Source: Eutreptiella sp. 'Long Island Sound 2002' (taxonomy: Eukaryota > Euglenozoa > Euglenophyceae > Eutreptiales > Eutreptiaceae). Taken from it: 64,000 nt of DNA. The position numbers were made by a program, and so were the translations under genes. Each line of letters starts with the position of its first letter. Positions within the stretch are counted from its first letter, which is position 1. The notes below the pieces were generated by a model. The model was not told the origin of the DNA. It did no database searches and was given only the letters and a program-made list of their open reading frames with translations. Shown here piece after piece: positions 1 to 64,000 of this stretch. The DNA is taken from assembly GCA_964036045.1 (NCBI GenBank), contig OZ038380.1:117599699-117663698 (forward strand). Reading direction: 5' to 3'.

Positions 1-715
1 CAGCACATCACGGCCAGTGGGGCACACGGTATCACGGGCACTCAAACAGAAGAATCTGTACTTAGGTACTGGTCCAGGCTGGACCTTATGTAAGAGCATG
101 TGCACGGCGACTCAGGGCGCCTTCGTATACCGATTGGTGTCCCTTCTGGGGGAAAAACAGTCCATATCTTGGTGATGGGCTGACAACACTTAACTTACAG
201 ATGCACATATCCTGGGGGGCGGAAATGTGAGCAAGAAACAGGTAAATAGGCCTGTAAACACACTCTGGATAGAGCGCCAAACCACGCCCTGGTCAGGATA
301 AGGAATATGCAGGAGGGTGGACAGAAAGACGCCTGAGTTCAGGCCATGTATAGTCTGCAGGCACACGTAGACTGGTCTGGATCCCGCAAGTGCCATGGGA
401 CCAGACCACACACCCGAAAATCGCAATGCCGATGACAGCGGCATCCGTGCGCAACGTCGTATGGGCTTCAAGGCCCTAAGAGCTCAGGAAATGTCAAGGT
501 CAGTCGCCCTGCCTGGTTTCCCAAGGATTCAGCAGGTGGGGAGTGACGAGTAGGAGTGGAAGAGAGGGGCCATCCTCCCCTGGATTGAGCAGGGGGTGGT
601 ATATGGCCACTCAGATGGCATGTCACCGGAAGATGGAAGAGAGCAAGCAAGTGAGGGACGATCCGTCGACCAAACAAGTGCTCAAAATGCATCAGGGGAG
701 AGCTCAGGGCGGTGA
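1..715 (-). other. Element A 3' non-coding region
   Basis: This stretch lies downstream of A's last pol codon and aligns by eye with F at roughly 38770-39487. No convincing gene is present. Short ORFs on both strands have neither family features nor conservation. It is probably the transcribed 3' untranslated region of A, before the polypurine tract and 3' LTR that lie beyond position 1. Confidence 0.7.
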
Positions 716-1925
716 TCAGGCGCCCCTGGCTGCAATCGCCCGGTCGAGTGCCTCCAAGTCCGAGACGTGGAGCTTGGTCTTGTGCTTGCGGATGTAGTCC
801 ATGAAGGGGGTGTTAATCCGCGGCACGAACAAGGAGACGGGTTCCCAGCTGTCGTGGGACGACCCTTAGCCTCGCCACCGAACCTTGAACTCCAGGCCTC
901 CGGGTGCCGAGGCGTTCCTACGCTGGGCCACGATCTTCTCCACGGTAAAGTGGTCCTGCTCAGCATAGTCGTCGTCCGAATCAGCCTCATGTGCGGCGTA
1001 GTCCAGGGACACATGTTGGCCACGGAAGTTGGGTTCCCGCACACGGAGTTGACTCTCGTGGCGCTCCCGGAACTGTCCGTGACCCACCTTGATGCGATAG
1101 GTGTCCTCACCAATCCTGCGGACCACCTCTCCGGGTGTGAACCAGGTTTTGGTGCGGTGGGTGCCCATAGGGCGGGGTCTGATCACTCACACCGGGTCTC
1201 CCACCCTGAACTTTTGCGCTGTCGAGCTCGGGGCGGACTTCTGACGCTCGGCATGCTCCTTCTCGAGCTGCTGGCGGATGTCCCGCGCCGTTGCCTCCTG
1301 CCGCGCAAAGAATTCCTTGGCTTCCATGGCCATACCATCACCAGACAAGGGAAGTCCCCGACCCAGGGGGTCCCTGCCGAACAAAATCTGGTGAGGGGAC
1401 AAGCCACCCGGAGTGGAGGTGTCATGATGGGCCTTCAGAGCAGGCCACATCTCCTCAAACCAGTTCTGACGTGGATTGGTGATGTGAACCTTGCGTAGCT
1501 TCTCGAACAGCTGCCTTCCAGCCACTTCAGCCCGGCCATTGGACCGGCTGAGATAGGCGACGCTCTTGGCATGACGTATTCCCATGAGGGAACACATGGC
1601 CTTGAACCAGCCACCAGTAAACTGGGGCCCTCGGTCACTGCAAATGGTGCGGGGGATGTCAAAGACGGTCAGCCAATGACGAATCATCATGACTGCCACT
1701 TCCTTGGCATGCAACCCCCTTTTGTGTGCCGGAACGGCTACTACGTAGCCGCTGTGGCGGTCCACACAAAGAACCACACAGTCAAAGGTCTCCTTGCCTA
1801 TGTGAACTTCGGGCATGGAGAAGACGTCCATGGTTACGCTCTCCATGGGCTGGTCAGGCACCGGAGTCCATTGGGCTTCCCCCTTGACGTTCCGGTCGTC
1901 GGGATTGCAGGCCTGACAGAGCGAG
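716..1925 (-). pseudogene. Element A pol, C-terminal part: integrase core and chromodomain
   Basis: This is the last third of A's pol, separated from the rest by insertion B. The integrase DDE core is visible: MDVFSMPEV supplies the first Asp, ICSDRGPQF the second, and NGRAEVAGRQ the Glu. It is followed by the GRDPLGRG region and the SH3-like C-terminal segment. Relative to F there is a TGG-to-TGA nonsense codon at 1187-1189, in the motif GDPVW. The chromodomain begins at YAEQDHFTVEKI and meets TAA at 866-868. The same frame stays open to TGA at 716-718, including the second half of the chromodomain (DSWEPVSLFV). F carries the identical TAA. Integrase normally inserts the cDNA, and a chromodomain tethers it to modified chromatin. 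Confidence 0.9.
1921..1925. repeat. Target-site duplication of element B, left copy
   Basis: GCGAG stands directly against the end of B's left LTR and recurs at 9599-9603 on the other side. The uninterrupted F copy reads cctgacagaccgagcaac at this place. Removing B plus one GCGAG from A gives the matching empty site, with a single-base difference. Confidence 0.92.
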
Positions 1926-2757
1926 AGTTAGATTTGGCACCCTCCTCAACAACAGCAAAGTAATGGGCTCATAGTATTGTAGTCTTCCAGCTTAGTCCAT
2001 AGCAAAAAAAAGGGCCTATGAAACACAATCATTATTTACACTCATGTTCACTCCTTACCTCTCTTCCACTCTCACCATACAAATATCCCTCTTGTAGTAA
2101 AATACACCTAGTTAGGACTTACCTAGGAAGCACCACGTGCTCCCTGGTGTCGCCGCCAGGCGCCTCTCCTCTATCTATCTCTCTTCTCTCCTCTTGTGTT
2201 TGGGGCTTGTCTTAGGCCTAGGTATACTCTTGGGATCCCCCAATACATGAAACATGCTTGGGACCCACCAAATAGGCATTAAAATACATGTAGAAGTAGG
2301 GACAACCATGGAAAAGGGTTGTAGAGTAAATAGAGGTCCCTTAGGGGCCATAGACTCCTTCGAAGGTAGTATGTGTGGTATCACTCACAAAATGAGTCGA
2401 TCATGCATGACATGCATGACAATCCATGATGTCAAAAATGTGATCATCCAAATTCAAAGAGTTATGAAAAATGAATAGTATAACCTTCTTAGGAACCCAT
2501 AAGAGTGGGGTTGTGGTTGTGTTAGTTCTGAGCGAAAGTGAAGTTTTGGGTTGGAATGTGAAAAACACATGCTAGGGCGCCAGCATGTCATGACACATGA
2601 TGCATGACACATGACACATGATGCATGATGAATGATGATGATGATGAATGATGATGATTGATCTGAATCTGCTCTGAGTTCAAATAAAGTACACTCTGAG
2701 TTCAAATAAAGTACACTCTGAGTTCAAAATATATACTCCATGGGGCTCAATCTCACT
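1926..2757 (-). repeat. Element B 3' LTR (complete, 832 bp)
   Basis: This is a direct repeat of 8841-9598 with 73 extra bases at its left end. It is bounded on the left by the target duplication and on the right by a run of eight C (G on the coding strand), the expected polypurine tract. Inside are three copies of a roughly 23-bp unit (tctgagttcaaataaagtac) at about 2675-2730, and an ATG/CAT-rich microsatellite at about 2585-2660. Confidence 0.92.
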
Positions 2758-2765
2758 CCCCCCCC
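2758..2765 (-). other. Element B polypurine tract
   Basis: Eight consecutive C on the plus strand (GGGGGGGG in element orientation) directly abut the first base of the 3' LTR. This is where plus-strand DNA synthesis is primed in LTR retrotransposons, and it independently confirms the LTR boundary. Confidence 0.8.
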
Positions 2766-5210
2766 GACTGAAGCCCTGGAATTCAGGAGTAAATACTCAG
2801 AAAAATGGGCTGAAAAATGATATTGTGGCCATAATCATATGCAGCCCTGTGAAATCTCTTAGCATTTACTATTCAGTCCAGAACTGGACCACCTGCAATA
2901 CCAAGTATGATCACTGCACCTCAGTACCACAGTAAAGAATGAGTGGAATGACTTCGGAAAGCATACATGTGAGTTACCTTTCTTACTATACCACTCTTAC
3001 CACAGCACAATAGGTGATTAGTTTGGAGCTAAAAATGCAAATACCAGAAGTTGCAGAAAGATTGTGCTCAAAGTGATATATAAAGCATGGACAAGGCGTA
3101 GGAATCCTTAGGGAAGCCTTACATAACATCAATCAACCAGATACCGATTTTTGAAAATCAATTTGAAATGGGCAATGAATAACGCTTGTAATGCACTTCA
3201 AAAAGAACCGTAGCTAAGGTTCTAACTCGCCAGGCACCAAAACTTGAAAAAGTATTTGGACACCTGAAAAGCGCAAAGTGTAGCGCTGGGAGTTCTGGCG
3301 ACTCCCGTAACTGCGCGCGTCTGCCGTGCGGTTGGGGGGCGAAGCCTCCAAAGTCCAAAAACTTTTGAACTTTTGTAAAAAAGCGCTTCTGAAGCTGCAA
3401 AAAGCGCAGTTTTGTGAAACAAAGAATTTGGAAAACAACGAGCAGCGAAAAACGCGATTTTCTAAAGTGAGGCTTACAGACAGGCAAAAATTTTTGCGCG
3501 GGGAGGGTGCACAGTACAGCCATAGGGTAACTGTACGTTTTGCGCGCATCAATTCACCACTGTGCGTGTAATAGGCGAATTTGAACATCAGCCACACATA
3601 GCACAACAGAAATGAAACATACGTGTTGGTCAGAGCTTGCACAACACGCGTGGCGTGTTTTCACCTTGCTTTGCAGTCTTGTGCACGCTCTTGGTGCCTC
3701 GCAAGGTCTGGCTTGGGCTGGCATTCAGGCAGGATCCAGGAGGGAAACAGGCCGTCACGCATGCAAAATAGCAGCGTACGCCGCGTCGTGCACACGTAAA
3801 AACTCCGAATCCAAGTAGGATAGAGGGTAAAACCGTCACAAGGGACACATTCAAGGTTTGGGAGGTAGGGATAACCTTCTTTGCTCGCTCTGCAGGACAG
3901 CATACATGCATAGCGGAGGCGCCGCTATATGCGTCAGTGTCCTCTGGTTGACTGTAGTGGAGATTATGTTGCGGATTGCCTGGTGAATCGCTCAGTGCAT
4001 GCATATGCTCACGTGCAGGTACCTAAAACACTCATATGTTTCACCGTGCCGCTCACACATGCAGCGTGTGTTAGAGAGTGTAGGACCGTGGGAACTCAAA
4101 CTAACCAATGAAACTCTGGGGTGAGATTCCCGACTTGCAAGTTGCGCGGTTTGAGTTCTCCGAGTGTGGGAGGAGTGTGGAGTGGAGAGTGGGATGTGGG
4201 TTGGAGGCGTTAGCAAGGGGCGCTCCTGCAAAGGGCTACTCCTTTGTAGAGCGTTAAGTTCAGCGTGTGGGAGACTGGGAAGGCAGGGGATTCGAATGGG
4301 CAAGGGCGTTCGCGTTGGTCAGCGTACGCTGGCCCTTGTTCCCACTCCCATTCTGATCCCTGACGGTTTTTTCCTGGTCTCCCCGTGTGTGACCCTCTCT
4401 CTTTTTCTTTTGGGTAGCCCCAAGGTAGAGACCCTGAGATGGTCACACACATGCTCGCCCTGCAGCGCACATCCACGCACAGCACTGCACACACATACTC
4501 AACACAACACACTTTTGCGCGCCATTCACTCACTCTGCACGGATCACGTTGAGCTCCGGTTCCGTGTCCACACTTGCACGGGTGTCATCGGACCGGAGGC
4601 GAGATGCACCCAAAGCGTTCACTGTTTGTTCAGGGATGCTTGGTGTTAGCTACAACTTGACTTGCCTTGGCGTGGGCGTGTGTGTGGGAAGTTGTAGGAT
4701 CAGGGTGTCTTGCGGTGTAGGATCAGGCGTTAGCGTCTTTGACGGTGGGTGCCCAAGGCGGGGAGGTTTGCAGCCAAGGGGGTAGCCCTGGTCGTGGTTG
4801 GGCAGCCCTTGCAAACTCTGCTCGTCCTGCAGCCCACCCAGTTCCTGGGGGAGGTCCCATCCCTGGGGAACACCAACCCTGCCCCTCCGGTGGTGGATGC
4901 TTGACTGTTCCAAAATGGAACCAGGTGTTCACCATCCGTAAGAATCGGCTTGCTTAGCAGTAGTGTTTCACTTCTCTCCTAGGCAACACACTTCAGTTGG
5001 GGCTGTTGACACTCACACGCGCGCCAGTTACACACCGCTCATCTCTCTCCCTCCCTAGATTGGTGAAACCTGTCCCCCAGCCTCGGAGTTCCCTTGGAAA
5101 TCCACGACAACTCCCAGGCCAGTGAGTGTGAACTCACTGCTCAGTGAAACAGGGCCTTAGGACCATAGATGTACCGTTTTCACAGGTGCTATGAAACAGG
5201 AGGAGTAGTC
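2766..5210 (-). other. Element B long 3' non-coding region
   Basis: About 2.45 kb separate the pol stop from the 3' LTR. No ORF with family features was found on either strand; the 120-160-codon ORFs near 3160-3640 and 4164-4649 look like chance frames. The segment could be an extended 3' UTR or a decayed nested insertion with no boundary I could detect. The sequence is mixed, with GT/CA-rich stretches at 4440-4520 and 4660-4700. Confidence 0.6.
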
Positions 5211-8198
5211 TCACCTCCCAGCACGCTTGCGGGCCTGATTTTGGGCTGACTGCAGAATGTCACGCAAATCCTGAGATTTGCAGTAATCAGCAAAAACCTC
5301 GTTGACGTTACCGTCATCGAGTATGAAAGCCGTCACTGGCTCCCAGGTACAGTCAGAGATAGAATAGCCAGACCACTTTGTATAGAATCTCCAACCACGT
5401 TTGTAGGCGTGGCGGAGGATTCTTTCAACAAAGTAGTAGTCTTGCTTTTTCATCTCTGATTCAGTAAACGTAATGGATCCACTAGCGCTTATTCTTTTGG
5501 GTCTAGCTTCTACGGCCGTAGGTGTAGGTACAGTAGGTCTAGAGAGAGAGATGTCCCTTTCGGGCATCCGTAGTGAACCGTCATCCTCCATAGGTGGCAG
5601 TTCTTCATCTTCATCCATAGCTTCCGCGGCCAAATCTTCGGCTGCAGCTTCCAGGCTTTCTTGTAGATCTTCTTCCCAGTCGTAGAGGTCGTCTAGCACG
5701 TCATAGTGCTTAAGCTGTGGGTAACCCACTTCAACCAGACCTCCGTACTTAGGATGAGTTTTGATCCACACGGATCCTTCAGCTACATCCGTGACCAGAA
5801 ATGGTCCGAAGTAAGGGCTGTCCAGCGTGTTACGAGGCCATGCCTTGAATCTTGTGTGATGTACCAGACCCCAGTCACCAATTTGGTAGATAGCTTCTTT
5901 TCTTTTGCGGTTCTTGGTACGATTCTCCTTACTTCTTTTCTTTTCCAGTAGTGATCGGCATAGATCGGCGATCCGTTTTTGCTCGGTGAGCCATTCATCA
6001 ACTTTAAGATTTCCTTCGCTCGCGCAGGGGAATTCGAAGGTGAAACCTGGCCTCCCTAGGAACAGTTCCGTAGGGGTGAAACCAGTCCTGCTACTCACTT
6101 GATTATTCATCAAGTAGATAGCATAGGGGACTAGTTTTAGCCAGTTTCGGCTCTTCTCGGCCAGCATCAGAATCCTCATGACTGTTTTGAAACAGCCGTT
6201 TTGGCGTTCGCATAGACGATTCTTTGTTCGTAGGTAAGGAGTTCCGAACTGCACTTCCGTACCCATGGCTCTCATGACGCTTCGGTACCAACCAGTAGGG
6301 CTGGTAAACCGGATGTCTTGATCGCTATGGATAATCTTGGGTGATCCGTAGACTTGTACCCATCCTTCGAAAATCTCTTTCAATACTCCTTCACCATCCA
6401 CCTTCTTAGTAAGGGGAAACACTCGGCTGTAGCGACTGAGTCCATCCGTCACCAGGAGGGCGAAGTCACGGCCAGCGAATTTAGGTAACTCCATAAAATC
6501 CACGTAGAGGATGGAGTTCATTTGGTTCGGAATCGGGAGATTCCTTACCTCACCACGATCCGCTGCAGTGTTAGCTTTAGCCTTAGTGCAGGGACACTCA
6601 GCGATGATCTTAGATAAAATCTTCTTGAGAGATGCATCGCTACTCTTAGCGAAGAAATACTTCTGGAAGAACCAAACAGTTCTCTCCACCCCAGGGTGAC
6701 CATCCGTTTTGTGTGCCCATTCCAACATAGTTTCTTCGTAGTCTTTGGGGACACAAATGAGGTCTTCCCTGTATAGGTGAGTTGACGTGCGGGACCATTG
6801 TACTCCATCCAGGATCTTTGAGCTCCCAATCGTCAACTGGTCCAAGATGTCCGAGTAATCGGCCGTCAGGTAGTTCATACTCCAGGACATGAGTTTTTCT
6901 TTCCTCGTAAAGAGATCGAGATGTTGATCTATCTTGGCGAAAGCTTCTTGGGCCATCATCTCGGTGTCTGCCCCCACCAGGGAATCAAAAAAATTCCGTG
7001 ATAGATAATCACAGAGTTCGTATTTAATTCCCCGGATGTGGAATGTAGCGAGTCGTAGTTGGCTCAGGTAGACCCACCACCGTCGTAGACGTTTTCCATC
7101 TGGCGGTGGTCTTTCCATAAAGTACTTCACGGAATCCTGATCACATAGCCACGTGATGGGATTGGTACCCAGGATCCTGTTTTGACTAGCCAACACTAGA
7201 ACTCCAGCTAACAGCTCCTGCTCGTAGGTGTGATAGTGTGAGCGGGCTGCATTCCACTTCCAATTCCAGTGGCCAAGTGGAACTAGGCGCCATTCTTGGG
7301 AGTCATAGTCAGGTTTCATGAATGCTTCTCTTGTGACACCTTGAACTCTTAGGCGATAATCAATGTCTTTACATTGATCCGTAGTTAGCTTTTGCCACTG
7401 TAATAATGTCCCTCCTCCTCCAACGTTACTGGCATCCATGATTAGAATCATCTCGCCGTAGCGTTGGGGTACTCCAAGTACTAGGCATTCTCGGATTTTC
7501 TTCTTGACATCTTCGATTGCTTGCTTTTCAATAGGTCCCCAGCGCCACGGAGTCTCCTTCTTGATGAAATCTGTTAGTGGTGCGCTGGCTTCCGTGAAAT
7601 TTCGGAGATGCCGCCTGTAAAAATTACAGGATCCGATGAATTGTCCGATTTTCTGAACTCCTTCAGCTTTAGACATAGAATCCGTTAGGTCGAAGTCCAT
7701 CAGGGGCTTCATCTTTTGATCCTGCGGTTTCCACCATCCATCTCCGATGTGGAATCCGAGGTAGTCTGTTTCCGTCTTGAGAAATTCGCATTTCTCCAGC
7801 TTGATGCGGAGGTGATTTTCTTGACAGACGGTGTAGAATTCTCGGAGTAGTAGGAGATGGTCATCGATGGTGTTCGTCCCTAGGATGACATCGTCGATGT
7901 GAGCCTCCAGGACAGCACCACGCTGTAGGAGCTCTTGGACGGCCGGTCGTCGTTTACACAAGGCGATGATTTGATTCATCAGCTCCTGGAACAACGCCGG
8001 GGCGTTAGCAATACCAAATGGCATTACTCGCCATTTGTAGACCCGTCCATCCGGAGCAATGAATGCCGTTAGATCTTGGGCACGCTCCGTTAGGTCAATT
8101 TGCCAGAAACCGGACCGCTTGTCCATTTTAGTTTTGTATCTGCATCCAGCAGCGGTTTCCACGGTGTTCTCCATCAGGGGCAACGAACCGCTGTGCAT
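5211..8198 (-). CDS. Element B pol: RT, RNase H, integrase, chromodomain
   Basis: This is a 995-codon open frame that copies element RNA to DNA and integrates it. Reverse transcriptase occupies residues 1 to about 230, with catalytic HIDD at 100-103 and YLGFHI following. RNase H lies at about 248-400 (LIMDASN, HTYEQELLAG, CDQDS). The integrase zinc finger is near 494-537 (HKTDGHPG, CPC). The DDE core is at about 560-700, with YVDFME, IHSDQD and LCERQNG giving Asp, Asp and Glu. A basic linker and acidic tail lead to a chromodomain at 920-975 (YYFVERIL, YTKWSGY, CTWEP). The listed ATG lies inside RT, so it is not the natural start; upstream RT codons continue at 8199-8838 in disrupted frames. 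There are no stops in 995 codons, in keeping with B's youth. Confidence 0.93.
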   Translation of the reverse strand: MHSGSLPLMENTVETAAGCRYKTKMDKRSGFWQIDLTERAQDLTAFIAPDGRVYKWRVMPFGIANAPALFQELMNQIIALCKRRPAVQELLQRGAVLEAHIDDVILGTNTIDDHLLLLREFYTVCQENHLRIKLEKCEFLKTETDYLGFHIGDGWWKPQDQKMKPLMDFDLTDSMSKAEGVQKIGQFIGSCNFYRRHLRNFTEASAPLTDFIKKETPWRWGPIEKQAIEDVKKKIRECLVLGVPQRYGEMILIMDASNVGGGGTLLQWQKLTTDQCKDIDYRLRVQGVTREAFMKPDYDSQEWRLVPLGHWNWKWNAARSHYHTYEQELLAGVLVLASQNRILGTNPITWLCDQDSVKYFMERPPPDGKRLRRWWVYLSQLRLATFHIRGIKYELCDYLSRNFFDSLVGADTEMMAQEAFAKIDQHLDLFTRKEKLMSWSMNYLTADYSDILDQLTIGSSKILDGVQWSRTSTHLYREDLICVPKDYEETMLEWAHKTDGHPGVERTVWFFQKYFFAKSSDASLKKILSKIIAECPCTKAKANTAADRGEVRNLPIPNQMNSILYVDFMELPKFAGRDFALLVTDGLSRYSRVFPLTKKVDGEGVLKEIFEGWVQVYGSPKIIHSDQDIRFTSPTGWYRSVMRAMGTEVQFGTPYLRTKNRLCERQNGCFKTVMRILMLAEKSRNWLKLVPYAIYLMNNQVSSRTGFTPTELFLGRPGFTFEFPCASEGNLKVDEWLTEQKRIADLCRSLLEKKRSKENRTKNRKRKEAIYQIGDWGLVHHTRFKAWPRNTLDSPYFGPFLVTDVAEGSVWIKTHPKYGGLVEVGYPQLKHYDVLDDLYDWEEDLQESLEAAAEDLAAEAMDEDEELPPMEDDGSLRMPERDISLSRPTVPTPTAVEARPKRISASGSITFTESEMKKQDYYFVERILRHAYKRGWRFYTKWSGYSISDCTWEPVTAFILDDGNVNEVFADYCKSQDLRDILQSAQNQARKRAGR

Positions 8199-8840
8199 TT
8201 TTTTTTCTGGTTGACCTTTTTGTAGTCGACCACCAAATCTTTTTGCAGTGCTCCCTGGTTTAGCTACCAGGAAGCATGGACTGCAATGCTTAGGATAGTC
8301 CGTCTTTTTGTACTCTTAAACCAAACCGGCCTCCACGCATTCTTTGATTTGGCGAGTAATCTCAGCCATGTCATCTTTTGATGCTGGGTACGGTCGACAT
8401 CGAACTCGATCTTTGAGAAATTCTTCTCTTAGTTCTAGGTCCATGGTCACGAGTTTCTTCACCGATCCGGGTGGAGGTAACAGACCAAAAATGTCAGAGA
8501 AATGCAGGATGATTTTCTTGATCCCCTTGTCAACATCCATTTTGTCGAGCGAAATCTTGAGGTCTTCAGATGCGTGTAGATTGGACGCACCTAATTCTTG
8601 TTTCTTAGATTTTTCATCTTGCTCCGTCAATTTCTTGAGGGCTAGGACCTGTTCGGGGTCCAAAATCATCTGATTCTCTTGGTGATCAATTTTCTTCTTT
8701 TCTTTGACTTTCTTTCTTAGTCTCTTGATGTCTTTCCGGCGTAATTGATCTTTTCTTTCTTCTTTCTTTTCTTCTTCTCCTTCAACTTCTTGTTCCAATG
8801 CTTCGTGTAGTTCGTGAAGCATGACCAATTCTTCGCCGAC
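8199..8840 (-). pseudogene. Element B pol, pre-RT segment and start of RT (broken)
   Basis: This is the upstream part of B's pol, split by three lesions. Residues FSDIFGLLPPPG and RPYPASKDDM are the usual run-up to gypsy RT. Before them lies a very charged, probably coiled-coil stretch rich in Glu and Lys. A TAA at 8316-8318 interrupts EAGLV/EYKK. An extra base near 8230-8236 disrupts the conserved VVDYKK motif. An A-tract of nine (T on plus, 8198-8206) shifts the frame again just before the long ORF. At 8840/8841 the frame runs straight into LTR sequence, marking the deletion that removed gag. Confidence 0.85.
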
Positions 8841-9598
8841 ATAGCAAAAAAAGGGACTATGAAACACAATCATTATTTACACTCATGTTCACTCCTTACC
8901 TCTCTCCCACTCTCACCATACAAATATCCCTCTTGTAGTAAAATACACCTAGTTAGGACTTACCTAGGCAGCACCACGTGCTCCCTGGTGTCGCCGCCAG
9001 GCGCCTCTCCTCTATCTATCTCTCTTCTCTCCTCTTGTGTTTGGGGCTTGGCTTAGGCCTAGGTATATTCTTGGGATCCCCCAATACATGAAACATGCTT
9101 GGGACCCACCAAATAGGCATTAAAATACATGTAGAAGTAGGGACAACCATGAAAAAGGGTTGTAGAGTAAATAGAGGTCCCTTAGGGGCCTTAGACTCCT
9201 TCGAAGGTAGTATGTGTGGTATCACTCACAAAATGAGTCGATCATGCATGACATGCATGACAATCCATGATGTCAAAAATGTGATCATCCAAATTCAAAG
9301 AGTTATGAAAAATGAATAGTATAACCTTCTTAGGAACCCATAAGAGTGGGGTTGTGGTTGTGTTAGTTCTGAGCGAAAGTGAAGTTTTGGGTTGGAATGT
9401 GAAAAACACATGCTAGGGTGCCAGCATGTCATGACACATGATGCATGACACATGACACATGATGCATGATGAATGATGATGATGGTGAATGATGATGATT
9501 GATCTGAATCTGCTCTGAGTTCAAATAAAGTACGCTCTGAGTTCAAATAAAGTACACTCTGAGTTCAAATTATATACTCCATGGGGCTCAATCCCACT
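8841..9598 (-). repeat. Element B 5' LTR (truncated, 758 bp)
   Basis: This is near-identical to 1999-2757. The 73 bases at the U5 end (equivalent to 1926-1998) are absent and pol sequence follows directly, so the deletion began inside the LTR and ended inside pol. Its outer end, cccact, abuts the GCGAG target duplication. Confidence 0.92.
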
Positions 9599-9603
9599 GC
9601 GAG
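9599..9603. repeat. Target-site duplication of element B, right copy
   Basis: GCGAG is identical to 1921-1925. The sequence after it (caaccctttctgacc) resumes element A's integrase zinc-finger region exactly where it stopped at 1925. Confidence 0.92.
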
Positions 9604-12600
9604 CAACCCTTTCTGACCTTCTTGATAGCGTTGTAGAGACTGATCTGGTCGGATTCGAACCGGCGCTGCATATCCAGGGCTTGCTTCTTGACCTGTGGGT
9701 GCATCATGTGGTGCTGCCAAGCCTCACATAGCTCGAGCACTCCGGACTCTGGGACCAGCAGCTTACCATTCCGGTAGAGCTTGCCATCCTCCTCAGTCAG
9801 CCCCTTTTGTCACTTCTGCCCGTCATCAGGGTCGGTGACAGCCCTATATTCGGCCTCAAAGGCCTCAGACTTGGCGTAGTCGTCGGTCCAGTCGTCCTGG
9901 AGGCAAGATTCAGGGAAGAGGTGCGGGTCGGACTCAGCTCCCTCAGGGGCGAGTACTCTGACCGCTCTGCCCATCCTCGTTCCGAGGGGGGCATCCACAG
10001 CCATGACGACGAAGCATTTAACACCCTCCTCCTCCATCAGGTGCTCCATTTCTATGATCCTCTTGGCCTCAGCGGTCTCAGCCTCATCGCCATGGGCGGG
10101 GACATCCGTCATGCCCTTGCTGGCGGGATAGGCCCACCTACTGAGACAGTCCGCCACGGTGTTGTCCTTGCCAGGAACATACACAACCGTGAGGTCGAAC
10201 TTTGCCAAGTTCTCATGCCATCTTGCCCGTCGGGAGGCGGGACCAGAGGGGGTGTCCACGTGCTCTTTGTGCCACGACTGCAGACTCTGATGGTCCGTGC
10301 GGACGGTGACGGGATGAAGGGTTATGTGCTCAGCCCATTTCCTGAGAGCCATGACGATGGCATACGCCTCCTTTTCTCGGGGCGTCCACGTCCGTCTCTG
10401 GCCTTCCGCCAGGACTCGGCTCCAGAAGGCCACTGGCGCGTGCCACCCATCGTCAAGCACTTGTTTCCAACACAGCGCCAACGGCGTAGTCGGAAGCATC
10501 GGTGCGCAGGACGAACCCTCGGTCAGGATCCACGAGGTGCAGACCCACTGCGGATAGCAGTGCCTGCTTCATCCCCTCAAAGGCACGGTCGGACTCTTCA
10601 TTCCAGACCAGAGCCTTCTTGGACCCCTTCTTGGTCTCCTCTCGGTTGCCCTTGAGCATGGTCGTCATGGGGGCTGCATACTCGGCATACATCTTGATAT
10701 ACCCCGAGTAGTAGTTGCAGAATCCCAAGTACGCCCGTAGCTCAGAGACAGTTTTGGGCTTTTCCCGGTGCTCGATCGCAGCCATCCTGCCAGGTATGGG
10801 CTTCCGCTGCCCGTTCCCGACTACGTGGCCAGCGAGGACCACCTCGCTTACCGCAATGGTGGCCTTGTCACTGCTGCCCGTGAGCTTGTGCCGAACCAGA
10901 AGGTCCAGCACTCTGGTGACGTCCCCCTCATGTGCCTCCAGGAGCTCCTCATAGCTCATACTGGGGTCCCCGGACGCGATGATCACGTCGTCCGGGAAGG
11001 GGTCCGCACAGTCACGCACCGGCTTAAGCAGGTTCTCCAGCATCCGCTGAAAAGCCGCATTGCCGTCGGTAACGCCCATGGGCATCACCTTCCACTGGAG
11101 GGGCCCAAGTGGTGTGCTCATTGCTGTGCAAGCACGGGACTCCTCGGCGAGAGGCATCTGATGATAACCATGTTTCAGGTCAATCACCGTGAAGATCCTC
11201 CGCCGGTGTTGTTTTTGCAGCATGTCCTCAATGAGGGGCAGCGTATAGCTGTCATGCTGCGTTTGGGCGTTTAGGCCGCGGTAGTCGACCACGAGCCGCC
11301 ACTCTCCTGCCACCTTCTTGGGGACGACGAAGCACGGGGAGGCCCACTCGGAGTGGCACGGCTCAAGCCAGCCCCTCTCGATGAATTCACGGAGGATCCT
11401 CTCCATGGCCTCCTTTCTCTCGCCCCTCAGGGCGAACTCCCGGTGTCTGTACACACGGGCGTCCGGCTTCAGTCGTATCTTGGCCTCACCATACGGTCCA
11501 CGCACCGGTGGGGGAAACACAGGTTTTCCGCTGAAGAAGGTATCCCCATACTTCTGCTTTAGCCTGGCCCTCAACGCCTGGATCTTGGGGCATTCATCGG
11601 ACTCTGCCTTGGCCTTTCCGGGCACCTGAACCACTGAGCTTACTTGCGGGGTATCACCGCATGGTTTCGGCTCTGGTGGTCTTCCCAGGTGGCCCAAAGG
11701 GCCATCTCTGGTGTTGCCTCGGAACAAGTCACCATAGGTGGGCGGGTTCCGGCTGATTGGCTCGTCCTGGCTGGACATGTGGTCCAGTACCCTCCTTACA
11801 AAGGTATTCCCATCATAGGAACCGGAGACGATGGAATCCACTTTCCACCAGGCTTTGTCCTGGCCCTTGCCCTCACGCTGGCTTCCCCAGTCGTGAAAGG
11901 GCTGATCCATATACCGCTGAACCAGATCCAGCTCCTCTTCAGTGAGGAGGTCCTCCCATTCTCCGATGTCAACAGGGGAAACCGCAAAGCATTGCCGCCA
12001 TGGCTCCGCTATGATGCGTTTGACACACACGAAGTCCGTGGTGTCGGCCTGTTCAAGGCCCCCATCCACATAGTGGAATTCCGTTGGCCATCTCTGGGGT
12101 GGCATGGGCTGTCCCTTAGCGTCCTGATGGACACTCTCTCAAGCCGGTAGGACGACCTTGTTTCAGGTCATGTTGGTCAGTGAGACCACCCAATCTCGGG
12201 TGCTTTCCTCCTCGGTGCATCCCATAGGAACAACCAGCACTGCCTTGGAGCGGTCCTTGCGAATCTTCCCTACCGCCCTTGGAATGTCCTATCGGGGGCA
12301 ATGCATTCACATCAAACCCTGATGCGGACCCCAGTGCTTCTTCCACGCGGAGTCCTGGGCGCTCCAGTACTTCTCACAAACCCGAAGATGGGCGGAGGTT
12401 CCTGAAGAGAAAGCATCCAAGGCCAGATCCGAAGCTCCCAGGTCCGCAACCACTCGGTCCGCACTTCCGGCATTACGCTGTGCTCCTGGTTTGCTGGCCC
12501 AGCTGGCTCAGTCCCCAGCGCGGCTACTTCGAGCTGATTGCGTTCCGGTTGGATCCATTGGCACCCCACATGGTGCTCAGGTAACGAAAGCCACGAGAGC

Positions 12601-13379
12601 TGGTCGTCCTGGTACAGGGTTATTGAGGCCTGGGCCGGGAGGACGCTGGAGTCCGTCTCCATCATGAAGTCGTACCCAACGATCATGTCCCAGTCCACCT
12701 GGGCCTCGTGGAAGCGACCTTGCAGGAGAATTTCCTTGCCGAGGTCCGGGCGGCTCAGCTCACGGTGGTTCACGAGCTGCAGCCCAATGGCCGCTTCCCT
12801 CGTGCCTCCCACCATGTACTGGCCGTTCGCCACCCTCAGCCTGACAGGCTTCCGACTGTCGGTCAAGCACTCTGGCGGAAGCAAGCCAGCCTTGACCAAG
12901 CTGACCTGAGCTCCCGTGTCGACCCATACGTCGAAGACCTTCTCCACTTCCCCGCATAAGGCACGGACCTTAAAGTGCAACTGCCGCTCACGCCCCACAC
13001 GGCGCACGGCGTGCAAGCTCAGGATCTCCGGCCGTTTCAGAAGCTCAATAAGGGACTGGTGCAGGTCGTGGACAATGGGCTCAGGCTGCCCATCTGCAGC
13101 ATCCAGCTGCGGTCCGGGTGATCCTCCGATACTCTCGGATAGATCTTGAAGCACATCAAATACATTCTTGGTCGCGAAGGATGGACGGGTGCAAGGGTTC
13201 ATGCCTTCACTTGCCCTCACCCTGCCACTGCGACTGTCTTTCGTTTTGGGTGCCGGACCGGGCCTTCCGCCCGCGGCAATCCCTTTGTGCTCATTGTCTC
13301 CCAACTGGGATGGTGTGGCGCTTCCCACGACACCATCCTGCGACCGCCCTAGCTGAAGCCCTTGGCTGCAGGGGCTCCG
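9604..13379 (-). pseudogene. Element A pol, N-terminal part: protease, MT-like remnant, RT, RNase H
   Basis: This is collinear with F pol. The retroviral-type protease has WVDTGAQVSLV near 12930. The methyltransferase-like domain lies at roughly 12120-12480 but is broken by a frameshift near 12480 and another frame change before 12105. RT is at about 11000-11400 (FTVIDLKHGYHQ; active site DPFPDDV, with Pro where F has Val). RNase H follows (LRTDASDYAVGAVLE). A one-base insertion near 10466 shifts the frame inside RNase H, and TGA at 9810-9812 replaces a Trp codon. The segment then continues into the integrase zinc finger, where B is inserted. The reading frame begins immediately after the in-frame UAG at 13380-13382. 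Confidence 0.9.
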
Positions 13380-13382
13380 CTA
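13380..13382 (-). promoter_or_regulatory. In-frame UAG between gag and pol (candidate readthrough stop), copy A
   Basis: Gag ends CCT TAG CGG AGC CCC. The 17 codons after the stop are open and lead, without a frame change, into the pol ORF whose first ATG is at 13328. Element F has CCC TAG CGG AGC at the same place. Amber suppression between gag and pol is known from gammaretroviruses, and CGG after a leaky stop is a known readthrough context in some RNA viruses. Use of the mechanism here is inferred. Confidence 0.55.
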
Positions 13383-16300
13383 AGGGGCGTCGGTTGTGGT
13401 AGTAGGGGTACTCTCCTCCTCATTAACCTCGTTGACACCCTTCTTCTTTCCCCCTTTCTTACCCTTCTTGTCCTTGTCCTTCTCTTTGTTCTCCTTGTTC
13501 TTGTCGTCCGACTTGGGGACCCAGGACTTCTTAATCTCCTGGATCTCCTTGGCCAACTCGGTCCCCACCGACATCAGCTCCGATAGCTCGTCCTTGGTGA
13601 CCTCCACCTTGGTCTCCCGGATACCCGCGGGTGCACGCTTCTTTGACCCGTGCACCTTCTTGTAGGCCTCCGTGTCGGCCTTGTGGATGGGGCATGTCCG
13701 GTGGTCATGGTTGAACCCTTTGTTCCTCCCATAACACACGATACAGCCCTAAGGGTGAGCTCGTATGAACTCCTCAAAGGACAGCGGAGGGTCGCCAATG
13801 CGGCGGGGCTCCTTCTTCTCCTTCTTCTTCCGACCCTTCTGCAGGGGCTTCCAGCTTCCCCGGTTGCTTCCCGCGTTCAGGTTGTTGGCCACAAAGGCAC
13901 AAATGGCCATTTCGGCGGGCTCATCTTCGTCGTCATCGTTGTCAAGAGCCTCATCGCCATCGGCTCCCGCTGGGTCCATGGCAGCTTCCCCACCGAACCC
14001 CTCGCCAACGTAGTTGACGACACCGTCGCCGGGCCTCAACCCGCGGGTGTGGTGGAGGTTCCGGTACTCCTTGAGTACCTCCTCTCCAACCCACTCCAGG
14101 ACCTCGTCGCAACTCATCCGCGCCAGGATGGCCTGCAGACAGATGGTCTGGCCGCCGACGTCACACTCATCAAGGCGCCACATCGCGGTCTTCTCGCGAT
14201 TGCCCGTGACGGTGATGAGGAGGGCGTTCCGCAGGGAGTGCCGTTTGACATCCCGGGTCACGTTCTTCCTTGTCCAAGCCACCACGTTTGTATGATACTC
14301 CTTGGGGAGCATCATCTTGACCGTGTGGTTGGACTTGGCCCTCTTGGCTTCCTCCTTGGTGGCTCTCTTGATCCATGCTTCCGGCAGCATGGAGAGCAGG
14401 CGGGCCTGCTCGTCACCCTCATTCCAGTCCTCCACGTTGCGGCGGAAGAGGGTGTATTGCCCCCGGAAGTCCCGCCAATCTCGTAGGCGGATCTCCCGAC
14501 CATCATGCTGAAGCTTGATGGCCCTCCACCGCTTGGCAGCCACCTGCGGAGCGTCCACCCGCTCCTGCTCGTTGAGCCACTTCTTGGCTTCCTTGAGGGT
14601 CTTGATTTTCCCCTCCTTGGTCGCCACGAGGTATAGCTCTTGGAGCACTTCCGGCAGGCGCCACCTGAACCGTTTGAAGACATATTTCTCCGCATCTGCG
14701 GGATCTATGTCTTCAGTGACGGTCCTCCCCCAATCGTCCAGCTTCTCCAAGAAGCGGTCGAGGTTGAGGGAGTTGCCATCGTACGTGGGGGGCTTGATGT
14801 CCTTCAGGTCTTCCCACACGGCGGCATCCGCGGCCTTAGAGACCATGAACGCCGGCCGCGAGGTCGACCGAGGTTCCCATCGGCGTCCCCCACGGACTCT
14901 CACGGCCGCCACTTCCATCTCCTCCACGGTATCCATGTGGCTACGCCGCGGTTCATCCATGTACGCTGAACCTAGATGTTCACGCCGTACTCCTTCCATG
15001 TATGCCTCCTCATCAAAGTACCGGCGGCTGCGTTCAGCGGCCTCCCGTTGTACACCACGCGGCGGGGTAGTGCCGAACTCCTCCAGGTCTTCCTCGACTC
15101 CGCCGGCATCCCAACCCACGTCCCCACCGGGGACCTCTTCCCTGAGTCCACCATAACGCCCGCCAGCCATTGGGATTGGCTCCTGGGCTGGTGCGGGGCG
15201 TCGGGGGCGTACCGGTGTCCGCGGTGGAGCACGGCGGTTGTGGTACTCCGCACTGAGCCACTCATCACGCCACTCCTCACTGCCACTGCCAGGCGGCACG
15301 CGCTCGTTACGGCGGCCCGCGCTGTGATGAGAGGGGGCGCTGAGGGAGGGCGCACTGGCGCTGGGGCGACTCCTGGGGGCTCCGCGGGGGGCGTGGGCTG
15401 CGCCTGGACCTGGTCCAGGTCCCCAGCCGTCATCTGATGAGCCGGAATCCAGGGGTGGGTGGTCGCTGACGACGCTCCCACGGCCTTCCAGCTCGTCCAA
15501 CCCCTGCTGCAGGCCGTTGATGACCTTGTTCAGCAGCCTGGTCTCGCCCCTGGCGGCGATGGCGACCTTGGCGATCTTGACCATCTCCGTCTTGGCGATG
15601 TCCAGCTCCTTCTGTGCGCCCGCGGCGACCCTGGCGATGCGGATCATCTCGCCTTTGCCCGTGTCTACCTCACGCTCGAGGGTCTGGGCCCTCTTGCGGA
15701 GGGGGACGATCCACCGCCAACTGGCCTCGGGGTCACCCTCTTCTGGTGGGCCGTCGGGGTCCCCAGGGGGTCCTCCAGGAGGGCCTCCGCCGGGTCCGCC
15801 CGGTCCAGGGGGTCCTCCCCCGCCCGGAGGTCTGCCTCCGGGGGGTCCACCTGGTGGGCGTCCTCCAGGGGGTCCTGACGGTCCTCCGCCAGGGGGTCCC
15901 GGTGGGCCTCCGCCGGGTCCCCTCGGTGGGTCCGAGGATGGGGGCTTCTCCGTGTAGCCAAAGTCCATGTCCTCATCCTCGTCCATGTCGCCCCACCTGG
16001 TCGTTTCGGTCTCGCACGCGGAAGACTCCGAGCTCCGGTAGGGAGAAGGGAGATCCTCACCCTCACCCTCCGGCTCCATGGGGACATCTCCGCCTCCTCC
16101 TCCAGCCACTCCTCGGCGATGTCGGCAGTCTCGTCCATCCCCGTTGCTGGCGGTGAAGAAGGGGTCGGAGTCGTGGGGGTGTCCGCCCGCTGGCCTCCGT
16201 GACCTCTCGGGGGTCTTCCCCTTACCCCTCCTTCGTCGGTAGGCGGTGGGGCCACTGTTTGCCACTGCTGCCCGTGTCAACCTCCTCCAGATCCAGCGTC

Positions 16301-17730
16301 ATCTTGGAGGAGGCAACCCCTTCGAAGAGCTTTCGAATTGTCTCCACTCGGGATCCTCCCGGGGGAGTCTCGCGCTGGAGCCTGGCCTCCGCCTCCTCCA
16401 TTGCGGCGGCCGTGGCTGCGGCAGCTCGCCTTTCGGCCTCCTCCCGGGAACGGGCAGCCTCGGCTTCCCGAGCCCGCTGCAGCCGAGCCTTCCCCGCTTC
16501 CAATGCTGCCAGCTCCGCCTCTGTCTTGGCCCTCTCCTCAGCGACCTTCCGTCGCGCGGCCTCGATGGCGTCCTTCCTGGCGGCGTCCGCTTGGGCCTTG
16601 GCCGTTGCTTTGGCCTGGGCCCTTTCGCCCGCCTCCTTCCTTGCCCTCTCTTGGGCAAGCGCCTCTTCCAGCGCTTTCACTTCGGCCTCCTTACGGACAA
16701 TGGCCTCTTAGGCCAGGAGGGTTTCCTGGGCGGCTGCCGCCACCTCACTCCTGACCCGGGCAGTCGCTGCCTCCTGTGCGGCTGCAGCCGTGAGACCAGC
16801 CGCGATGGCCGCCACGGTGGAGGCATGGAAGGCCATGCCTCTGCCCCAATCTGTGGCCCTCTCCTGGGCGATCCCGACGGCGCCCTCCACGGCCACGTTC
16901 TGCTGCGTGGCCCGTTGCCGGGCAACCCGAAGGTTGCAGGGCACCCCACAGGCGCGCTCGCAGGCGCGGGCCACGTCCCTTTGGTCGGGAGCGACGCTGC
17001 TGCTGGAGCTGGCCTGGTCGGCCGGCATCCTCCCCCGGTGGGCCGACTCCACGTCGCTGCTGGGGCCTGACTTCCTCAGGTGCAGCTGACGTGGCTTGGC
17101 CTTGGCCTGCTTGGCGACTTCGAGGAAGTCGCCAAGGGTGGTGTGGCCGGGGTGGTGACCGCCACTGGCCCGTTGGGGGCTGGGGGCTGGGGTTCCGCCC
17201 TTGGTCCTGTTCTCCGCGGCTTGGGCGGCTTTGGCGGCCACGGATTCTTGGTACTCCCGCCATTTCTTGTCCCGCTTCTTGTCCCCGGCGGATCACTTCT
17301 CCTTCTCAGGAGACGCGCTGCTGCTGCTGCCCTGCAGCGTAGGCCCGTTCCCCGGTTCTGGGAACTTCTTTTCGATAATGTTCCATATAGAGACGTTGAT
17401 CGTGGCGCCCGACGGGTACTCGTTGGGGTTCTCGTCCTCATCAATCCCGTCGGGGCGCAGCCCTTCGCCGGGCCTGTCCGGGCGGATCCAGAACCTCCAG
17501 CGCTTCTGGCGGAAGCGGTAGGCATATCCTTCCACCCGCAGCCAGCCTTCCACTGCATGCAGGCGGTCGGCAGCCATGTCCTCCCTGAGCTCGAAGCTCC
17601 CGGGCATGCCGCCTTCGCACTGGGGGTTGCTGTGGCGGTAGTGCTGCCCCCACACCAACTCACGAAGTAGGCGCACCGCATGGGGGTGGGGCAGCGGCCA
17701 CGTCTTGCCCGCCTCCTGCCAGTTCACCAT
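13383..17730 (-). pseudogene. Element A gag (giant, decayed)
   Basis: This is collinear with the F gag of about 1,440 codons. In order it has an N-terminal domain (MVNWQEAGKTW), an Ala/Glu-rich coiled coil (16222-16680), a Gly/Pro-rich collagen-like tract (about 15700-15950), a capsid-like helical region (about 14100-14800) and a zinc-knuckle-like CX2CX8HX4C (CIVCYGRNKGFNHDHRTC). Breaks relative to F are nonsense codons at about 17293 and 16708, a frameshift near 16260, and a CAG-to-TAG change at 13749-13751 directly before the zinc knuckle. Gag normally forms the virus-like particle and packages RNA. The plus-strand ORFs here are antisense shadows of GC-rich Gag codons. Confidence 0.88.
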
Positions 17731-18047
17731 CGGCGCTCGTTCCCCTCGATGGACCGGTCTTGGGGGTGGCTGTTGAAGCGGTTGCTGTGGTCCACTCTAT
17801 CTACAGGGCTGGGACCAAGACGCCCGATGGTGTTTGTGGAGGTGGGTGATGTAGCTGGGAGTGCGGCCGGTACTGGTCGGCCGAAGGAACTCGCTGATGT
17901 CGGAGTTCCGGTTGCTACACCTCCTTCACGGACTCGGCGCTGTTGCTGACGCTCCGGGCGATGCTCCGGGCGGCGCTGCGAAGCCCGTGGTGCTCGGGGT
18001 TCAGGTGGCCCCGAGTGGCACGCGAGGGATCGGTAACCCCGCGGCGG
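17731..18047 (-). other. Element A 5' leader
   Basis: These 317 bases lie between the primer site and the gag start. They are GC-rich and without family-supported coding sequence. This is the expected place for packaging signals, but none can be named. Confidence 0.6.
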
Positions 18048-18058
18048 TGAAACGCTTT
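18048..18058 (-). promoter_or_regulatory. Element A primer site, self-complementary to LTR 18171-18181
   Basis: In element orientation the 11 bases directly after the 5' LTR are AAAGCGTTTCA. The LTR carries TGAAACGCTTT in the same orientation at 18171-18181, an 11-of-11 complement. No TGG, the start of a tRNA-CCA complement, is present at this position. The arrangement is like that of the fission-yeast element Tf1, whose transcript 5' end folds back to prime reverse transcription. The same pair occurs in element F (49195-49205 with 49318-49328). Confidence 0.6.
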
Positions 18059-21000
18059 TGAAACGTTCCCGTGGGGGGCCGGCCACGGGACGCTGCGGTG
18101 ACACGCACAGGTGAGCAGGCAGGCAGAGCACTACGCTCACAAGGGCATCAATACGCTCGTGTCATGTGACAAAGCGTTTCAGGATCCTTGCCACTCTGCA
18201 ACAAGGGAACGAAAGTATGTACAGCAACACATCAGGATATGTACACATGGGGTTAAGACTGGACTGGGGTAAGGGCATCACAGGACAATAGACACTCAGT
18301 CCCAAATCATATCCCATTCCCAGGTCCGACCCTCTCAGTGGCTGGCAGGGGCTGGGGCTCAAACACAACCCATGCCCTGCCAAGTCCGGACCCTGAAACC
18401 CTGCCAAAAGGGGAGGCTGTCACGCCCAGCCACAGGCGAGTTCCTGGGAAACCAAGGAGCTCCATGGCCGACCAACAGTAGCTCCCCATGCTCCCCTAAC
18501 AGCGGGTCTCAACTCCCCTCTGAGCTGGAGAGAAGGCCCCGCCATTCTTCCCTAGGAGTTGGTAGCTGAAAATGGACTGTTTCAGCCCAGACTGATATTA
18601 GCTCAAAAACCTCCCCAACTGACCTCTTGTCCGGACCTGCCAGAGGTAGTGACGAGGCTATTGACCCTATGTCCTTCAAGTACCAACTCACTGGACCATT
18701 CACCGAACCTGGCTCCCTCTGAACTCCCAGCATCGGGGCACCACGGGTTCGTCAAGTGGGGTCATGATGCCAAAATCACCAAAACTGGCGTCATTCCCAC
18801 GCGTGACTCGCCCGGCCAGGGCAAGGCCAATGGCTCACAGGATAGGAAGCAGGTGCCAGGACCTGTATCTGAGTGCACAACCTGAAATTGGGTCTGAAAT
18901 CGTCATGGGCATAGAGATATGGGGCCGCCAATTGACCACATGGGGGGGTGAAATTGGGGTCCCAAAAGGGGGTCATTTTGGCTGCTCAAAATGAGCCAAA
19001 ATCAGGGGTGTCCTCAATAGTATATCTCCACGCCGGCTTAGAGATCGGATCCGCCATTCCAAATGCGATCCACCAGGAGTCCAGCAGAGACTCCCATGCA
19101 CTTGGCTCTCAAAGATCTCCATGCCACTCGGCGTGGTGACAATCCAAATTGGGTCCACAACTGCCGAAATGGCAAAATCGGCCGTCTCGGGCGACCGTCC
19201 AGGGTAGGAAACCTTGGCAATTTTGTCGCGCCAAGCCTTGTTTCACGACCCTTGATATCCCCTTTGATCCCATGCCCTGGGTCATGGCTCGCTGTCACAC
19301 TGGCTGCTTACTGTTCACCGAGGGGATGAACACACAGATAGGGCAGAAAGCAGCATGCGGTGCACAGGGGGGGATCATGGATCACACCAAAGGTTGAATA
19401 ACTCCAGATGAGCCGCAGGAGCAAATACGAAACTCAATGGTGTTCAACCCTCGGTCATATGCTACAATATTCGATTTCCTTCCTGGCTAGATCCCGTGCC
19501 CCATGGAGATATGGTAGTTCCAATATGGCATACAAATGCAAAAACAGCAAAATTTGGCCAAAATGGCCCGCACTCATGATCCCATATCTCCATGGCCACA
19601 GCGGAGATCCTTTGAATCAAAGATGCTATAGACACATGGGACTCAGGTCCCGATATATGCCGCTTGCCAACCCTCATGGTCGCCTCTAGCTATTTTCTCC
19701 ATTGGAGGGAAAATGACACACAAATGGGGCAGAATGGCAACATACCCGAAATTGGGTGAGTCACCACTCTCCCTTCAAGAGGAGAGGCCACATGGCGACA
19801 CACCCCATTCGATGCGGGTTTATGTGCCCTCTCCGAATCGCCCTTACCTTTGGTCAAGTGGCGCACACAACCTCGGCGGTGAAGTCAGGGGGAGAAGGGG
19901 GTTGTGGCCATTCTGGGCAAAACGGCCAAAATTCACCCAAAGGTGTTAACACGAAAAATTGTATCTCCGTATCACAAGAGAAAGGAGCCTCGGGCTTTTG
20001 CATGGATGCAAACCGAAACTTTGCTTCCCTTTTGCAACAAGGGTTGAGGTTCAAAGCATAATGGAAACATTTTTAACACCTCAATGCTTGAAGCACACTA
20101 TTTATGGGAAAAAGTGCATATATCGGCGATATTGGTATGTACATATCTTTGGGTCATTGAGGAACAAATATATGAGCAAACACTTTTGGAGTAGGCCCAT
20201 AGTAGGTGCCTTCAAATATGCCCACTATGGTTAGATAGTCTCCGCCCACTCACGTCATTAGTGCTTGCATATGAGCGCGTGTGCCGAGAGGCAGTATGGC
20301 ACGCGTGCTCACAAGGCGACATTATAAAAAATGGAAGGCAAGGTTGTAAAAATCAACCAAGCCATCCACGATGTTTTTCGTGGTCTCTACTTTACATATT
20401 GCCTTGGTTCAAGGCTCAACTCTACATGGGCTTTGAGCACGGGCCTCGGGGGTTTGACCATTTTGGCCTAATTTTTGATCACAATTTGTCCTTTCTCAAA
20501 AAACGAGTTTTGGTACGCATTGAATTGCGTGGAGCCATCGTTGAGTTGGCTCGAAAAGCGAAAATGGCCCAGGGCTTTTGGTCTTGTGAGCATTGTGTTC
20601 GGCTATTAACGTTCATGCTCACAGGGCCACAAAGTGAGCGTTTGCGCACGCAAACGACTTGGGTTTGCGAAACCCATAGGCTGCCTAAAACATCCCTATT
20701 GCCCTCTTCCCTATTCAAAGTGATATGCCCATGTGAAAGGGGCATGGATGAAAGGCATAGGGGGGGAATGTAGGGTTCCGTCCGAACTCATGGTACTTGA
20801 GAACCATGAGTTCGAGCCATTGATGGAAAAGCTTGCGCGCTGATTTTCTCCCGGACGCAACGACGAAAAACTCTGGTGAACACACCAGATGAAAGTACAC
20901 GAAAAATCCTCTAGATCCAGCCCTTAAGTTCTCTTAGAGCCTCAAAGGTACTCGAGAAAAATCCCTCGCAAAACTCGCCACGGAGAAGCGACAAAAGCGC

Positions 21001-21267
21001 GCGAGCAGGCGACAACAGGCGGCGATTTCAGGACAATTATAAATCGCGGTACAAATCGGGTATTTCACCGATTTCCGACCAAAAAACGCCCAAGACAATA
21101 AAATTATGGTAATTCTACATCGATTTATTGGTTAGAAATCGGATTCCAGATTTCGTGGATTAGAGAACAGGGATATCCCGCTGACAGCCGGTGTCAACGG
21201 CCTCCACACGGGTGTGACGGCTCACAGGCCTCCGGGCCATGCGCCATAGCTTCTGGGTACCGATTCA
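18059..21267 (-). repeat. Element A 5' LTR (3.2 kb)
   Basis: This is similar to F's LTRs over its left 1.1 kb and at its right end (ctgggtaccgattca versus ctgggtaccgcttca), and strongly diverged between. It begins TG and ends CA on the plus strand. Its right end stands directly against open gag codons of element G. It holds an 11-bp perfect hairpin at 20784-20813 (GAACTCATGGT/ACCATGAGTTC, 8-base loop). I see no supported gene in it. Confidence 0.85.
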
Positions 21268-23169
21268 ATACAAAAACCTGCTTGCACGGGAAATGTGTCA
21301 CCATTTTCTTTTTACTCCACCAAAGCGGGACACATCAATCTGCCAGCACCCCAGCTCCCTTCACATCTAGGTGCCAAGGAATTACCGGAGGCAGCAAAAC
21401 GATTGTTGGACATAGGCACCACAGTTAGGTTAGGAGGTGTCCCGCTCAAATTGCCAAGGACATTGCCAGTGCCACAAATGTCTCCGTCACCCATACAGCC
21501 ACCAATACCAACTGCGTCCCACTCTCAATCTTAAAATGCGGTACCAGTACAGGCGCTGCCGCGACCACCACCACAGCCGGATAAATTTGTAGGTAACATC
21601 ACAGTGACTCCAGTACAAGAGGCAGAGTGGAAACAGTTAGCGTGGTGTTATGATTCGGAGTATTATTTTGACCCGACCTATGCATTGTATCCACCCGAGG
21701 ATAAACGAAACACGAAGCTCAATCCATCAGGGATAGAGGAAGGATGGGCTTTCAAGGAAGTCCGTCCGGCAGAGGATTTCCTTCAGTTGATTTATGAGCA
21801 AAGACCTCAAACCGAGGATCCAGGAAACCTTTGGTCCAAAGAAGGACATCCCCACTATGACCCTGAAACGTTGAAAATGGTGCGCACGCGTGCAAGGTTT
21901 CCAAAATACAAAAAGGGAACCCCTTGGTGTGATTAGGAGCTCATTTCTTTGGAATGGTATGACAATTATGGGCAGCATCAAAGTGAGCAAGCCCAGTTGG
22001 AAAATGTGATTGCCGCCCAACCACAGGAAGAACAGGCCAAATGGCTTAAGTTGAAACGAGGCCGAAAGATCACGTTTTTCGAGTTGTTGTGGCGCATTTC
22101 TCGGGATGGACGTCGACATACCGATCCCGAAGAGCCCGGAGATGAATGGATCATCATGCAACTGCCAGAGGTGTTAACCCCTCAGAAGTTTGCTGATTTT
22201 TTTACATTATGGTGTGCCGCGGGTCAGAGAGTTACCGGAGGGGTTTCCAAATTCAGGGCACATCAGCAATTCATGCAGGTTTTGCGGGCTCATCATACGA
22301 CGGGGCGTACCGAGGGATTTGACAAGGTGATGTCCCGCATCAGTACCCGCCATGCTGAGCATGGAAAGAGGTACACGTATCTTGAGCTTTATTGTGTCGT
22401 AATGCCGCATCTTCTCACATTGGAGGATGTGGAACGACAAGAGGCTCGAGATCGAACACGTGAAGCTCGCGTGAGGGCAATGTATGATGCTCCTAGGGAG
22501 CGACGAACTTCACCATATCAAGGCAGAACAACTCCCCGTAGGGATAACAGCAAGGAGCGACGGCACAGCGTGAGTAATGAAAGATTCCGTCCGCGTAGGG
22601 ATAGCAAGAGCTACCGCCATGGATCCGGTGAACACCGATGTGCGAGCCATACTCGTGAAAGAGAGAGGTCCAAGAGTCCTAACCGGCATAATGATCGCCC
22701 ACGAACTCCGAACGGAAGTCGTTGGGATGGAAATAGGGAGCGGAGTAATAGTCGAAACCGCCCAACCAATACAGACCCCAAGCACCCAGATCGGGCAAAC
22801 ATTCGAGATCCGGACAAGATGGGGAGCCGGACCCAAGATAGGAGTCTGAGCAATGACCGAGGAACAGCGGATAGAAATCAGAGCCGCACTCCACGACGAG
22901 GAGACCAACCTCGTGCTAGGAGCCTTAGTAAGGATAGAGAGAGTAAGGACAGGAAGCATGATAAGGATCAGAAGCGAGGTTCCAAGAGGTGTGAGCATTG
23001 TAAACAAGGCACCCATAACTCCTCTGAACGTTGGTTTAAGTTTCCTGAAAAAGCACCGCCAGGATGGGAGCGACATCAGGATAAAAGAACCACGCCTAGT
23101 CCTAGGAGGTCTGAGTCGCCTCATCCAGGACGAGTGGATGAGATGACAGAGGAGGAGAAGGACGAATAG
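21268..23169 (+). pseudogene. Element G gag
   Basis: The single frame is open from the A insertion point (IQKPACTGNVS) with two in-frame nonsense codons, TAA at 21532-21534 and TAG at 21934-21936, and ends with TAG at 23167. The first part is Pro-rich and is followed by a helical capsid-like region (FFELLWRISRDGRRH, QFMQVLRAHHTTGRT). From about 22480 to 23000 the protein is an RS/RD-rich basic tract (many RER, RSRS-like and KDR repeats), suited to RNA binding. A zinc-knuckle relic CEHCKQGTHNSSER has Arg where the final Cys of CX2CX4HX4C should be. The N-terminus was separated by insertion A. Confidence 0.85.
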
Positions 23170-23285
23170 AGGGTTGCCAGGGGTCGTAGGTCTCACCAAG
23201 TGGTACACTCTACAACACCGCTTGAAAGGCCAAAGTCCCACCCCCGCGCCTCGAAGGCAGCCCGCCGAATCCCCCCAAAGCAGCA

Positions 23286-25031
23286 GTGGTGGGGAAATGG
23301 GCTACCGCAACACATACTGAGTGGGAAAGTGTGCCCCGTAACGTTTTGTCTTTTGATGAGGGGCTTCCTGAACAAATGCGTCCCCCCACTTCTCATGTGC
23401 GGTGTAAAAAACCTCCTCCCAAGAGTCTCATGTCCCCCCTACGATTGTTTTTTGTTGATGATCCAAAGGCTGCACCTCTCCAAATGGACGCACTTGCCGA
23501 CACCGGTGCAGAAAGGGAAGGTGTGGCGGATCCGGAGTGTTTCCCCCCCCACATGGTAGTACCCGCCCCTAAGCCACTCAAGATTATGGGGGCGGATCGG
23601 AAACATACATTTGGAGGTAAAACGGGGGCTTGGGTGGATGTGCAGACACCCTGTTGGACTGCACGCGGCACACGGTTGATACGACGTCGTCGAGTCTTTA
23701 TTTATATTGTTTCAATAGGTAAGCGCATAATGTTAGGTTTTCCTTTTCTTCAACGATATCGACTTGCTATACTCCCAAACCTCCCATACCTTGTGCCTTT
23801 GGAACTCATCACTATAGGTTCCTGGTGGAATCGCCTTCAATATCGACCAGACAAGTGTTCTTGTTGCACGTCTTTGCAATGTTGCCCTATACACGGTTCT
23901 GCCGAATGTCCAGAGATGGCAGGAGTTGCCGCCGTGGAAACACTTCCAATGTCAGCCCCACCGGTGCTTTGCAAGTATGAGCGACATCCCGATAGTAGGG
24001 TAGCTTGTAGGGACAAAAACAAGTCATGTCATAGGCCAACGGTTGTGAAATTCAAGCAACCAGTGCAAGAAATGACCTTCCCGGAGCAAATACGGCCAGC
24101 TATGATCGGGACAGCTTTGCACTGTACGATACGAGAACTTCGACGCAAGCCTCCGAGTGGAGCCGAAATATGTCACAGTCAAGTGACACAAACAGAAGCA
24201 GTACAGGAACTCACCCACACTCAGTACAGCTTTGGCCAAGGCATCACGTTTGACATGCTTAGCCACGGACAGAGCATGTTGAATGAAGTAGCACAAACAC
24301 CTACAGGCGGACCCTTCATCGATTTTTTGAGGTTGTCCGAATGGTCCACAATACCAAAACGAGGAACAACACATTCTTCAGGCTTGGATGTCACAGCTGC
24401 TGAAGATCGCACTATCGCTCCATGGAGTCATGCGGTCATTAGCACAGGCCTCTCCCCCGTAGCACCTCCTGGCACCTACATACGTGTGGCACCTAGATCG
24501 GGACGTGCATTAAAACATGGGTTGTCTGTCGGTGCTGGAGTGGTTGATGCAGACTACTGAGGTGACATCGGCGTAGTTTTGTTTAACCACACCGGGGTAG
24601 CATACTCTGTTACCACAGGCGACAGAATAGCACAACTCATCTGTGAACAGTGTGTGCTCCCCACTGTGCGGGAAGTTACTAGTATGGACGATACATCCCG
24701 AGGCGCTGCTGGATTTGGCAGTACAGGGAAGTCCGTACTCACTTCCCCTTCCCCCTTACCATCCACATTTGTATTTTCAATACTACAATATCAAATGATG
24801 GCCCACATTGCAGGCTGCATGCGGTACTACGCCTTTATAAGGGCAGTGTATAGCTATGCCGTCACGGTGTGGGCCATATCAAAAACACACATCACAAATG
24901 CTCTGCTTTTTGGCAACAAGTCGTCGCCCGTATACACACGGGAGTGTACCCCAGGACTCCGGAATGGAGTGCCTGCCATGTATGGCAAGATGGTCGACCA
25001 TCTGCTACATGAATATGAGGGTGTGACTCGC
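23286..25031 (+). pseudogene. Element G protease-dUTPase fusion
   Basis: This frame is offset by -1 from gag, a common gag-pro arrangement. The aspartic protease active site is DALADTGAE near 23490, with the second signature GKRIMLGFPFL near 23725. A Cys-rich linker follows. All five motifs of trimeric dUTPase (dUTP to dUMP, keeping uracil out of DNA) follow from about 24380 to 24735: SGLDVTAA, APRSGRALKHG, GAGVVDADY, GDRIAQLI and the glycine-rich RGAAGFGSTG. A TGA at 24558-24560 after VDADY replaces the Arg codon of the usual DYRG (consistent with CGA to TGA). The frame continues through a linker to the D insertion and resumes at 34406. Protease-dUTPase order also occurs in betaretroviruses, and dUTPase-bearing Metaviridae have been described in a basidiomycete. 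Confidence 0.92.
25027..25031. repeat. Target-site duplication of element D, left copy
   Basis: CTCGC directly precedes the TGTAAC start of D's 5' LTR and recurs directly after the 3' LTR at 34401-34405. Removing D plus one copy restores G's reading frame. Confidence 0.95.
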
Positions 25032-25512
25032 TGTAACGGCAGCAGTGACAGCACTCAGATTATACATCAATGTGATCAGAATTTCGATGATTCTCAGATG
25101 TACATTATTGCAGTAAATTTTCCGCTTGTTTTCATGTTTTCCGTTCGCCGCCAGATGTCGCCTGTGAGCGCGCGTCGAGTCGCATTTGTCTTTCGTGATT
25201 TCCCAATCGGATTTATTTAAATGATTTCGAATGATTTCACGTTGTGTCATTATGTGCGATGAATGCGCATTGAGACTCTATGTCTGCTCCATTTTTGTAG
25301 ACCGGGTTTTCTGACTATTCATATTCCACCATGGAGTTCACTGGACTTACAAGTGCTTCGCATATGTCGCTCCCAGAGGCCGGATATGGGTCTGAATAGG
25401 GTCATGTGGGTTCGGAGATATCAGGGGCAGTGTCGGGCGTTACGACCCCTGGGGCATCAAGGCTACAGGCTTCGCAGTTACAAGAAAGATCAACCACTAT
25501 GCAGCGGTTACA
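25032..25512 (+). repeat. Element D 5' LTR (481 bp)
   Basis: This is a direct repeat of 33920-34400, starting TGTAAC and ending GGTTACA. It is flanked by CTCGC on the left and by the primer-binding site on the right. Confidence 0.95.
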
Positions 25513-28418
25513 TGGTAGCAGAGGAAATCATGACTCTGCTTCTGGAATCTCCACGGACACCCTGAGATCATCGGACTTTAGCGGGGCTATTACTCGTTCT
25601 GGGTCACTGCGTGTTCCCCCTGAGGTTACCTTCGTAGCATCTCCCCAGGAGACCGAGGATCAACCTTCTGAGTGTCCTTACTGTGGCCATAGACATTGGC
25701 CTGGAGTTCATACCTGTGCTGATTGTTGTATGAACGCCCCACCCAACCTTAAACCCGGTCGAGAATCTCCCTCCTCGAGTGAATCTGGTTCCAGCTCTCA
25801 CGCTGTGCCTGATCTTGAAGACAGCAGCAGCGAAGGAGAGCAGTCTGAACCTGGAATTAGTGGTGATTACTGGGAAAACCACATCCAGGAAATCTGGAAT
25901 CAGGAGTTCCTGAACCGCCAGAATTGGCTGCTGGCGGAGGCGAGCTACCGAGGCCGCCTGAGGGGGTGGTTCAGGGCGTCGTGCCAGTTCATCAGGGACA
26001 GCGGCCGGTTGAGATTCGACGCCACATTGCAGGAACAAGAGGACTGGGAAGAGCTGATGGACCAGTTGGACCACCAGGCTGCCGTGATGGTGCAGATGGC
26101 CATCATTGCCGAGGAGAGATGCCAGAATGTGCGTCAGCACGCTGGTCCGTCGGGGGCCTGGGGTCCGAACGACGGAGAGGTCGACGAGATGAGGTGTGAT
26201 TCGACACATTCTCACCTCTCCAGGGAGCAACTGTCCAAACTCCCCAGCTCTACCTCCAGTGTTGACACTTGGGTCGACGAGGTAAGAAGCAAGGGAAAAG
26301 GGACAAGATGCCCGTCCTGTGGTGAATGTGCCAAGGACTGCTCCTGTCGACGCCAGATTTCGTCGCTGGAAGACATGGTGAAGGAGCTGAAGAAGGCCGC
26401 CAAGGAGAAAAAGAGGGATGACGACAGCAAGTGGAAGGAGATGGAGCAGAAGCTGGAGAAGCGTACAAATCTGGTACAAAATCTGAGCACTACTGGGCTC
26501 ACTGGACCAGCGCCTACCATGGCAAGCCACCCAGCACCTACCTCCTCAGCTGCACCTGCATCCACGCCTTACGGCGTTCCACACTCTCCAGCACCTGCAG
26601 CTTTTACTGGTCACATCCCAGCTTTTAATGGAATTTCTGGTATTCCCCCTTACTGGATTTACAAGTCCTATTGGGTTCAATCTGGGTACCGAAGGAGGAG
26701 AATCTTCGTCGGAGAGGTCTGTACTGTCCGTTGGTCCTGTTGCTGATATTGATGGAGAAGCAAGGACCACCGTGAAGGAGAGATCAATGGCCTTGAAGAA
26801 GAGAGACAAAGAAAAGAAGGAAAATGAGGCCAAAAGGAAGGAAAAGCAGAAGAAATTGAAGGAGATGAGGCTGCATCAAGCACAACCAACGACGTTTGTG
26901 CAGCCTACTGTGGACCAGGCGTTGCTGGCGGCCGCAATTGCACAAGCACAGGCAATGGGAGGCGCCGCTGTCAGCCCGGTTTTTGTCAATCCGGTTGGCA
27001 CATCCACAGGTTTCAACCTCAACCACCTGCTCAACCTGTTGCACATGAGGCTCCGAGGCTCCGTCATGAAGCAGCCCAAGTTCTCAGGGCACCCAAATTA
27101 CTGGGCGTCCTTCGAGAGGCAGTTCATGGTCTGGCTGCAGACGGAGAAACTGGACAAGGAACTCTGGATTCTCGGGTTGATGGACTGTTTGACTGGCAAA
27201 CTCAGGGAAAGTACATATAATCTTTATGTCGAAAGGCAGAATCAAGGAGATCCCCTGACTTATGAAGAGCTGTATCGAAGTCTCAAGAAGAAACGCTCTC
27301 GACTTCCTGAAGATCATTACAGGAACCGTCTGGAGAACTTCGGGGCGATCAAGAAATTGTTTCTTGAAGAGATCCAAATAGCAAGGCAAGATTGGGAGTT
27401 TTTGGTGCAAGAGGCGGAGAACTCGGGAGAAGGACTTTCTGAAGGCGAGATGAAGAAGATCCTCCTGAGCAAGCTCACGCCAGAGAACAAGCAGAAGATC
27501 AGGGACTCTCAGGCGGACCAAAAAGTCCTGGGCAACTGGGTTGAAGTCCGACGATTGCCGGAGACTATGGGAAAAATGGCAGTTCGTGAGTTGCTATACT
27601 CTATCAGTGCTACTGGATTGAAAGACATCACTATTCCTGAGGGCAGATGGAGAGTTGGTTTCCATGATTCTGAACAGTCGGAGTTTTTCTGTAGCATGGT
27701 GGATGGGAAAGTGAAGTATAAGGGGACAGTTTTGAAGGTACGACCGTGGATCTTCTCGTATGGAGTCGAGCAGATCTGGGACCAACTTGAAAAGTATGCA
27801 AACTTAGAACGCCAGAAGTCAAAGGATGCACAAGGCTTCGGAGGCAAGGTCGACGCAGTTGGCGAGAAGGGATGCTCCGTGTGCATTGCCCTTGGAAAGG
27901 AAGGTCGAGCGGCGACTCACACGACCACAGATCACAGGTGGACGCCCTCAGATCTCAAGACAATTCAGTCCAAAATGGATGGAAAGGGAAATTCTCCGAA
28001 AAATCCCCAGCAGGATGGAGCACGAGATGCTGACCAGCATGGAAGGGGAAAGGGTAAAGGGCAGTCCAAAGGAAAGAACAGAGACTGGACACGAAAACAT
28101 TACTCGCAGCAAGGCGGAGATCCAAGTGGATCAAGATGGACCGATGCTGGTGGAAAATCTGGTGGAAAATCTGGTGAAAAAAGTGGAAAAGGCCAAGGAA
28201 AGTCCGGGAATCAAGATGATTCCAAGGTGAATGGAAACCCCCTGTATACGGAGACGCCAGCAAACAAGACCTTCGGCAACAACAAGGATACTGGAGGTCG
28301 AGGCAAGGGCAGATCCAACGAATCCAACCCCAATTCCAACACCTACAACAACAAAGGCCAAGGAGGTAAGAAAGGTGGTGGTGGAAAGTCATTTGGTGGT
28401 GGTGGTCAATGCCGTTGA
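25406..28418 (+). pseudogene. Element D gag (two frames after a frameshift)
   Basis: The first frame (25406-26746) opens at an ATG inside the LTR. It has a paired Cys motif (CPYCGHRHWPGVHTCADC), an acidic Ser-rich stretch, a helical domain, a second Cys cluster (CPSCGECAKDCSC) and a coiled coil. Near 26640 the frame changes, and 26628-28418 carries a basic coiled coil and then a clear capsid-type domain (KQPKFSGHPNYWASFERQF, WILGLMDCLTGKL). It closes with a Gly/Lys/Asn-rich basic tail (GGKSGGKSGEKSGKGQGK). The changeover could be an indel or programmed; the abrupt loss of similarity to any domain after the first frame's last 30 codons favours an indel. Confidence 0.85.
25513..25525 (+). promoter_or_regulatory. 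Element D primer-binding site (initiator tRNA-Met type)
   Basis: TGGTAGCAGAGGA directly follows the 5' LTR. It is complementary to the 3' end of an initiator tRNA-Met of the animal-like form ending in CCUCUGCUACCA. Seed-plant initiator tRNA would give TGGTATCAGAGC. The site therefore carries information about the host's tRNA. Confidence 0.85.
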
Positions 28419-28566
28419 AGCAGGAGAAGAATGGGTTGACGAAGGACAAGTACAGGACGTGCAGACCAACGTCGAAGAAGAATGGCAATAGGGAAGCCAA
28501 CTTGACCGAAATCCCAACACTGGGGTTGAGTGGCAGGAGATAAAACCCATCAGGGTAGTTGGGGCG

Positions 28567-30200
28567 GTGGATGGACGCTGCTGCTCCGGCCTCCTGTACC
28601 CTGCCTGGGTCCTCAGCGCTGTCCGGCGAGGCAAGCAGCGCCAGTTTGTCTGCTGGATCCAGGTGAGAACTATGGATGGTAAGGTTAAACTTGCCAGATG
28701 TCTGATTGACAATGGTTCAGAGGTTAATCTGGTGAGGAAAGGCTTTCTGCAGGAGGATGAGGCGAAGATGTCCTCGACCCCTGTCCAGCTGGAGGGAGTC
28801 AGCGGACATCGCCTTGACGGTGGCAACAGAGAAGCAGAATTGGCGGTTAGATTGGTGAAACAATCTGTGTGGAGCGTGGAAGAGACGGTCACGGAGGAGT
28901 GGTTTTCGGAAAATTCTATGAAGCCAGCATAAAGTATGATTCATTCCTGGGTCAACCCTGGCTTCACGCTCACCGTGTGTCGCCCATGGGACACAGGACA
29001 TGCTTCCTCCAAGATCCGTCGACCAGCGACCCGTCCGACTTGTATTATCTGCACCCATATACCAAGAGTATCCACCAATTCAAGGAGCGAAATAAGCTGC
29101 ATATTCAGCAAGATGGGCAGGAATGGACAGGGAATCAAGAAGAATTCGACGAAGGAAAGGTGGAATCATTGAACTGCAAGAAGTGGAAGTCAGTTTCTTA
29201 TCGTGTAGGCGACAAATGGCGGGACATTCTGGTGGATTATTTCGAAAGGAACCACAATTTTCGTCCTCAAGTTGATGCCTTTGCAAACAAGAAGAATAAA
29301 AGATTTCCGAAGTTCTACGACGCCTGGAGTGAGGACTGGTCTGAACCTCTATGGATCAATCTGCCCTTCGACGTTTTTCCTCGTGTGGTGCAGAAGCTGA
29401 AGCAATCCGGCGCAAAGGCGATTCTAATTGTCCCCAACTGGCCAAGACAATCTTGGTTCAAGGACATTATGGACATTTCAATCGACATTGTCGAGCTACC
29501 TCACAAGGAGGTGAAGCTGTATTGCGCAGACAATGGCAAGCCTTTGCCACAGCGTTCGTGGAGCACGTTGGCGTGCTTACTTGACGGGAATCTGGGAGAT
29601 TATTGGCAAGATGACAGTGAAATGGGAACAGAAGAGGTCATCTCAAATTCCTCAAGAATCGACGAAATTGAGGTGGATGAAGACGATCGAGAGCGGAATC
29701 CCGACGTAACGTCACGGAAGGAGGGAAGGACAATCGGCGTCCCTCAAGAGAACGCCTCCATCCATTACAACTCGTCCCCATCAGACAAGAATCAAGCCAA
29801 AAATGTCAAGATTTCAAGCAAGAATGATGACAAATCTCCAAGAATCTCGCCTGAATTGACAGGAATGCAGCTGAATTCGTCCGGCCATCCCTTCAAGACA
29901 TTCGTGGACCCCTTTCATTGGTGGGATCCCACGGAGGAGCGAGCTCAGGTGAGCTCCATTCGCCAACAATGCTACGAAGAAGTTTGGAATGAAGTGGCCA
30001 AGAATATGAGACCACGACCAACAATTCGCAAATTGGTGGACATAATTTCGGTGATTAAATGTGGGAATCAGGTCGACGGAGACAAGATATCTGCAAGAAG
30101 GGACGCAGTGTTCGAAGATTATAAAGATGATGTGCTGAGTGGGAAGTTGTGGAAAAACCCCGAATTCGATGTGAAAATGGGGAAGCCAAGATTGAGATAA
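28567..30200 (+). pseudogene. Element D protease and methyltransferase-like domain
   Basis: The protease N-terminal half is in one frame (28567-28932) with active-site loop LIDNGSEVNLV, where Asn replaces the usual Thr or Ser of D[ST]G. The frame then shifts near 28880 and the C-terminal half reads YDSFLGQPWL in 28869-30200. At about 29196-29564 follows a domain with VDAFANKKNKRFPKFYD, WSEDWSEPLWINLPF, and ILIVPNWPRQSWF. This resembles phage/DIRS adenine-methyltransferase-type folds (DVFAS..N, W.NPPY/FPPF, VP.W...W). The D/N-P-P-Y/F motif here is NLPF, so methyl transfer is doubtful. A low-complexity polar linker leads towards RT. Confidence 0.8.
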
Positions 30201-31018
30201 TCCAAGGCTCAAAGGTGCACAAACAACGTCCATTCTATCTACACGGCACCAAAGCAAATGCCCTGCGAAAGATTATTGAGCGCAACCTCTATGAGTTCGA
30301 TTGGTTGGAGGGCTGCATGAGTTCTGAGTGGTGTTCAGCACCATTTACTGTGCCAAAACCCCCCCTGCTGACCAATCCAGCATACATGCTTGGCGTCTAG
30401 TGGTGGATTACAGAGCCCTGAATGCCGCCACGGTACCAGACGCGCATCCCCTTCCTTTAATCGAGAAGGAGATCGCCGCGAGAGCCAAAGGTAAGCTCTT
30501 TACTGTGTTGGATTTGCGCCATGGCTTTCACCAAATGCCACTTCGAAAGGGGGATAGGCATTTGACGGCAATGTGCACGCCCTGTGGCACTGTCCAGTGG
30601 ACTGTACTGCCGATGGGTCTGAAGAATGCGCCGTCGATGTTCCAGAAGATGATGGAGACTATTTTATTTCAGAAGCACAAGTCTCTGGATTTACAAGAAC
30701 TCTGCAGCATCTACATTGACGACCTTCTGATTGCCACGCCATTGGGAAAAAACTTTGATGAGTGCCTGAAGTTGCACGAAGAACAAGTTCGCAAAGTTCT
30801 CGCAGTCCTTCGACAAGAGAAGCTCGTGTGTGGACCCAAGAAGGGCAAAATGTTCCTCCAGAGCGTGGAATTTTACGGCTTTGTCTTGGAAGATGGGACA
30901 GGAAGACCAGCCCGAGGGAAAATGGCTGCCCTGCAGCTCTGGGAAAGGCCTAAAACCATCACGCAGCTTCGTGCCTTTTTAGGCTGCTGCAATTATTACC
31001 ACGAGTTCCTTCCTCTAT
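30201..31018 (+). pseudogene. Element D reverse transcriptase
   Basis: Pre-RT residues RKIIERNLYEFDWLEG and EWCSAPFTVPKP lie in one frame up to about 30360, where a C-run indel shifts the frame. The rest is 30328-31018: WRLVVDYRALNAATVPDAHP, FTVLDLRHGFHQMPL, VLPMGLKNAPSMFQKMM, the catalytic IYIDDLL, then FYGFVLEDG and LRAFLGCCNYYHEFLPL. This is a normal gypsy RT palm and thumb. The sequence then breaks off where the RNase H should start. Confidence 0.9.
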
Positions 31019-32578
31019 GTGGATTGGACGAAGATGTACAAGGAGGACAGGTTCTTTGGGTCTGTATACCACAAGTTGGAAGGGGACAAGCCTTACGACT
31101 CTGAAGAGACGTCTGATTTCAAAATCCAAGGCGACAAGTTTTTTTGGCAAGGACGGATTTGTGTTCGTGATTGTCTAATTGACCAATATGTCAAACATTG
31201 GCATCGGAATGAGACAGCCCACACACATTCTCGTGTTCTGGAGCAGGAGCTACGACACAGAGTGTACACACGGGACCTCAAGAGTGCCTGTGAACGAGTT
31301 GCCAAAGGATGCAAGCAATGTCAGGCAACCATCCCCAAGAATCAAAAGGCAGAATGACTACTGAAGGGATTACCAATTCCTGAGAGGTTGTTCGACAAGG
31401 TGACGGCGGATGTCTTCGAGTTGGGACAAATCCAAGAGGAACGTCTCTACACGAGGAAGCCTATCGATGGGGTTTTGTTAATTCAAGACCGCCACAGTGG
31501 CTACATCCAAGTCCTCCCTTGCAACACGAAGCATCTCACCCCGGAAATGGCTGCCAAGTGGACTGCAAGTCAGTGGATGAGTAACTGGGATGTTCCCAGT
31601 GAAATTCTGACGGACAGTGGGAAGGAGTTTATTGGGACTTGGTGGGAGAACATGTGTGCTCTATTTGGAGTTCATCATCTTCGTGCCCGAGTCTACGACC
31701 ATCGAGCTCTCCCTGCTGAACGCGCTGGAAGAATTCTTATCAACATTCTGAGAAAATTCCTGGCGACTGAAAAGGACTACAATTGGTTGGAGACAATTTA
31801 CTGTGTCTTGAGGAGATACCATCGGACCAAGAATTACACTGGATTAAGTCCTAATGAGCTTGTTTTTGGTTGTGAGAAGATGGGTCCAGGACCAGTGATG
31901 TATCATCCAAGGCAGTGCTACGACGCCTCACAATGGTTTGAGAGGATCAAGGATTTAGAGTCCAAGTGGATCCAAGCCAACGTGGAGAGTCAAGCGGATT
32001 GGTTGAATTTCAAAAATAAGTCGAGAACGCAAGGAAAACCCTTCGAGAAAGGCCAGCAAGTTTGGCTTCGTAAGTCAGACGATACCCTGAAGGACGACAA
32101 CAAATTGTTACCTTTGTGGGATGGCCCATTCCAAGTCAGTGGTCAACTAAGTGAGACTACATTCAACATTGAAATCCAGCCAGGCAGGCATCAAGAAGTA
32201 CATCGGGACCGTTTGAAGGCAAAAGTACCCTGCCCCAAGGGAAGGTTCAAGCCTCTCTATTGGACTTCGAAGTACCTGAGCGACAGGAAGATGGTCACCA
32301 GCAGTTTCGAGTTGGAGAAGATTCTTGATTACAAGAAAAATGCTCGAAACAAGTGGTACTTTCTGTGCAGATGAAAAGGATTCGGTCCAGAAGAAGACAA
32401 ATGGGAGCCAGCTTCAAGCTTTATCGATGGGTATACGGACACTTTCATCAAGTTCCTGAAGAAACATCCTGAGATTGACCGTGGGCTCTCGCTGATCAAA
32501 GATTGTGTCACCAAGGAAGACTTACAAGCACAAGAAGAAGCTCCAATTGTGGCAGAATCAATTCGAGACAAGATCTGA
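31019..32578 (+). pseudogene. Element D integrase and chromodomain
   Basis: The zinc finger is near 31190-31330 (HWHRNETAHTHS, CKQCQ), and the DDE core is at about 31390-31830 (TADVFELGQ, ILTDSGKEF, PAERAGRIL). The C-terminal segment with WLRKSDD and GPFQVSGQL follows, then a chromodomain (FELEKILDYKK, KWYFLCR, then KGFGPEEDKWEPASSF). Two in-frame TGA codons interrupt it, at 31355-31357 and at 32372-32374. The second falls exactly at the conserved Trp of the chromodomain (CRWKG), consistent with TGG to TGA. The frame ends at 32578. The RT thumb to integrase distance is only about 60 codons, so RNase H has been deleted. Confidence 0.9.
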
Positions 32579-33909
32579 TCAGAATTTGAATCGCCGAAAC
32601 TCTCCAAGAGGTTTACGGTCGACATATACCCTTGGCATTGGGACAAAACAGTCCTGACGCATCGTCTATGTGGTTCGATGAACAGATGATGGGACATTCT
32701 GGGGTCATCCTGGTCATTCCATTCATCATTCCCATCATGGTCATCATGTGAATCATGTGCTTCATTGTAGATGATTTCCATCGGAAGTTCCGAAAGGCCT
32801 TTATCCTCAACCACGACGAAACTCTCGTGTTTTGCTGTCGACTGGACCCCTCTACTCGCCTTGGGAAGGACTCGTTCGAGTTCGTGCTCATTACAGAGAT
32901 TCTGGCACATGACTGAGTCTGATGCATTTCATGTGTTTGACGGATGAGAATGTCATTTCAATCAGCTCTTACATTGAGACTGTTGGTTTGTTTTTCAATC
33001 GACCGCTGTCAAAGGGCTTATATAGACCAAGTGACAACGATGGTGTTCTTACTTGTGTCGACTCGCTGTTCATCTGTGGATTGTGTTGGAATCCCCCTCT
33101 GAATCAGCTCAATTTTGGCAAATTCCTGGTACCAAGCATTGGATGCTTATACATGCTGGGACTATAATGAGTCAATTACCCCTTCTGGCTCATACTGAAT
33201 TAAACATGAAGCCCTGGAGACAATACTGACAGTGTGGTCGCCACTCAATGGGTTTTCTTGGCTATCATTACTTACATGATTGGATTTCCATCATGGGGAT
33301 TCATCATCATCATGAGGATTTGACCTGGATTGGCTATGAATGAGAACTGGATTTCCGTTCAGCACAAAACGCAGTGTCTATCCACAATGAGTTGGACCTA
33401 TATTGGCTTGCTGTGAACTTCGCCGCCCTCCATCCGTGTGCGATTCACTGATTTTGGTCTCAATTCAGTCACATTTTGTACCATAATCTGGCATCTGGTC
33501 TCATGACTGCAAATGACACCGACCAGTTTCACATATCTTGGACTCCATGAAGGGATACCGTATTTTTTGGACGCTCGACGACATGGCGACACTCGTTTTC
33601 TGTTTTCTGGCAGTGGAATGTCAGATCCTGATTTCATCATGGATCATGGATCTTGATCATGCATGTACATTCTTCACTCAGACTTTCAATTTTCGAATTT
33701 TCGAACTTGAACGAAGCTTTTTCTGTGTGCCCTAAGGTACCTATGCGTTTCATTCCAGTCGATGGCCATCGCGAAGCACAGATCTCAGCACAATTTTGCT
33801 CAATTCAGCTCAATTTCACACATTTTGCCTTAGATTAGTCGGTTTTTGGTCACTTTAGCCGTTTCGTTCACTTCACTTGACCCAGCCTGACATACTGGCG
33901 TATGTTTTC
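32579..33909 (+). other. Element D 3' non-coding region
   Basis: About 1.3 kb lie between the last pol stop and the purine tract. It is moderately AT-rich, with many TCATCATGG-like repeats, and holds no ORF with family features. It is probably the 3' UTR of D. Confidence 0.7.
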
Positions 33910-33919
33910 AGAGGGGGAG
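33910..33919 (+). other. Element D polypurine tract
   Basis: AGAGGGGGAG immediately precedes the TGTAAT start of the 3' LTR, the standard position for plus-strand priming. Confidence 0.9.
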
Positions 33920-34400
33920 TGTAATGGCAGCAGTGACAGCACTCAGATTGTACATCAATGTGATCAGAATTTCCATGATTCTCAGATGTACATTAGTGCA
34001 GTAAATTTTCCGCTTGTTTTCATGTTTTCCGTTCGCCGCCAGATGTCGCCTGTGAGCGCGCGTCGAGTCGCATTTGTCTTTCGTGATTTCCCAATCGGAT
34101 TTATTTGAATTATTTCGAATGATTTCACGTTGTGTCATTATGTGCGATGAATGCGCATTGAGATTCTATGTCTGCTCCATTTTTGTAGACCGGGTTTTCT
34201 GACTATTCATATTCCACCATGGAGTTCACTGGACTTACAAGTGCTTCGCATATGTCGCTCCCGGGGGCTGGATATGGGTCTGAAGAGGGTCATGTGGGTT
34301 CGGAGATATCAGGGGCAGTGTCGGGCGTTACGACCCCTGGGGCATCAAGGCTACAGGCTTCGCAGTTACAAGAAAGATCAACCACTATGCAGCGGTTACA
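33920..34400 (+). repeat. Element D 3' LTR (481 bp)
   Basis: This is a direct repeat of 25032-25512 with about 11 substitutions and no length change. It ends GGTTACA directly before the second CTCGC. Confidence 0.95.
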
Positions 34401-34405
34401 CTCGC
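34401..34405. repeat. Target-site duplication of element D, right copy
   Basis: CTCGC matches 25027-25031. G's coding sequence resumes at 34406 with CTG AAT GAG. Confidence 0.95.
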
Positions 34406-34971
34406 CTGAATGAGAAACCATTTCCGTCGCGAGAGCCTAGTCAGCCGCGACAGCCTGGGGCGGGTAAGGATTTGTCAGACCAGGCATGGTGGGATTCGTC
34501 ATCTGAGTGTGGTACGGCAGAGATGACCTCCGACGAGGACACGGCTAGCGAGTCATCTGTTTCCCTCTTGAAGGGTAGGTCGATATCGTCACCGTATGCC
34601 CCTGACCATTTTATGGCTGGATGGGGTTACACCAGAGCCGACCATGATCATTTGTACAAGGGCGATTTGCCCTCGAGTACAGATGGATTTAGTCTGATGT
34701 CTCTAGAAACTAGGTTGGAAACTACAAAGTCCAATGACCGCCCCGGTGCATATGCCCTCAATCACATATCAAAAAGAAAAGAAACCTCGGCCGAAAGGCA
34801 GCAGCAGAAGCAAACACGCAAAATAAACTTCAAAAGCATATATCAGAAGGGAAACTTAACAATACATCCAGAAATTAGTAAAGACATCATTAGTTGGGCA
34901 CAATCCAACGACATAATCATTGAGATAGATGCATTTGCAAAAAATCGTTCTTCATCTGTACTGACGCGTTC
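34406..34971 (+). pseudogene. Element G pol, segment between insertions D and F
   Basis: This is a continuation of the protease-dUTPase frame after D. It is a polar, Ser/Glu-rich linker without stops (LNEKPFPSREPSQPRQPG, SSECGTAEMTSDEDTASES). It ends with the first quarter of G's methyltransferase-like domain, at about 34880-34971 (IISWAQSNDIIIEIDAFAKN). Element F interrupts the codons for RSSSV. The domain resumes at 52235, in frame after one GTAC is removed. The four bases 34968-34971 (GTAC) are the left F target duplication. Confidence 0.9.
34968..34971. repeat. Target-site duplication of element F, left copy
   Basis: GTAC directly precedes the TGACGCG start of F's left LTR and recurs at 52231-52234. 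Four bases is short, but the in-frame joining of G supports it. Confidence 0.85.
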
Positions 34972-37900
34972 CCGTGGGGGGCCGGCCACGGGACGCTGCG
35001 GTGACACGCACAGGTGAGCAGGCAGGCAGAGCACTACGCTCACAAGGGCATCAATACGCTCGTGTCATGTGACAAAGCGTTTCAGGATCCTTGCCACTCT
35101 GCAACAAGGGAACGAAAGTATGTACAGCAACACATCAGGATATGTACACATGGGGTTAAGACTGGACTGGGGTAAGGGCATTACAGGACAATAGACACTC
35201 AGTCCCAACTCATATCCCAATCCCAGGTCCGACCCTCTCAGTGGCTGGTGGGGGCGGGGGCTCAAACACAACCCATGCCCTGCTCAGTCCCGACCCTGAA
35301 ACCCTGCCAATGAGAGAGGTGTCCCGCCCAGCCACAGGCGAGTTCCTGGGAACCAAGCAGCTCCAAGGCCAACCGACAGTCGCTCCCTATGCTCCCTTAA
35401 CGGCAGGTCCCAACTCCTCTCTGAGTCAGAGATATGGTCCCGCCATTATCACCCAGGAGTTGGTAGCTGAAAATGGGCTGTTTCAGCCCAAACTGATATT
35501 AACTCAAAAGTCCCCGAAATTGACCCCTCGTCCGGACCCGTCAGAGGTAGGGACGAGGCAACTGACCCTATGCCCTTCGAGTACGAACTCCCTGGAGCCC
35601 TCACCCAACCTGGTTCCCTCTGAGGTCCCGCCATCAGGGCAACACCGATTCGTCAAGTGGGGTCATGATGCCAAAATCACCAAAATTGGCGTCATTCCCA
35701 CGCGTGGCTGGCCCGGCCAGGGCAAGGCCAATGGTCCACAGGTTAGGAGGCAGGACCCTAGGACTTATATCTGAGTGTACAACTTGAAATTAGGTCCGGG
35801 CTCCCTGTGGGCATAGAGAAATGGGGCCGCCAATTGACCACATGGAAGGGGGAAATTGGGGTCCCAAATGGGGTCATTTTGGCTGCTTGAAATGAGCCAA
35901 AATTCGGTGTGCTCCCAATAGTATATCTCCACGCCGGCTTGGAGATCGGATCCGCCATTCCATACGCGATCCACAGGGAGTCCAACGAAGACTCCCATGC
36001 CCTTGGCTCTCAAAGATCCCCATGCCACTTGGCGTGGTGACGATCCCAATTGGGTCTACAGATGCCAAAATGGCAAAATTGCCCACACTCACTTTGGGCT
36101 AGCGCCTTAACGAAGGTTGCTCCGCTTCGCCCACGTGGTGTGTGAACCATGGGAACCAACATACATAACACCCATGTCATATATGGTCCATTGGTCCATG
36201 CGTCCGGCGTGCACGGGTGGGCTCAACATAGTGCACGGCGGGCAGAAAAAGTGGAAAGTTGCTCAAAATGGCCAAAAATGCGCACACTCATGGTTTGGGC
36301 AAATGAGGCACATGCCTGACTCGGACCGGAGTGTGCCATAGGATTGGTTTCAAGTCACATGTGTCCAACATATCTTTTGGGCGTCGCCCAACTCCTCCAA
36401 TTTTGGGAATGGCAGGGTCGCCAAGTGAGCCCATGATTTGGGATAGTCCCAAATCGCCAACATGGCGGCCACGGTATGCCAAGCCCAAGAGGAGTTAATC
36501 GCCGGGTCCAAGATATGTTGGGCACCGAAGTATGTACCCTCATATCATACTTGGGTCATGATGTCAATTGAGCGCAACGTTGAGATACACGGTCGCCACT
36601 TGACATCATGACGGGCCAAAAACGGCAAAATTGGTACAAAGACACACAAAAGTGCCTTGAAAGGTGCACAATTATATTATAATATCTTCCGCTTGGATCG
36701 TGCAATCAACTAATCCTTTTAAACAGAATGACTTGACACGATTGACCTTCGATTCCGCATATGTGCTCCACTTGGGGTGCCTTGAAAGGTTACGCGCGCT
36801 ACTTCCCAAGTGGGCACATGAAAATATGGAAAATTGCAAAACACACACCTTGCTCCCAACGCATCGCTTCGGGATCGCCACACAAGCTTCCCTTCACGAA
36901 GGTTAGGCTTGCAATTGATCGTAGGGAGTATGGAGAAGGGGCTTGCACAATATGAGGTCCATTGGCGGGCTTGGCTTGGACCGATGGACCCGCCAAATGG
37001 GCACGCAACACAACACAAGGCACATACTCCATATTGCCCAAAACTGTAGCTCCCCCCACTATATGTCATGCCCCTCCAAGGGCATAACTTTGTGTCAATC
37101 GCTCATAGGGACTCAAGGAGAGTTCCTATGCAACACCAACACTTGCGCGCTACACTCAGAAGTTATCTTAACGCACGCAATGTCATGGCCAAAGAGTTAT
37201 AACGCAAACTCTACCCTCTTGACCATGATCCATTACACTAGCGCGCATGTGTGGAAACGCAAGGCATATAAAGCTTCCTAAATTACGTCGGGAGTATTGT
37301 GAATACATCCCACGTTTTCTTATTGTCATTCCTCGCAAGCGGCACGAGATATGACCCTTACAAGTGGCCTCACGAATCAACTTTGTTTTGCCCATATCTT
37401 TAAGACAAATGGAGGGCAGGATAAAAGGAAAGTTGATTCGTGCATAGGGAAGCACGTAGGTCCACTCGAAAGAGGTCAAATCAAGTGCGGGGATGTCGAA
37501 GTCGAAAATCTGCTTTCGACATCCTGAAAAATTCGGATTAAGGTTGCGAGTGTAAGATGTGAAAATTGCGGAAGCATCCATGCAGTTCCTGAAGACTTTG
37601 GAGCCTTCGTGACGGATTGCGTTAAAGTTTCCATTAAAAACAGTTAAACTGGCGGTTACGGTAAAGTCGCGATCCAACCGCCAGCAGTCAAAACAGTGAG
37701 TATCGGAACGGAAGCGTAAAAATTGACGGAAACAATATGAAAATAAAACCCTGTTGATTCCTGATATTCTGATACACAAATATCCGCTGGCGGTGCATCG
37801 GTTGCCGATGCGGGGCTTTACGGCACGGAACACGCTCCCGCCGGGCTCGCACCGGGCGTCAACGGGCGCATTCCGTACATGGGGTTAGTGGACCGGAGAC

Positions 37901-37986
37901 CGGTCTTCCCTTCCATACATGGGGTTAGTGGACCGGAGACCGGTTGTATGCCCTACCCTAGCCATGGGATTCTGGGTACCGCTTCA
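34972..37986 (-). repeat. Element F 3' LTR (3,015 bp)
   Basis: This is a direct repeat of 49206-52230. In element orientation it starts TGAAGCGGTACC and ends GAACGCGTCA. Near its U3 start a 40-bp-period repeat (tacatggggttagtggacc, at 37876 and 37916) is present twice. A 9-bp perfect stem (GATGTCGAA/TTCGACATC) lies near 37491-37523. A 216-codon open frame in element sense (37183-37833) occurs in both LTR copies but not in A; I do not call it a gene. Confidence 0.95.
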
Positions 37987-37997
37987 CCCCCATCCTT
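37987..37997 (-). other. Element F polypurine tract
   Basis: In element orientation AAGGATGGGGG directly precedes the TGAAGC start of the 3' LTR, confirming the LTR boundary and the minus orientation. Confidence 0.85.
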
Positions 37998-39487
37998 AGA
38001 GCAAACCCTGGGGGGGGCTCGATAACACCCACGCATGGCAGCGGGTACCCAGGACCACTTCCTGAAGGGGGGGGGGTGTCACATCCTCACTTCAGGCTGA
38101 TTCAGGGTAGGCTGCCCAAATCCCACAGTAAGATAGGTATGATGCTGTAAAAGCTCGTAGCACATGTATAGTATCAAGTATCAAGTCGCGGGTCTTGGCG
38201 GCGATTGTTCGGCATCCAAAGGACCCGTTAACCCATACCAGGCGCACCGGGTGCCGGCTGCTACGGTCACCACCACAGTGGCAGTGGCATACACGGCCAA
38301 CATAGGCGACACACGACGACCGAGGTGGTCCCACAGGTCGAGAGCGACCACAAAGATCCATCAGGCTACCCCAAGCTTCCCAAGGCCCGCCGACTGGGGA
38401 GAGTCCCCACGGGTCCTTCCTCGGGCGCACCATGTCCATATCCATACGACGCGAGTCCTGAGTGATACAGCCGAACTCCTTAAGGGATCTTAAGGGAGCT
38501 CCTCCTGAAGGGATCCGGCATCAAGGCCGTCTTTTCCCTCGCCCTATTACCACGAAGGCCATACATGAGGGAGTCCTCATGCAGTGTGGGCGGAGGCGTC
38601 GACTCCTCAAACCACCAGTTTCCCAGGCAGACTGACCGAGGTCAGGAGCACCGGAGGCCGCCATCCGACTGCAAGTGCGTCTGCGAATCGGTAGGCTCAC
38701 ACTGGGACTGACAGTGGCGGACCGCTGGGAGTGTAGTCAGGCAACTGGGCTTCCCGCCTGGCGCCATCAGGATCTCCACATCACAGCCAATAGGGCAACA
38801 CGGTATCACAGGCACTCAAACAGAAGAATATGTAATGCGGTACTGGTCCAGGCTGGACCCTGTGTATGAACCTGTAAACGGCGACTCAGGGCGCCTCTGT
38901 ATTGCGATTCGCATCCCCTGGGGGGGAGAAAACAGTCCATCTGTCGGTGATGGGCTGACAATCGTAACATACAAATGCACATATCCTGGGGGACAGAGAA
39001 AGCAAGCAACAATCAGGTAAACAGGCGTGTAAACACATTCTGGACAGAGTGCCAAACCACGCCACGGTCAGGATAAGGCAAATGCAGGAGGGTGGACAGG
39101 ATGACGCCTGAGTTCAGGCATATATAGTCTCGAGACACACGTCGACTGGTCTGGATTCCGCAAGTGCCATGGAACCAGACCACACACCAAAAATTCGCAA
39201 TGCCGATGACAGCGGCATCCGTTGCGCAACGTCGTATGGGCTTCAAGGCCCCAAGAGCTCAGAAAATATGAAGGTCAGTCGCCCTACCTGGTTGCCCAAG
39301 GATTCAGCAGGGGGGTGAGTGACGAATAGAAGAAGAGAGGGGCCATCCTCCCCTGGATTGAGCAGGGGGGGGTATATGGCCACTCTGATGGCAGGTACCG
39401 GAAGATGTGAGAGAGCAAGCAAGTAAGGGACAGTCCGTCGACCTCACAAGCGCTGAAAACACATCAGGGGACAGCCCAGGGCGCTGA
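37998..39487 (-). other. Element F 3' non-coding region
   Basis: About 1.5 kb lie between the pol tail and the purine tract. Its right 0.7 kb aligns with positions 1-715 (element A). It contains G-runs (for example 38010 and 38067) and no family-supported ORF. This is probably the 3' UTR. Confidence 0.7.
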
Positions 39488-39637
39488 TCAGGCACCCCTG
39501 GCTGCAATCGCCCGGGTGAGTGCTGCCAAGTCCGAGACATGGATCTTGGTCTTGTGCTTGCGGATGTACTCCATGAAGGGAGTATTGACCCGCGGCAGGA
39601 ACAAGGAGACGGGTTCCCAGGTGTCGTCGGACGGCCC
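39488..39637 (-). CDS. Element F chromodomain second half, downstream of an in-frame UAA
   Basis: The pol frame meets TAA at 39638-39640 after FKVRWRG, exactly where chromodomains have an aromatic residue (WRGYG). The frame then stays open for about 50 codons: GPSDDTWEPVSLFLPR, FMEYIRKHK, ending ARGA and TGA at 39488-39490. The tail holds the second half of the chromodomain. Element A has the same TAA and the same open tail with the same RGA end. It may be expressed by readthrough, or the family may use a truncated pol and the tail may be a remnant. Confidence 0.6.
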   Translation of the reverse strand, partial: GPSDDTWEPVSLFLPRVNTPFMEYIRKHKTKIHVSDLAALTRAIAARGA

Positions 39638-42600
39638 TTAGCCTCGCCACCGAACCTTGAACTCCAGACCTCCGGGTGCCGAGGCCTTCGGACGCTGAGC
39701 AAGGATCTTCTCGACTGTATAGTCGTCCTGCTCAGCATAGTCGTCGTCCGAATCGGCCTCATGTGCGGCGTAGCTCAGGGACACATGCTGGCCACGGAGG
39801 TCGGGCTCCCGCACACGGAGTTGACTCTCGTGGCGCTCCCGGAACTGTCCGTGACCCACCTTGATGCGGTAGGTGTCCTCACCAATCCTGCGAACCACCT
39901 CTCCAGGTGTGAACCAGGTTTTGGTGCGGTGGGTGCCCATAGGGCGGGGTCTGATCACCCACACCGGGTCTCCCACCCTGAACTTCTGCGCTGCCGAGCT
40001 CCAGGCGGACTTCTGACGCTCAGCATGCTCCTTCTCAAGCTGCTGGCGGATGTCCCGCGCCGTTTGCTCTTGCCGCGCGAAGAATTCCTTGGCATCCATA
40101 GCCATGCCATCACCGGACAAGGGAAGTCCCCGACCCAGGGGATCCCTGCCGAACAGAATCTGGTGAGGGGACAAACCACCCGGTGTGGGTGTGTCATGAT
40201 GGGCCTTCAGAGCAGGCCACATCTCCTCAAACCAGTTCCGACGTGGATTGGTGATGTGGATCTTGCGCAGCTTCTCGAACAGCTGCCGTCCAGCCACTTC
40301 AGCACGGCCGTTAGACCGGCTGAGATAGGCGACGCTCTTGGCATGGCGTATTGCCATGAGGGAACACATAGCCTTGAACCAGCCACCAGTAAACTGGGGC
40401 CCTCGGTCACTGCAAATGGTGCGGGGGATGTCAAAGACGGTCAGCCAATGACGAATCATCATGACTGCCACTTCCTTGGCAAGCAACCCCTTTTTGCGTG
40501 CCGGAACGGCTACAACGTAGCCGCTGTGGCGGTCCGCACAAAGAACCACACAGTCAAAGGTCTCCTTGCCAATGCGCACTTCGGGCATGGAGAAGACGTC
40601 CATGGCCACGCTCTCCATGGGCTGGTCAGGAACCGGGGTCCATTGGGCTTCCCCCTTGACGTTCCGGTTATCGGGATTGCAGGCCTGACAGACCGAGCAA
40701 CCCTTCCTGACCTTTTTGATGGCGGTGTAGAGAACGATATGGTCGATCTCGAACCGACGCTGCATGTCAAGAGCCTGCTTCTTGACCCCTGGGTGCAGCA
40801 TGTGGTGGTGCCAAGCTTCACAAAGCTCGAGCACCCGGGACTCCGGTACTAGCAGCTTACCATTCCGGTAGAGCTTGCCATCTTCCTCGGTCAGCCCCTT
40901 TGGCCACTTCTGCCCGTCATCAGGGTCGGTCACAGCCCTATACTCGGCCGCAAAGGCCTCAGACTTGGCGTAGTCGTCGGTCCAGTCGTCCTGGAGGCAA
41001 GACTCCGGGAAGAGGTGCTTGTCGGACTCAGCTCCCTCAGGGGCGAGTACACTGACCGCTCTGCTCACCCTCGACGCGAGGGGGGCGTCTGCAGCCATGA
41101 CGACGAAGCATTTAGCACCTTCCTCCTCCATCAGGCGCTCCATTTCGATGATCCTCTTGGCTTCAGCGGTCTCAGCCTCATCGCCATGGGCAGAGATATC
41201 CGTCATGCCCTTGCTGGCGGGATAGGCCCACCTACTGAGACAGTCCGCCACGGTGTTATCCTTTCCAGGAATATACACAACCGTGAGGTCGAACTTGGCC
41301 AAGGTCTCATGCCATCTTGCCCGTCGGGAGGCGGGACCTGAGGGGGTGTCCACGTGCTCCTTGTGCCACGACTGCAGACTCTGATGGTCCGTGCAGACGG
41401 TGACTGGATGGAGGGCTATGTACCCAGCCCATTTCCTGAGAGCCATGACGATGGCATACGCCTCCTTTTCACGGGGCGTCCACGTCCGTCTCTGGCCTTC
41501 CGCCAGGACTCGGCTCCAGAAGGCCACGGGCACGTGCCTCCCGTCGTCAAGCACTTGCTCCAACACAGCGCCAATGGTGTAGTCGGAAGCGTCGGTGCGC
41601 AGGACGAACCCTCGGTCGGGATCCACGAGGTGCAGACCCACTGCGGATAGCAGCGCCTGCTTCATCCCCTCAAAGGCACGGTCGGACTCAGCTGTCCAGA
41701 CCAGAGCCTTCTTGGACCCCTTCTTGGTCTCCTCTCGGTTGCCCTTGAGCATGGTCGTCATGGGGGCTGCATACTCGGCATACATTTTGATATACCCCGA
41801 GTAGTAGTTGCAGAACCCCAGATACGCCCGTAGCTCAGAGACCGTCTTGGGCTTTTCCCAGTGCTCAATCGCAGCCACCTTGCCAGGTATGGGCTTTCGC
41901 TGCCCGTTCCCGACTACGTGGCCAGCGAAGACCACCTCGCTTACCGCAATGGTGGCCTTGTCACTGCTGCCCGTGAGTTTGTGCCGAACCAGAAGGTCGA
42001 GCACTCGAGTGACGTCCCTTTCATGTGCCTCCAGGAGCTCCTCGTAGCTCATACTGGGGTCCCCGGACGCGATGATCACGTCGTCCACGAAGGGGTCCGC
42101 ACAGTCACGCACCGGCTCGAGCAGGTTCTCCAGCATCCGCTGAAAAGCCGCATTGCCGTTGGTAACGCCCATGGGCATCACCTTCCACTGGAGAGGTCCA
42201 AGTGGGGTGCTCATGGCTGTGCAGGCACGGGACTCCTCGGCGAGAGGCATCTGATGATAACCATGTTTCAGGTCAATCACCGTGAAGATCCTCCGCCGGT
42301 GTTGCTTTGGCAGCATGTCCTCAATGAGGGGCAGCGTATAGCTGTCGTGCTGCGTTTGGGCGTTCAGGCCGCGGTAGTCGACCACGAGCCGCCACTCAGC
42401 GGCCACCTTCTTGGGGACGACGAAGCACGGAGAGGCCCATTCGGAGTGGCACAGCTCGAGCCAACCTCTCTGGATGAAGTCACGGAGGATCTTCTCCATG
42501 GCCTCCTTCCTCTCGCCCCTCAGGGCAAACTCCCGGTGCCGATACACACGGGGGTCCTGCTTCAGTCGTATCTTGGCCTCGCCATACAGTCCACGTACCG

Positions 42601-44470
42601 GTGGAGGGAACACAGGCTTCCCGCTGAAGAAGGTATCCCCATACTTCTGCTTCAGCCTGGCCCTCAATGCCTGAATCTTGGGGCAATCGTCGGACTCCGC
42701 CTTGGCTTTTCCGGGCACTTGAACCACGGAGCTTACTTGAGGGGTAGCTACTCCGCTCGCTTTCGGCTCAGGTGGTCTTCCCAGGTGGCCCAAAGGGCCA
42801 TCTCTGGTCTTGCCTCGGAATAGATCGCCATACGTGGGCGGGTTACCCCCGATTGGCTCGTCCTGGCTGGATAGGTGGTCCAGCACCCTCTGAACGAAGG
42901 TGTTCCCGTCATAGGAACCAGAGACGATCGAGTCCACTTCCCACCAGGCTTTGTCCTGGCCTTTGCCCTCACGCTGGTTTCCCCAGTCGTGAAAGGGCTG
43001 ATCCATATACCCCTGAACCAGATCCCATTCCTCTTCAGTGAGGGGGTCTTCCGATTCCGATTCTTCGATGTCAACAGGGGGAACAGCAAAGCATTGCCGC
43101 CATGGCTCCGCTATGATACGGTTGACACACACGAAGTCCGTGGCGTCGGCCTGATCAAGGCCCCCATCCACATAGTGGAATTCCGTTGGCCATCTCTGGG
43201 GTGGCATGGGCTGTCCCTTAGCGTCCTGATAGACACTCTCTCCAGCCGGTAGGACGACCTTGTTTAAGGTCATGTTGGTCAGTGAGGCTACCCAATGTCG
43301 GGTACTTTCCTCCTCGGTGCATCCCATAGGAACAACCAGCACTGCCTTGGAGCGGTCCTTGCGAATCTTCGCTATCGCTCTTGGAATGTCCCAACGGGGG
43401 CAATGGATCCACATCAATCCCTGATGCGGACCCCAGTGCTTCTTCCACGCGGAGTCCTGGGCGCTCCAGTACTTCTCACAAACCCGAAGATGGGCGGAGG
43501 TTCCTGAAGAGAACGCATCCAGGGCCAGATCCGAAGCTCCCAAGTCCGCGACAACTCGGCTCGCCACTTCCGGCCTTACGCCGTACTCCTGGTTTGCAGG
43601 ACCAGTTGGCTCAGTGTCCAGTGCGGCCACTTCGAGCTGATTGCGTTCGGGGTGGATCCATTGGCATTCCACATGGTGCTCAGGTGATGAAAGCCACGAG
43701 AGTTGGTCGTCCTGGTACAGGGTCATGGAGGCCTGGGCCGGGAGAACGCCGGAGTCCGTCTCCATCATGAAGTCGTACCCAACGATCATGTCCCAGTCAA
43801 TCTCGGCCTCGTAGAAGCGACCGTGCAGGAGGATTTCCTTGCCGAGGTCTGGGCGGCTCAGCTCACGATGGTTCACGAACTGCAGCCCAATGGCCGCTTT
43901 CTTCGTGCCTGCCACCATGTACTGGCCGTTCGCCACCTTCAGCCTGACAGGTTTCCGACTGTCGGTCAGACACTCTGGTGGAAGTAGGCCAGCATTGACC
44001 AAGCTGACTTGAGCTCCCGTGTCGACCAACACGTCGAAAACCTTTTCCACTTCCCCGCATAAGGCACGGACCTTAAGATGAAACTGCCGCTCGCGACCGA
44101 CACGGCGCACGGCGTGCAAACTCAGGGTCTCCGGCCGTTCCAGAAGCTCAACAAGCGACTGGTGCAGATCGTGGACAATGGGCTCAGGCTGCCCATCTGC
44201 AGCATCCAGCTGCGGTCCGGGTGATCCTCCGATACTCTCGGAAAGGTCTTGTAGTACATCAAACACATTCTTGGTCGCGAAGGACGGACGGGTGCAAGGG
44301 TTCGTGCCTTCACTTGCCCTCACCCCGCCTCCGCGACTGGTTGCCGGAACGGGCCTTCCGCCCGCGGCAGTCCCTTTGTGCTTATCGACTCCCGACTGGG
44401 ATGGTTCGGCGCTTCCCACGTCACCATCCTGCGACCACCCTAGCTGGGGCCCTTGGCTGCAGGGGCTCCG
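39638..44470 (-). CDS. Element F pol: protease, MT-like domain, RT, RNase H, integrase
   Basis: This is 1,593 codons from the first ATG (44419), open from the UAG at 44471. The protease has LVDTGAQVSLV (residues 131-141). The methyltransferase-like domain is at residues 288-405: ALDAFSSG, YWSAQDSAWKKHWG, LMWIHCPRW, AVLVVPMGC, VVLPAG. RT covers about 640-880 with WRLVVDYRGLN, FTVIDLKHGYHQMPL and catalytic FVDDV at 787-791. RNase H is at about 940-1070 (LRTDASDY, REKEAYAI, CTDHQS, KDNTVADCLSRW). The integrase zinc finger is at 1204-1247 (HHHMLHPG, CSVCQAC), and the DDE core follows (MDVFSMPE, CSDRGPQF, GRAEVAGRQ). The frame ends within a chromodomain. Because pol follows gag in frame without its own obvious start, UAG readthrough is the likely mode of expression. 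Confidence 0.93.
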   Translation of the reverse strand, partial: RSPCSQGPQLGWSQDGDVGSAEPSQSGVDKHKGTAAGGRPVPATSRGGGVRASEGTNPCTRPSFATKNVFDVLQDLSESIGGSPGPQLDAADGQPEPIVHDLHQSLVELLERPETLSLHAVRRVGRERQFHLKVRALCGEVEKVFDVLVDTGAQVSLVNAGLLPPECLTDSRKPVRLKVANGQYMVAGTKKAAIGLQFVNHRELSRPDLGKEILLHGRFYEAEIDWDMIVGYDFMMETDSGVLPAQASMTLYQDDQLSWLSSPEHHVECQWIHPERNQLEVAALDTEPTGPANQEYGVRPEVASRVVADLGASDLALDAFSSGTSAHLRVCEKYWSAQDSAWKKHWGPHQGLMWIHCPRWDIPRAIAKIRKDRSKAVLVVPMGCTEEESTRHWVASLTNMTLNKVVLPAGESVYQDAKGQPMPPQRWPTEFHYVDGGLDQADATDFVCVNRIIAEPWRQCFAVPPVDIEESESEDPLTEEEWDLVQGYMDQPFHDWGNQREGKGQDKAWWEVDSIVSGSYDGNTFVQRVLDHLSSQDEPIGGNPPTYGDLFRGKTRDGPLGHLGRPPEPKASGVATPQVSSVVQVPGKAKAESDDCPKIQALRARLKQKYGDTFFSGKPVFPPPVRGLYGEAKIRLKQDPRVYRHREFALRGERKEAMEKILRDFIQRGWLELCHSEWASPCFVVPKKVAAEWRLVVDYRGLNAQTQHDSYTLPLIEDMLPKQHRRRIFTVIDLKHGYHQMPLAEESRACTAMSTPLGPLQWKVMPMGVTNGNAAFQRMLENLLEPVRDCADPFVDDVIIASGDPSMSYEELLEAHERDVTRVLDLLVRHKLTGSSDKATIAVSEVVFAGHVVGNGQRKPIPGKVAAIEHWEKPKTVSELRAYLGFCNYYSGYIKMYAEYAAPMTTMLKGNREETKKGSKKALVWTAESDRAFEGMKQALLSAVGLHLVDPDRGFVLRTDASDYTIGAVLEQVLDDGRHVPVAFWSRVLAEGQRRTWTPREKEAYAIVMALRKWAGYIALHPVTVCTDHQSLQSWHKEHVDTPSGPASRRARWHETLAKFDLTVVYIPGKDNTVADCLSRWAYPASKGMTDISAHGDEAETAEAKRIIEMERLMEEEGAKCFVVMAADAPLASRVSRAVSVLAPEGAESDKHLFPESCLQDDWTDDYAKSEAFAAEYRAVTDPDDGQKWPKGLTEEDGKLYRNGKLLVPESRVLELCEAWHHHMLHPGVKKQALDMQRRFEIDHIVLYTAIKKVRKGCSVCQACNPDNRNVKGEAQWTPVPDQPMESVAMDVFSMPEVRIGKETFDCVVLCADRHSGYVVAVPARKKGLLAKEVAVMMIRHWLTVFDIPRTICSDRGPQFTGGWFKAMCSLMAIRHAKSVAYLSRSNGRAEVAGRQLFEKLRKIHITNPRRNWFEEMWPALKAHHDTPTPGGLSPHQILFGRDPLGRGLPLSGDGMAMDAKEFFARQEQTARDIRQQLEKEHAERQKSAWSSAAQKFRVGDPVWVIRPRPMGTHRTKTWFTPGEVVRRIGEDTYRIKVGHGQFRERHESQLRVREPDLRGQHVSLSYAAHEADSDDDYAEQDDYTVEKILAQRPKASAPGGLEFKVRWRG

Positions 44471-44473
44471 CTA
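44471..44473 (-). promoter_or_regulatory. In-frame UAG between gag and pol (candidate readthrough stop), copy F
   Basis: Gag ends GCC CCC TAG CGG AGC CCC, and 17 open codons lead in frame to the pol ATG at 44419. The stop and its 3' context are the same in element A (13380), although the two elements differ at many other sites. Confidence 0.6.
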
Positions 44474-47400
44474 GGGGGCGTCGGTTGTGGAGGAAGGGGT
44501 GTTCTCCTCCGCATCAAACTCGTTGACGCCCTTCTTCCTTCCACCTTTCTTACCCTTCTTGTCCTTGTCCTTGTTCTGGTCATTCTGGTTGTTCTCCTTG
44601 TTCTTGTTGTCCGACCTGGGGACCCAGTTCCGCTTGATCTCCTGGATCTCCTTGGCCAACTCGGTCCCCACCGACGACATCAGCTTGGCCAGCTCGTCCT
44701 TGTCGACCTCCACTTTGGCTTCCCGGATACCCGCGGGCGCACGCTTCTTCGACCCGTGCGCCTTCTTGTAAGCCTCCGTGTCGGCCTTGTGGACGGGGCA
44801 TGTTCGGTGGTCATGGTTGAAGCCTCGGTTCCTCCCATAACACACGAAACAGCCCTGAGGGTGAGCTCGTATGAACTCCCCAAAGGACAGCGGAGGGTCG
44901 CCAATGCGGCGAGGGTCCCTCTTCTCCTGCTTCCTCCAACCCTGCTGCAGGGGCTTCCAGTTTCCCGGTTTGCTCCCCGCGCTCAGGTTTTTGGCCACGA
45001 AGGCACAAACGGCAACTTCGGCGGGCTCATCGTGGTCGTCATCGTCGACGAGAGTCTCATCGCCGCCGGCTCCCGCTGCGTCCATGGCAGCTTCCCCGCC
45101 AGGTCCCTCGCCAACGTAGTTGACGTCGCGGTCGCCGGGCCTCAACCCGCGGGTGTGGTGGAGGTTTCGGTACTCCTTGAGTACTTCCTCGCCAACCCAC
45201 TCCAGGATCTCGTCGCAGCTCATCCGCGCCGGGATGGGCTGCAGACAGATGGTCTGGCCGCTCAACTCACACTCGTCAAGGCGCCACATCGCGGTCTTCT
45301 CGCGATCGCCCGAGACGGTGATGAGGAGAGCGTTCCGCAGGGAGTGCCGTTTGACATCCCGGGCCACGTTCTTCTTCGTCCAAGCCAACACGTTCGTATG
45401 ATACTCTTTGAGGAGCATCATCTTGACCGTGTGGTTGGACTTGGCCCTCTTGGATTCCTCCTTGGTGACCCTCTTGATCCATGCTTCCGGCAGCATGGAG
45501 AGCAGGCGAGCCTGCTCGTCACCCTCGTTCCAATCCTCCACGTTGCGGCGGCAGAGGGTGTATTTCCCTCGGAAGTCTCGCCAATCTCGTAGGCGGATCT
45601 CCCGTCCATCATGCTCAAGCTTGATGGACTTCCAGCGCTTGGCCGCCACCTGCGGAGCGTCCACCCGCTCCTGCTCGTTGAGCCACTTCTTGGCTTCCTT
45701 GAGGGTCTTGATTCTCCCCTCCTTGGTCGCCACGAAGTATAGCTCTCCGAGCACTTCCGGCAGGCGGTACCTGAACCGTCTGAAGACATATCTCTCCGCA
45801 TCCGCGGGAGGCAGGTCTTCAGTGACGGTCAGCCCCCAATCGTCCAGCTTCTCCAAGAAGCGGTCGAGGTTGAGGGGGTTACCATCGTACATGGGGGGCT
45901 TGATGTCCTTCAAGTCTTCCCACACGGCGGCATCCGCGGCCTTAGAGACCATGAACGCCGGCCGCGAGGTCGACCGAGGTTCCCATCGGCCTCGCCCACG
46001 GACTCCCACGGCCGCCACGTCCATCTCCTCCATGGAATCCCTGTGGCTACGCTGCGGTTCCTCCATGTACGCTGAACCTAGATGTTCACGCCGTACTCCT
46101 TCCATGTACGCATCCTCATCACGGCGCCGGCGGCTGCGTTCAGCGGCCTCCCGTCGTACACCACGCGGCGGGCTGATGTCGAACTCCTCCAGGTCCAGGT
46201 CCAGGTCCTCACCTTCGCCGACATCCCACTCCACGTCTCCTCTGGGGACCTCATCCCTGAGTCCACCATAACGTCCACCAGCCATTGGGATTGGCCCAGG
46301 GGCTTGTGCGGGGCACCGGGGGCGTACCGGTGTCCGCGGTGGAGCACGGCGGTTGCGGTACTCCGCGCTGAGCCACTCATCACGCCAATCCTCACTGCCA
46401 CTGCCGGGCGGCACGCGTTCGTTGCGGCGGCCCGCGCTGTGGTGAGAGGGGGCGATGAGAGAGGGGGAACTGGCGCTGGGGCGACTCCTGGGGGCTCCGC
46501 CGGGGGCGTGGGGTCTGCCTGGACCTGGTCCGGGTCCCCAGCCGTCGTCCGACGAGCCAGACTCCAGGGGTGGGCGGTCGCTGCCGACGCTCCCACGGGC
46601 TTCCAGCGCGTCCAGCCTCTGCTGCAGGCCGCTGATGACCGTGTTCAGCTGTCTGATCTCGGCCCTGGCGATGTCCAGCTCTGTCTGCGCGCGCGCGGCA
46701 ACCTTGGAGATGCGAGTCATCTCGCCCTTGCCCGTGTCTACCTCGCACTCGAGGGAAAAGACCCTCCTGCGGAGGTAGACAATCCACCGCCAGGTGGTAT
46801 CCGGGTCGCCGTTCCCTGGTGGGTCGTCGGGGTCCCCAGGGGGTTTTCCAGGAGGGCCTCCGCCGGGTCCGCCCGGTCCAGGGGGTTCTCCCCGGCCCGG
46901 TGGTCCGCCTCCAGGGGGTCCACTTGGTGGGCGTCCTCCAGGAGGTCCTGATGGTCCTCCGCCAGGGGGTCCCGGTGGGTCTCCGCCGGGTCGCCTCGGT
47001 GGGTCCGAGGATGGGCGCTTCTTCCTGATGCCGAAGTCCATGTCGTCATCCTCGTCCATGTCGCCCCACCTGGACTTCTCGGTCTCAGAAGACTCTGAGC
47101 TCCGGTAGGGAGGAGGGGGATCCTCATCCTCACCTTGCGGTTCCATGGGGACGTCTCCGCCTCCTCCGCCCGTCCAAGCCACCACTTGGCGATGTCGGCG
47201 GCCTCGTTCATCCCCGTCACTGGCGGTGAAGAAGGGGTCACTGTCGTGGGGGTTTCCACCCGCTGGCCTCCGCGGCCTCTCGGGGGTCTTCCCCTTGCCC
47301 TTCCTCCGTCGATGGACGGTAGGGCCACTGCTCCCACTGCTGCCCGTGTCGGCCTCGTCCAGCGTCATCTTGGAGGAGGCGTCCCCTTCGAAAAGTTTTC

Positions 47401-48790
47401 GAAGGGTCTCCACACGTGATCCTCCCGGGGGAGTTTCGCGGCGGAGTTTGGCCTCTGCCTCCTCCATTGCGGCGGCGGTGGCTGCGGCAGCCCGCACTTC
47501 GGCTTCCTCCCGAGCACGAGCCGCCTCGGCTGCCCGGGCCTGCTGCAGCCGCGCCTTCTGCGCTTCCAACGCCGCCAGCTCCGCCTCCGTCTTGGCCTTC
47601 TCCTCAGCGACCTTCCGTCACGCGGCCTCGATGGCGTCCTTCTTGGCGGCGTCCGCCTGGGCCTTAGCCGTTGCCTCGGCATGGGCCCATTCCTCCGCCT
47701 CCTTCTTTGCCCTCTCTTGGGCAAGCGCCTCTTCCAGCGCCCTCACCTTGGCCTCCCTGCAGGCAATGGCCTCCTGCGTCAGGCGGGCTTCCTCGTCGGC
47801 TGCCGCCAACTCACCGTTGACCTGGGCAGTCGCTGCCCCATGGGCGGCTACGGCCGTGAGTCCGGCCGCAATGGCCGCCACGGTCTGGGCGTGGATGGCC
47901 ATGCCATGCGCCCACTCCGCAGCCTCCTCCTGGGCGATGCCGACGGCGCCCTCCACGGCGGCGCTGTGCTGCCTGGCCCGTTGCCGGACAACCCGAAGGT
48001 TGCAGGGCACCCCACAGGCGCGCTCACAGGCGCGCGCCACGTCCCTGTCGGGAGCGACGCTGCTGCTGGAGCTGGCCTGGTCGGCCGGCATCCTCCCGCG
48101 GTGGGCCGACTCCACGTCGCTGCTGGGGCCTGCTGGGGCCTGCTGGGGCCTCAGGAGCAGCGGACGGGGCTTGGCCTTGGTCTGCCTGGCGACTTGGATG
48201 AAGTCGCCGAGGGTGGCGTGGCCGGGGTGATGACCACCATTGGCTCGTTGGGGACTGGGGGCTGGGGTTCCGCCCTTGGCGCCTTGGGCGGCTTCGGCGG
48301 CCAGGGACTCCTGGTACTCCCGCCATCTCCGGTCCCTCTTCCTGTCCCCGGCGGACCGCTTCTCCTTCCCCGGAGACGCGCTGCTGCTGCACTGCAGCCT
48401 GCGCTCGCTCCCCGGTTCCGGGAAGTTCTTCTCGATCATGTCCCACATGGAGACGTTGATCGAGGCGCCCGACGGGTACTCGTTGGGCATCTCGTCCTCC
48501 TCAAACCCGTCGGGACGCAGGCCTTCACCGGGCCTGTCCGGCCGGGTCCACGTCCTCCAGCGCTTGCGGCGGAAGCGGTACTCGTACCCTTCCGCCCGCA
48601 GCCACTCCTCCACTGCCCGCAGGCGGTCCTCCCCCATGTCCTCGCGGAGCTCGAAGCTCCCGGGCATGCCGCCTTCGCACTGGGGGTGGCTGTGGCGGTA
48701 GTGCTGGTCCCAAACCAACCCACGCAGCAGGCGTGCCGCATGGGGGTGGGGCCGCGGCCACATCCTGCCCGCTTCCTGCCAGTTTACCAT
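44474..48790 (-). CDS. Element F gag (about 1,440 codons, one nonsense codon)
   Basis: Unusually long for Gag. The N-terminal domain (MVNWQEAGRMWPRPHPHAAR) is followed by a Ser/Pro-rich linker and a long Ala/Glu/Arg coiled coil. At 47618-47620 TGA stands where A has CGA (EAARRK), a CpG transition that splits the frame into 48790-47618 and the rest. A Gly/Pro collagen-like tract (about 46790-47000) and an Arg/Ser-rich region follow. The capsid-like domain spans about 45150-45950 (PPMYDGNPLNLDRFLEKLDD, LLSMLPEAWIKRVTKEE). A long-spaced zinc knuckle CFVCYGRNRGFNHDHRTC (CX2CX8HX4C) and a Lys-rich tail end the protein. Gag should assemble particles and package RNA. Confidence 0.88.
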
Positions 48791-49194
48791 GGCAGCGGGG
48801 GGCGTACTTGGTCTTGAGGTCCTTGGTTCGCACTCGTTCCACTCAACGAACTGGCGGTGGTTGTTGAGGCGGGTGCTGCAGCACTGGATTGGGAGTGCGG
48901 CTGGTGCTGGTCAGCCGGTGGTTGTGGAAGTGGTTGACGCGGCTCTGCTGGTCGGCCGATGGGTCTGGTCTGTCCACTTCCTTCACGGTCGCGGTGCGGT
49001 CAGGGCGATGCTCTGGACGGCGCTGCTGGCTCCGTGACGAACTCGGCGCTGTCGCTGGATGGCGCTGCGAGCCGCTGCGCTGCGCTGCGAGCCGCTGCGC
49101 TGCGCTGCGAGCTGCGAGCTGCGAGCGGCTGCGCCGCGCTGCTCGGGGTTGCTGGCCCCGAGTGGCACGCGAGGGCTGGGTAACCCCGCGGCGG
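48791..49194 (-). other. Element F 5' leader
   Basis: About 400 bases lie between the primer site and the gag start. They contain a GC-rich tandem stretch at 49064-49150, built of GCTGCGAGCC and GCTGCGCT units, that A's leader lacks. No coding sequence can be supported. Confidence 0.65.
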
Positions 49195-49205
49195 TGAAAC
49201 GCTTC
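49195..49205 (-). promoter_or_regulatory. Element F primer site, self-complementary to LTR 49318-49328
   Basis: In element orientation GAAGCGTTTCA directly follows the LTR. The LTR carries TGAAACGCTTT (49318-49328), giving ten Watson-Crick pairs plus one possible G-U. There is no TGG start as in tRNA-primed elements. The pairing partner lies 113 nt before the end of U5, a reasonable place for the transcript start if R begins there. Confidence 0.62.
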
Positions 49206-52200
49206 TGACGCGTTCCCGTGGGGGGCCGGCCACCGGACGCTGCGGTGACACGCACAGGTGAGCAGGCAGGCAAAGCACTACGCTCACAAGGGCATCAATA
49301 CGCTCGTGTCATGTGACAAAGCGTTTCAGGATCCTTGCCACTCTGCAACAAGGGAACGAAAGTATGTACAGCAACACATCAGGATATGTACACATGGGGT
49401 TAAGACTGGACTGGGGTAAGGGCATTACAGGACAATAGACACTCAGTCCCAACTCATATCCCAATCCCAGGTCCGACCCTCTCAGTGGCTGGTGGGGGCG
49501 GGGGCTCAAACACAACCCATGCCCTGCTCAGTCCGGACCCTGAAACCCTGCCATCGGGAGAGGTGTCCCGCCCAGCCACAGGCGAGTTCCTGGGAACCAA
49601 GCAGCTCCAAGGCCAACCGACAGTCGCTCCCTATGCTCCCTTAACGGCAGGTCCCAACTCCCCTCTGAGTCAGAGATATGGCCCCGCCATTATCACCCAG
49701 GAGTTGGTAGCTGAAAATGGGCTGTTTCAGCCCAAACTGATATTAACTCAAAAATCCCCGAAATTGACCTCTCGTCCGGACCCGTCAGAGGTAGGGACGA
49801 GGCAACTGACCCTATGCCCTTCGAGTACGAACTCCCTGGAGCCCTCACCCAACCTGGTTCCCTCTGAGGTCCCGGCATCAGGGCAACACGGATTCGTCAA
49901 GTGGGGTCATGATGCCAAAATCACCAAAATTGGCGTCATTCCCACGCGTGGCTCGCCCAGCTAGGGCAAGGCCAATGACTCACAGGTTAGGAGGCAGGAC
50001 CTAGGACTTCTATCTGAGTGTACAACTTAAAATTAGGTCCGGGCTCCCGGTGGGCATAGAGAAATGGGGCCGCCAATTGACCACACGGAAGGGGGAAATT
50101 GGGGTCCCAAAATGGGGTCATTTTGGCTGCTTGAAATGAGCCAAAATTCGGTGTGCTCCCAATAGTATATCTCCACGCCGGCTTGGAGATCGGATCCGCC
50201 ATTCCATACGCGATTCACAGGGAGTCCAACGAAGACTCCAATGCCACTGGCTCTCGAAGATCTCCATGCCACTTGGCGTGGTGACGATCCCAATTGGGTC
50301 CACAAATGCCAAAATGGCAAAATTGCCCACACTCACTTTGGGCTAGCGCCTAAACGAAGGTTGCTCCGCTTCGCCCACGTGGTGTGTGAACCATGGGAAC
50401 CAACATACATAACACCCATGTCATATATGGTCCATTGGTCCATGCGTCCGGCGTGCACGGGTGGGCTCAACATAGTGCACGGCGGGCAGAAAAAGTGGAA
50501 AGTTGCTCAAAATGGCCAAAAATGCGCACACTCATGGTTGGGGCAAATGAGGCACATGCCCGACTCGGACCGGAGTGTGCCATAGGATTGGTATCAAGTC
50601 ACATGTGTCCAACATATCTTTTGGGCGTCGCCCAACTCCTCCAGTTTTGGGAATGGCAGGGTCGCCAAGTGAGCCCATGATTTGGGATAGTCCCAAATTG
50701 CCAACATGGCGGCCACGGTATGCCAAGCCCAAGAGGAGTTAATCGCCGGGTCCAAGATATGTTGGGCACCGAAGTATGTAACCTCATAACATACTTGGGT
50801 CATGATGTCAATTGAGCGCAACGTTGAGATACACGGTCGCCACTTGACATCATGACGGGCCAAAAACGGCAAAATTGGTACAAAGACACACAAAAGTGCC
50901 TTGAAAGGTGCACAATTATATTATAATATCTTCGGCTTGGATCGTGCAATCAACTAATCCTTTTAAACACAATGACTTGACACCATTGACCTTCGATTCC
51001 GCATATGTGCTCCACTTGGGGTGCCTTGAAAGGTTACGCGCGCTACTTCCCAAGTGGGCACATGAAAATATGGAAAATTGCAAAACACACACCTTGCTCC
51101 CAACGCATCGCTTCGGGATCGCCACACAAGCTTCCCTTCACAAAGGTTAGGCTTGCAGTTGATCGTAGGGAGTATGGAGAAGGGGCTTGCACAATAGGAG
51201 GTCCATTGGCGGGCTTGGCTTGGAGCGATGGACCCGCCAAATGGGCACGCAACACAACACAAGGCACATACTCCATATTGCCCAAAAAGTTAGCTCCCCC
51301 CACGATATGTCATGCCCCTCCAAGGGCATAACTTTGTGTCAATCGCTCATAGGGACTCAAGGAGAGTTCCTATGCAACACCAACACTTGCGTGCTACACT
51401 CGAAAGTTATCTTAACGCACGCAATGTCATGGCCAAAGAGTTATAACGCAAACTCTACCCTCTTGACCATGATCCATTACACTAGCGCGCATGTGTGGAA
51501 ACGCAAGGCATATAAAGCTTCCTAAATTACGTCGGGAGTATTGTGAATACATCCCACGTTTCCTTATTGTCATTCCTCGCAAGCGGCACGAGATATGACC
51601 CTTACAAGTGGCCTCACGAATCAACTTTGTTTTGCCCATATCTTTAAGACAAATGGAGGGCAGGATAAAAGGAAAGTTGATTCGTGCATAGGGAAGCACG
51701 TAGGTCCACTCGAAAGAGGTCAAATCAAGTGCGGGGATGTCGAAGTCGAAAATCCGATTTCGACATCCTGAAAAATTCGGATTAAGGTTGCGAGTGTAAG
51801 ATGTGAAAATTGCGGAAGCATCCATGCAGTTCCTGAAGACTTTGGAGCCTTCGTGACGGATTGCGTTAAAATTTCCATTAATAACAGTTAAACTGGCGGT
51901 TACGGTAAAGTCGCGATCCAACCGCCAGCAGTCAAAACAGTGAGTATCGGAACGGAAGCGTAAAAATTGACGGAAACAATATGAAAATAAAACCCTGTTG
52001 ATTCCTGATATTCTGATACACAAATCTCCGCTGGCGGTGCATCGGTTGCCGATGCGGGGCTTTACGGCACGGAACACGCTCCCGCCGGGCTCGCACCGGG
52101 CGTCAACGGGCGCATTCCGTACATGGGGTTAGTGGACCGGAGACCGGTCTTCTCTTCCATACATGGGGTTAGTGGACCGGAGACCGGTTGTATGCCCTAC

Positions 52201-52230
52201 CCTAGCCATGGGGTTCTGGGTACCGCTTCA
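49206..52230 (-). repeat. Element F 5' LTR (3,025 bp)
   Basis: This is a direct repeat of 34972-37986. It ends GGTACCGCTTCA on the plus strand directly before the second GTAC. Substitutions and a few short indels distinguish the copies, mostly within 49.2-50.4 kb. The promoter should lie here, but no TATA box can be assigned with confidence. Confidence 0.95.
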
Positions 52231-52234
52231 GTAC
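52231..52234. repeat. Target-site duplication of element F, right copy
   Basis: GTAC matches 34968-34971. G's methyltransferase-like domain resumes at 52235 (TCGGTAATGC). Confidence 0.85.
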
Positions 52235-55200
52235 TCGGTAATGCTTTTTATTCTCAACACACTGCAAAAGGGCCCTACAAGGGATCCCTCTCCCAGCCGT
52301 GGAATAATAAGTGTCTGTGGGTACACCCCCCCCCTCATCTTTACCAACGTACAGTACAGAAACTCCTCTTCGAGGGTTGTTCAGGGTTAATGGTTGTTCC
52401 TGTCAGGAAGGACAAAGCCTGGTGGTGGACTTTGGGAGAGATAACCCTGGATTGGATTGATGTTCCGTCGGGATCTAAAATATTTCAGGGTCCCAATGGG
52501 GATCCGTTGTCTGTACCGCAAGGAGATAGTTTTCGGTTAGTATATTTTGGTTCCATAGGAATGCAAAAAAGTGAAGAAGAGGATGACGAAGATGGGGACC
52601 ATGAGTCCACAAAGGCGTTACGACAACAAAACAGGACTTGGCATGCCTCCGTAGATCCATACCCCCCCAACAGATACGGAGAGCAAGGTAGTACCACAGG
52701 TGTAATCCACGATGATTGGTCCCCTCCCCTGCCTTCTTTACGTACTCCCCCTAAAGAGGCAAATCTTGACAATCATTTAGGTGCAACAGAACGAGGTTTT
52801 CAAGTGTGTAATAGTCGGTATTCACGAAGTATCCGGTCAGTAATGAAATCGGATGAACAGTTTCCGGAATGCCAAGACTTACGGGATCTAATTCTCTCGG
52901 AGTTTCAAGATAGTCTTTTTAAGTCAAAAAGGTACGATGAGGTAACAACGAAAAACCTTGACAAAGGGGGAGCATTTGGTACAGTAAGGTTAGAGGCTAT
53001 AGAAGGGGCCAAGCCCAAGTCCTGTAAAGCAGTCCGGGCCATCGGATTGCGGGAAAAGGCGTTGTTGGAGCGCATGAACGAGTTTGAAGAGAAGGGATAC
53101 ATTTTTAAAGCGCAGGACCACCACGACACTTCATGGGTAAGTCGGGCATGTTTAGTGCCCAAATCTAATGGCAAATGGCGGTTGGTCATTGATTATCGGT
53201 GGCTTAGTAGCCAATTAAAGGGTGAAAATTTTCCGATACCGGTAATTGAAGATCAACTTGCCAAACAAAAGGGAAATTTTCTGTGGACGCTTGTGGATTT
53301 GGAGGATGGCTTTCATCAAATGCGACTGGAGGAGGAAAGCCAGAAGTACACCGGGTTCATAACACCTTTTGGTGTATACTTTTGGAAGGTCCTTCCGATG
53401 GGAGTAAAGGTAGGTGCCTCAGGTTTTCCAACGTACGGTGGCCCACATCTTGAATGGATGCAGTAGATCAGGGCCATACATAGACGATTTCTCAACAGGC
53501 ACAGGCAAACCTCCTCCTCCTCCGAAGTCCGGAAAGGGGAATTGCTGGACAGTCATGCATTTGAAGAAGCTATGCCTAGTGATCCAGAACGATTGCACAA
53601 GTGTAAGCAGTATCATTTGGAAGCAGTTCGTGAGTGCTTCAAGCGTCTTGCCGATGCGGGGTTAACAGTTAAGCCCTCCAAGTGCTTTTTGTTTATGCGG
53701 CAAGTAAAATACGTTGGCCACATATTGAGGGAAGGTACACCATTGCCGGACCCCTCGAAGTGTTCGGCCATCGCACAATGGCGATGGGAAGATATTAAAA
53801 CTCCTAAGGCACTAAAAGGTTTTTTGGGATTGGCCAACTGGTATAGTATATACATACACAAATATGCGGAATACGCCGCACCACTAATGGAGGCGCTCAG
53901 GGGTAAGTATTTGTATGAAACCCCCGATCCAGGGGACAAAGGGAAGCTGGACGGCAATGGAAGACCCATAAAACGCAAAAAGATACCAACAGAAAAAAAC
54001 ATTGATTGGACAGAGGAAATGAAAAGATCTTTTTCAGCACTGCAAGCCGCACTCGCTAGGGAAATTGAGCTCTTTTTGCCAAACCCGAGTGGTGCCTGGG
54101 TCATTGAGACCGACGCCAGCGACTTCGCAGTTGGGGGCGTTTTAAAGCAGGAACAGGCTCCAGGGGACTGGAGGCCTGTAGCATATTCTTCACGCAAGCT
54201 TCAAGGGACAAGACAGAAAGGCAAAAACTTAGGCCAAATGGGCCGGACACCAAGGGAAAAAGAGACCTATGCCCTTGTGTGTTGCCTCCTGAAGTTTCAG
54301 AGTTGGATAGGGTTTTCCGAGGTAATAGTCAAGACAGACCATAGTAGTATAGTACAATGGTACAAGGAGGATTTATGCACCATATCCGGACCCTTGGGGC
54401 GAAGGGGCCGGTGGCATGAATCTCTCAGTAGATTCAATATCATAATAGAATACAACCCCGGGGTGAACAATGAGGAAGCTGACACCCTATCTAGATGGGC
54501 ATACCCGGCGGGGGCTGCCCAAGACACCAATTTTCATGGTTCAGATAGGGACCTAGAAGGGTGGAAGGCAGAAGAACAAAAGAAATGTGCAGAGAGACAA
54601 CCATTGCTTCAATCTAGATACCCGGAGGCCTTTGGGGCTTTTGATGGCATGACACCAGAGGCCACATTTTTACATTTTTCTGGACAGGAACAAGGGTTGA
54701 AGCTGCTACAAGTCTCCTGCAGGGCTTCTAAGGGGCTTAAACAAATGTGTGCAGCCCCGGATGATTTCAATTTTGAGGAATATGAGGATTTCGACACATA
54801 TCTTCTTAATGCGCTTGCGGCACCCGTTCCTAGGGCTTCTTTTGAGGAAGAAGGGTCACTCAATGCTGTTCAAAAAGAATACCCCCTCTCAGAGCTTCCA
54901 TCCTTCCGCATGAAGGATCATGGGCTCAATGAAGTTTCTAGGCAATGCCAAGTGTTGAGTTGGCACATGCCAGGGGTGGAACTCCTCAGTCTTCATAACA
55001 TAGAACACATATTCCTACCCCCGGAGATACATATTTTGCACGAAAAATGGGATCAATACTACCAAAAGGATGAATATTTTAAGAACATATGGGGTAGATT
55101 AAAGCGGGAAAAAATGTACAGCATGATGATCATTCGTACCTCATCTTACATGAAGAAAAGGTGCGTCATCAAGGTAAGATATTTGTACCAAAGGACATTA

Positions 55201-56610
55201 TGAGGCAGGTAATAACAGCAATACATACATATGCACACCCGGGAATAGACAAAACCACACAAATGTTTAATAGGAAGTATAGGGTCATGGCTAAAAAGCC
55301 TATTCAGGATTGTGACATCAAGGCAATAGTTGAAGAGGTCGTTAAAGCCTGTCAAGTCTGTCAGTCGGTCAAACACCGAAGGGACATTCCACCTGACACC
55401 ATGGAGGGATACCCTATTCCTGACGATATCTTTTCCTCTATTGCGGTCGACTTTTTGTCGTTTAAGGCCGATCCAGTTACCATCTGGAACGAGACATTTG
55501 ACCAAGCCTTAGTAGTCGTCTGTAGGTTGTCGGGGTACGTCATGGCCGTTCCATGTAACTGTAAAATTACAAAGGAGGACCTAGCAGACCTCTGTGTCAC
55601 ACGTTTTTTCACACAATGGGGTCTCCCGAAAGAAATTTTCAGTGACCATGATGAGCTAATTGATAGTGAATGGTTTCAACACTACTGCAAATTGTGTGGT
55701 GTTGAAGAACACACGGCACCGGTTTACAAACCAAAGGCCAATGGGAGAGCCGAAAATGCGGTACGCCTGGTAGTAGACAGTCTCAGACGGATACTTGAAC
55801 AAAAGTGCTCTAGGGATTGGGTGAGATTACTCCCCCTCGCCCTATGGGCACTGAATGATGTACCCGGTCCAGTGTCAGGGTACTCCCCACATAGAATCAC
55901 ATATGGCAGAAAGCAAGTTGGTTTCGGGGATGTGCCACCCACCATACCTCAAGATGGCTCGGCAGATGCGGCAACCTTTTTCAAGCAGTTGGTCAAGGAC
56001 CGTAAGATGGTTAGGGATAAACTAGCCAGCATACATCGGAAAGAAGCGGCGAAATTTTTGAAACGACACCCTAGACAGATTTTTAAAGAAGGGGAGAAGG
56101 TCTGGGTGCGTGTCAATCGCCAAGGTGCCGATCGTGAATCTACCAAATTAGATAGAGTATGGAAGGGTCCGCATGAGGTCCAACAGAGAGTTGGATCTGG
56201 ACGCTACAGGGTCATCACAGAAAAGGGGGTAGAGAAAGTTTCTCACACAGTAGACATGAAGCCATACATAGGACCATTGGATAGAAATGCACCGCCTTTG
56301 CATTATTACACAGATGTGGAACATGCGGTAGACTCACCCGGTGGTGGAAGAAGTAATACGACATGCGCCCAGGGGAAGGAAGAAGGAAATGCACTGGCTA
56401 GTAAAGTACCAAGGGTATGATAAGCCAGAATGGCAGCCTGCTAGTGCATTCATGCACAAAATCACGGATGCATGGGTAGAATGCAACCACAAACATGACC
56501 TAGACTTTGCCCTTAGTGATGTTCGGTCAGATATTTGGAGGGTACAAACCATGTATTCCTATCCAATACATACAAATATCAAAACAATAGTGGACTATAT
56601 CAAGGGTTAG
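52235..56610 (+). pseudogene. Element G pol: MT-like domain, RT, RNase H, integrase, chromodomain
   Basis: The methyltransferase-like domain continues to about 52556 (CLWVHPPPHLYQRTVQ, LMVVPVRKDKAWWW, IDVPSG). RT starts near 53030 (WRLVIDYRWLSSQ, WTLVDLEDGFHQM, VLPMGVKVGASGF). One frameshift near 53430 puts the catalytic PYIDDF in another frame, and a second near 53540 returns to 53542-55203. RNase H follows (VIETDASDFAVGGVL, REKETYALV, KTDHSS, NNEEADTLSRWAYP). A frameshift near 55160 precedes the integrase (HTYAHPGIDKT, CQVCQ; DDE from IAVDFLSF, IFSDHDE, GRAENAVR). A last shift near 56330 leads to the chromodomain (VVEEVIRH, HWLVKYQGYDKPEWQP). The frame ends TAG at 56608-56610. Confidence 0.92.
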
Positions 56611-56681
56611 GATACAACCATACCAAAGTTTTGGGAAGGGAGTATAGTACCCGTCAAACTTTTTTGTAGGTTACAGTCACC

Positions 56682-57620
56682 ATGACAAATGAACATTCCA
56701 CGATGAAGGCGGGCCAGGCCCGATTGATCGGATCTCATTTGGACAAGTTGGACCTTTGGAAGATCAAAGACGCGGCCCTCCGGTGGTGGGTGCTTCACAA
56801 TGGCTACCGTGAAATGGTCGTCATGGCCAATTTATTGGAACATGCCACCATACGCATAGGTGAGACGGCCCCATATTTGTTCGCGCCGTTGCTGAAGAAT
56901 TGGATGGTGGCCTTCAGCCCAAACCTTTGGCATGCGGTGCAACGACAATTGGGCCAGCTTGCAACGCGGGGTAGCTCGACATGGCGAGTGTGGATGAGTC
57001 CGGCATTCTGGGGCATGAAAATTACCCGGATGGATAAGGAGGAGTTCACGGAGACCATCACGTTGAGCCCTGAGGATCTGGACCCCTTGGGAGGTATCCA
57101 GGTCTATAGCCTTCAGTCGGGTCAGATCGCGTTCATCCCGCCAAGCATCCACCATCGCCTGCCCCAGTACCTCGAGGACGATTTCCGATTGGCCTTTCGG
57201 GTGCTGGAGGACGCACAAGATGTACCTCGGGGACGCAAGGCCGTACAAGGAGGCAATCACTTCCGGTACAGCAACTTGCGCGTCAACGGGTACATCCCGA
57301 TCCCGGAGAAAATGATGGAGTTGGTCAAGGACAACTTCCGTTGGCTCAGCGACGTCCGGCGTGTGCCTTGCGAAGTGTTGCAGATGATCCATAACTTGTA
57401 CCCCGGGACGGATCATGTTCCCGGGATGATCGTGCCGCCCAAGACACCTAGGGACAAAGACGAAAAGGAGACAACGGCGGAGCGCAACGAGCGTCGCAAG
57501 CGCTCCAAAAAGAACCGGGTAGGTAAAACATCGCATCTCTACCTCTCCAGCATCCTTAACCCTCAATCCGGTCATGGTAACATCCAGATCTACCTAGAAC
57601 CTCTTCAGGGTCTTGGATAA
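56682..57620 (+). CDS. 312-codon ORF downstream of G pol, function unknown
   Basis: An intact ATG-to-TAA frame begins 71 bases after G pol, in the position where some retroelements carry an env or accessory gene. There is no signal peptide or membrane segment, so it is not an envelope protein. The N-terminal half is Trp-rich and helical (WKIKDAALRWWVLHNGY). Residues 147-158 (GQIAFIPPSIHH) loosely match the second cupin motif, G-x5-P-x-G-x2-H. A basic cluster at 269-283 (RNERRKRSKKNRVGK) could be a nuclear localisation signal. I do not recognise the family. That it is unbroken next to a pol with at least four frame changes is notable. It could be a G accessory ORF, or an exon or captured gene at G's 3' side. 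Its last codons overlap the start of the hairpin array. Confidence 0.7.
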   Translation: MTNEHSTMKAGQARLIGSHLDKLDLWKIKDAALRWWVLHNGYREMVVMANLLEHATIRIGETAPYLFAPLLKNWMVAFSPNLWHAVQRQLGQLATRGSSTWRVWMSPAFWGMKITRMDKEEFTETITLSPEDLDPLGGIQVYSLQSGQIAFIPPSIHHRLPQYLEDDFRLAFRVLEDAQDVPRGRKAVQGGNHFRYSNLRVNGYIPIPEKMMELVKDNFRWLSDVRRVPCEVLQMIHNLYPGTDHVPGMIVPPKTPRDKDEKETTAERNERRKRSKKNRVGKTSHLYLSSILNPQSGHGNIQIYLEPLQGLG

Positions 57621-58316
57621 GGTCACTTCCCTACACCCCACCCCCGTCTCCCTGGATAGCATCAAATCTTGACCCTACATAGGGTCATGAGGCACAATCA
57701 CACCTCCCTAGACCCCGTAAAGGGTCCTGGTAGGCTATCAATTTACTTCTTCCTTAATCAGCATTAAGACCTAGACCCTACACAGGGTCATGGGATAGTC
57801 AAGTCTACCTAGATCCTCAAAAGGGTCCTGGATAGACTATTACATCTAGTGCGTTGAACCCTAGACCCTACATGGGTCTTGGGATATTCAAGTCTAACTA
57901 GACCGTCAAAGGGTCCTGGATGGACTATTACATCTAGTGCGTTGAACCCTAGACCCTACATGGGTCTTTGGATATTCAAGTCTAACTAGACCCTCACAGG
58001 GTCTTGAATGGACTAGAACACATTCCGGATGACACGTCAAGGCCTCAACCCTTGATAGGGTAGTGGAACACCTACACCTATCTAGACCCTTTAGAGGGTC
58101 TTGAGCGGATTGTCTGTTTTTCCTACCAGTCATACATCTAGCAAGTCTAGACCCTTATAGGGTCTTGCACAAAAGCAGACCATACTAGGACCTTTTTAGG
58201 GTTTTGAATGGTCACTTGTCTTACGTGTCTTGAAGGGAGTTGGTCAGGAACATTGCCCCTATCGGGGCATTGACCTGGCTAAAAGGGAATGACTAGACCC
58301 TTTGTTAGGGTCTTGT
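57594..58316. repeat. Array of about 15 short hairpins (AGACCCT...AGGGTCT)
   Basis: Short inverted repeats of the form TAGACCCT-N4-6-AGGGTCTTG recur at about 57594, 57668, 57709, 57772, 57810, 57862, 57899, 57950, 57987, 58045, 58083, 58147, 58187, 58250 and 58292. Spacing alternates near 37 and 50 bases in the middle, where an 88-base unit is tandemly duplicated (57828-57915 with 57916-58003). Arms vary together in places: the copy near 58250 is GCCCC/GGGGC, so pairing is kept while the sequence changes. The first hairpin overlaps the end of the 312-codon ORF. The function is unknown. Confidence 0.85.
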
Positions 58317-58538
58317 ACAAGACCACATGTCCAGCCATTTCCTATTTTGCTTAGAAATACCGAAACCTAGGTCCAACACTAGGCCCAACACTAGGGGCTT
58401 GTAGTTTTCATCGAGAAAAGACGCTTCACCCTGGCAAAGGTTTGTGTGTCTACGCCTCTGCCCCTCCTTCACTTTCATCCCTTTCCCCATTCCTCGCCCC
58501 CTTATCATGCTCCAAGTCCCTTTTCCTCGCGCGGCATT
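58317..58538. other. Spacer before the exon-like segment
   Basis: This is non-coding sequence. Near 58373-58398 the unit CCAACACTAGG occurs twice. From 58440 to 58535 the plus strand is pyrimidine-rich (ctttcatccctttccccatt), as expected of a polypyrimidine tract ahead of a 3' splice site; AG candidates include 58549-58550. Confidence 0.45.
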
Positions 58539-59244
58539 GAACGCATCCAGAACTTCAAGAACATCACCGAGAACTCGGACAAGACGAGCCGGAGTCATGG
58601 AGGCCCTCCAAGTGGGTCTACCTCTACGGCAGCGACACGCCGCAGCATTACGGGCTCGGGGAACAGCAGCAGGGGCCTCAGCTCACGTCCGCGCTTCAGC
58701 CATTCCTGGCAGCTCCGCCGACGCTCAAGCCGCTCACGCAGCCGCCCCTCCAGCAGCTGGAGGAGCCTCAGCTCGCGTCGCCGCTTACGCCGTTTCTGGC
58801 AGCGCCGCCGACGCTCGAGCCGCTCGCGCCGCCGCCGCTCTTCGACCAGCCGATCGAGCCGCTCGCGCCGCCGCCGCTCTTCGACCAGCCCATCGAGCCG
58901 CTCGCGCCGCCGCCGCTCTTCAACCAACCCATCGAGCAGCAGTTCTTTGCGCCCGAGCCCGCGCCCGCGCCCGCGCCCGCGCCGGTCGCAGCGCCCATGC
59001 CGCTCGCCACGCTCACGCTGCTGGTCGCGCTCGATCCGTTCGCCGCGCAGGCGCCGCTCGCCGCGCAGCGGCAGCAGTTCTACCAGCCGCCACCACCGCC
59101 GCCCTACAGGCCGCCGCAGCCGCCGGTCTACGAGCAGCCGCCGCCGCCCCCCTACGGGCGGCAGCAACAGTCGCACGGGCATCCACCACAGCAAAGGTCG
59201 GCCTACCGCGGCGCTAACCACGGCGCGCGGCATTCCGCGTACCG
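58539..59244 (+). pseudogene. Pro/Gln/Ala-rich exon-like coding segment, frame-shifted
   Basis: Codons with strong G/C at the third position read ERIQNFKNITENSDKTSR from 58539. From about 58595 the same codon style continues in a frame shifted by one base (WRPSKWVYLYGSDTPQHYG). Further on are three tandem copies of EPLAPPPLFDQPI, then an APAPAPAP tract, YQPPPPPPYRPPQPP, EQPPPPPYG and a basic end. The frame meets TAA at 59246-59248, but this TAA is part of ACCG|GTAAGC, a good splice donor, so the exon may end at 59244. It may be a host gene exon or a captured gene with one indel. The two other long plus frames here (Ala-rich, Ser/Arg-rich) are shadows. The product is unknown. Confidence 0.5.
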
Positions 59245-59248
59245 GTAA

Positions 59249-59777
59249 GCACAAGGGGTAATCCCACGCAATCACACGCCCACTTACACCATACACGCAC
59301 AGCCAGGCAGCATTTTCATGGATGTGAGCACCGTGAATGCAAGAAAGTTTTATAGTGATTTCAACACTGTGTTTGTGCCTCTCCTGCTGCTTGCTGCTGG
59401 TGTGGGGTTTCCTGCTGCTTGTTTTTGAAGAGGAAAATGTTTTAGTTGCTGAAATACAATCAATCCAGGATAGCCCAAGCCAGAGATAAGCAAGTAGAAG
59501 AGAATCAGGATCAAAGCATGAAGGGCTGCAGTGTAAACAGTGAAAGATGAAAGGATATTCACAGAAACTGCAACTCAGGGCACATCGGATTGCATATTCA
59601 CAAAGATAGCTGAAATGTTTTGGAAAAAGAGCTGGAAAACTGCCCCATGGTCACTCAATCTCCATGGTGCCATCTCAGGAGATGTGCACTCTTTGTTTTG
59701 GGTCCCATATGTGCTGAGGTGGCAGGGCATGTGACGATGAGGTCACTGCCATGTCACATGGGATCTTCCTACTTAGC
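59249..59777. other. Intergenic or intron-like sequence, no gene seen
   Basis: This is AT-richer than its left neighbour, with CTGCTTGCTGCTGGTG-type simple stretches at 59383-59430. No ORF, LTR or RNA gene was recognised. It may be the intron following the donor at 59245. Confidence 0.4.
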
Positions 59778-59857
59778 TAGGCTGACCGGGAATTGAACCC
59801 AGGACCTCTCAAAAAGAGGTGCCCAGCCCCCTAGGGTGCATACCACTAGGACAGCTA
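59778..59857 (-). ncRNA. tRNA-like Pol III module (SINE head or tRNA relic)
   Basis: On the minus strand, an A-box-like TCCTAGTGGTATGC is followed by a perfect 5-bp anticodon-type stem with a 7-base loop (ACCTC-TTTTTGA-GAGGT, TTT at the anticodon position). The variable region is almost absent. A T-arm CTGGG-TTCAATT-CCCGG with B box GGTTCAATTCC follows. The acceptor stem pairs only partly and the D-arm is unusual (CCTAG/CTAGG stem). It is more likely a tRNA-derived SINE head or pseudogene than a working tRNA-Lys. Confidence 0.5.
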
Positions 59858-62311
59858 AGAATTTGATGAGAAAACATAGATAAATTCATAGGCTCAGCCC
59901 TGGATATGTCAGTTCTCAGTCGACTCAGGAAAAGATGAATTGCCTCACATTGGTAGGGGATTAAGGGGTCCACTCCATATCCTGATTTAGTGTTTGGTTC
60001 CATAGGTCAAAATGTGTTATCACCACTTTTGGTCGGGCCAATACTAAGATAGAAATGCCTGTGTGCTTGGAGCACCTCTAATACAACTAGAGTATGCCCT
60101 AAAGCATTGGAAAAGCCCTTTTTCTTACTCCCCCCTTGTGCTGTGGTGGCCACCACTGTCGCACTTTCAGGAAAAAGGGATTTTTTCTTGGCCTTTCCTT
60201 GGTTTCCACATCTACTTTAAAATACCTATAGTTTCCCTCACACAGAAAAATGGGCGCTCAGCATGGCTGGCGCCTTTTTGCTGCTTTGTTCGTAACATTT
60301 CCTACAGAAAGGTCAGCGCTCATGGCGCTGCCGGGGTTCCTGTGGCTTGATTGGGCCAGGTTGGGAGCATGCCAAAACATGTGCATGTGCATCCCTCCCT
60401 CCAAGACGCAGCGCGACACTAACCCAACGCCAGACTCTGTATGGACATCCGCTCTGGTTGTTAAAACCTGCTGGCAACCTGCTGTCCTGATCTTAGGGCG
60501 AAGGGAGTCGTCAGGAAATTAAATTGCCCTTTGGAGGGGTCTTGGGTTCTGCTCAGTCTCCTGGCTGCTGCTTTTCGGCCCAGAAAGCGGCCTACTCACC
60601 GACGCTTTCGCGAGGATATCTGCAGAGGCAGGAATGGGAGAATTATGGACGAATCCACGCAAGCGCGAAGCGACAACACCTAAATCCGTCAAATGACGGC
60701 CTAGAATTTTTTCTAAGACAACACACCTGAGCAGAATCCAATTGTGCATCAGAAGCACATTTTTACAAAAATTGTAGTCATCTCTCGATTTTTTTAAATC
60801 AAGAAATTCCTACGCATAAAAAGGCGGCGCGCAGGAGCGGCTCCTAGCGAAGTGCCGGAAAATACAGAAATAATGAGATTATAAACGTATGTCTCACGTA
60901 GACTGGAAAATGACGAGACACACATTAATAAATAAACATACAGATTCCACCCACACTGACAGTAAGAATGAAAAATCCAAGAAATCCAAAATCAACGAAA
61001 AGACTTCAATGAATCAGGTATAAACCTCAGGTGTGCTCGTCTCGTATGCAGCATGCACATTGCTTGTCTCGTGTCTCCGTGAACGAGTCTTGTAGCAGCG
61101 CTAACAAACGATAGAGGGCTAGATTAGAAAGATTGCAGATGATTAGAGGTCAGATCAGGGTGATTAGACATACACACAAGTGCATAGCAACGTTTTTCGC
61201 TTGCGCCTCGTTTCACGTTCCCACTTGCTCTCTCTCTCAAGCGGTAGGTAAGGTAGGTAAGCCAAGGTGGGGCCACCCCCTGGTGGAGTTCATGATCGTG
61301 GGTTAGATTTGAAGGAAAAACAGTGATTGGAACAGGTTGTTCGCAGACTCGTGCATGCTCGTGCATTCACACACGCATTAAAGAGTAGGCCACGCGAAAT
61401 GCGCACCGTAAACCTTGTTTAGGTTACCCAGGGGCTCCTCGGTACGTTCTTTAAGAGAACCTGAGGAGTTTCTTAACGCTTGCTTGCTTGACGAGGCGTG
61501 TTTGAGGACAGTGTATTATAGGTCACACTGAGAAGCGTATAATACGGGGAGTGTCGCTTGGTTCCTCAGCCGCAAACACCCCTTCATTGGCCTTTGCTTT
61601 ACAGGTGGGCAGGTAGGGTGATTGGTGCAGCAGCGTCCCATTTTTTTCTTGCCCTGCTAAACAAGGGCGCTGATCACACAAACAATTGACTGCACCTCAG
61701 CCAGGAGTGGCGAGGGCAGTTCGACTCCATCAACATCCACGCTGTGCACGCAACAAGAGCACCCCTTCCCTCCAAGCCCTAGCTGGGGAAATGCGTTGTG
61801 GCGCCCCCTGTTAGGCCACAGTTGCTCAGCAGCGCTGTGTTCTCTTGTCTTCTTCACAGGAGGGTCATTAGGACTCACGACTTGATCTCCAAAAACACCC
61901 AGTAGAGCGTGAGTGTAGGAGTGGTAATCCTGAATGGGGGCTTGAGCCAGTTGCAGAAGTGCTCGCCCACCAGGATGGTGCCACTGCAGGTAGGGTGTGT
62001 AGAGTAGTGGTGTCTCCTGTCCCGCGTGCTTTTCCTCGTGGGCAGGGGAGTGCGTTAGCTTTTGGCCTTTAGCAAAAATGGGCGTTTTGCATGCCCTTAG
62101 CACACTTGGCCAACCCTCCCCTCTAGTAGGTAGGGCTTTTGCCGTCTTCCCCCAATGATAGGCGCCAGCACAGAAATTGGGCGTCATAGGAGTGGTACCA
62201 GTACCTGACTATGACCTTCGGTCCGACATCAGCGAAGCCGGGCTCCGGGAGCCACGCCCGGGAGTGAAGTGAGACACACACAGACATACGTAGCACACTT
62301 AGGGGTAAGGT
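59858..62311. other. Region without a recognised gene, includes probable K 3' region
   Basis: No coding family could be recognised on either strand; a 176-codon minus frame at 61657-62187 lacks any domain and reads like chance. A nested hairpin lies at 61435-61468 (CTCCTC...GAGGAG enclosing GTTCT/AGAAC). The right part is probably the 3' non-coding region of element K, perhaps with its LTR, but no repeat partner is in the window to prove it. K's relative B has 2.45 kb in the same place. Confidence 0.4.
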
Positions 62312-64000
62312 TCAGTCCCTAGCTTTAGTCTTGGAGGCAAGCGTATCAGCGAGCCTCAGCAACTCACCAAGGTTGTTCTGGGACAAGTAGTCAACCAGAA
62401 CTGAGTTTAGGCGTCCCTCAGGTAGAACAAACGCAGAGAAGGGCTCCCAGGTGGCCTCTTCGACTCCAAACCCTTCCCAAAGGGTGAGGAAGCGCCGACC
62501 CTGGCGATAGCGGGGGCGTAGGTCAGACCTCACCAGGTAGAAGCCCTCCTTAGCCATCTCCTCGGCGTTCATGTCGGGGACTTCCCCTTCAACTTCCATA
62601 GGGCTGGCAGCCCCTTGTAGGTCTAGGGCGGCGATTTCCTCGTCGTTCAGCTCCCACTCCTCCCCACAGAGGTCTTCAGGATCATAGTAGCGCTTCAGGT
62701 GTTGAGCAGCGCACACCAGGGTCCCCCCTAGACGGGGAGGACACCGCACGGTGATACGGTGTCCATCCACTGATAGTATCTTGTACGGCCCGAAGTATGG
62801 GTCATCGCTGGTAGAGCGTGGCAAGGCGGGTAGTGGACTGTGGTGCACAAGCACCCAGTCCCCCTCTTGGTAGGTGGCCGGTACTCGGTGCTTCTTCTTC
62901 TTGTTCCACTGACGCTCCCTCACTCTCTGGAGCATAGCCTTGGCCTTGTCCACCTTCGCTTGTTGCTCTTGGACCCATTCACCCACAGAAGAATGGGTGT
63001 CCTCTGGATGGGGGGCGTGTAGGAACCACGCCGGGCGCCCTAGGAATAGCTCATGGGGCGCCTAGCCAGTAGCTGAACTCTCTTGGGAGTTCATCATCCA
63101 GGATATGACGGGGAGTAGTCTCACCCAGTCTCTGGTGCGTTCAGTTTTGCACCATATCCTTACATTCTCCTTGAGGACACGGATCTGTCGCTCACATAGG
63201 GGGTTGCTCGTGTGCGAGTAGGGGATCCCCGTAGACACCTGGAAATTGAGGGATCTCAGGATCCTCTTGTACCAACGGGTATCTGAGCGTACTCGTACGT
63301 CCTCATCGGAGTTGATCTCCTTGGGCGCCGCATAGACACAAAACCACTCCTCCAGGAGTATCTTGATAGTCTCCTCCCCGGTAATGTGCTTGGTACATCG
63401 GAACACCCTGGTAAACCTGGTCAACCCACAGGTTACCACGAGGGCGAAGTCATAGCCCCCGAACTTCGGCATCTCCGTGTACTCCACGTATAGAACACTG
63501 TTAGCACAGTGAGGGATGGGCAGGGTCGAGTAGAGACCTCTGTCCCTGATATCCCCTGGTTTGCAGGACCTGCACGGGCACTTGTCCACGATAGGCTGGA
63601 GGGTTTTCCGCAGTTGATCGTCAGTCCATGTAGTGTGGAACCACTGCTTGAACAGCCTCAGGGTACGGTCAGCACCCACATGACCGCTGGACTCATGGGC
63701 CCACTTCAGCAGCGCTGGGACTCTGTCACTAGGCACCACGATGCGGTCCTCGTGCCAGAGGTAGCTCTTGTCCCTCTTCCACTGATCCTGGTTGACCAGG
63801 AGGGGCTCAAGGCGTTTCCCCAGGCGCTTGTAGATATCCCCAAACTCCTTCAGGCACTCCGATTGTTGGAGTCCATCAAGGGGCGTATCATCTTCATATT
63901 GAGGTCCAAGTGGACGTCCATACGGCTGAAGGCCTCCTTAGCCAGCGCTTCAGACCGGGCACCAATCAGGGCGTCGGAGTTGTTGCGGCTGATGTAGTCT
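62312..64000 (-). pseudogene. Element K: chromovirus pol fragment (RNase H end, integrase, chromodomain)
   Basis: This is a relative of B pol entering from the right edge. The end of RNase H (DYISRNNSDALIGARSEA) is followed by a frameshift near 63895. Then come the integrase zinc finger (HESSGHVGADRT, CPCRSC) and core. The first catalytic position is Glu (LYVEYTEMP) where B has Asp (LYVDFMELP). The second (NSDEDV) and third (LCERQIRV) are as expected. TAG at 63062-63064 interrupts the frame between SSATG and APHELFLGRPAW. The C-terminal part (62312-62986) has DWVLVHHSPL and YFGPYKIL, then an acidic stretch and a chromodomain (FYLVRSDLRPRY, FLTLWEGFGVEEATWEPFSAF). The element is dead; its LTRs and gag lie outside the window or were not recognised. 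Confidence 0.88.

What the first reader, a model, noticed from the sequence alone, without database searches (positions are those of the whole stretch)
28869..52556. Methyltransferase-fold-like domain between protease and RT in three diverged Ty3/gypsy families
D (29196-29564), F (43205-43558, minus) and G (34880-34971 joined to 52235-52556) carry the same pattern between protease or dUTPase and RT. The pattern is [VLI]DAF[AS], an aromatic-rich spacer, W...LW[IV][NH]-x-P-x, R...K, then [AM]xLxVP, a Trp or charged run, and [IV]xLPxG. A broken copy lies in A. It resembles the adenine-methyltransferase-type (Dam-like) domain known in phages and at the C-terminus of DIRS pol (VDLFAS...FPPF...P.WP.Q.W). 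Here it sits upstream of RT in Metaviridae. The catalytic D/N/S-P-P-Y/F/W motif is NLPF in D, HCPRW in F and HPPPH in G, so activity is probably lost while the fold is kept. Its recurrence in three families whose RTs are far apart suggests an ancestral component with another role, such as nucleic-acid binding or a Gag-Pol spacer.
Basis: partly seen in the sequence, partly recalled or inferred. Interest (0 to 1): 0.87.

Follow-up and report, generated by a model that had tools for sequence, protein, structure and literature searches.

The report
Dam-type methyltransferase domain in gypsy retrotransposons
Several distantly related LTR retrotransposons in this eukaryotic genome carry, just ahead of their reverse transcriptase, a domain descended from phage-type DNA adenine methyltransferases; some families keep the catalytic motif while others have lost it yet preserve the domain, so it looks like a long-standing working part whose job is unknown.

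Summary
D (29205-29588), F (43160-43570, minus) and G (34871-34961, continued at 52235-52554) carry one homologous domain upstream of RT: a profile built without F or G rows finds D, G and F in the window (E 2e-63, 3.5e-18, 1.8e-14; next unrelated frame E=3). It belongs with phage T1-type Dam (PF05869): a genome copy of D and copies of two further families (H, J) exceed Pfam's cut-off in frame with RT. F stays below the cut-off, but its model's best viral-library matches are phage methyltransferases (E 7e-7). The order is that of Ty3/gypsy, not DIRS: domain before RT in all 28 loci where both were found. 'Activity lost' needs splitting: the D copy here is a minority variant of a family whose commonest motif is NPPF (25 of 48 readable); F (HCPR) and the G clade (mostly HPP) lack the catalytic Asn, yet show purifying selection. 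RT and domain trees agree on their main split. Dam in DIRS and cytosine methyltransferases in gypsy are known; Dam in this slot was not found in the paper searches listed. Activity and substrate are untested.

The parts
29205..29588 (+). Dam-like domain of element D (VDAFA 29271-29285; motif IV reads NLPF 29358-29369)
   Evidence: PF05869 E=4.8e-4 for the piece, below the curated cut-off; profile E=2e-63; coordinates
43160..43570 (-). Dam-like domain of element F (LDAFS 43508-43522; motif IV reads HCPR 43394-43405)
   Evidence: PF05869 E=5.4e-4, below the cut-off; profile E=1.8e-14; AlphaFold model mean pLDDT 86.8 matching phage methyltransferases
34871..34961 (+). Left part of the Dam-like domain of element G (IDAFA 34925-34939), cut by insertion of F
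   Evidence: assigned through uninterrupted relatives P0152 and L068
52235..52554 (+). Right part of the Dam-like domain of element G (motif IV reads HPPP 52324-52335)
   Evidence: profile E=3.5e-18; no Pfam Dam match; coordinates
12058..12467 (-). Decayed copy of the same domain in element A (same family as F)
   Evidence: 94% DNA identity to F with one indel
25032..34400 (+). Element D, LTRs 25032-25512 and 33920-34400, 5-bp target duplication CTCGC
34962..52230 (-). Element F, LTRs about 3.0 kb (34962-37986, 49206-52230), 4-bp target duplication GTAC, inserted in G
39638..44470 (-). F pol open frame: protease motif, Dam-like domain, RT, RNase H, integrase
   Evidence: protease and integrase matches below Pfam's cut-offs
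30328..31104 (+). RT of D (PF00078 E=4.5e-28)
52009..53466 (+). G open frame with the right part of the Dam-like domain and the start of RT (PF00078 E=1.2e-11)
24348..24728 (+). dUTPase of G (PF00692, in two adjacent open frames), upstream of its Dam-like domain

Best explanation
The segment is a Dam-type (phage T1 family, PF05869) methyltransferase domain that a lineage of Ty3/gypsy retrotransposons acquired long ago and carries in Pol between protease (or dUTPase) and reverse transcriptase. Shown: homology, fold (D and F), position before RT, presence in several families of this genome, purifying selection, and two motif classes. Inferred: it enters the particle with Pol. In families with an intact N-P-P-[FW] motif (D, J, K) it methylates N6 of adenine in the element's own nucleic acid, most likely the cDNA being made by RT, which would mark or protect the new copy. 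In families that lost the Asn (G clade mostly HPP, F HCPR; at least two separate losses on the small unrooted trees) the fold is kept as a non-catalytic nucleic-acid-binding or structural module of RT.
Confidence: 0.55

Rival explanations
1. The domain is non-catalytic in every family: a captured Dam fold used only as a nucleic-acid-binding or spacing module ahead of RT.
For: Motif IV departs from N-P-P-[YFW] in F, the G relatives and H, which still show constraint; F, with HCPR, is strongly amplified: the 150 copies scored are all at least 99% identical (only the best of 30510 candidates are scored).
Against: D, J and K keep NPPF or NPPW, and so do P0208, P0235 and P0238 from short contigs of unnamed organisms (NPPF), hard to explain if catalysis never mattered.
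Confidence: 0.27
2. The N-P-P class is an RNA rather than a DNA enzyme: it methylates adenosine in the element's RNA, for example to mark RNA for packaging or to avoid host sensing.
For: The leading PDB matches of both models are RNA adenosine methyltransferases (PCIF1, KsgA/Dim1, Erm).
Against: By sequence and in the viral structure library the closest relatives are phage DNA N6-adenine methyltransferases. PDB may simply lack a T1-type Dam (recalled, not checked).
Confidence: 0.12
3. The H-class (HPP, HCPR) is still an enzyme with altered motif-IV chemistry or a different acceptor base.
For: The D-x-F region and PP are largely kept, H is the usual replacement, and omega is 0.05 between two HPP copies.
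Against: No enzyme with this motif was found here; N is absent at position 1 in 12 of 12 G relatives, and [NDS]PP in 122 of 122 readable F proteins.
Confidence: 0.1
4. Chance resemblance or convergence: an unrelated PR-RT linker rich in W and P.
For: Single segments are short, and window G alone has no Pfam Dam match and no hhalign match to phage Dam (probability 2).
Against: Sequence, profile and structure evidence agree; G is linked through D, H and J at E 3.5e-18.
Confidence: 0.02

Closest known systems
Phage T1-type DNA N-6-adenine-methyltransferase (PF05869 Dam)
   Same: Order D-x-[AF]-[AS] ... N ... W ... W-x-N-P-P-[YF] ... P ... W; one D copy and copies of H and J exceed Pfam's cut-off; F model matches such enzymes
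   Different: Embedded in a retroelement polyprotein upstream of RT; F and the G relatives lack the catalytic Asn; a C-terminal stretch shared by D, F, G, H and J (LP ... [VL]-[FY] ... P), seen by eye
MT domain of DIRS retrotransposons (PMC3783388, passages read)
   Same: A PF05869 domain in a retrotransposon Pol
   Different: The paper lists RT, RNase H and MT in DIRS Pol, with a tyrosine recombinase and no aspartic protease or DDE integrase; here the domain precedes RT and is followed by RNase H and integrase. Direct sequence comparison was not possible
KnitGypsy-Dnmt3 and SymbioDIRS-Dnmt3 (PMC5890265, passages read)
   Same: A DNA methyltransferase inside Pol of a gypsy or DIRS element; [quoted passage not shown]
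   Different: Those are C5-cytosine enzymes, called structurally unrelated to Dam in that paper
dUTPase in the PR-RT slot of giant planarian Gypsy-like elements (PMC6431247, passages read)
   Same: An accessory enzyme in the same slot; G here has both dUTPase and the Dam-like domain
   Different: Different enzyme
m6A RNA demethylase (AlkB-like) domain in orchid Ty3/Gypsy (PMC9289625, passages read)
   Same: Ty3/gypsy element carrying an adenine-methylation enzyme
   Different: An eraser, in an additional open reading frame, recently acquired

Membership tests
PF05869 Dam | Score over Pfam's gathering cut-off (28.1 bits) | tested here: met
   Met by one genome copy of D (28.9), by J (36.4) and by H (38.7, 40.2). 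Not met by the window pieces themselves: D 20.3, F 20.1, G no match; K P0188 23.7, P0208 15.3, P0235 13.3, P0238 22.6, P0174 12.2 also below
PF05869 Dam | Rossmann-type methyltransferase fold | tested here: met
   Models of D (block-mean pLDDT 82-93 for residues 21-110, 72-83 to 150) and F (mean 86.8) match methyltransferases; D against PDB by Foldseek has no match at E<=0.001; G, H, J and K not modelled
PF05869 Dam | Motif IV [DNS]PP[YFW] | tested here: inconclusive
   Met by about half the readable D proteins and by J and K members; not met by F, the G relatives and H
PF05869 Dam | SAM-dependent N6-adenine methylation | not testable with these tools
   No assay
Ty3/gypsy (Metaviridae) | LTRs with short target-site duplication | tested here: met
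   D 5 bp, F 4 bp; G, H, J and K not examined
Ty3/gypsy (Metaviridae) | RT and RNase H followed by H2C2/rve integrase | tested here: met
   RT and RNase H over cut-off in F, D and H and G. Integrase matches: rve below the cut-off in window F, D, G and H; H2C2 over it in G and H only; F-family protein P0101 carries a precomputed PF00665
Ty3/gypsy (Metaviridae) | Aspartic protease upstream | tested here: inconclusive
   Motif visible in F and D; Pfam only below cut-off in F (E 0.009), none for the D piece
DIRS | MT domain after RNase H, tyrosine recombinase | tested here: not met
   Domain precedes RT in 28 of 28 loci with both; integrase-type matches in D, F, G, H; no tyrosine-recombinase family was listed for the proteins scanned

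The most novel reading that the evidence does not exclude
A Dam-type methyltransferase is an ancestral part of a large Ty3/gypsy lineage spanning several eukaryotes, and it has repeatedly turned from an N6-adenine enzyme acting on its own cDNA into a conserved pseudo-methyltransferase (HPP/HCPR class) that RT depends on, including in the strongly amplified F family of this genome.
Probability: 0.3. Interest if true: 0.78.

Novelty: new variant of a known kind. Interest (0 to 1): 0.6.

Why it matters
It extends adenine methyltransferases from DIRS to LTR/Ty3 retrotransposons, in the slot where others carry dUTPase. The same genome holds families with intact and with lost catalytic motifs, which makes the open question of what Dam domains do for retroelements directly testable. 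It also offers a naturally repeated enzyme-to-pseudoenzyme transition under measured purifying selection.

Tried and rejected
Sequence searches of PDB gave nothing meaningful. Foldseek of the D model against PDB: nothing at E<=0.001. PHROGs: D piece matched a DNA methyltransferase family at E 4.7e-4, F only an unknown family at 0.54, G none. IMG/VR scan with the J domain: no match. Host identity was not established; requests for PF02429, PF00504 and PF00046 did not complete. Five dN/dS rows (F link2, D linker, L072 vs L074, L072 vs L077, L075 vs L078) were out of frame; all five were redone in frame and only those values are used. With, F's linker (omega 0.15) is no more relaxed than its Dam domain (0.22), so F versus A does not single the domain out; the protein-level contrast does, mildly, as does D (domain 0.16, linker 0.52, few changes). 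Rows dropped: 48 of 96 D proteins and 2 of 124 F proteins did not cover motif IV; segments covered under 60% are blank. One search listed 120 of 350 matches; only those were classified.

Not in print: the searches were made, over open-licence PMC papers only. [quoted passage not shown] prior notice in subscription papers or Repbase is possible. A 2016 review on eukaryotic adenine methylation (recalled) was not held.
Full report
What is in the window. The window is a nest of LTR retrotransposons in a 2.28-Gb genome (C3:117599699-117663698). Self-comparison and junctions give: D 25032-34400, target duplication CTCGC; F 34962-52230 with 3-kb LTRs, target duplication GTAC; both inserted into an older element G, which has dUTPase upstream and RT, RNase H and integrase matches downstream. 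A (about 9600-19178, with more at 4-1925) is a diverged copy of the F family, interrupted by B (LTRs 1998-2757 and 8840-9598), whose pol carries a chromodomain.

The domain. D, F and G each hold a segment of about 105-137 residues upstream of RT. Scanned alone, the D and F pieces match Pfam Dam at E 4.8e-4 and 5.4e-4, below the curated cut-off; the right-hand G piece does not match Dam. Scanning the host genome with PF05869 gave 93 matches at E<=0.001, all over the cut-off, with 150 of 3814 candidates scored. These include new families H (L009, L015; NAPF) and J (L016, L017; NPPF), and a D-family copy with NPPF (L013). In L009, L013 and L015 the Dam, RT, RNase H and integrase matches lie in one open frame; the rve matches are below Pfam's cut-off. 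A profile from D, H and J rows recovers D, G and F in the window, with the next unrelated fragment at E=3. Against four phage Dams, hhalign gives probability 96 for the D/H/J profile, 70 for F alone and 2 for G alone. tblastn of the J domain against phages at E<=10 gave 997 records, the best at E 0.01; of the 20 listed, 16 are annotated under the match and 15 of those are named methyltransferase or methylase.

Position. I read 32 loci, which are 29 of the 93 places, chosen as the tool's best eight, for long open frames, or for unusual match ranges. My profiles found the domain in 31 and RT in 29; both in 28 (25 distinct places), always domain first and on the same strand. L021-L032 were cut with about 0.5 kb upstream and 1.6-2 kb downstream, so an RT upstream would have been missed there; L001-L008 have 1.5 kb and L009-L020 4 kb or more on each side. 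Two G relatives show the same order in an open frame. This is not the DIRS order in PMC3783388.

Two motif classes. D: 25 of 48 readable proteins NPPF; the window's NLPF is one of 4. J: NPPF 2 of 5. K (P0188 and relatives): NPPW 5 of 6. H: NAPF 16 of 22 loci. F: HCPR 81 of 122, [NDS]PP 0 of 122. Twelve G relatives, picked for spread from 150 matches: position 1 is H in 9, N in 0, PP in 11. The G query's 150 scored matches (of 13752 candidates) include many at 36-50% identity in open frames of 2000-2540 residues. The F query's 150 scored matches (of 30510 candidates, the best only) are all at least 99% identical, so F, without the Asn, has amplified recently. Relatives on short contigs of unnamed organisms: P0208, P0235, P0238 with NPPF and P0174, F-like, with HCPR.

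Selection and history. Nei-Gojobori omega: HPP copies L072 vs L074 0.05 (dS 1.9, near saturation); H L009 vs L021 and L023 0.14 and 0.11, ten other H pairs 0.11-0.47; F vs A 0.22, with protease 0.22, RT 0.12, linker 0.15; D 0.16 on 15 changes, its linker 0.52; J pairs 3.5, 0.28, 0.48 and G vs L068 1.15 on few changes. Identity to window F among 13 F-family pols averages 92.4% in the domain (12 rows), 92.4% in RT (11), and 81.7, 86.9 and 85.5% in the three linkers. RT and domain trees share {G, L080, L081, H, J} against {D, F}, with modest support. I infer one old acquisition and at least two losses of the Asn (F; ancestor of the G clade).

How it most likely works. Shown: a Dam-type fold under selection in the slot before RT. 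Inferred: carried into the particle with Pol; in N-P-P families it methylates adenine of the nascent cDNA; in H-class families it serves RT as a non-catalytic nucleic-acid or structural module. PMC5890265 thinks cDNA methylation likely for cytosine enzymes in DIRS elements, the nearest stated precedent.

Known or new. Dam in DIRS and cytosine methyltransferases in gypsy are in print. Dam in Ty3/gypsy between PR and RT was not found in the searches, with the caveat on PMC6338049 given under Tried and rejected.

Noticed in passing
34962-52230: F is a 17.3-kb element with 3-kb LTRs; the 150 genome matches of its Dam-like domain that were scored are all at least 99% identical, which suggests a recent, large burst.
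   Followed up: partly
24348-24728: G carries a dUTPase upstream of its Dam-like domain, so two accessory domains share the stretch upstream of RT.
   Followed up: no
1998-9598: B is a separate chromodomain-bearing LTR element, inserted in A; the domain profile found nothing in it.
   Followed up: partly
L032:469-735: Family K: a further diverged Dam-like domain (NPPW) ahead of RT, with a protease-like stretch before it in P0188 (by eye).
   Followed up: partly
44471-48910: F has two long frames upstream of pol (1048 and 430 aa) with no Pfam match over a cut-off.
   Followed up: no
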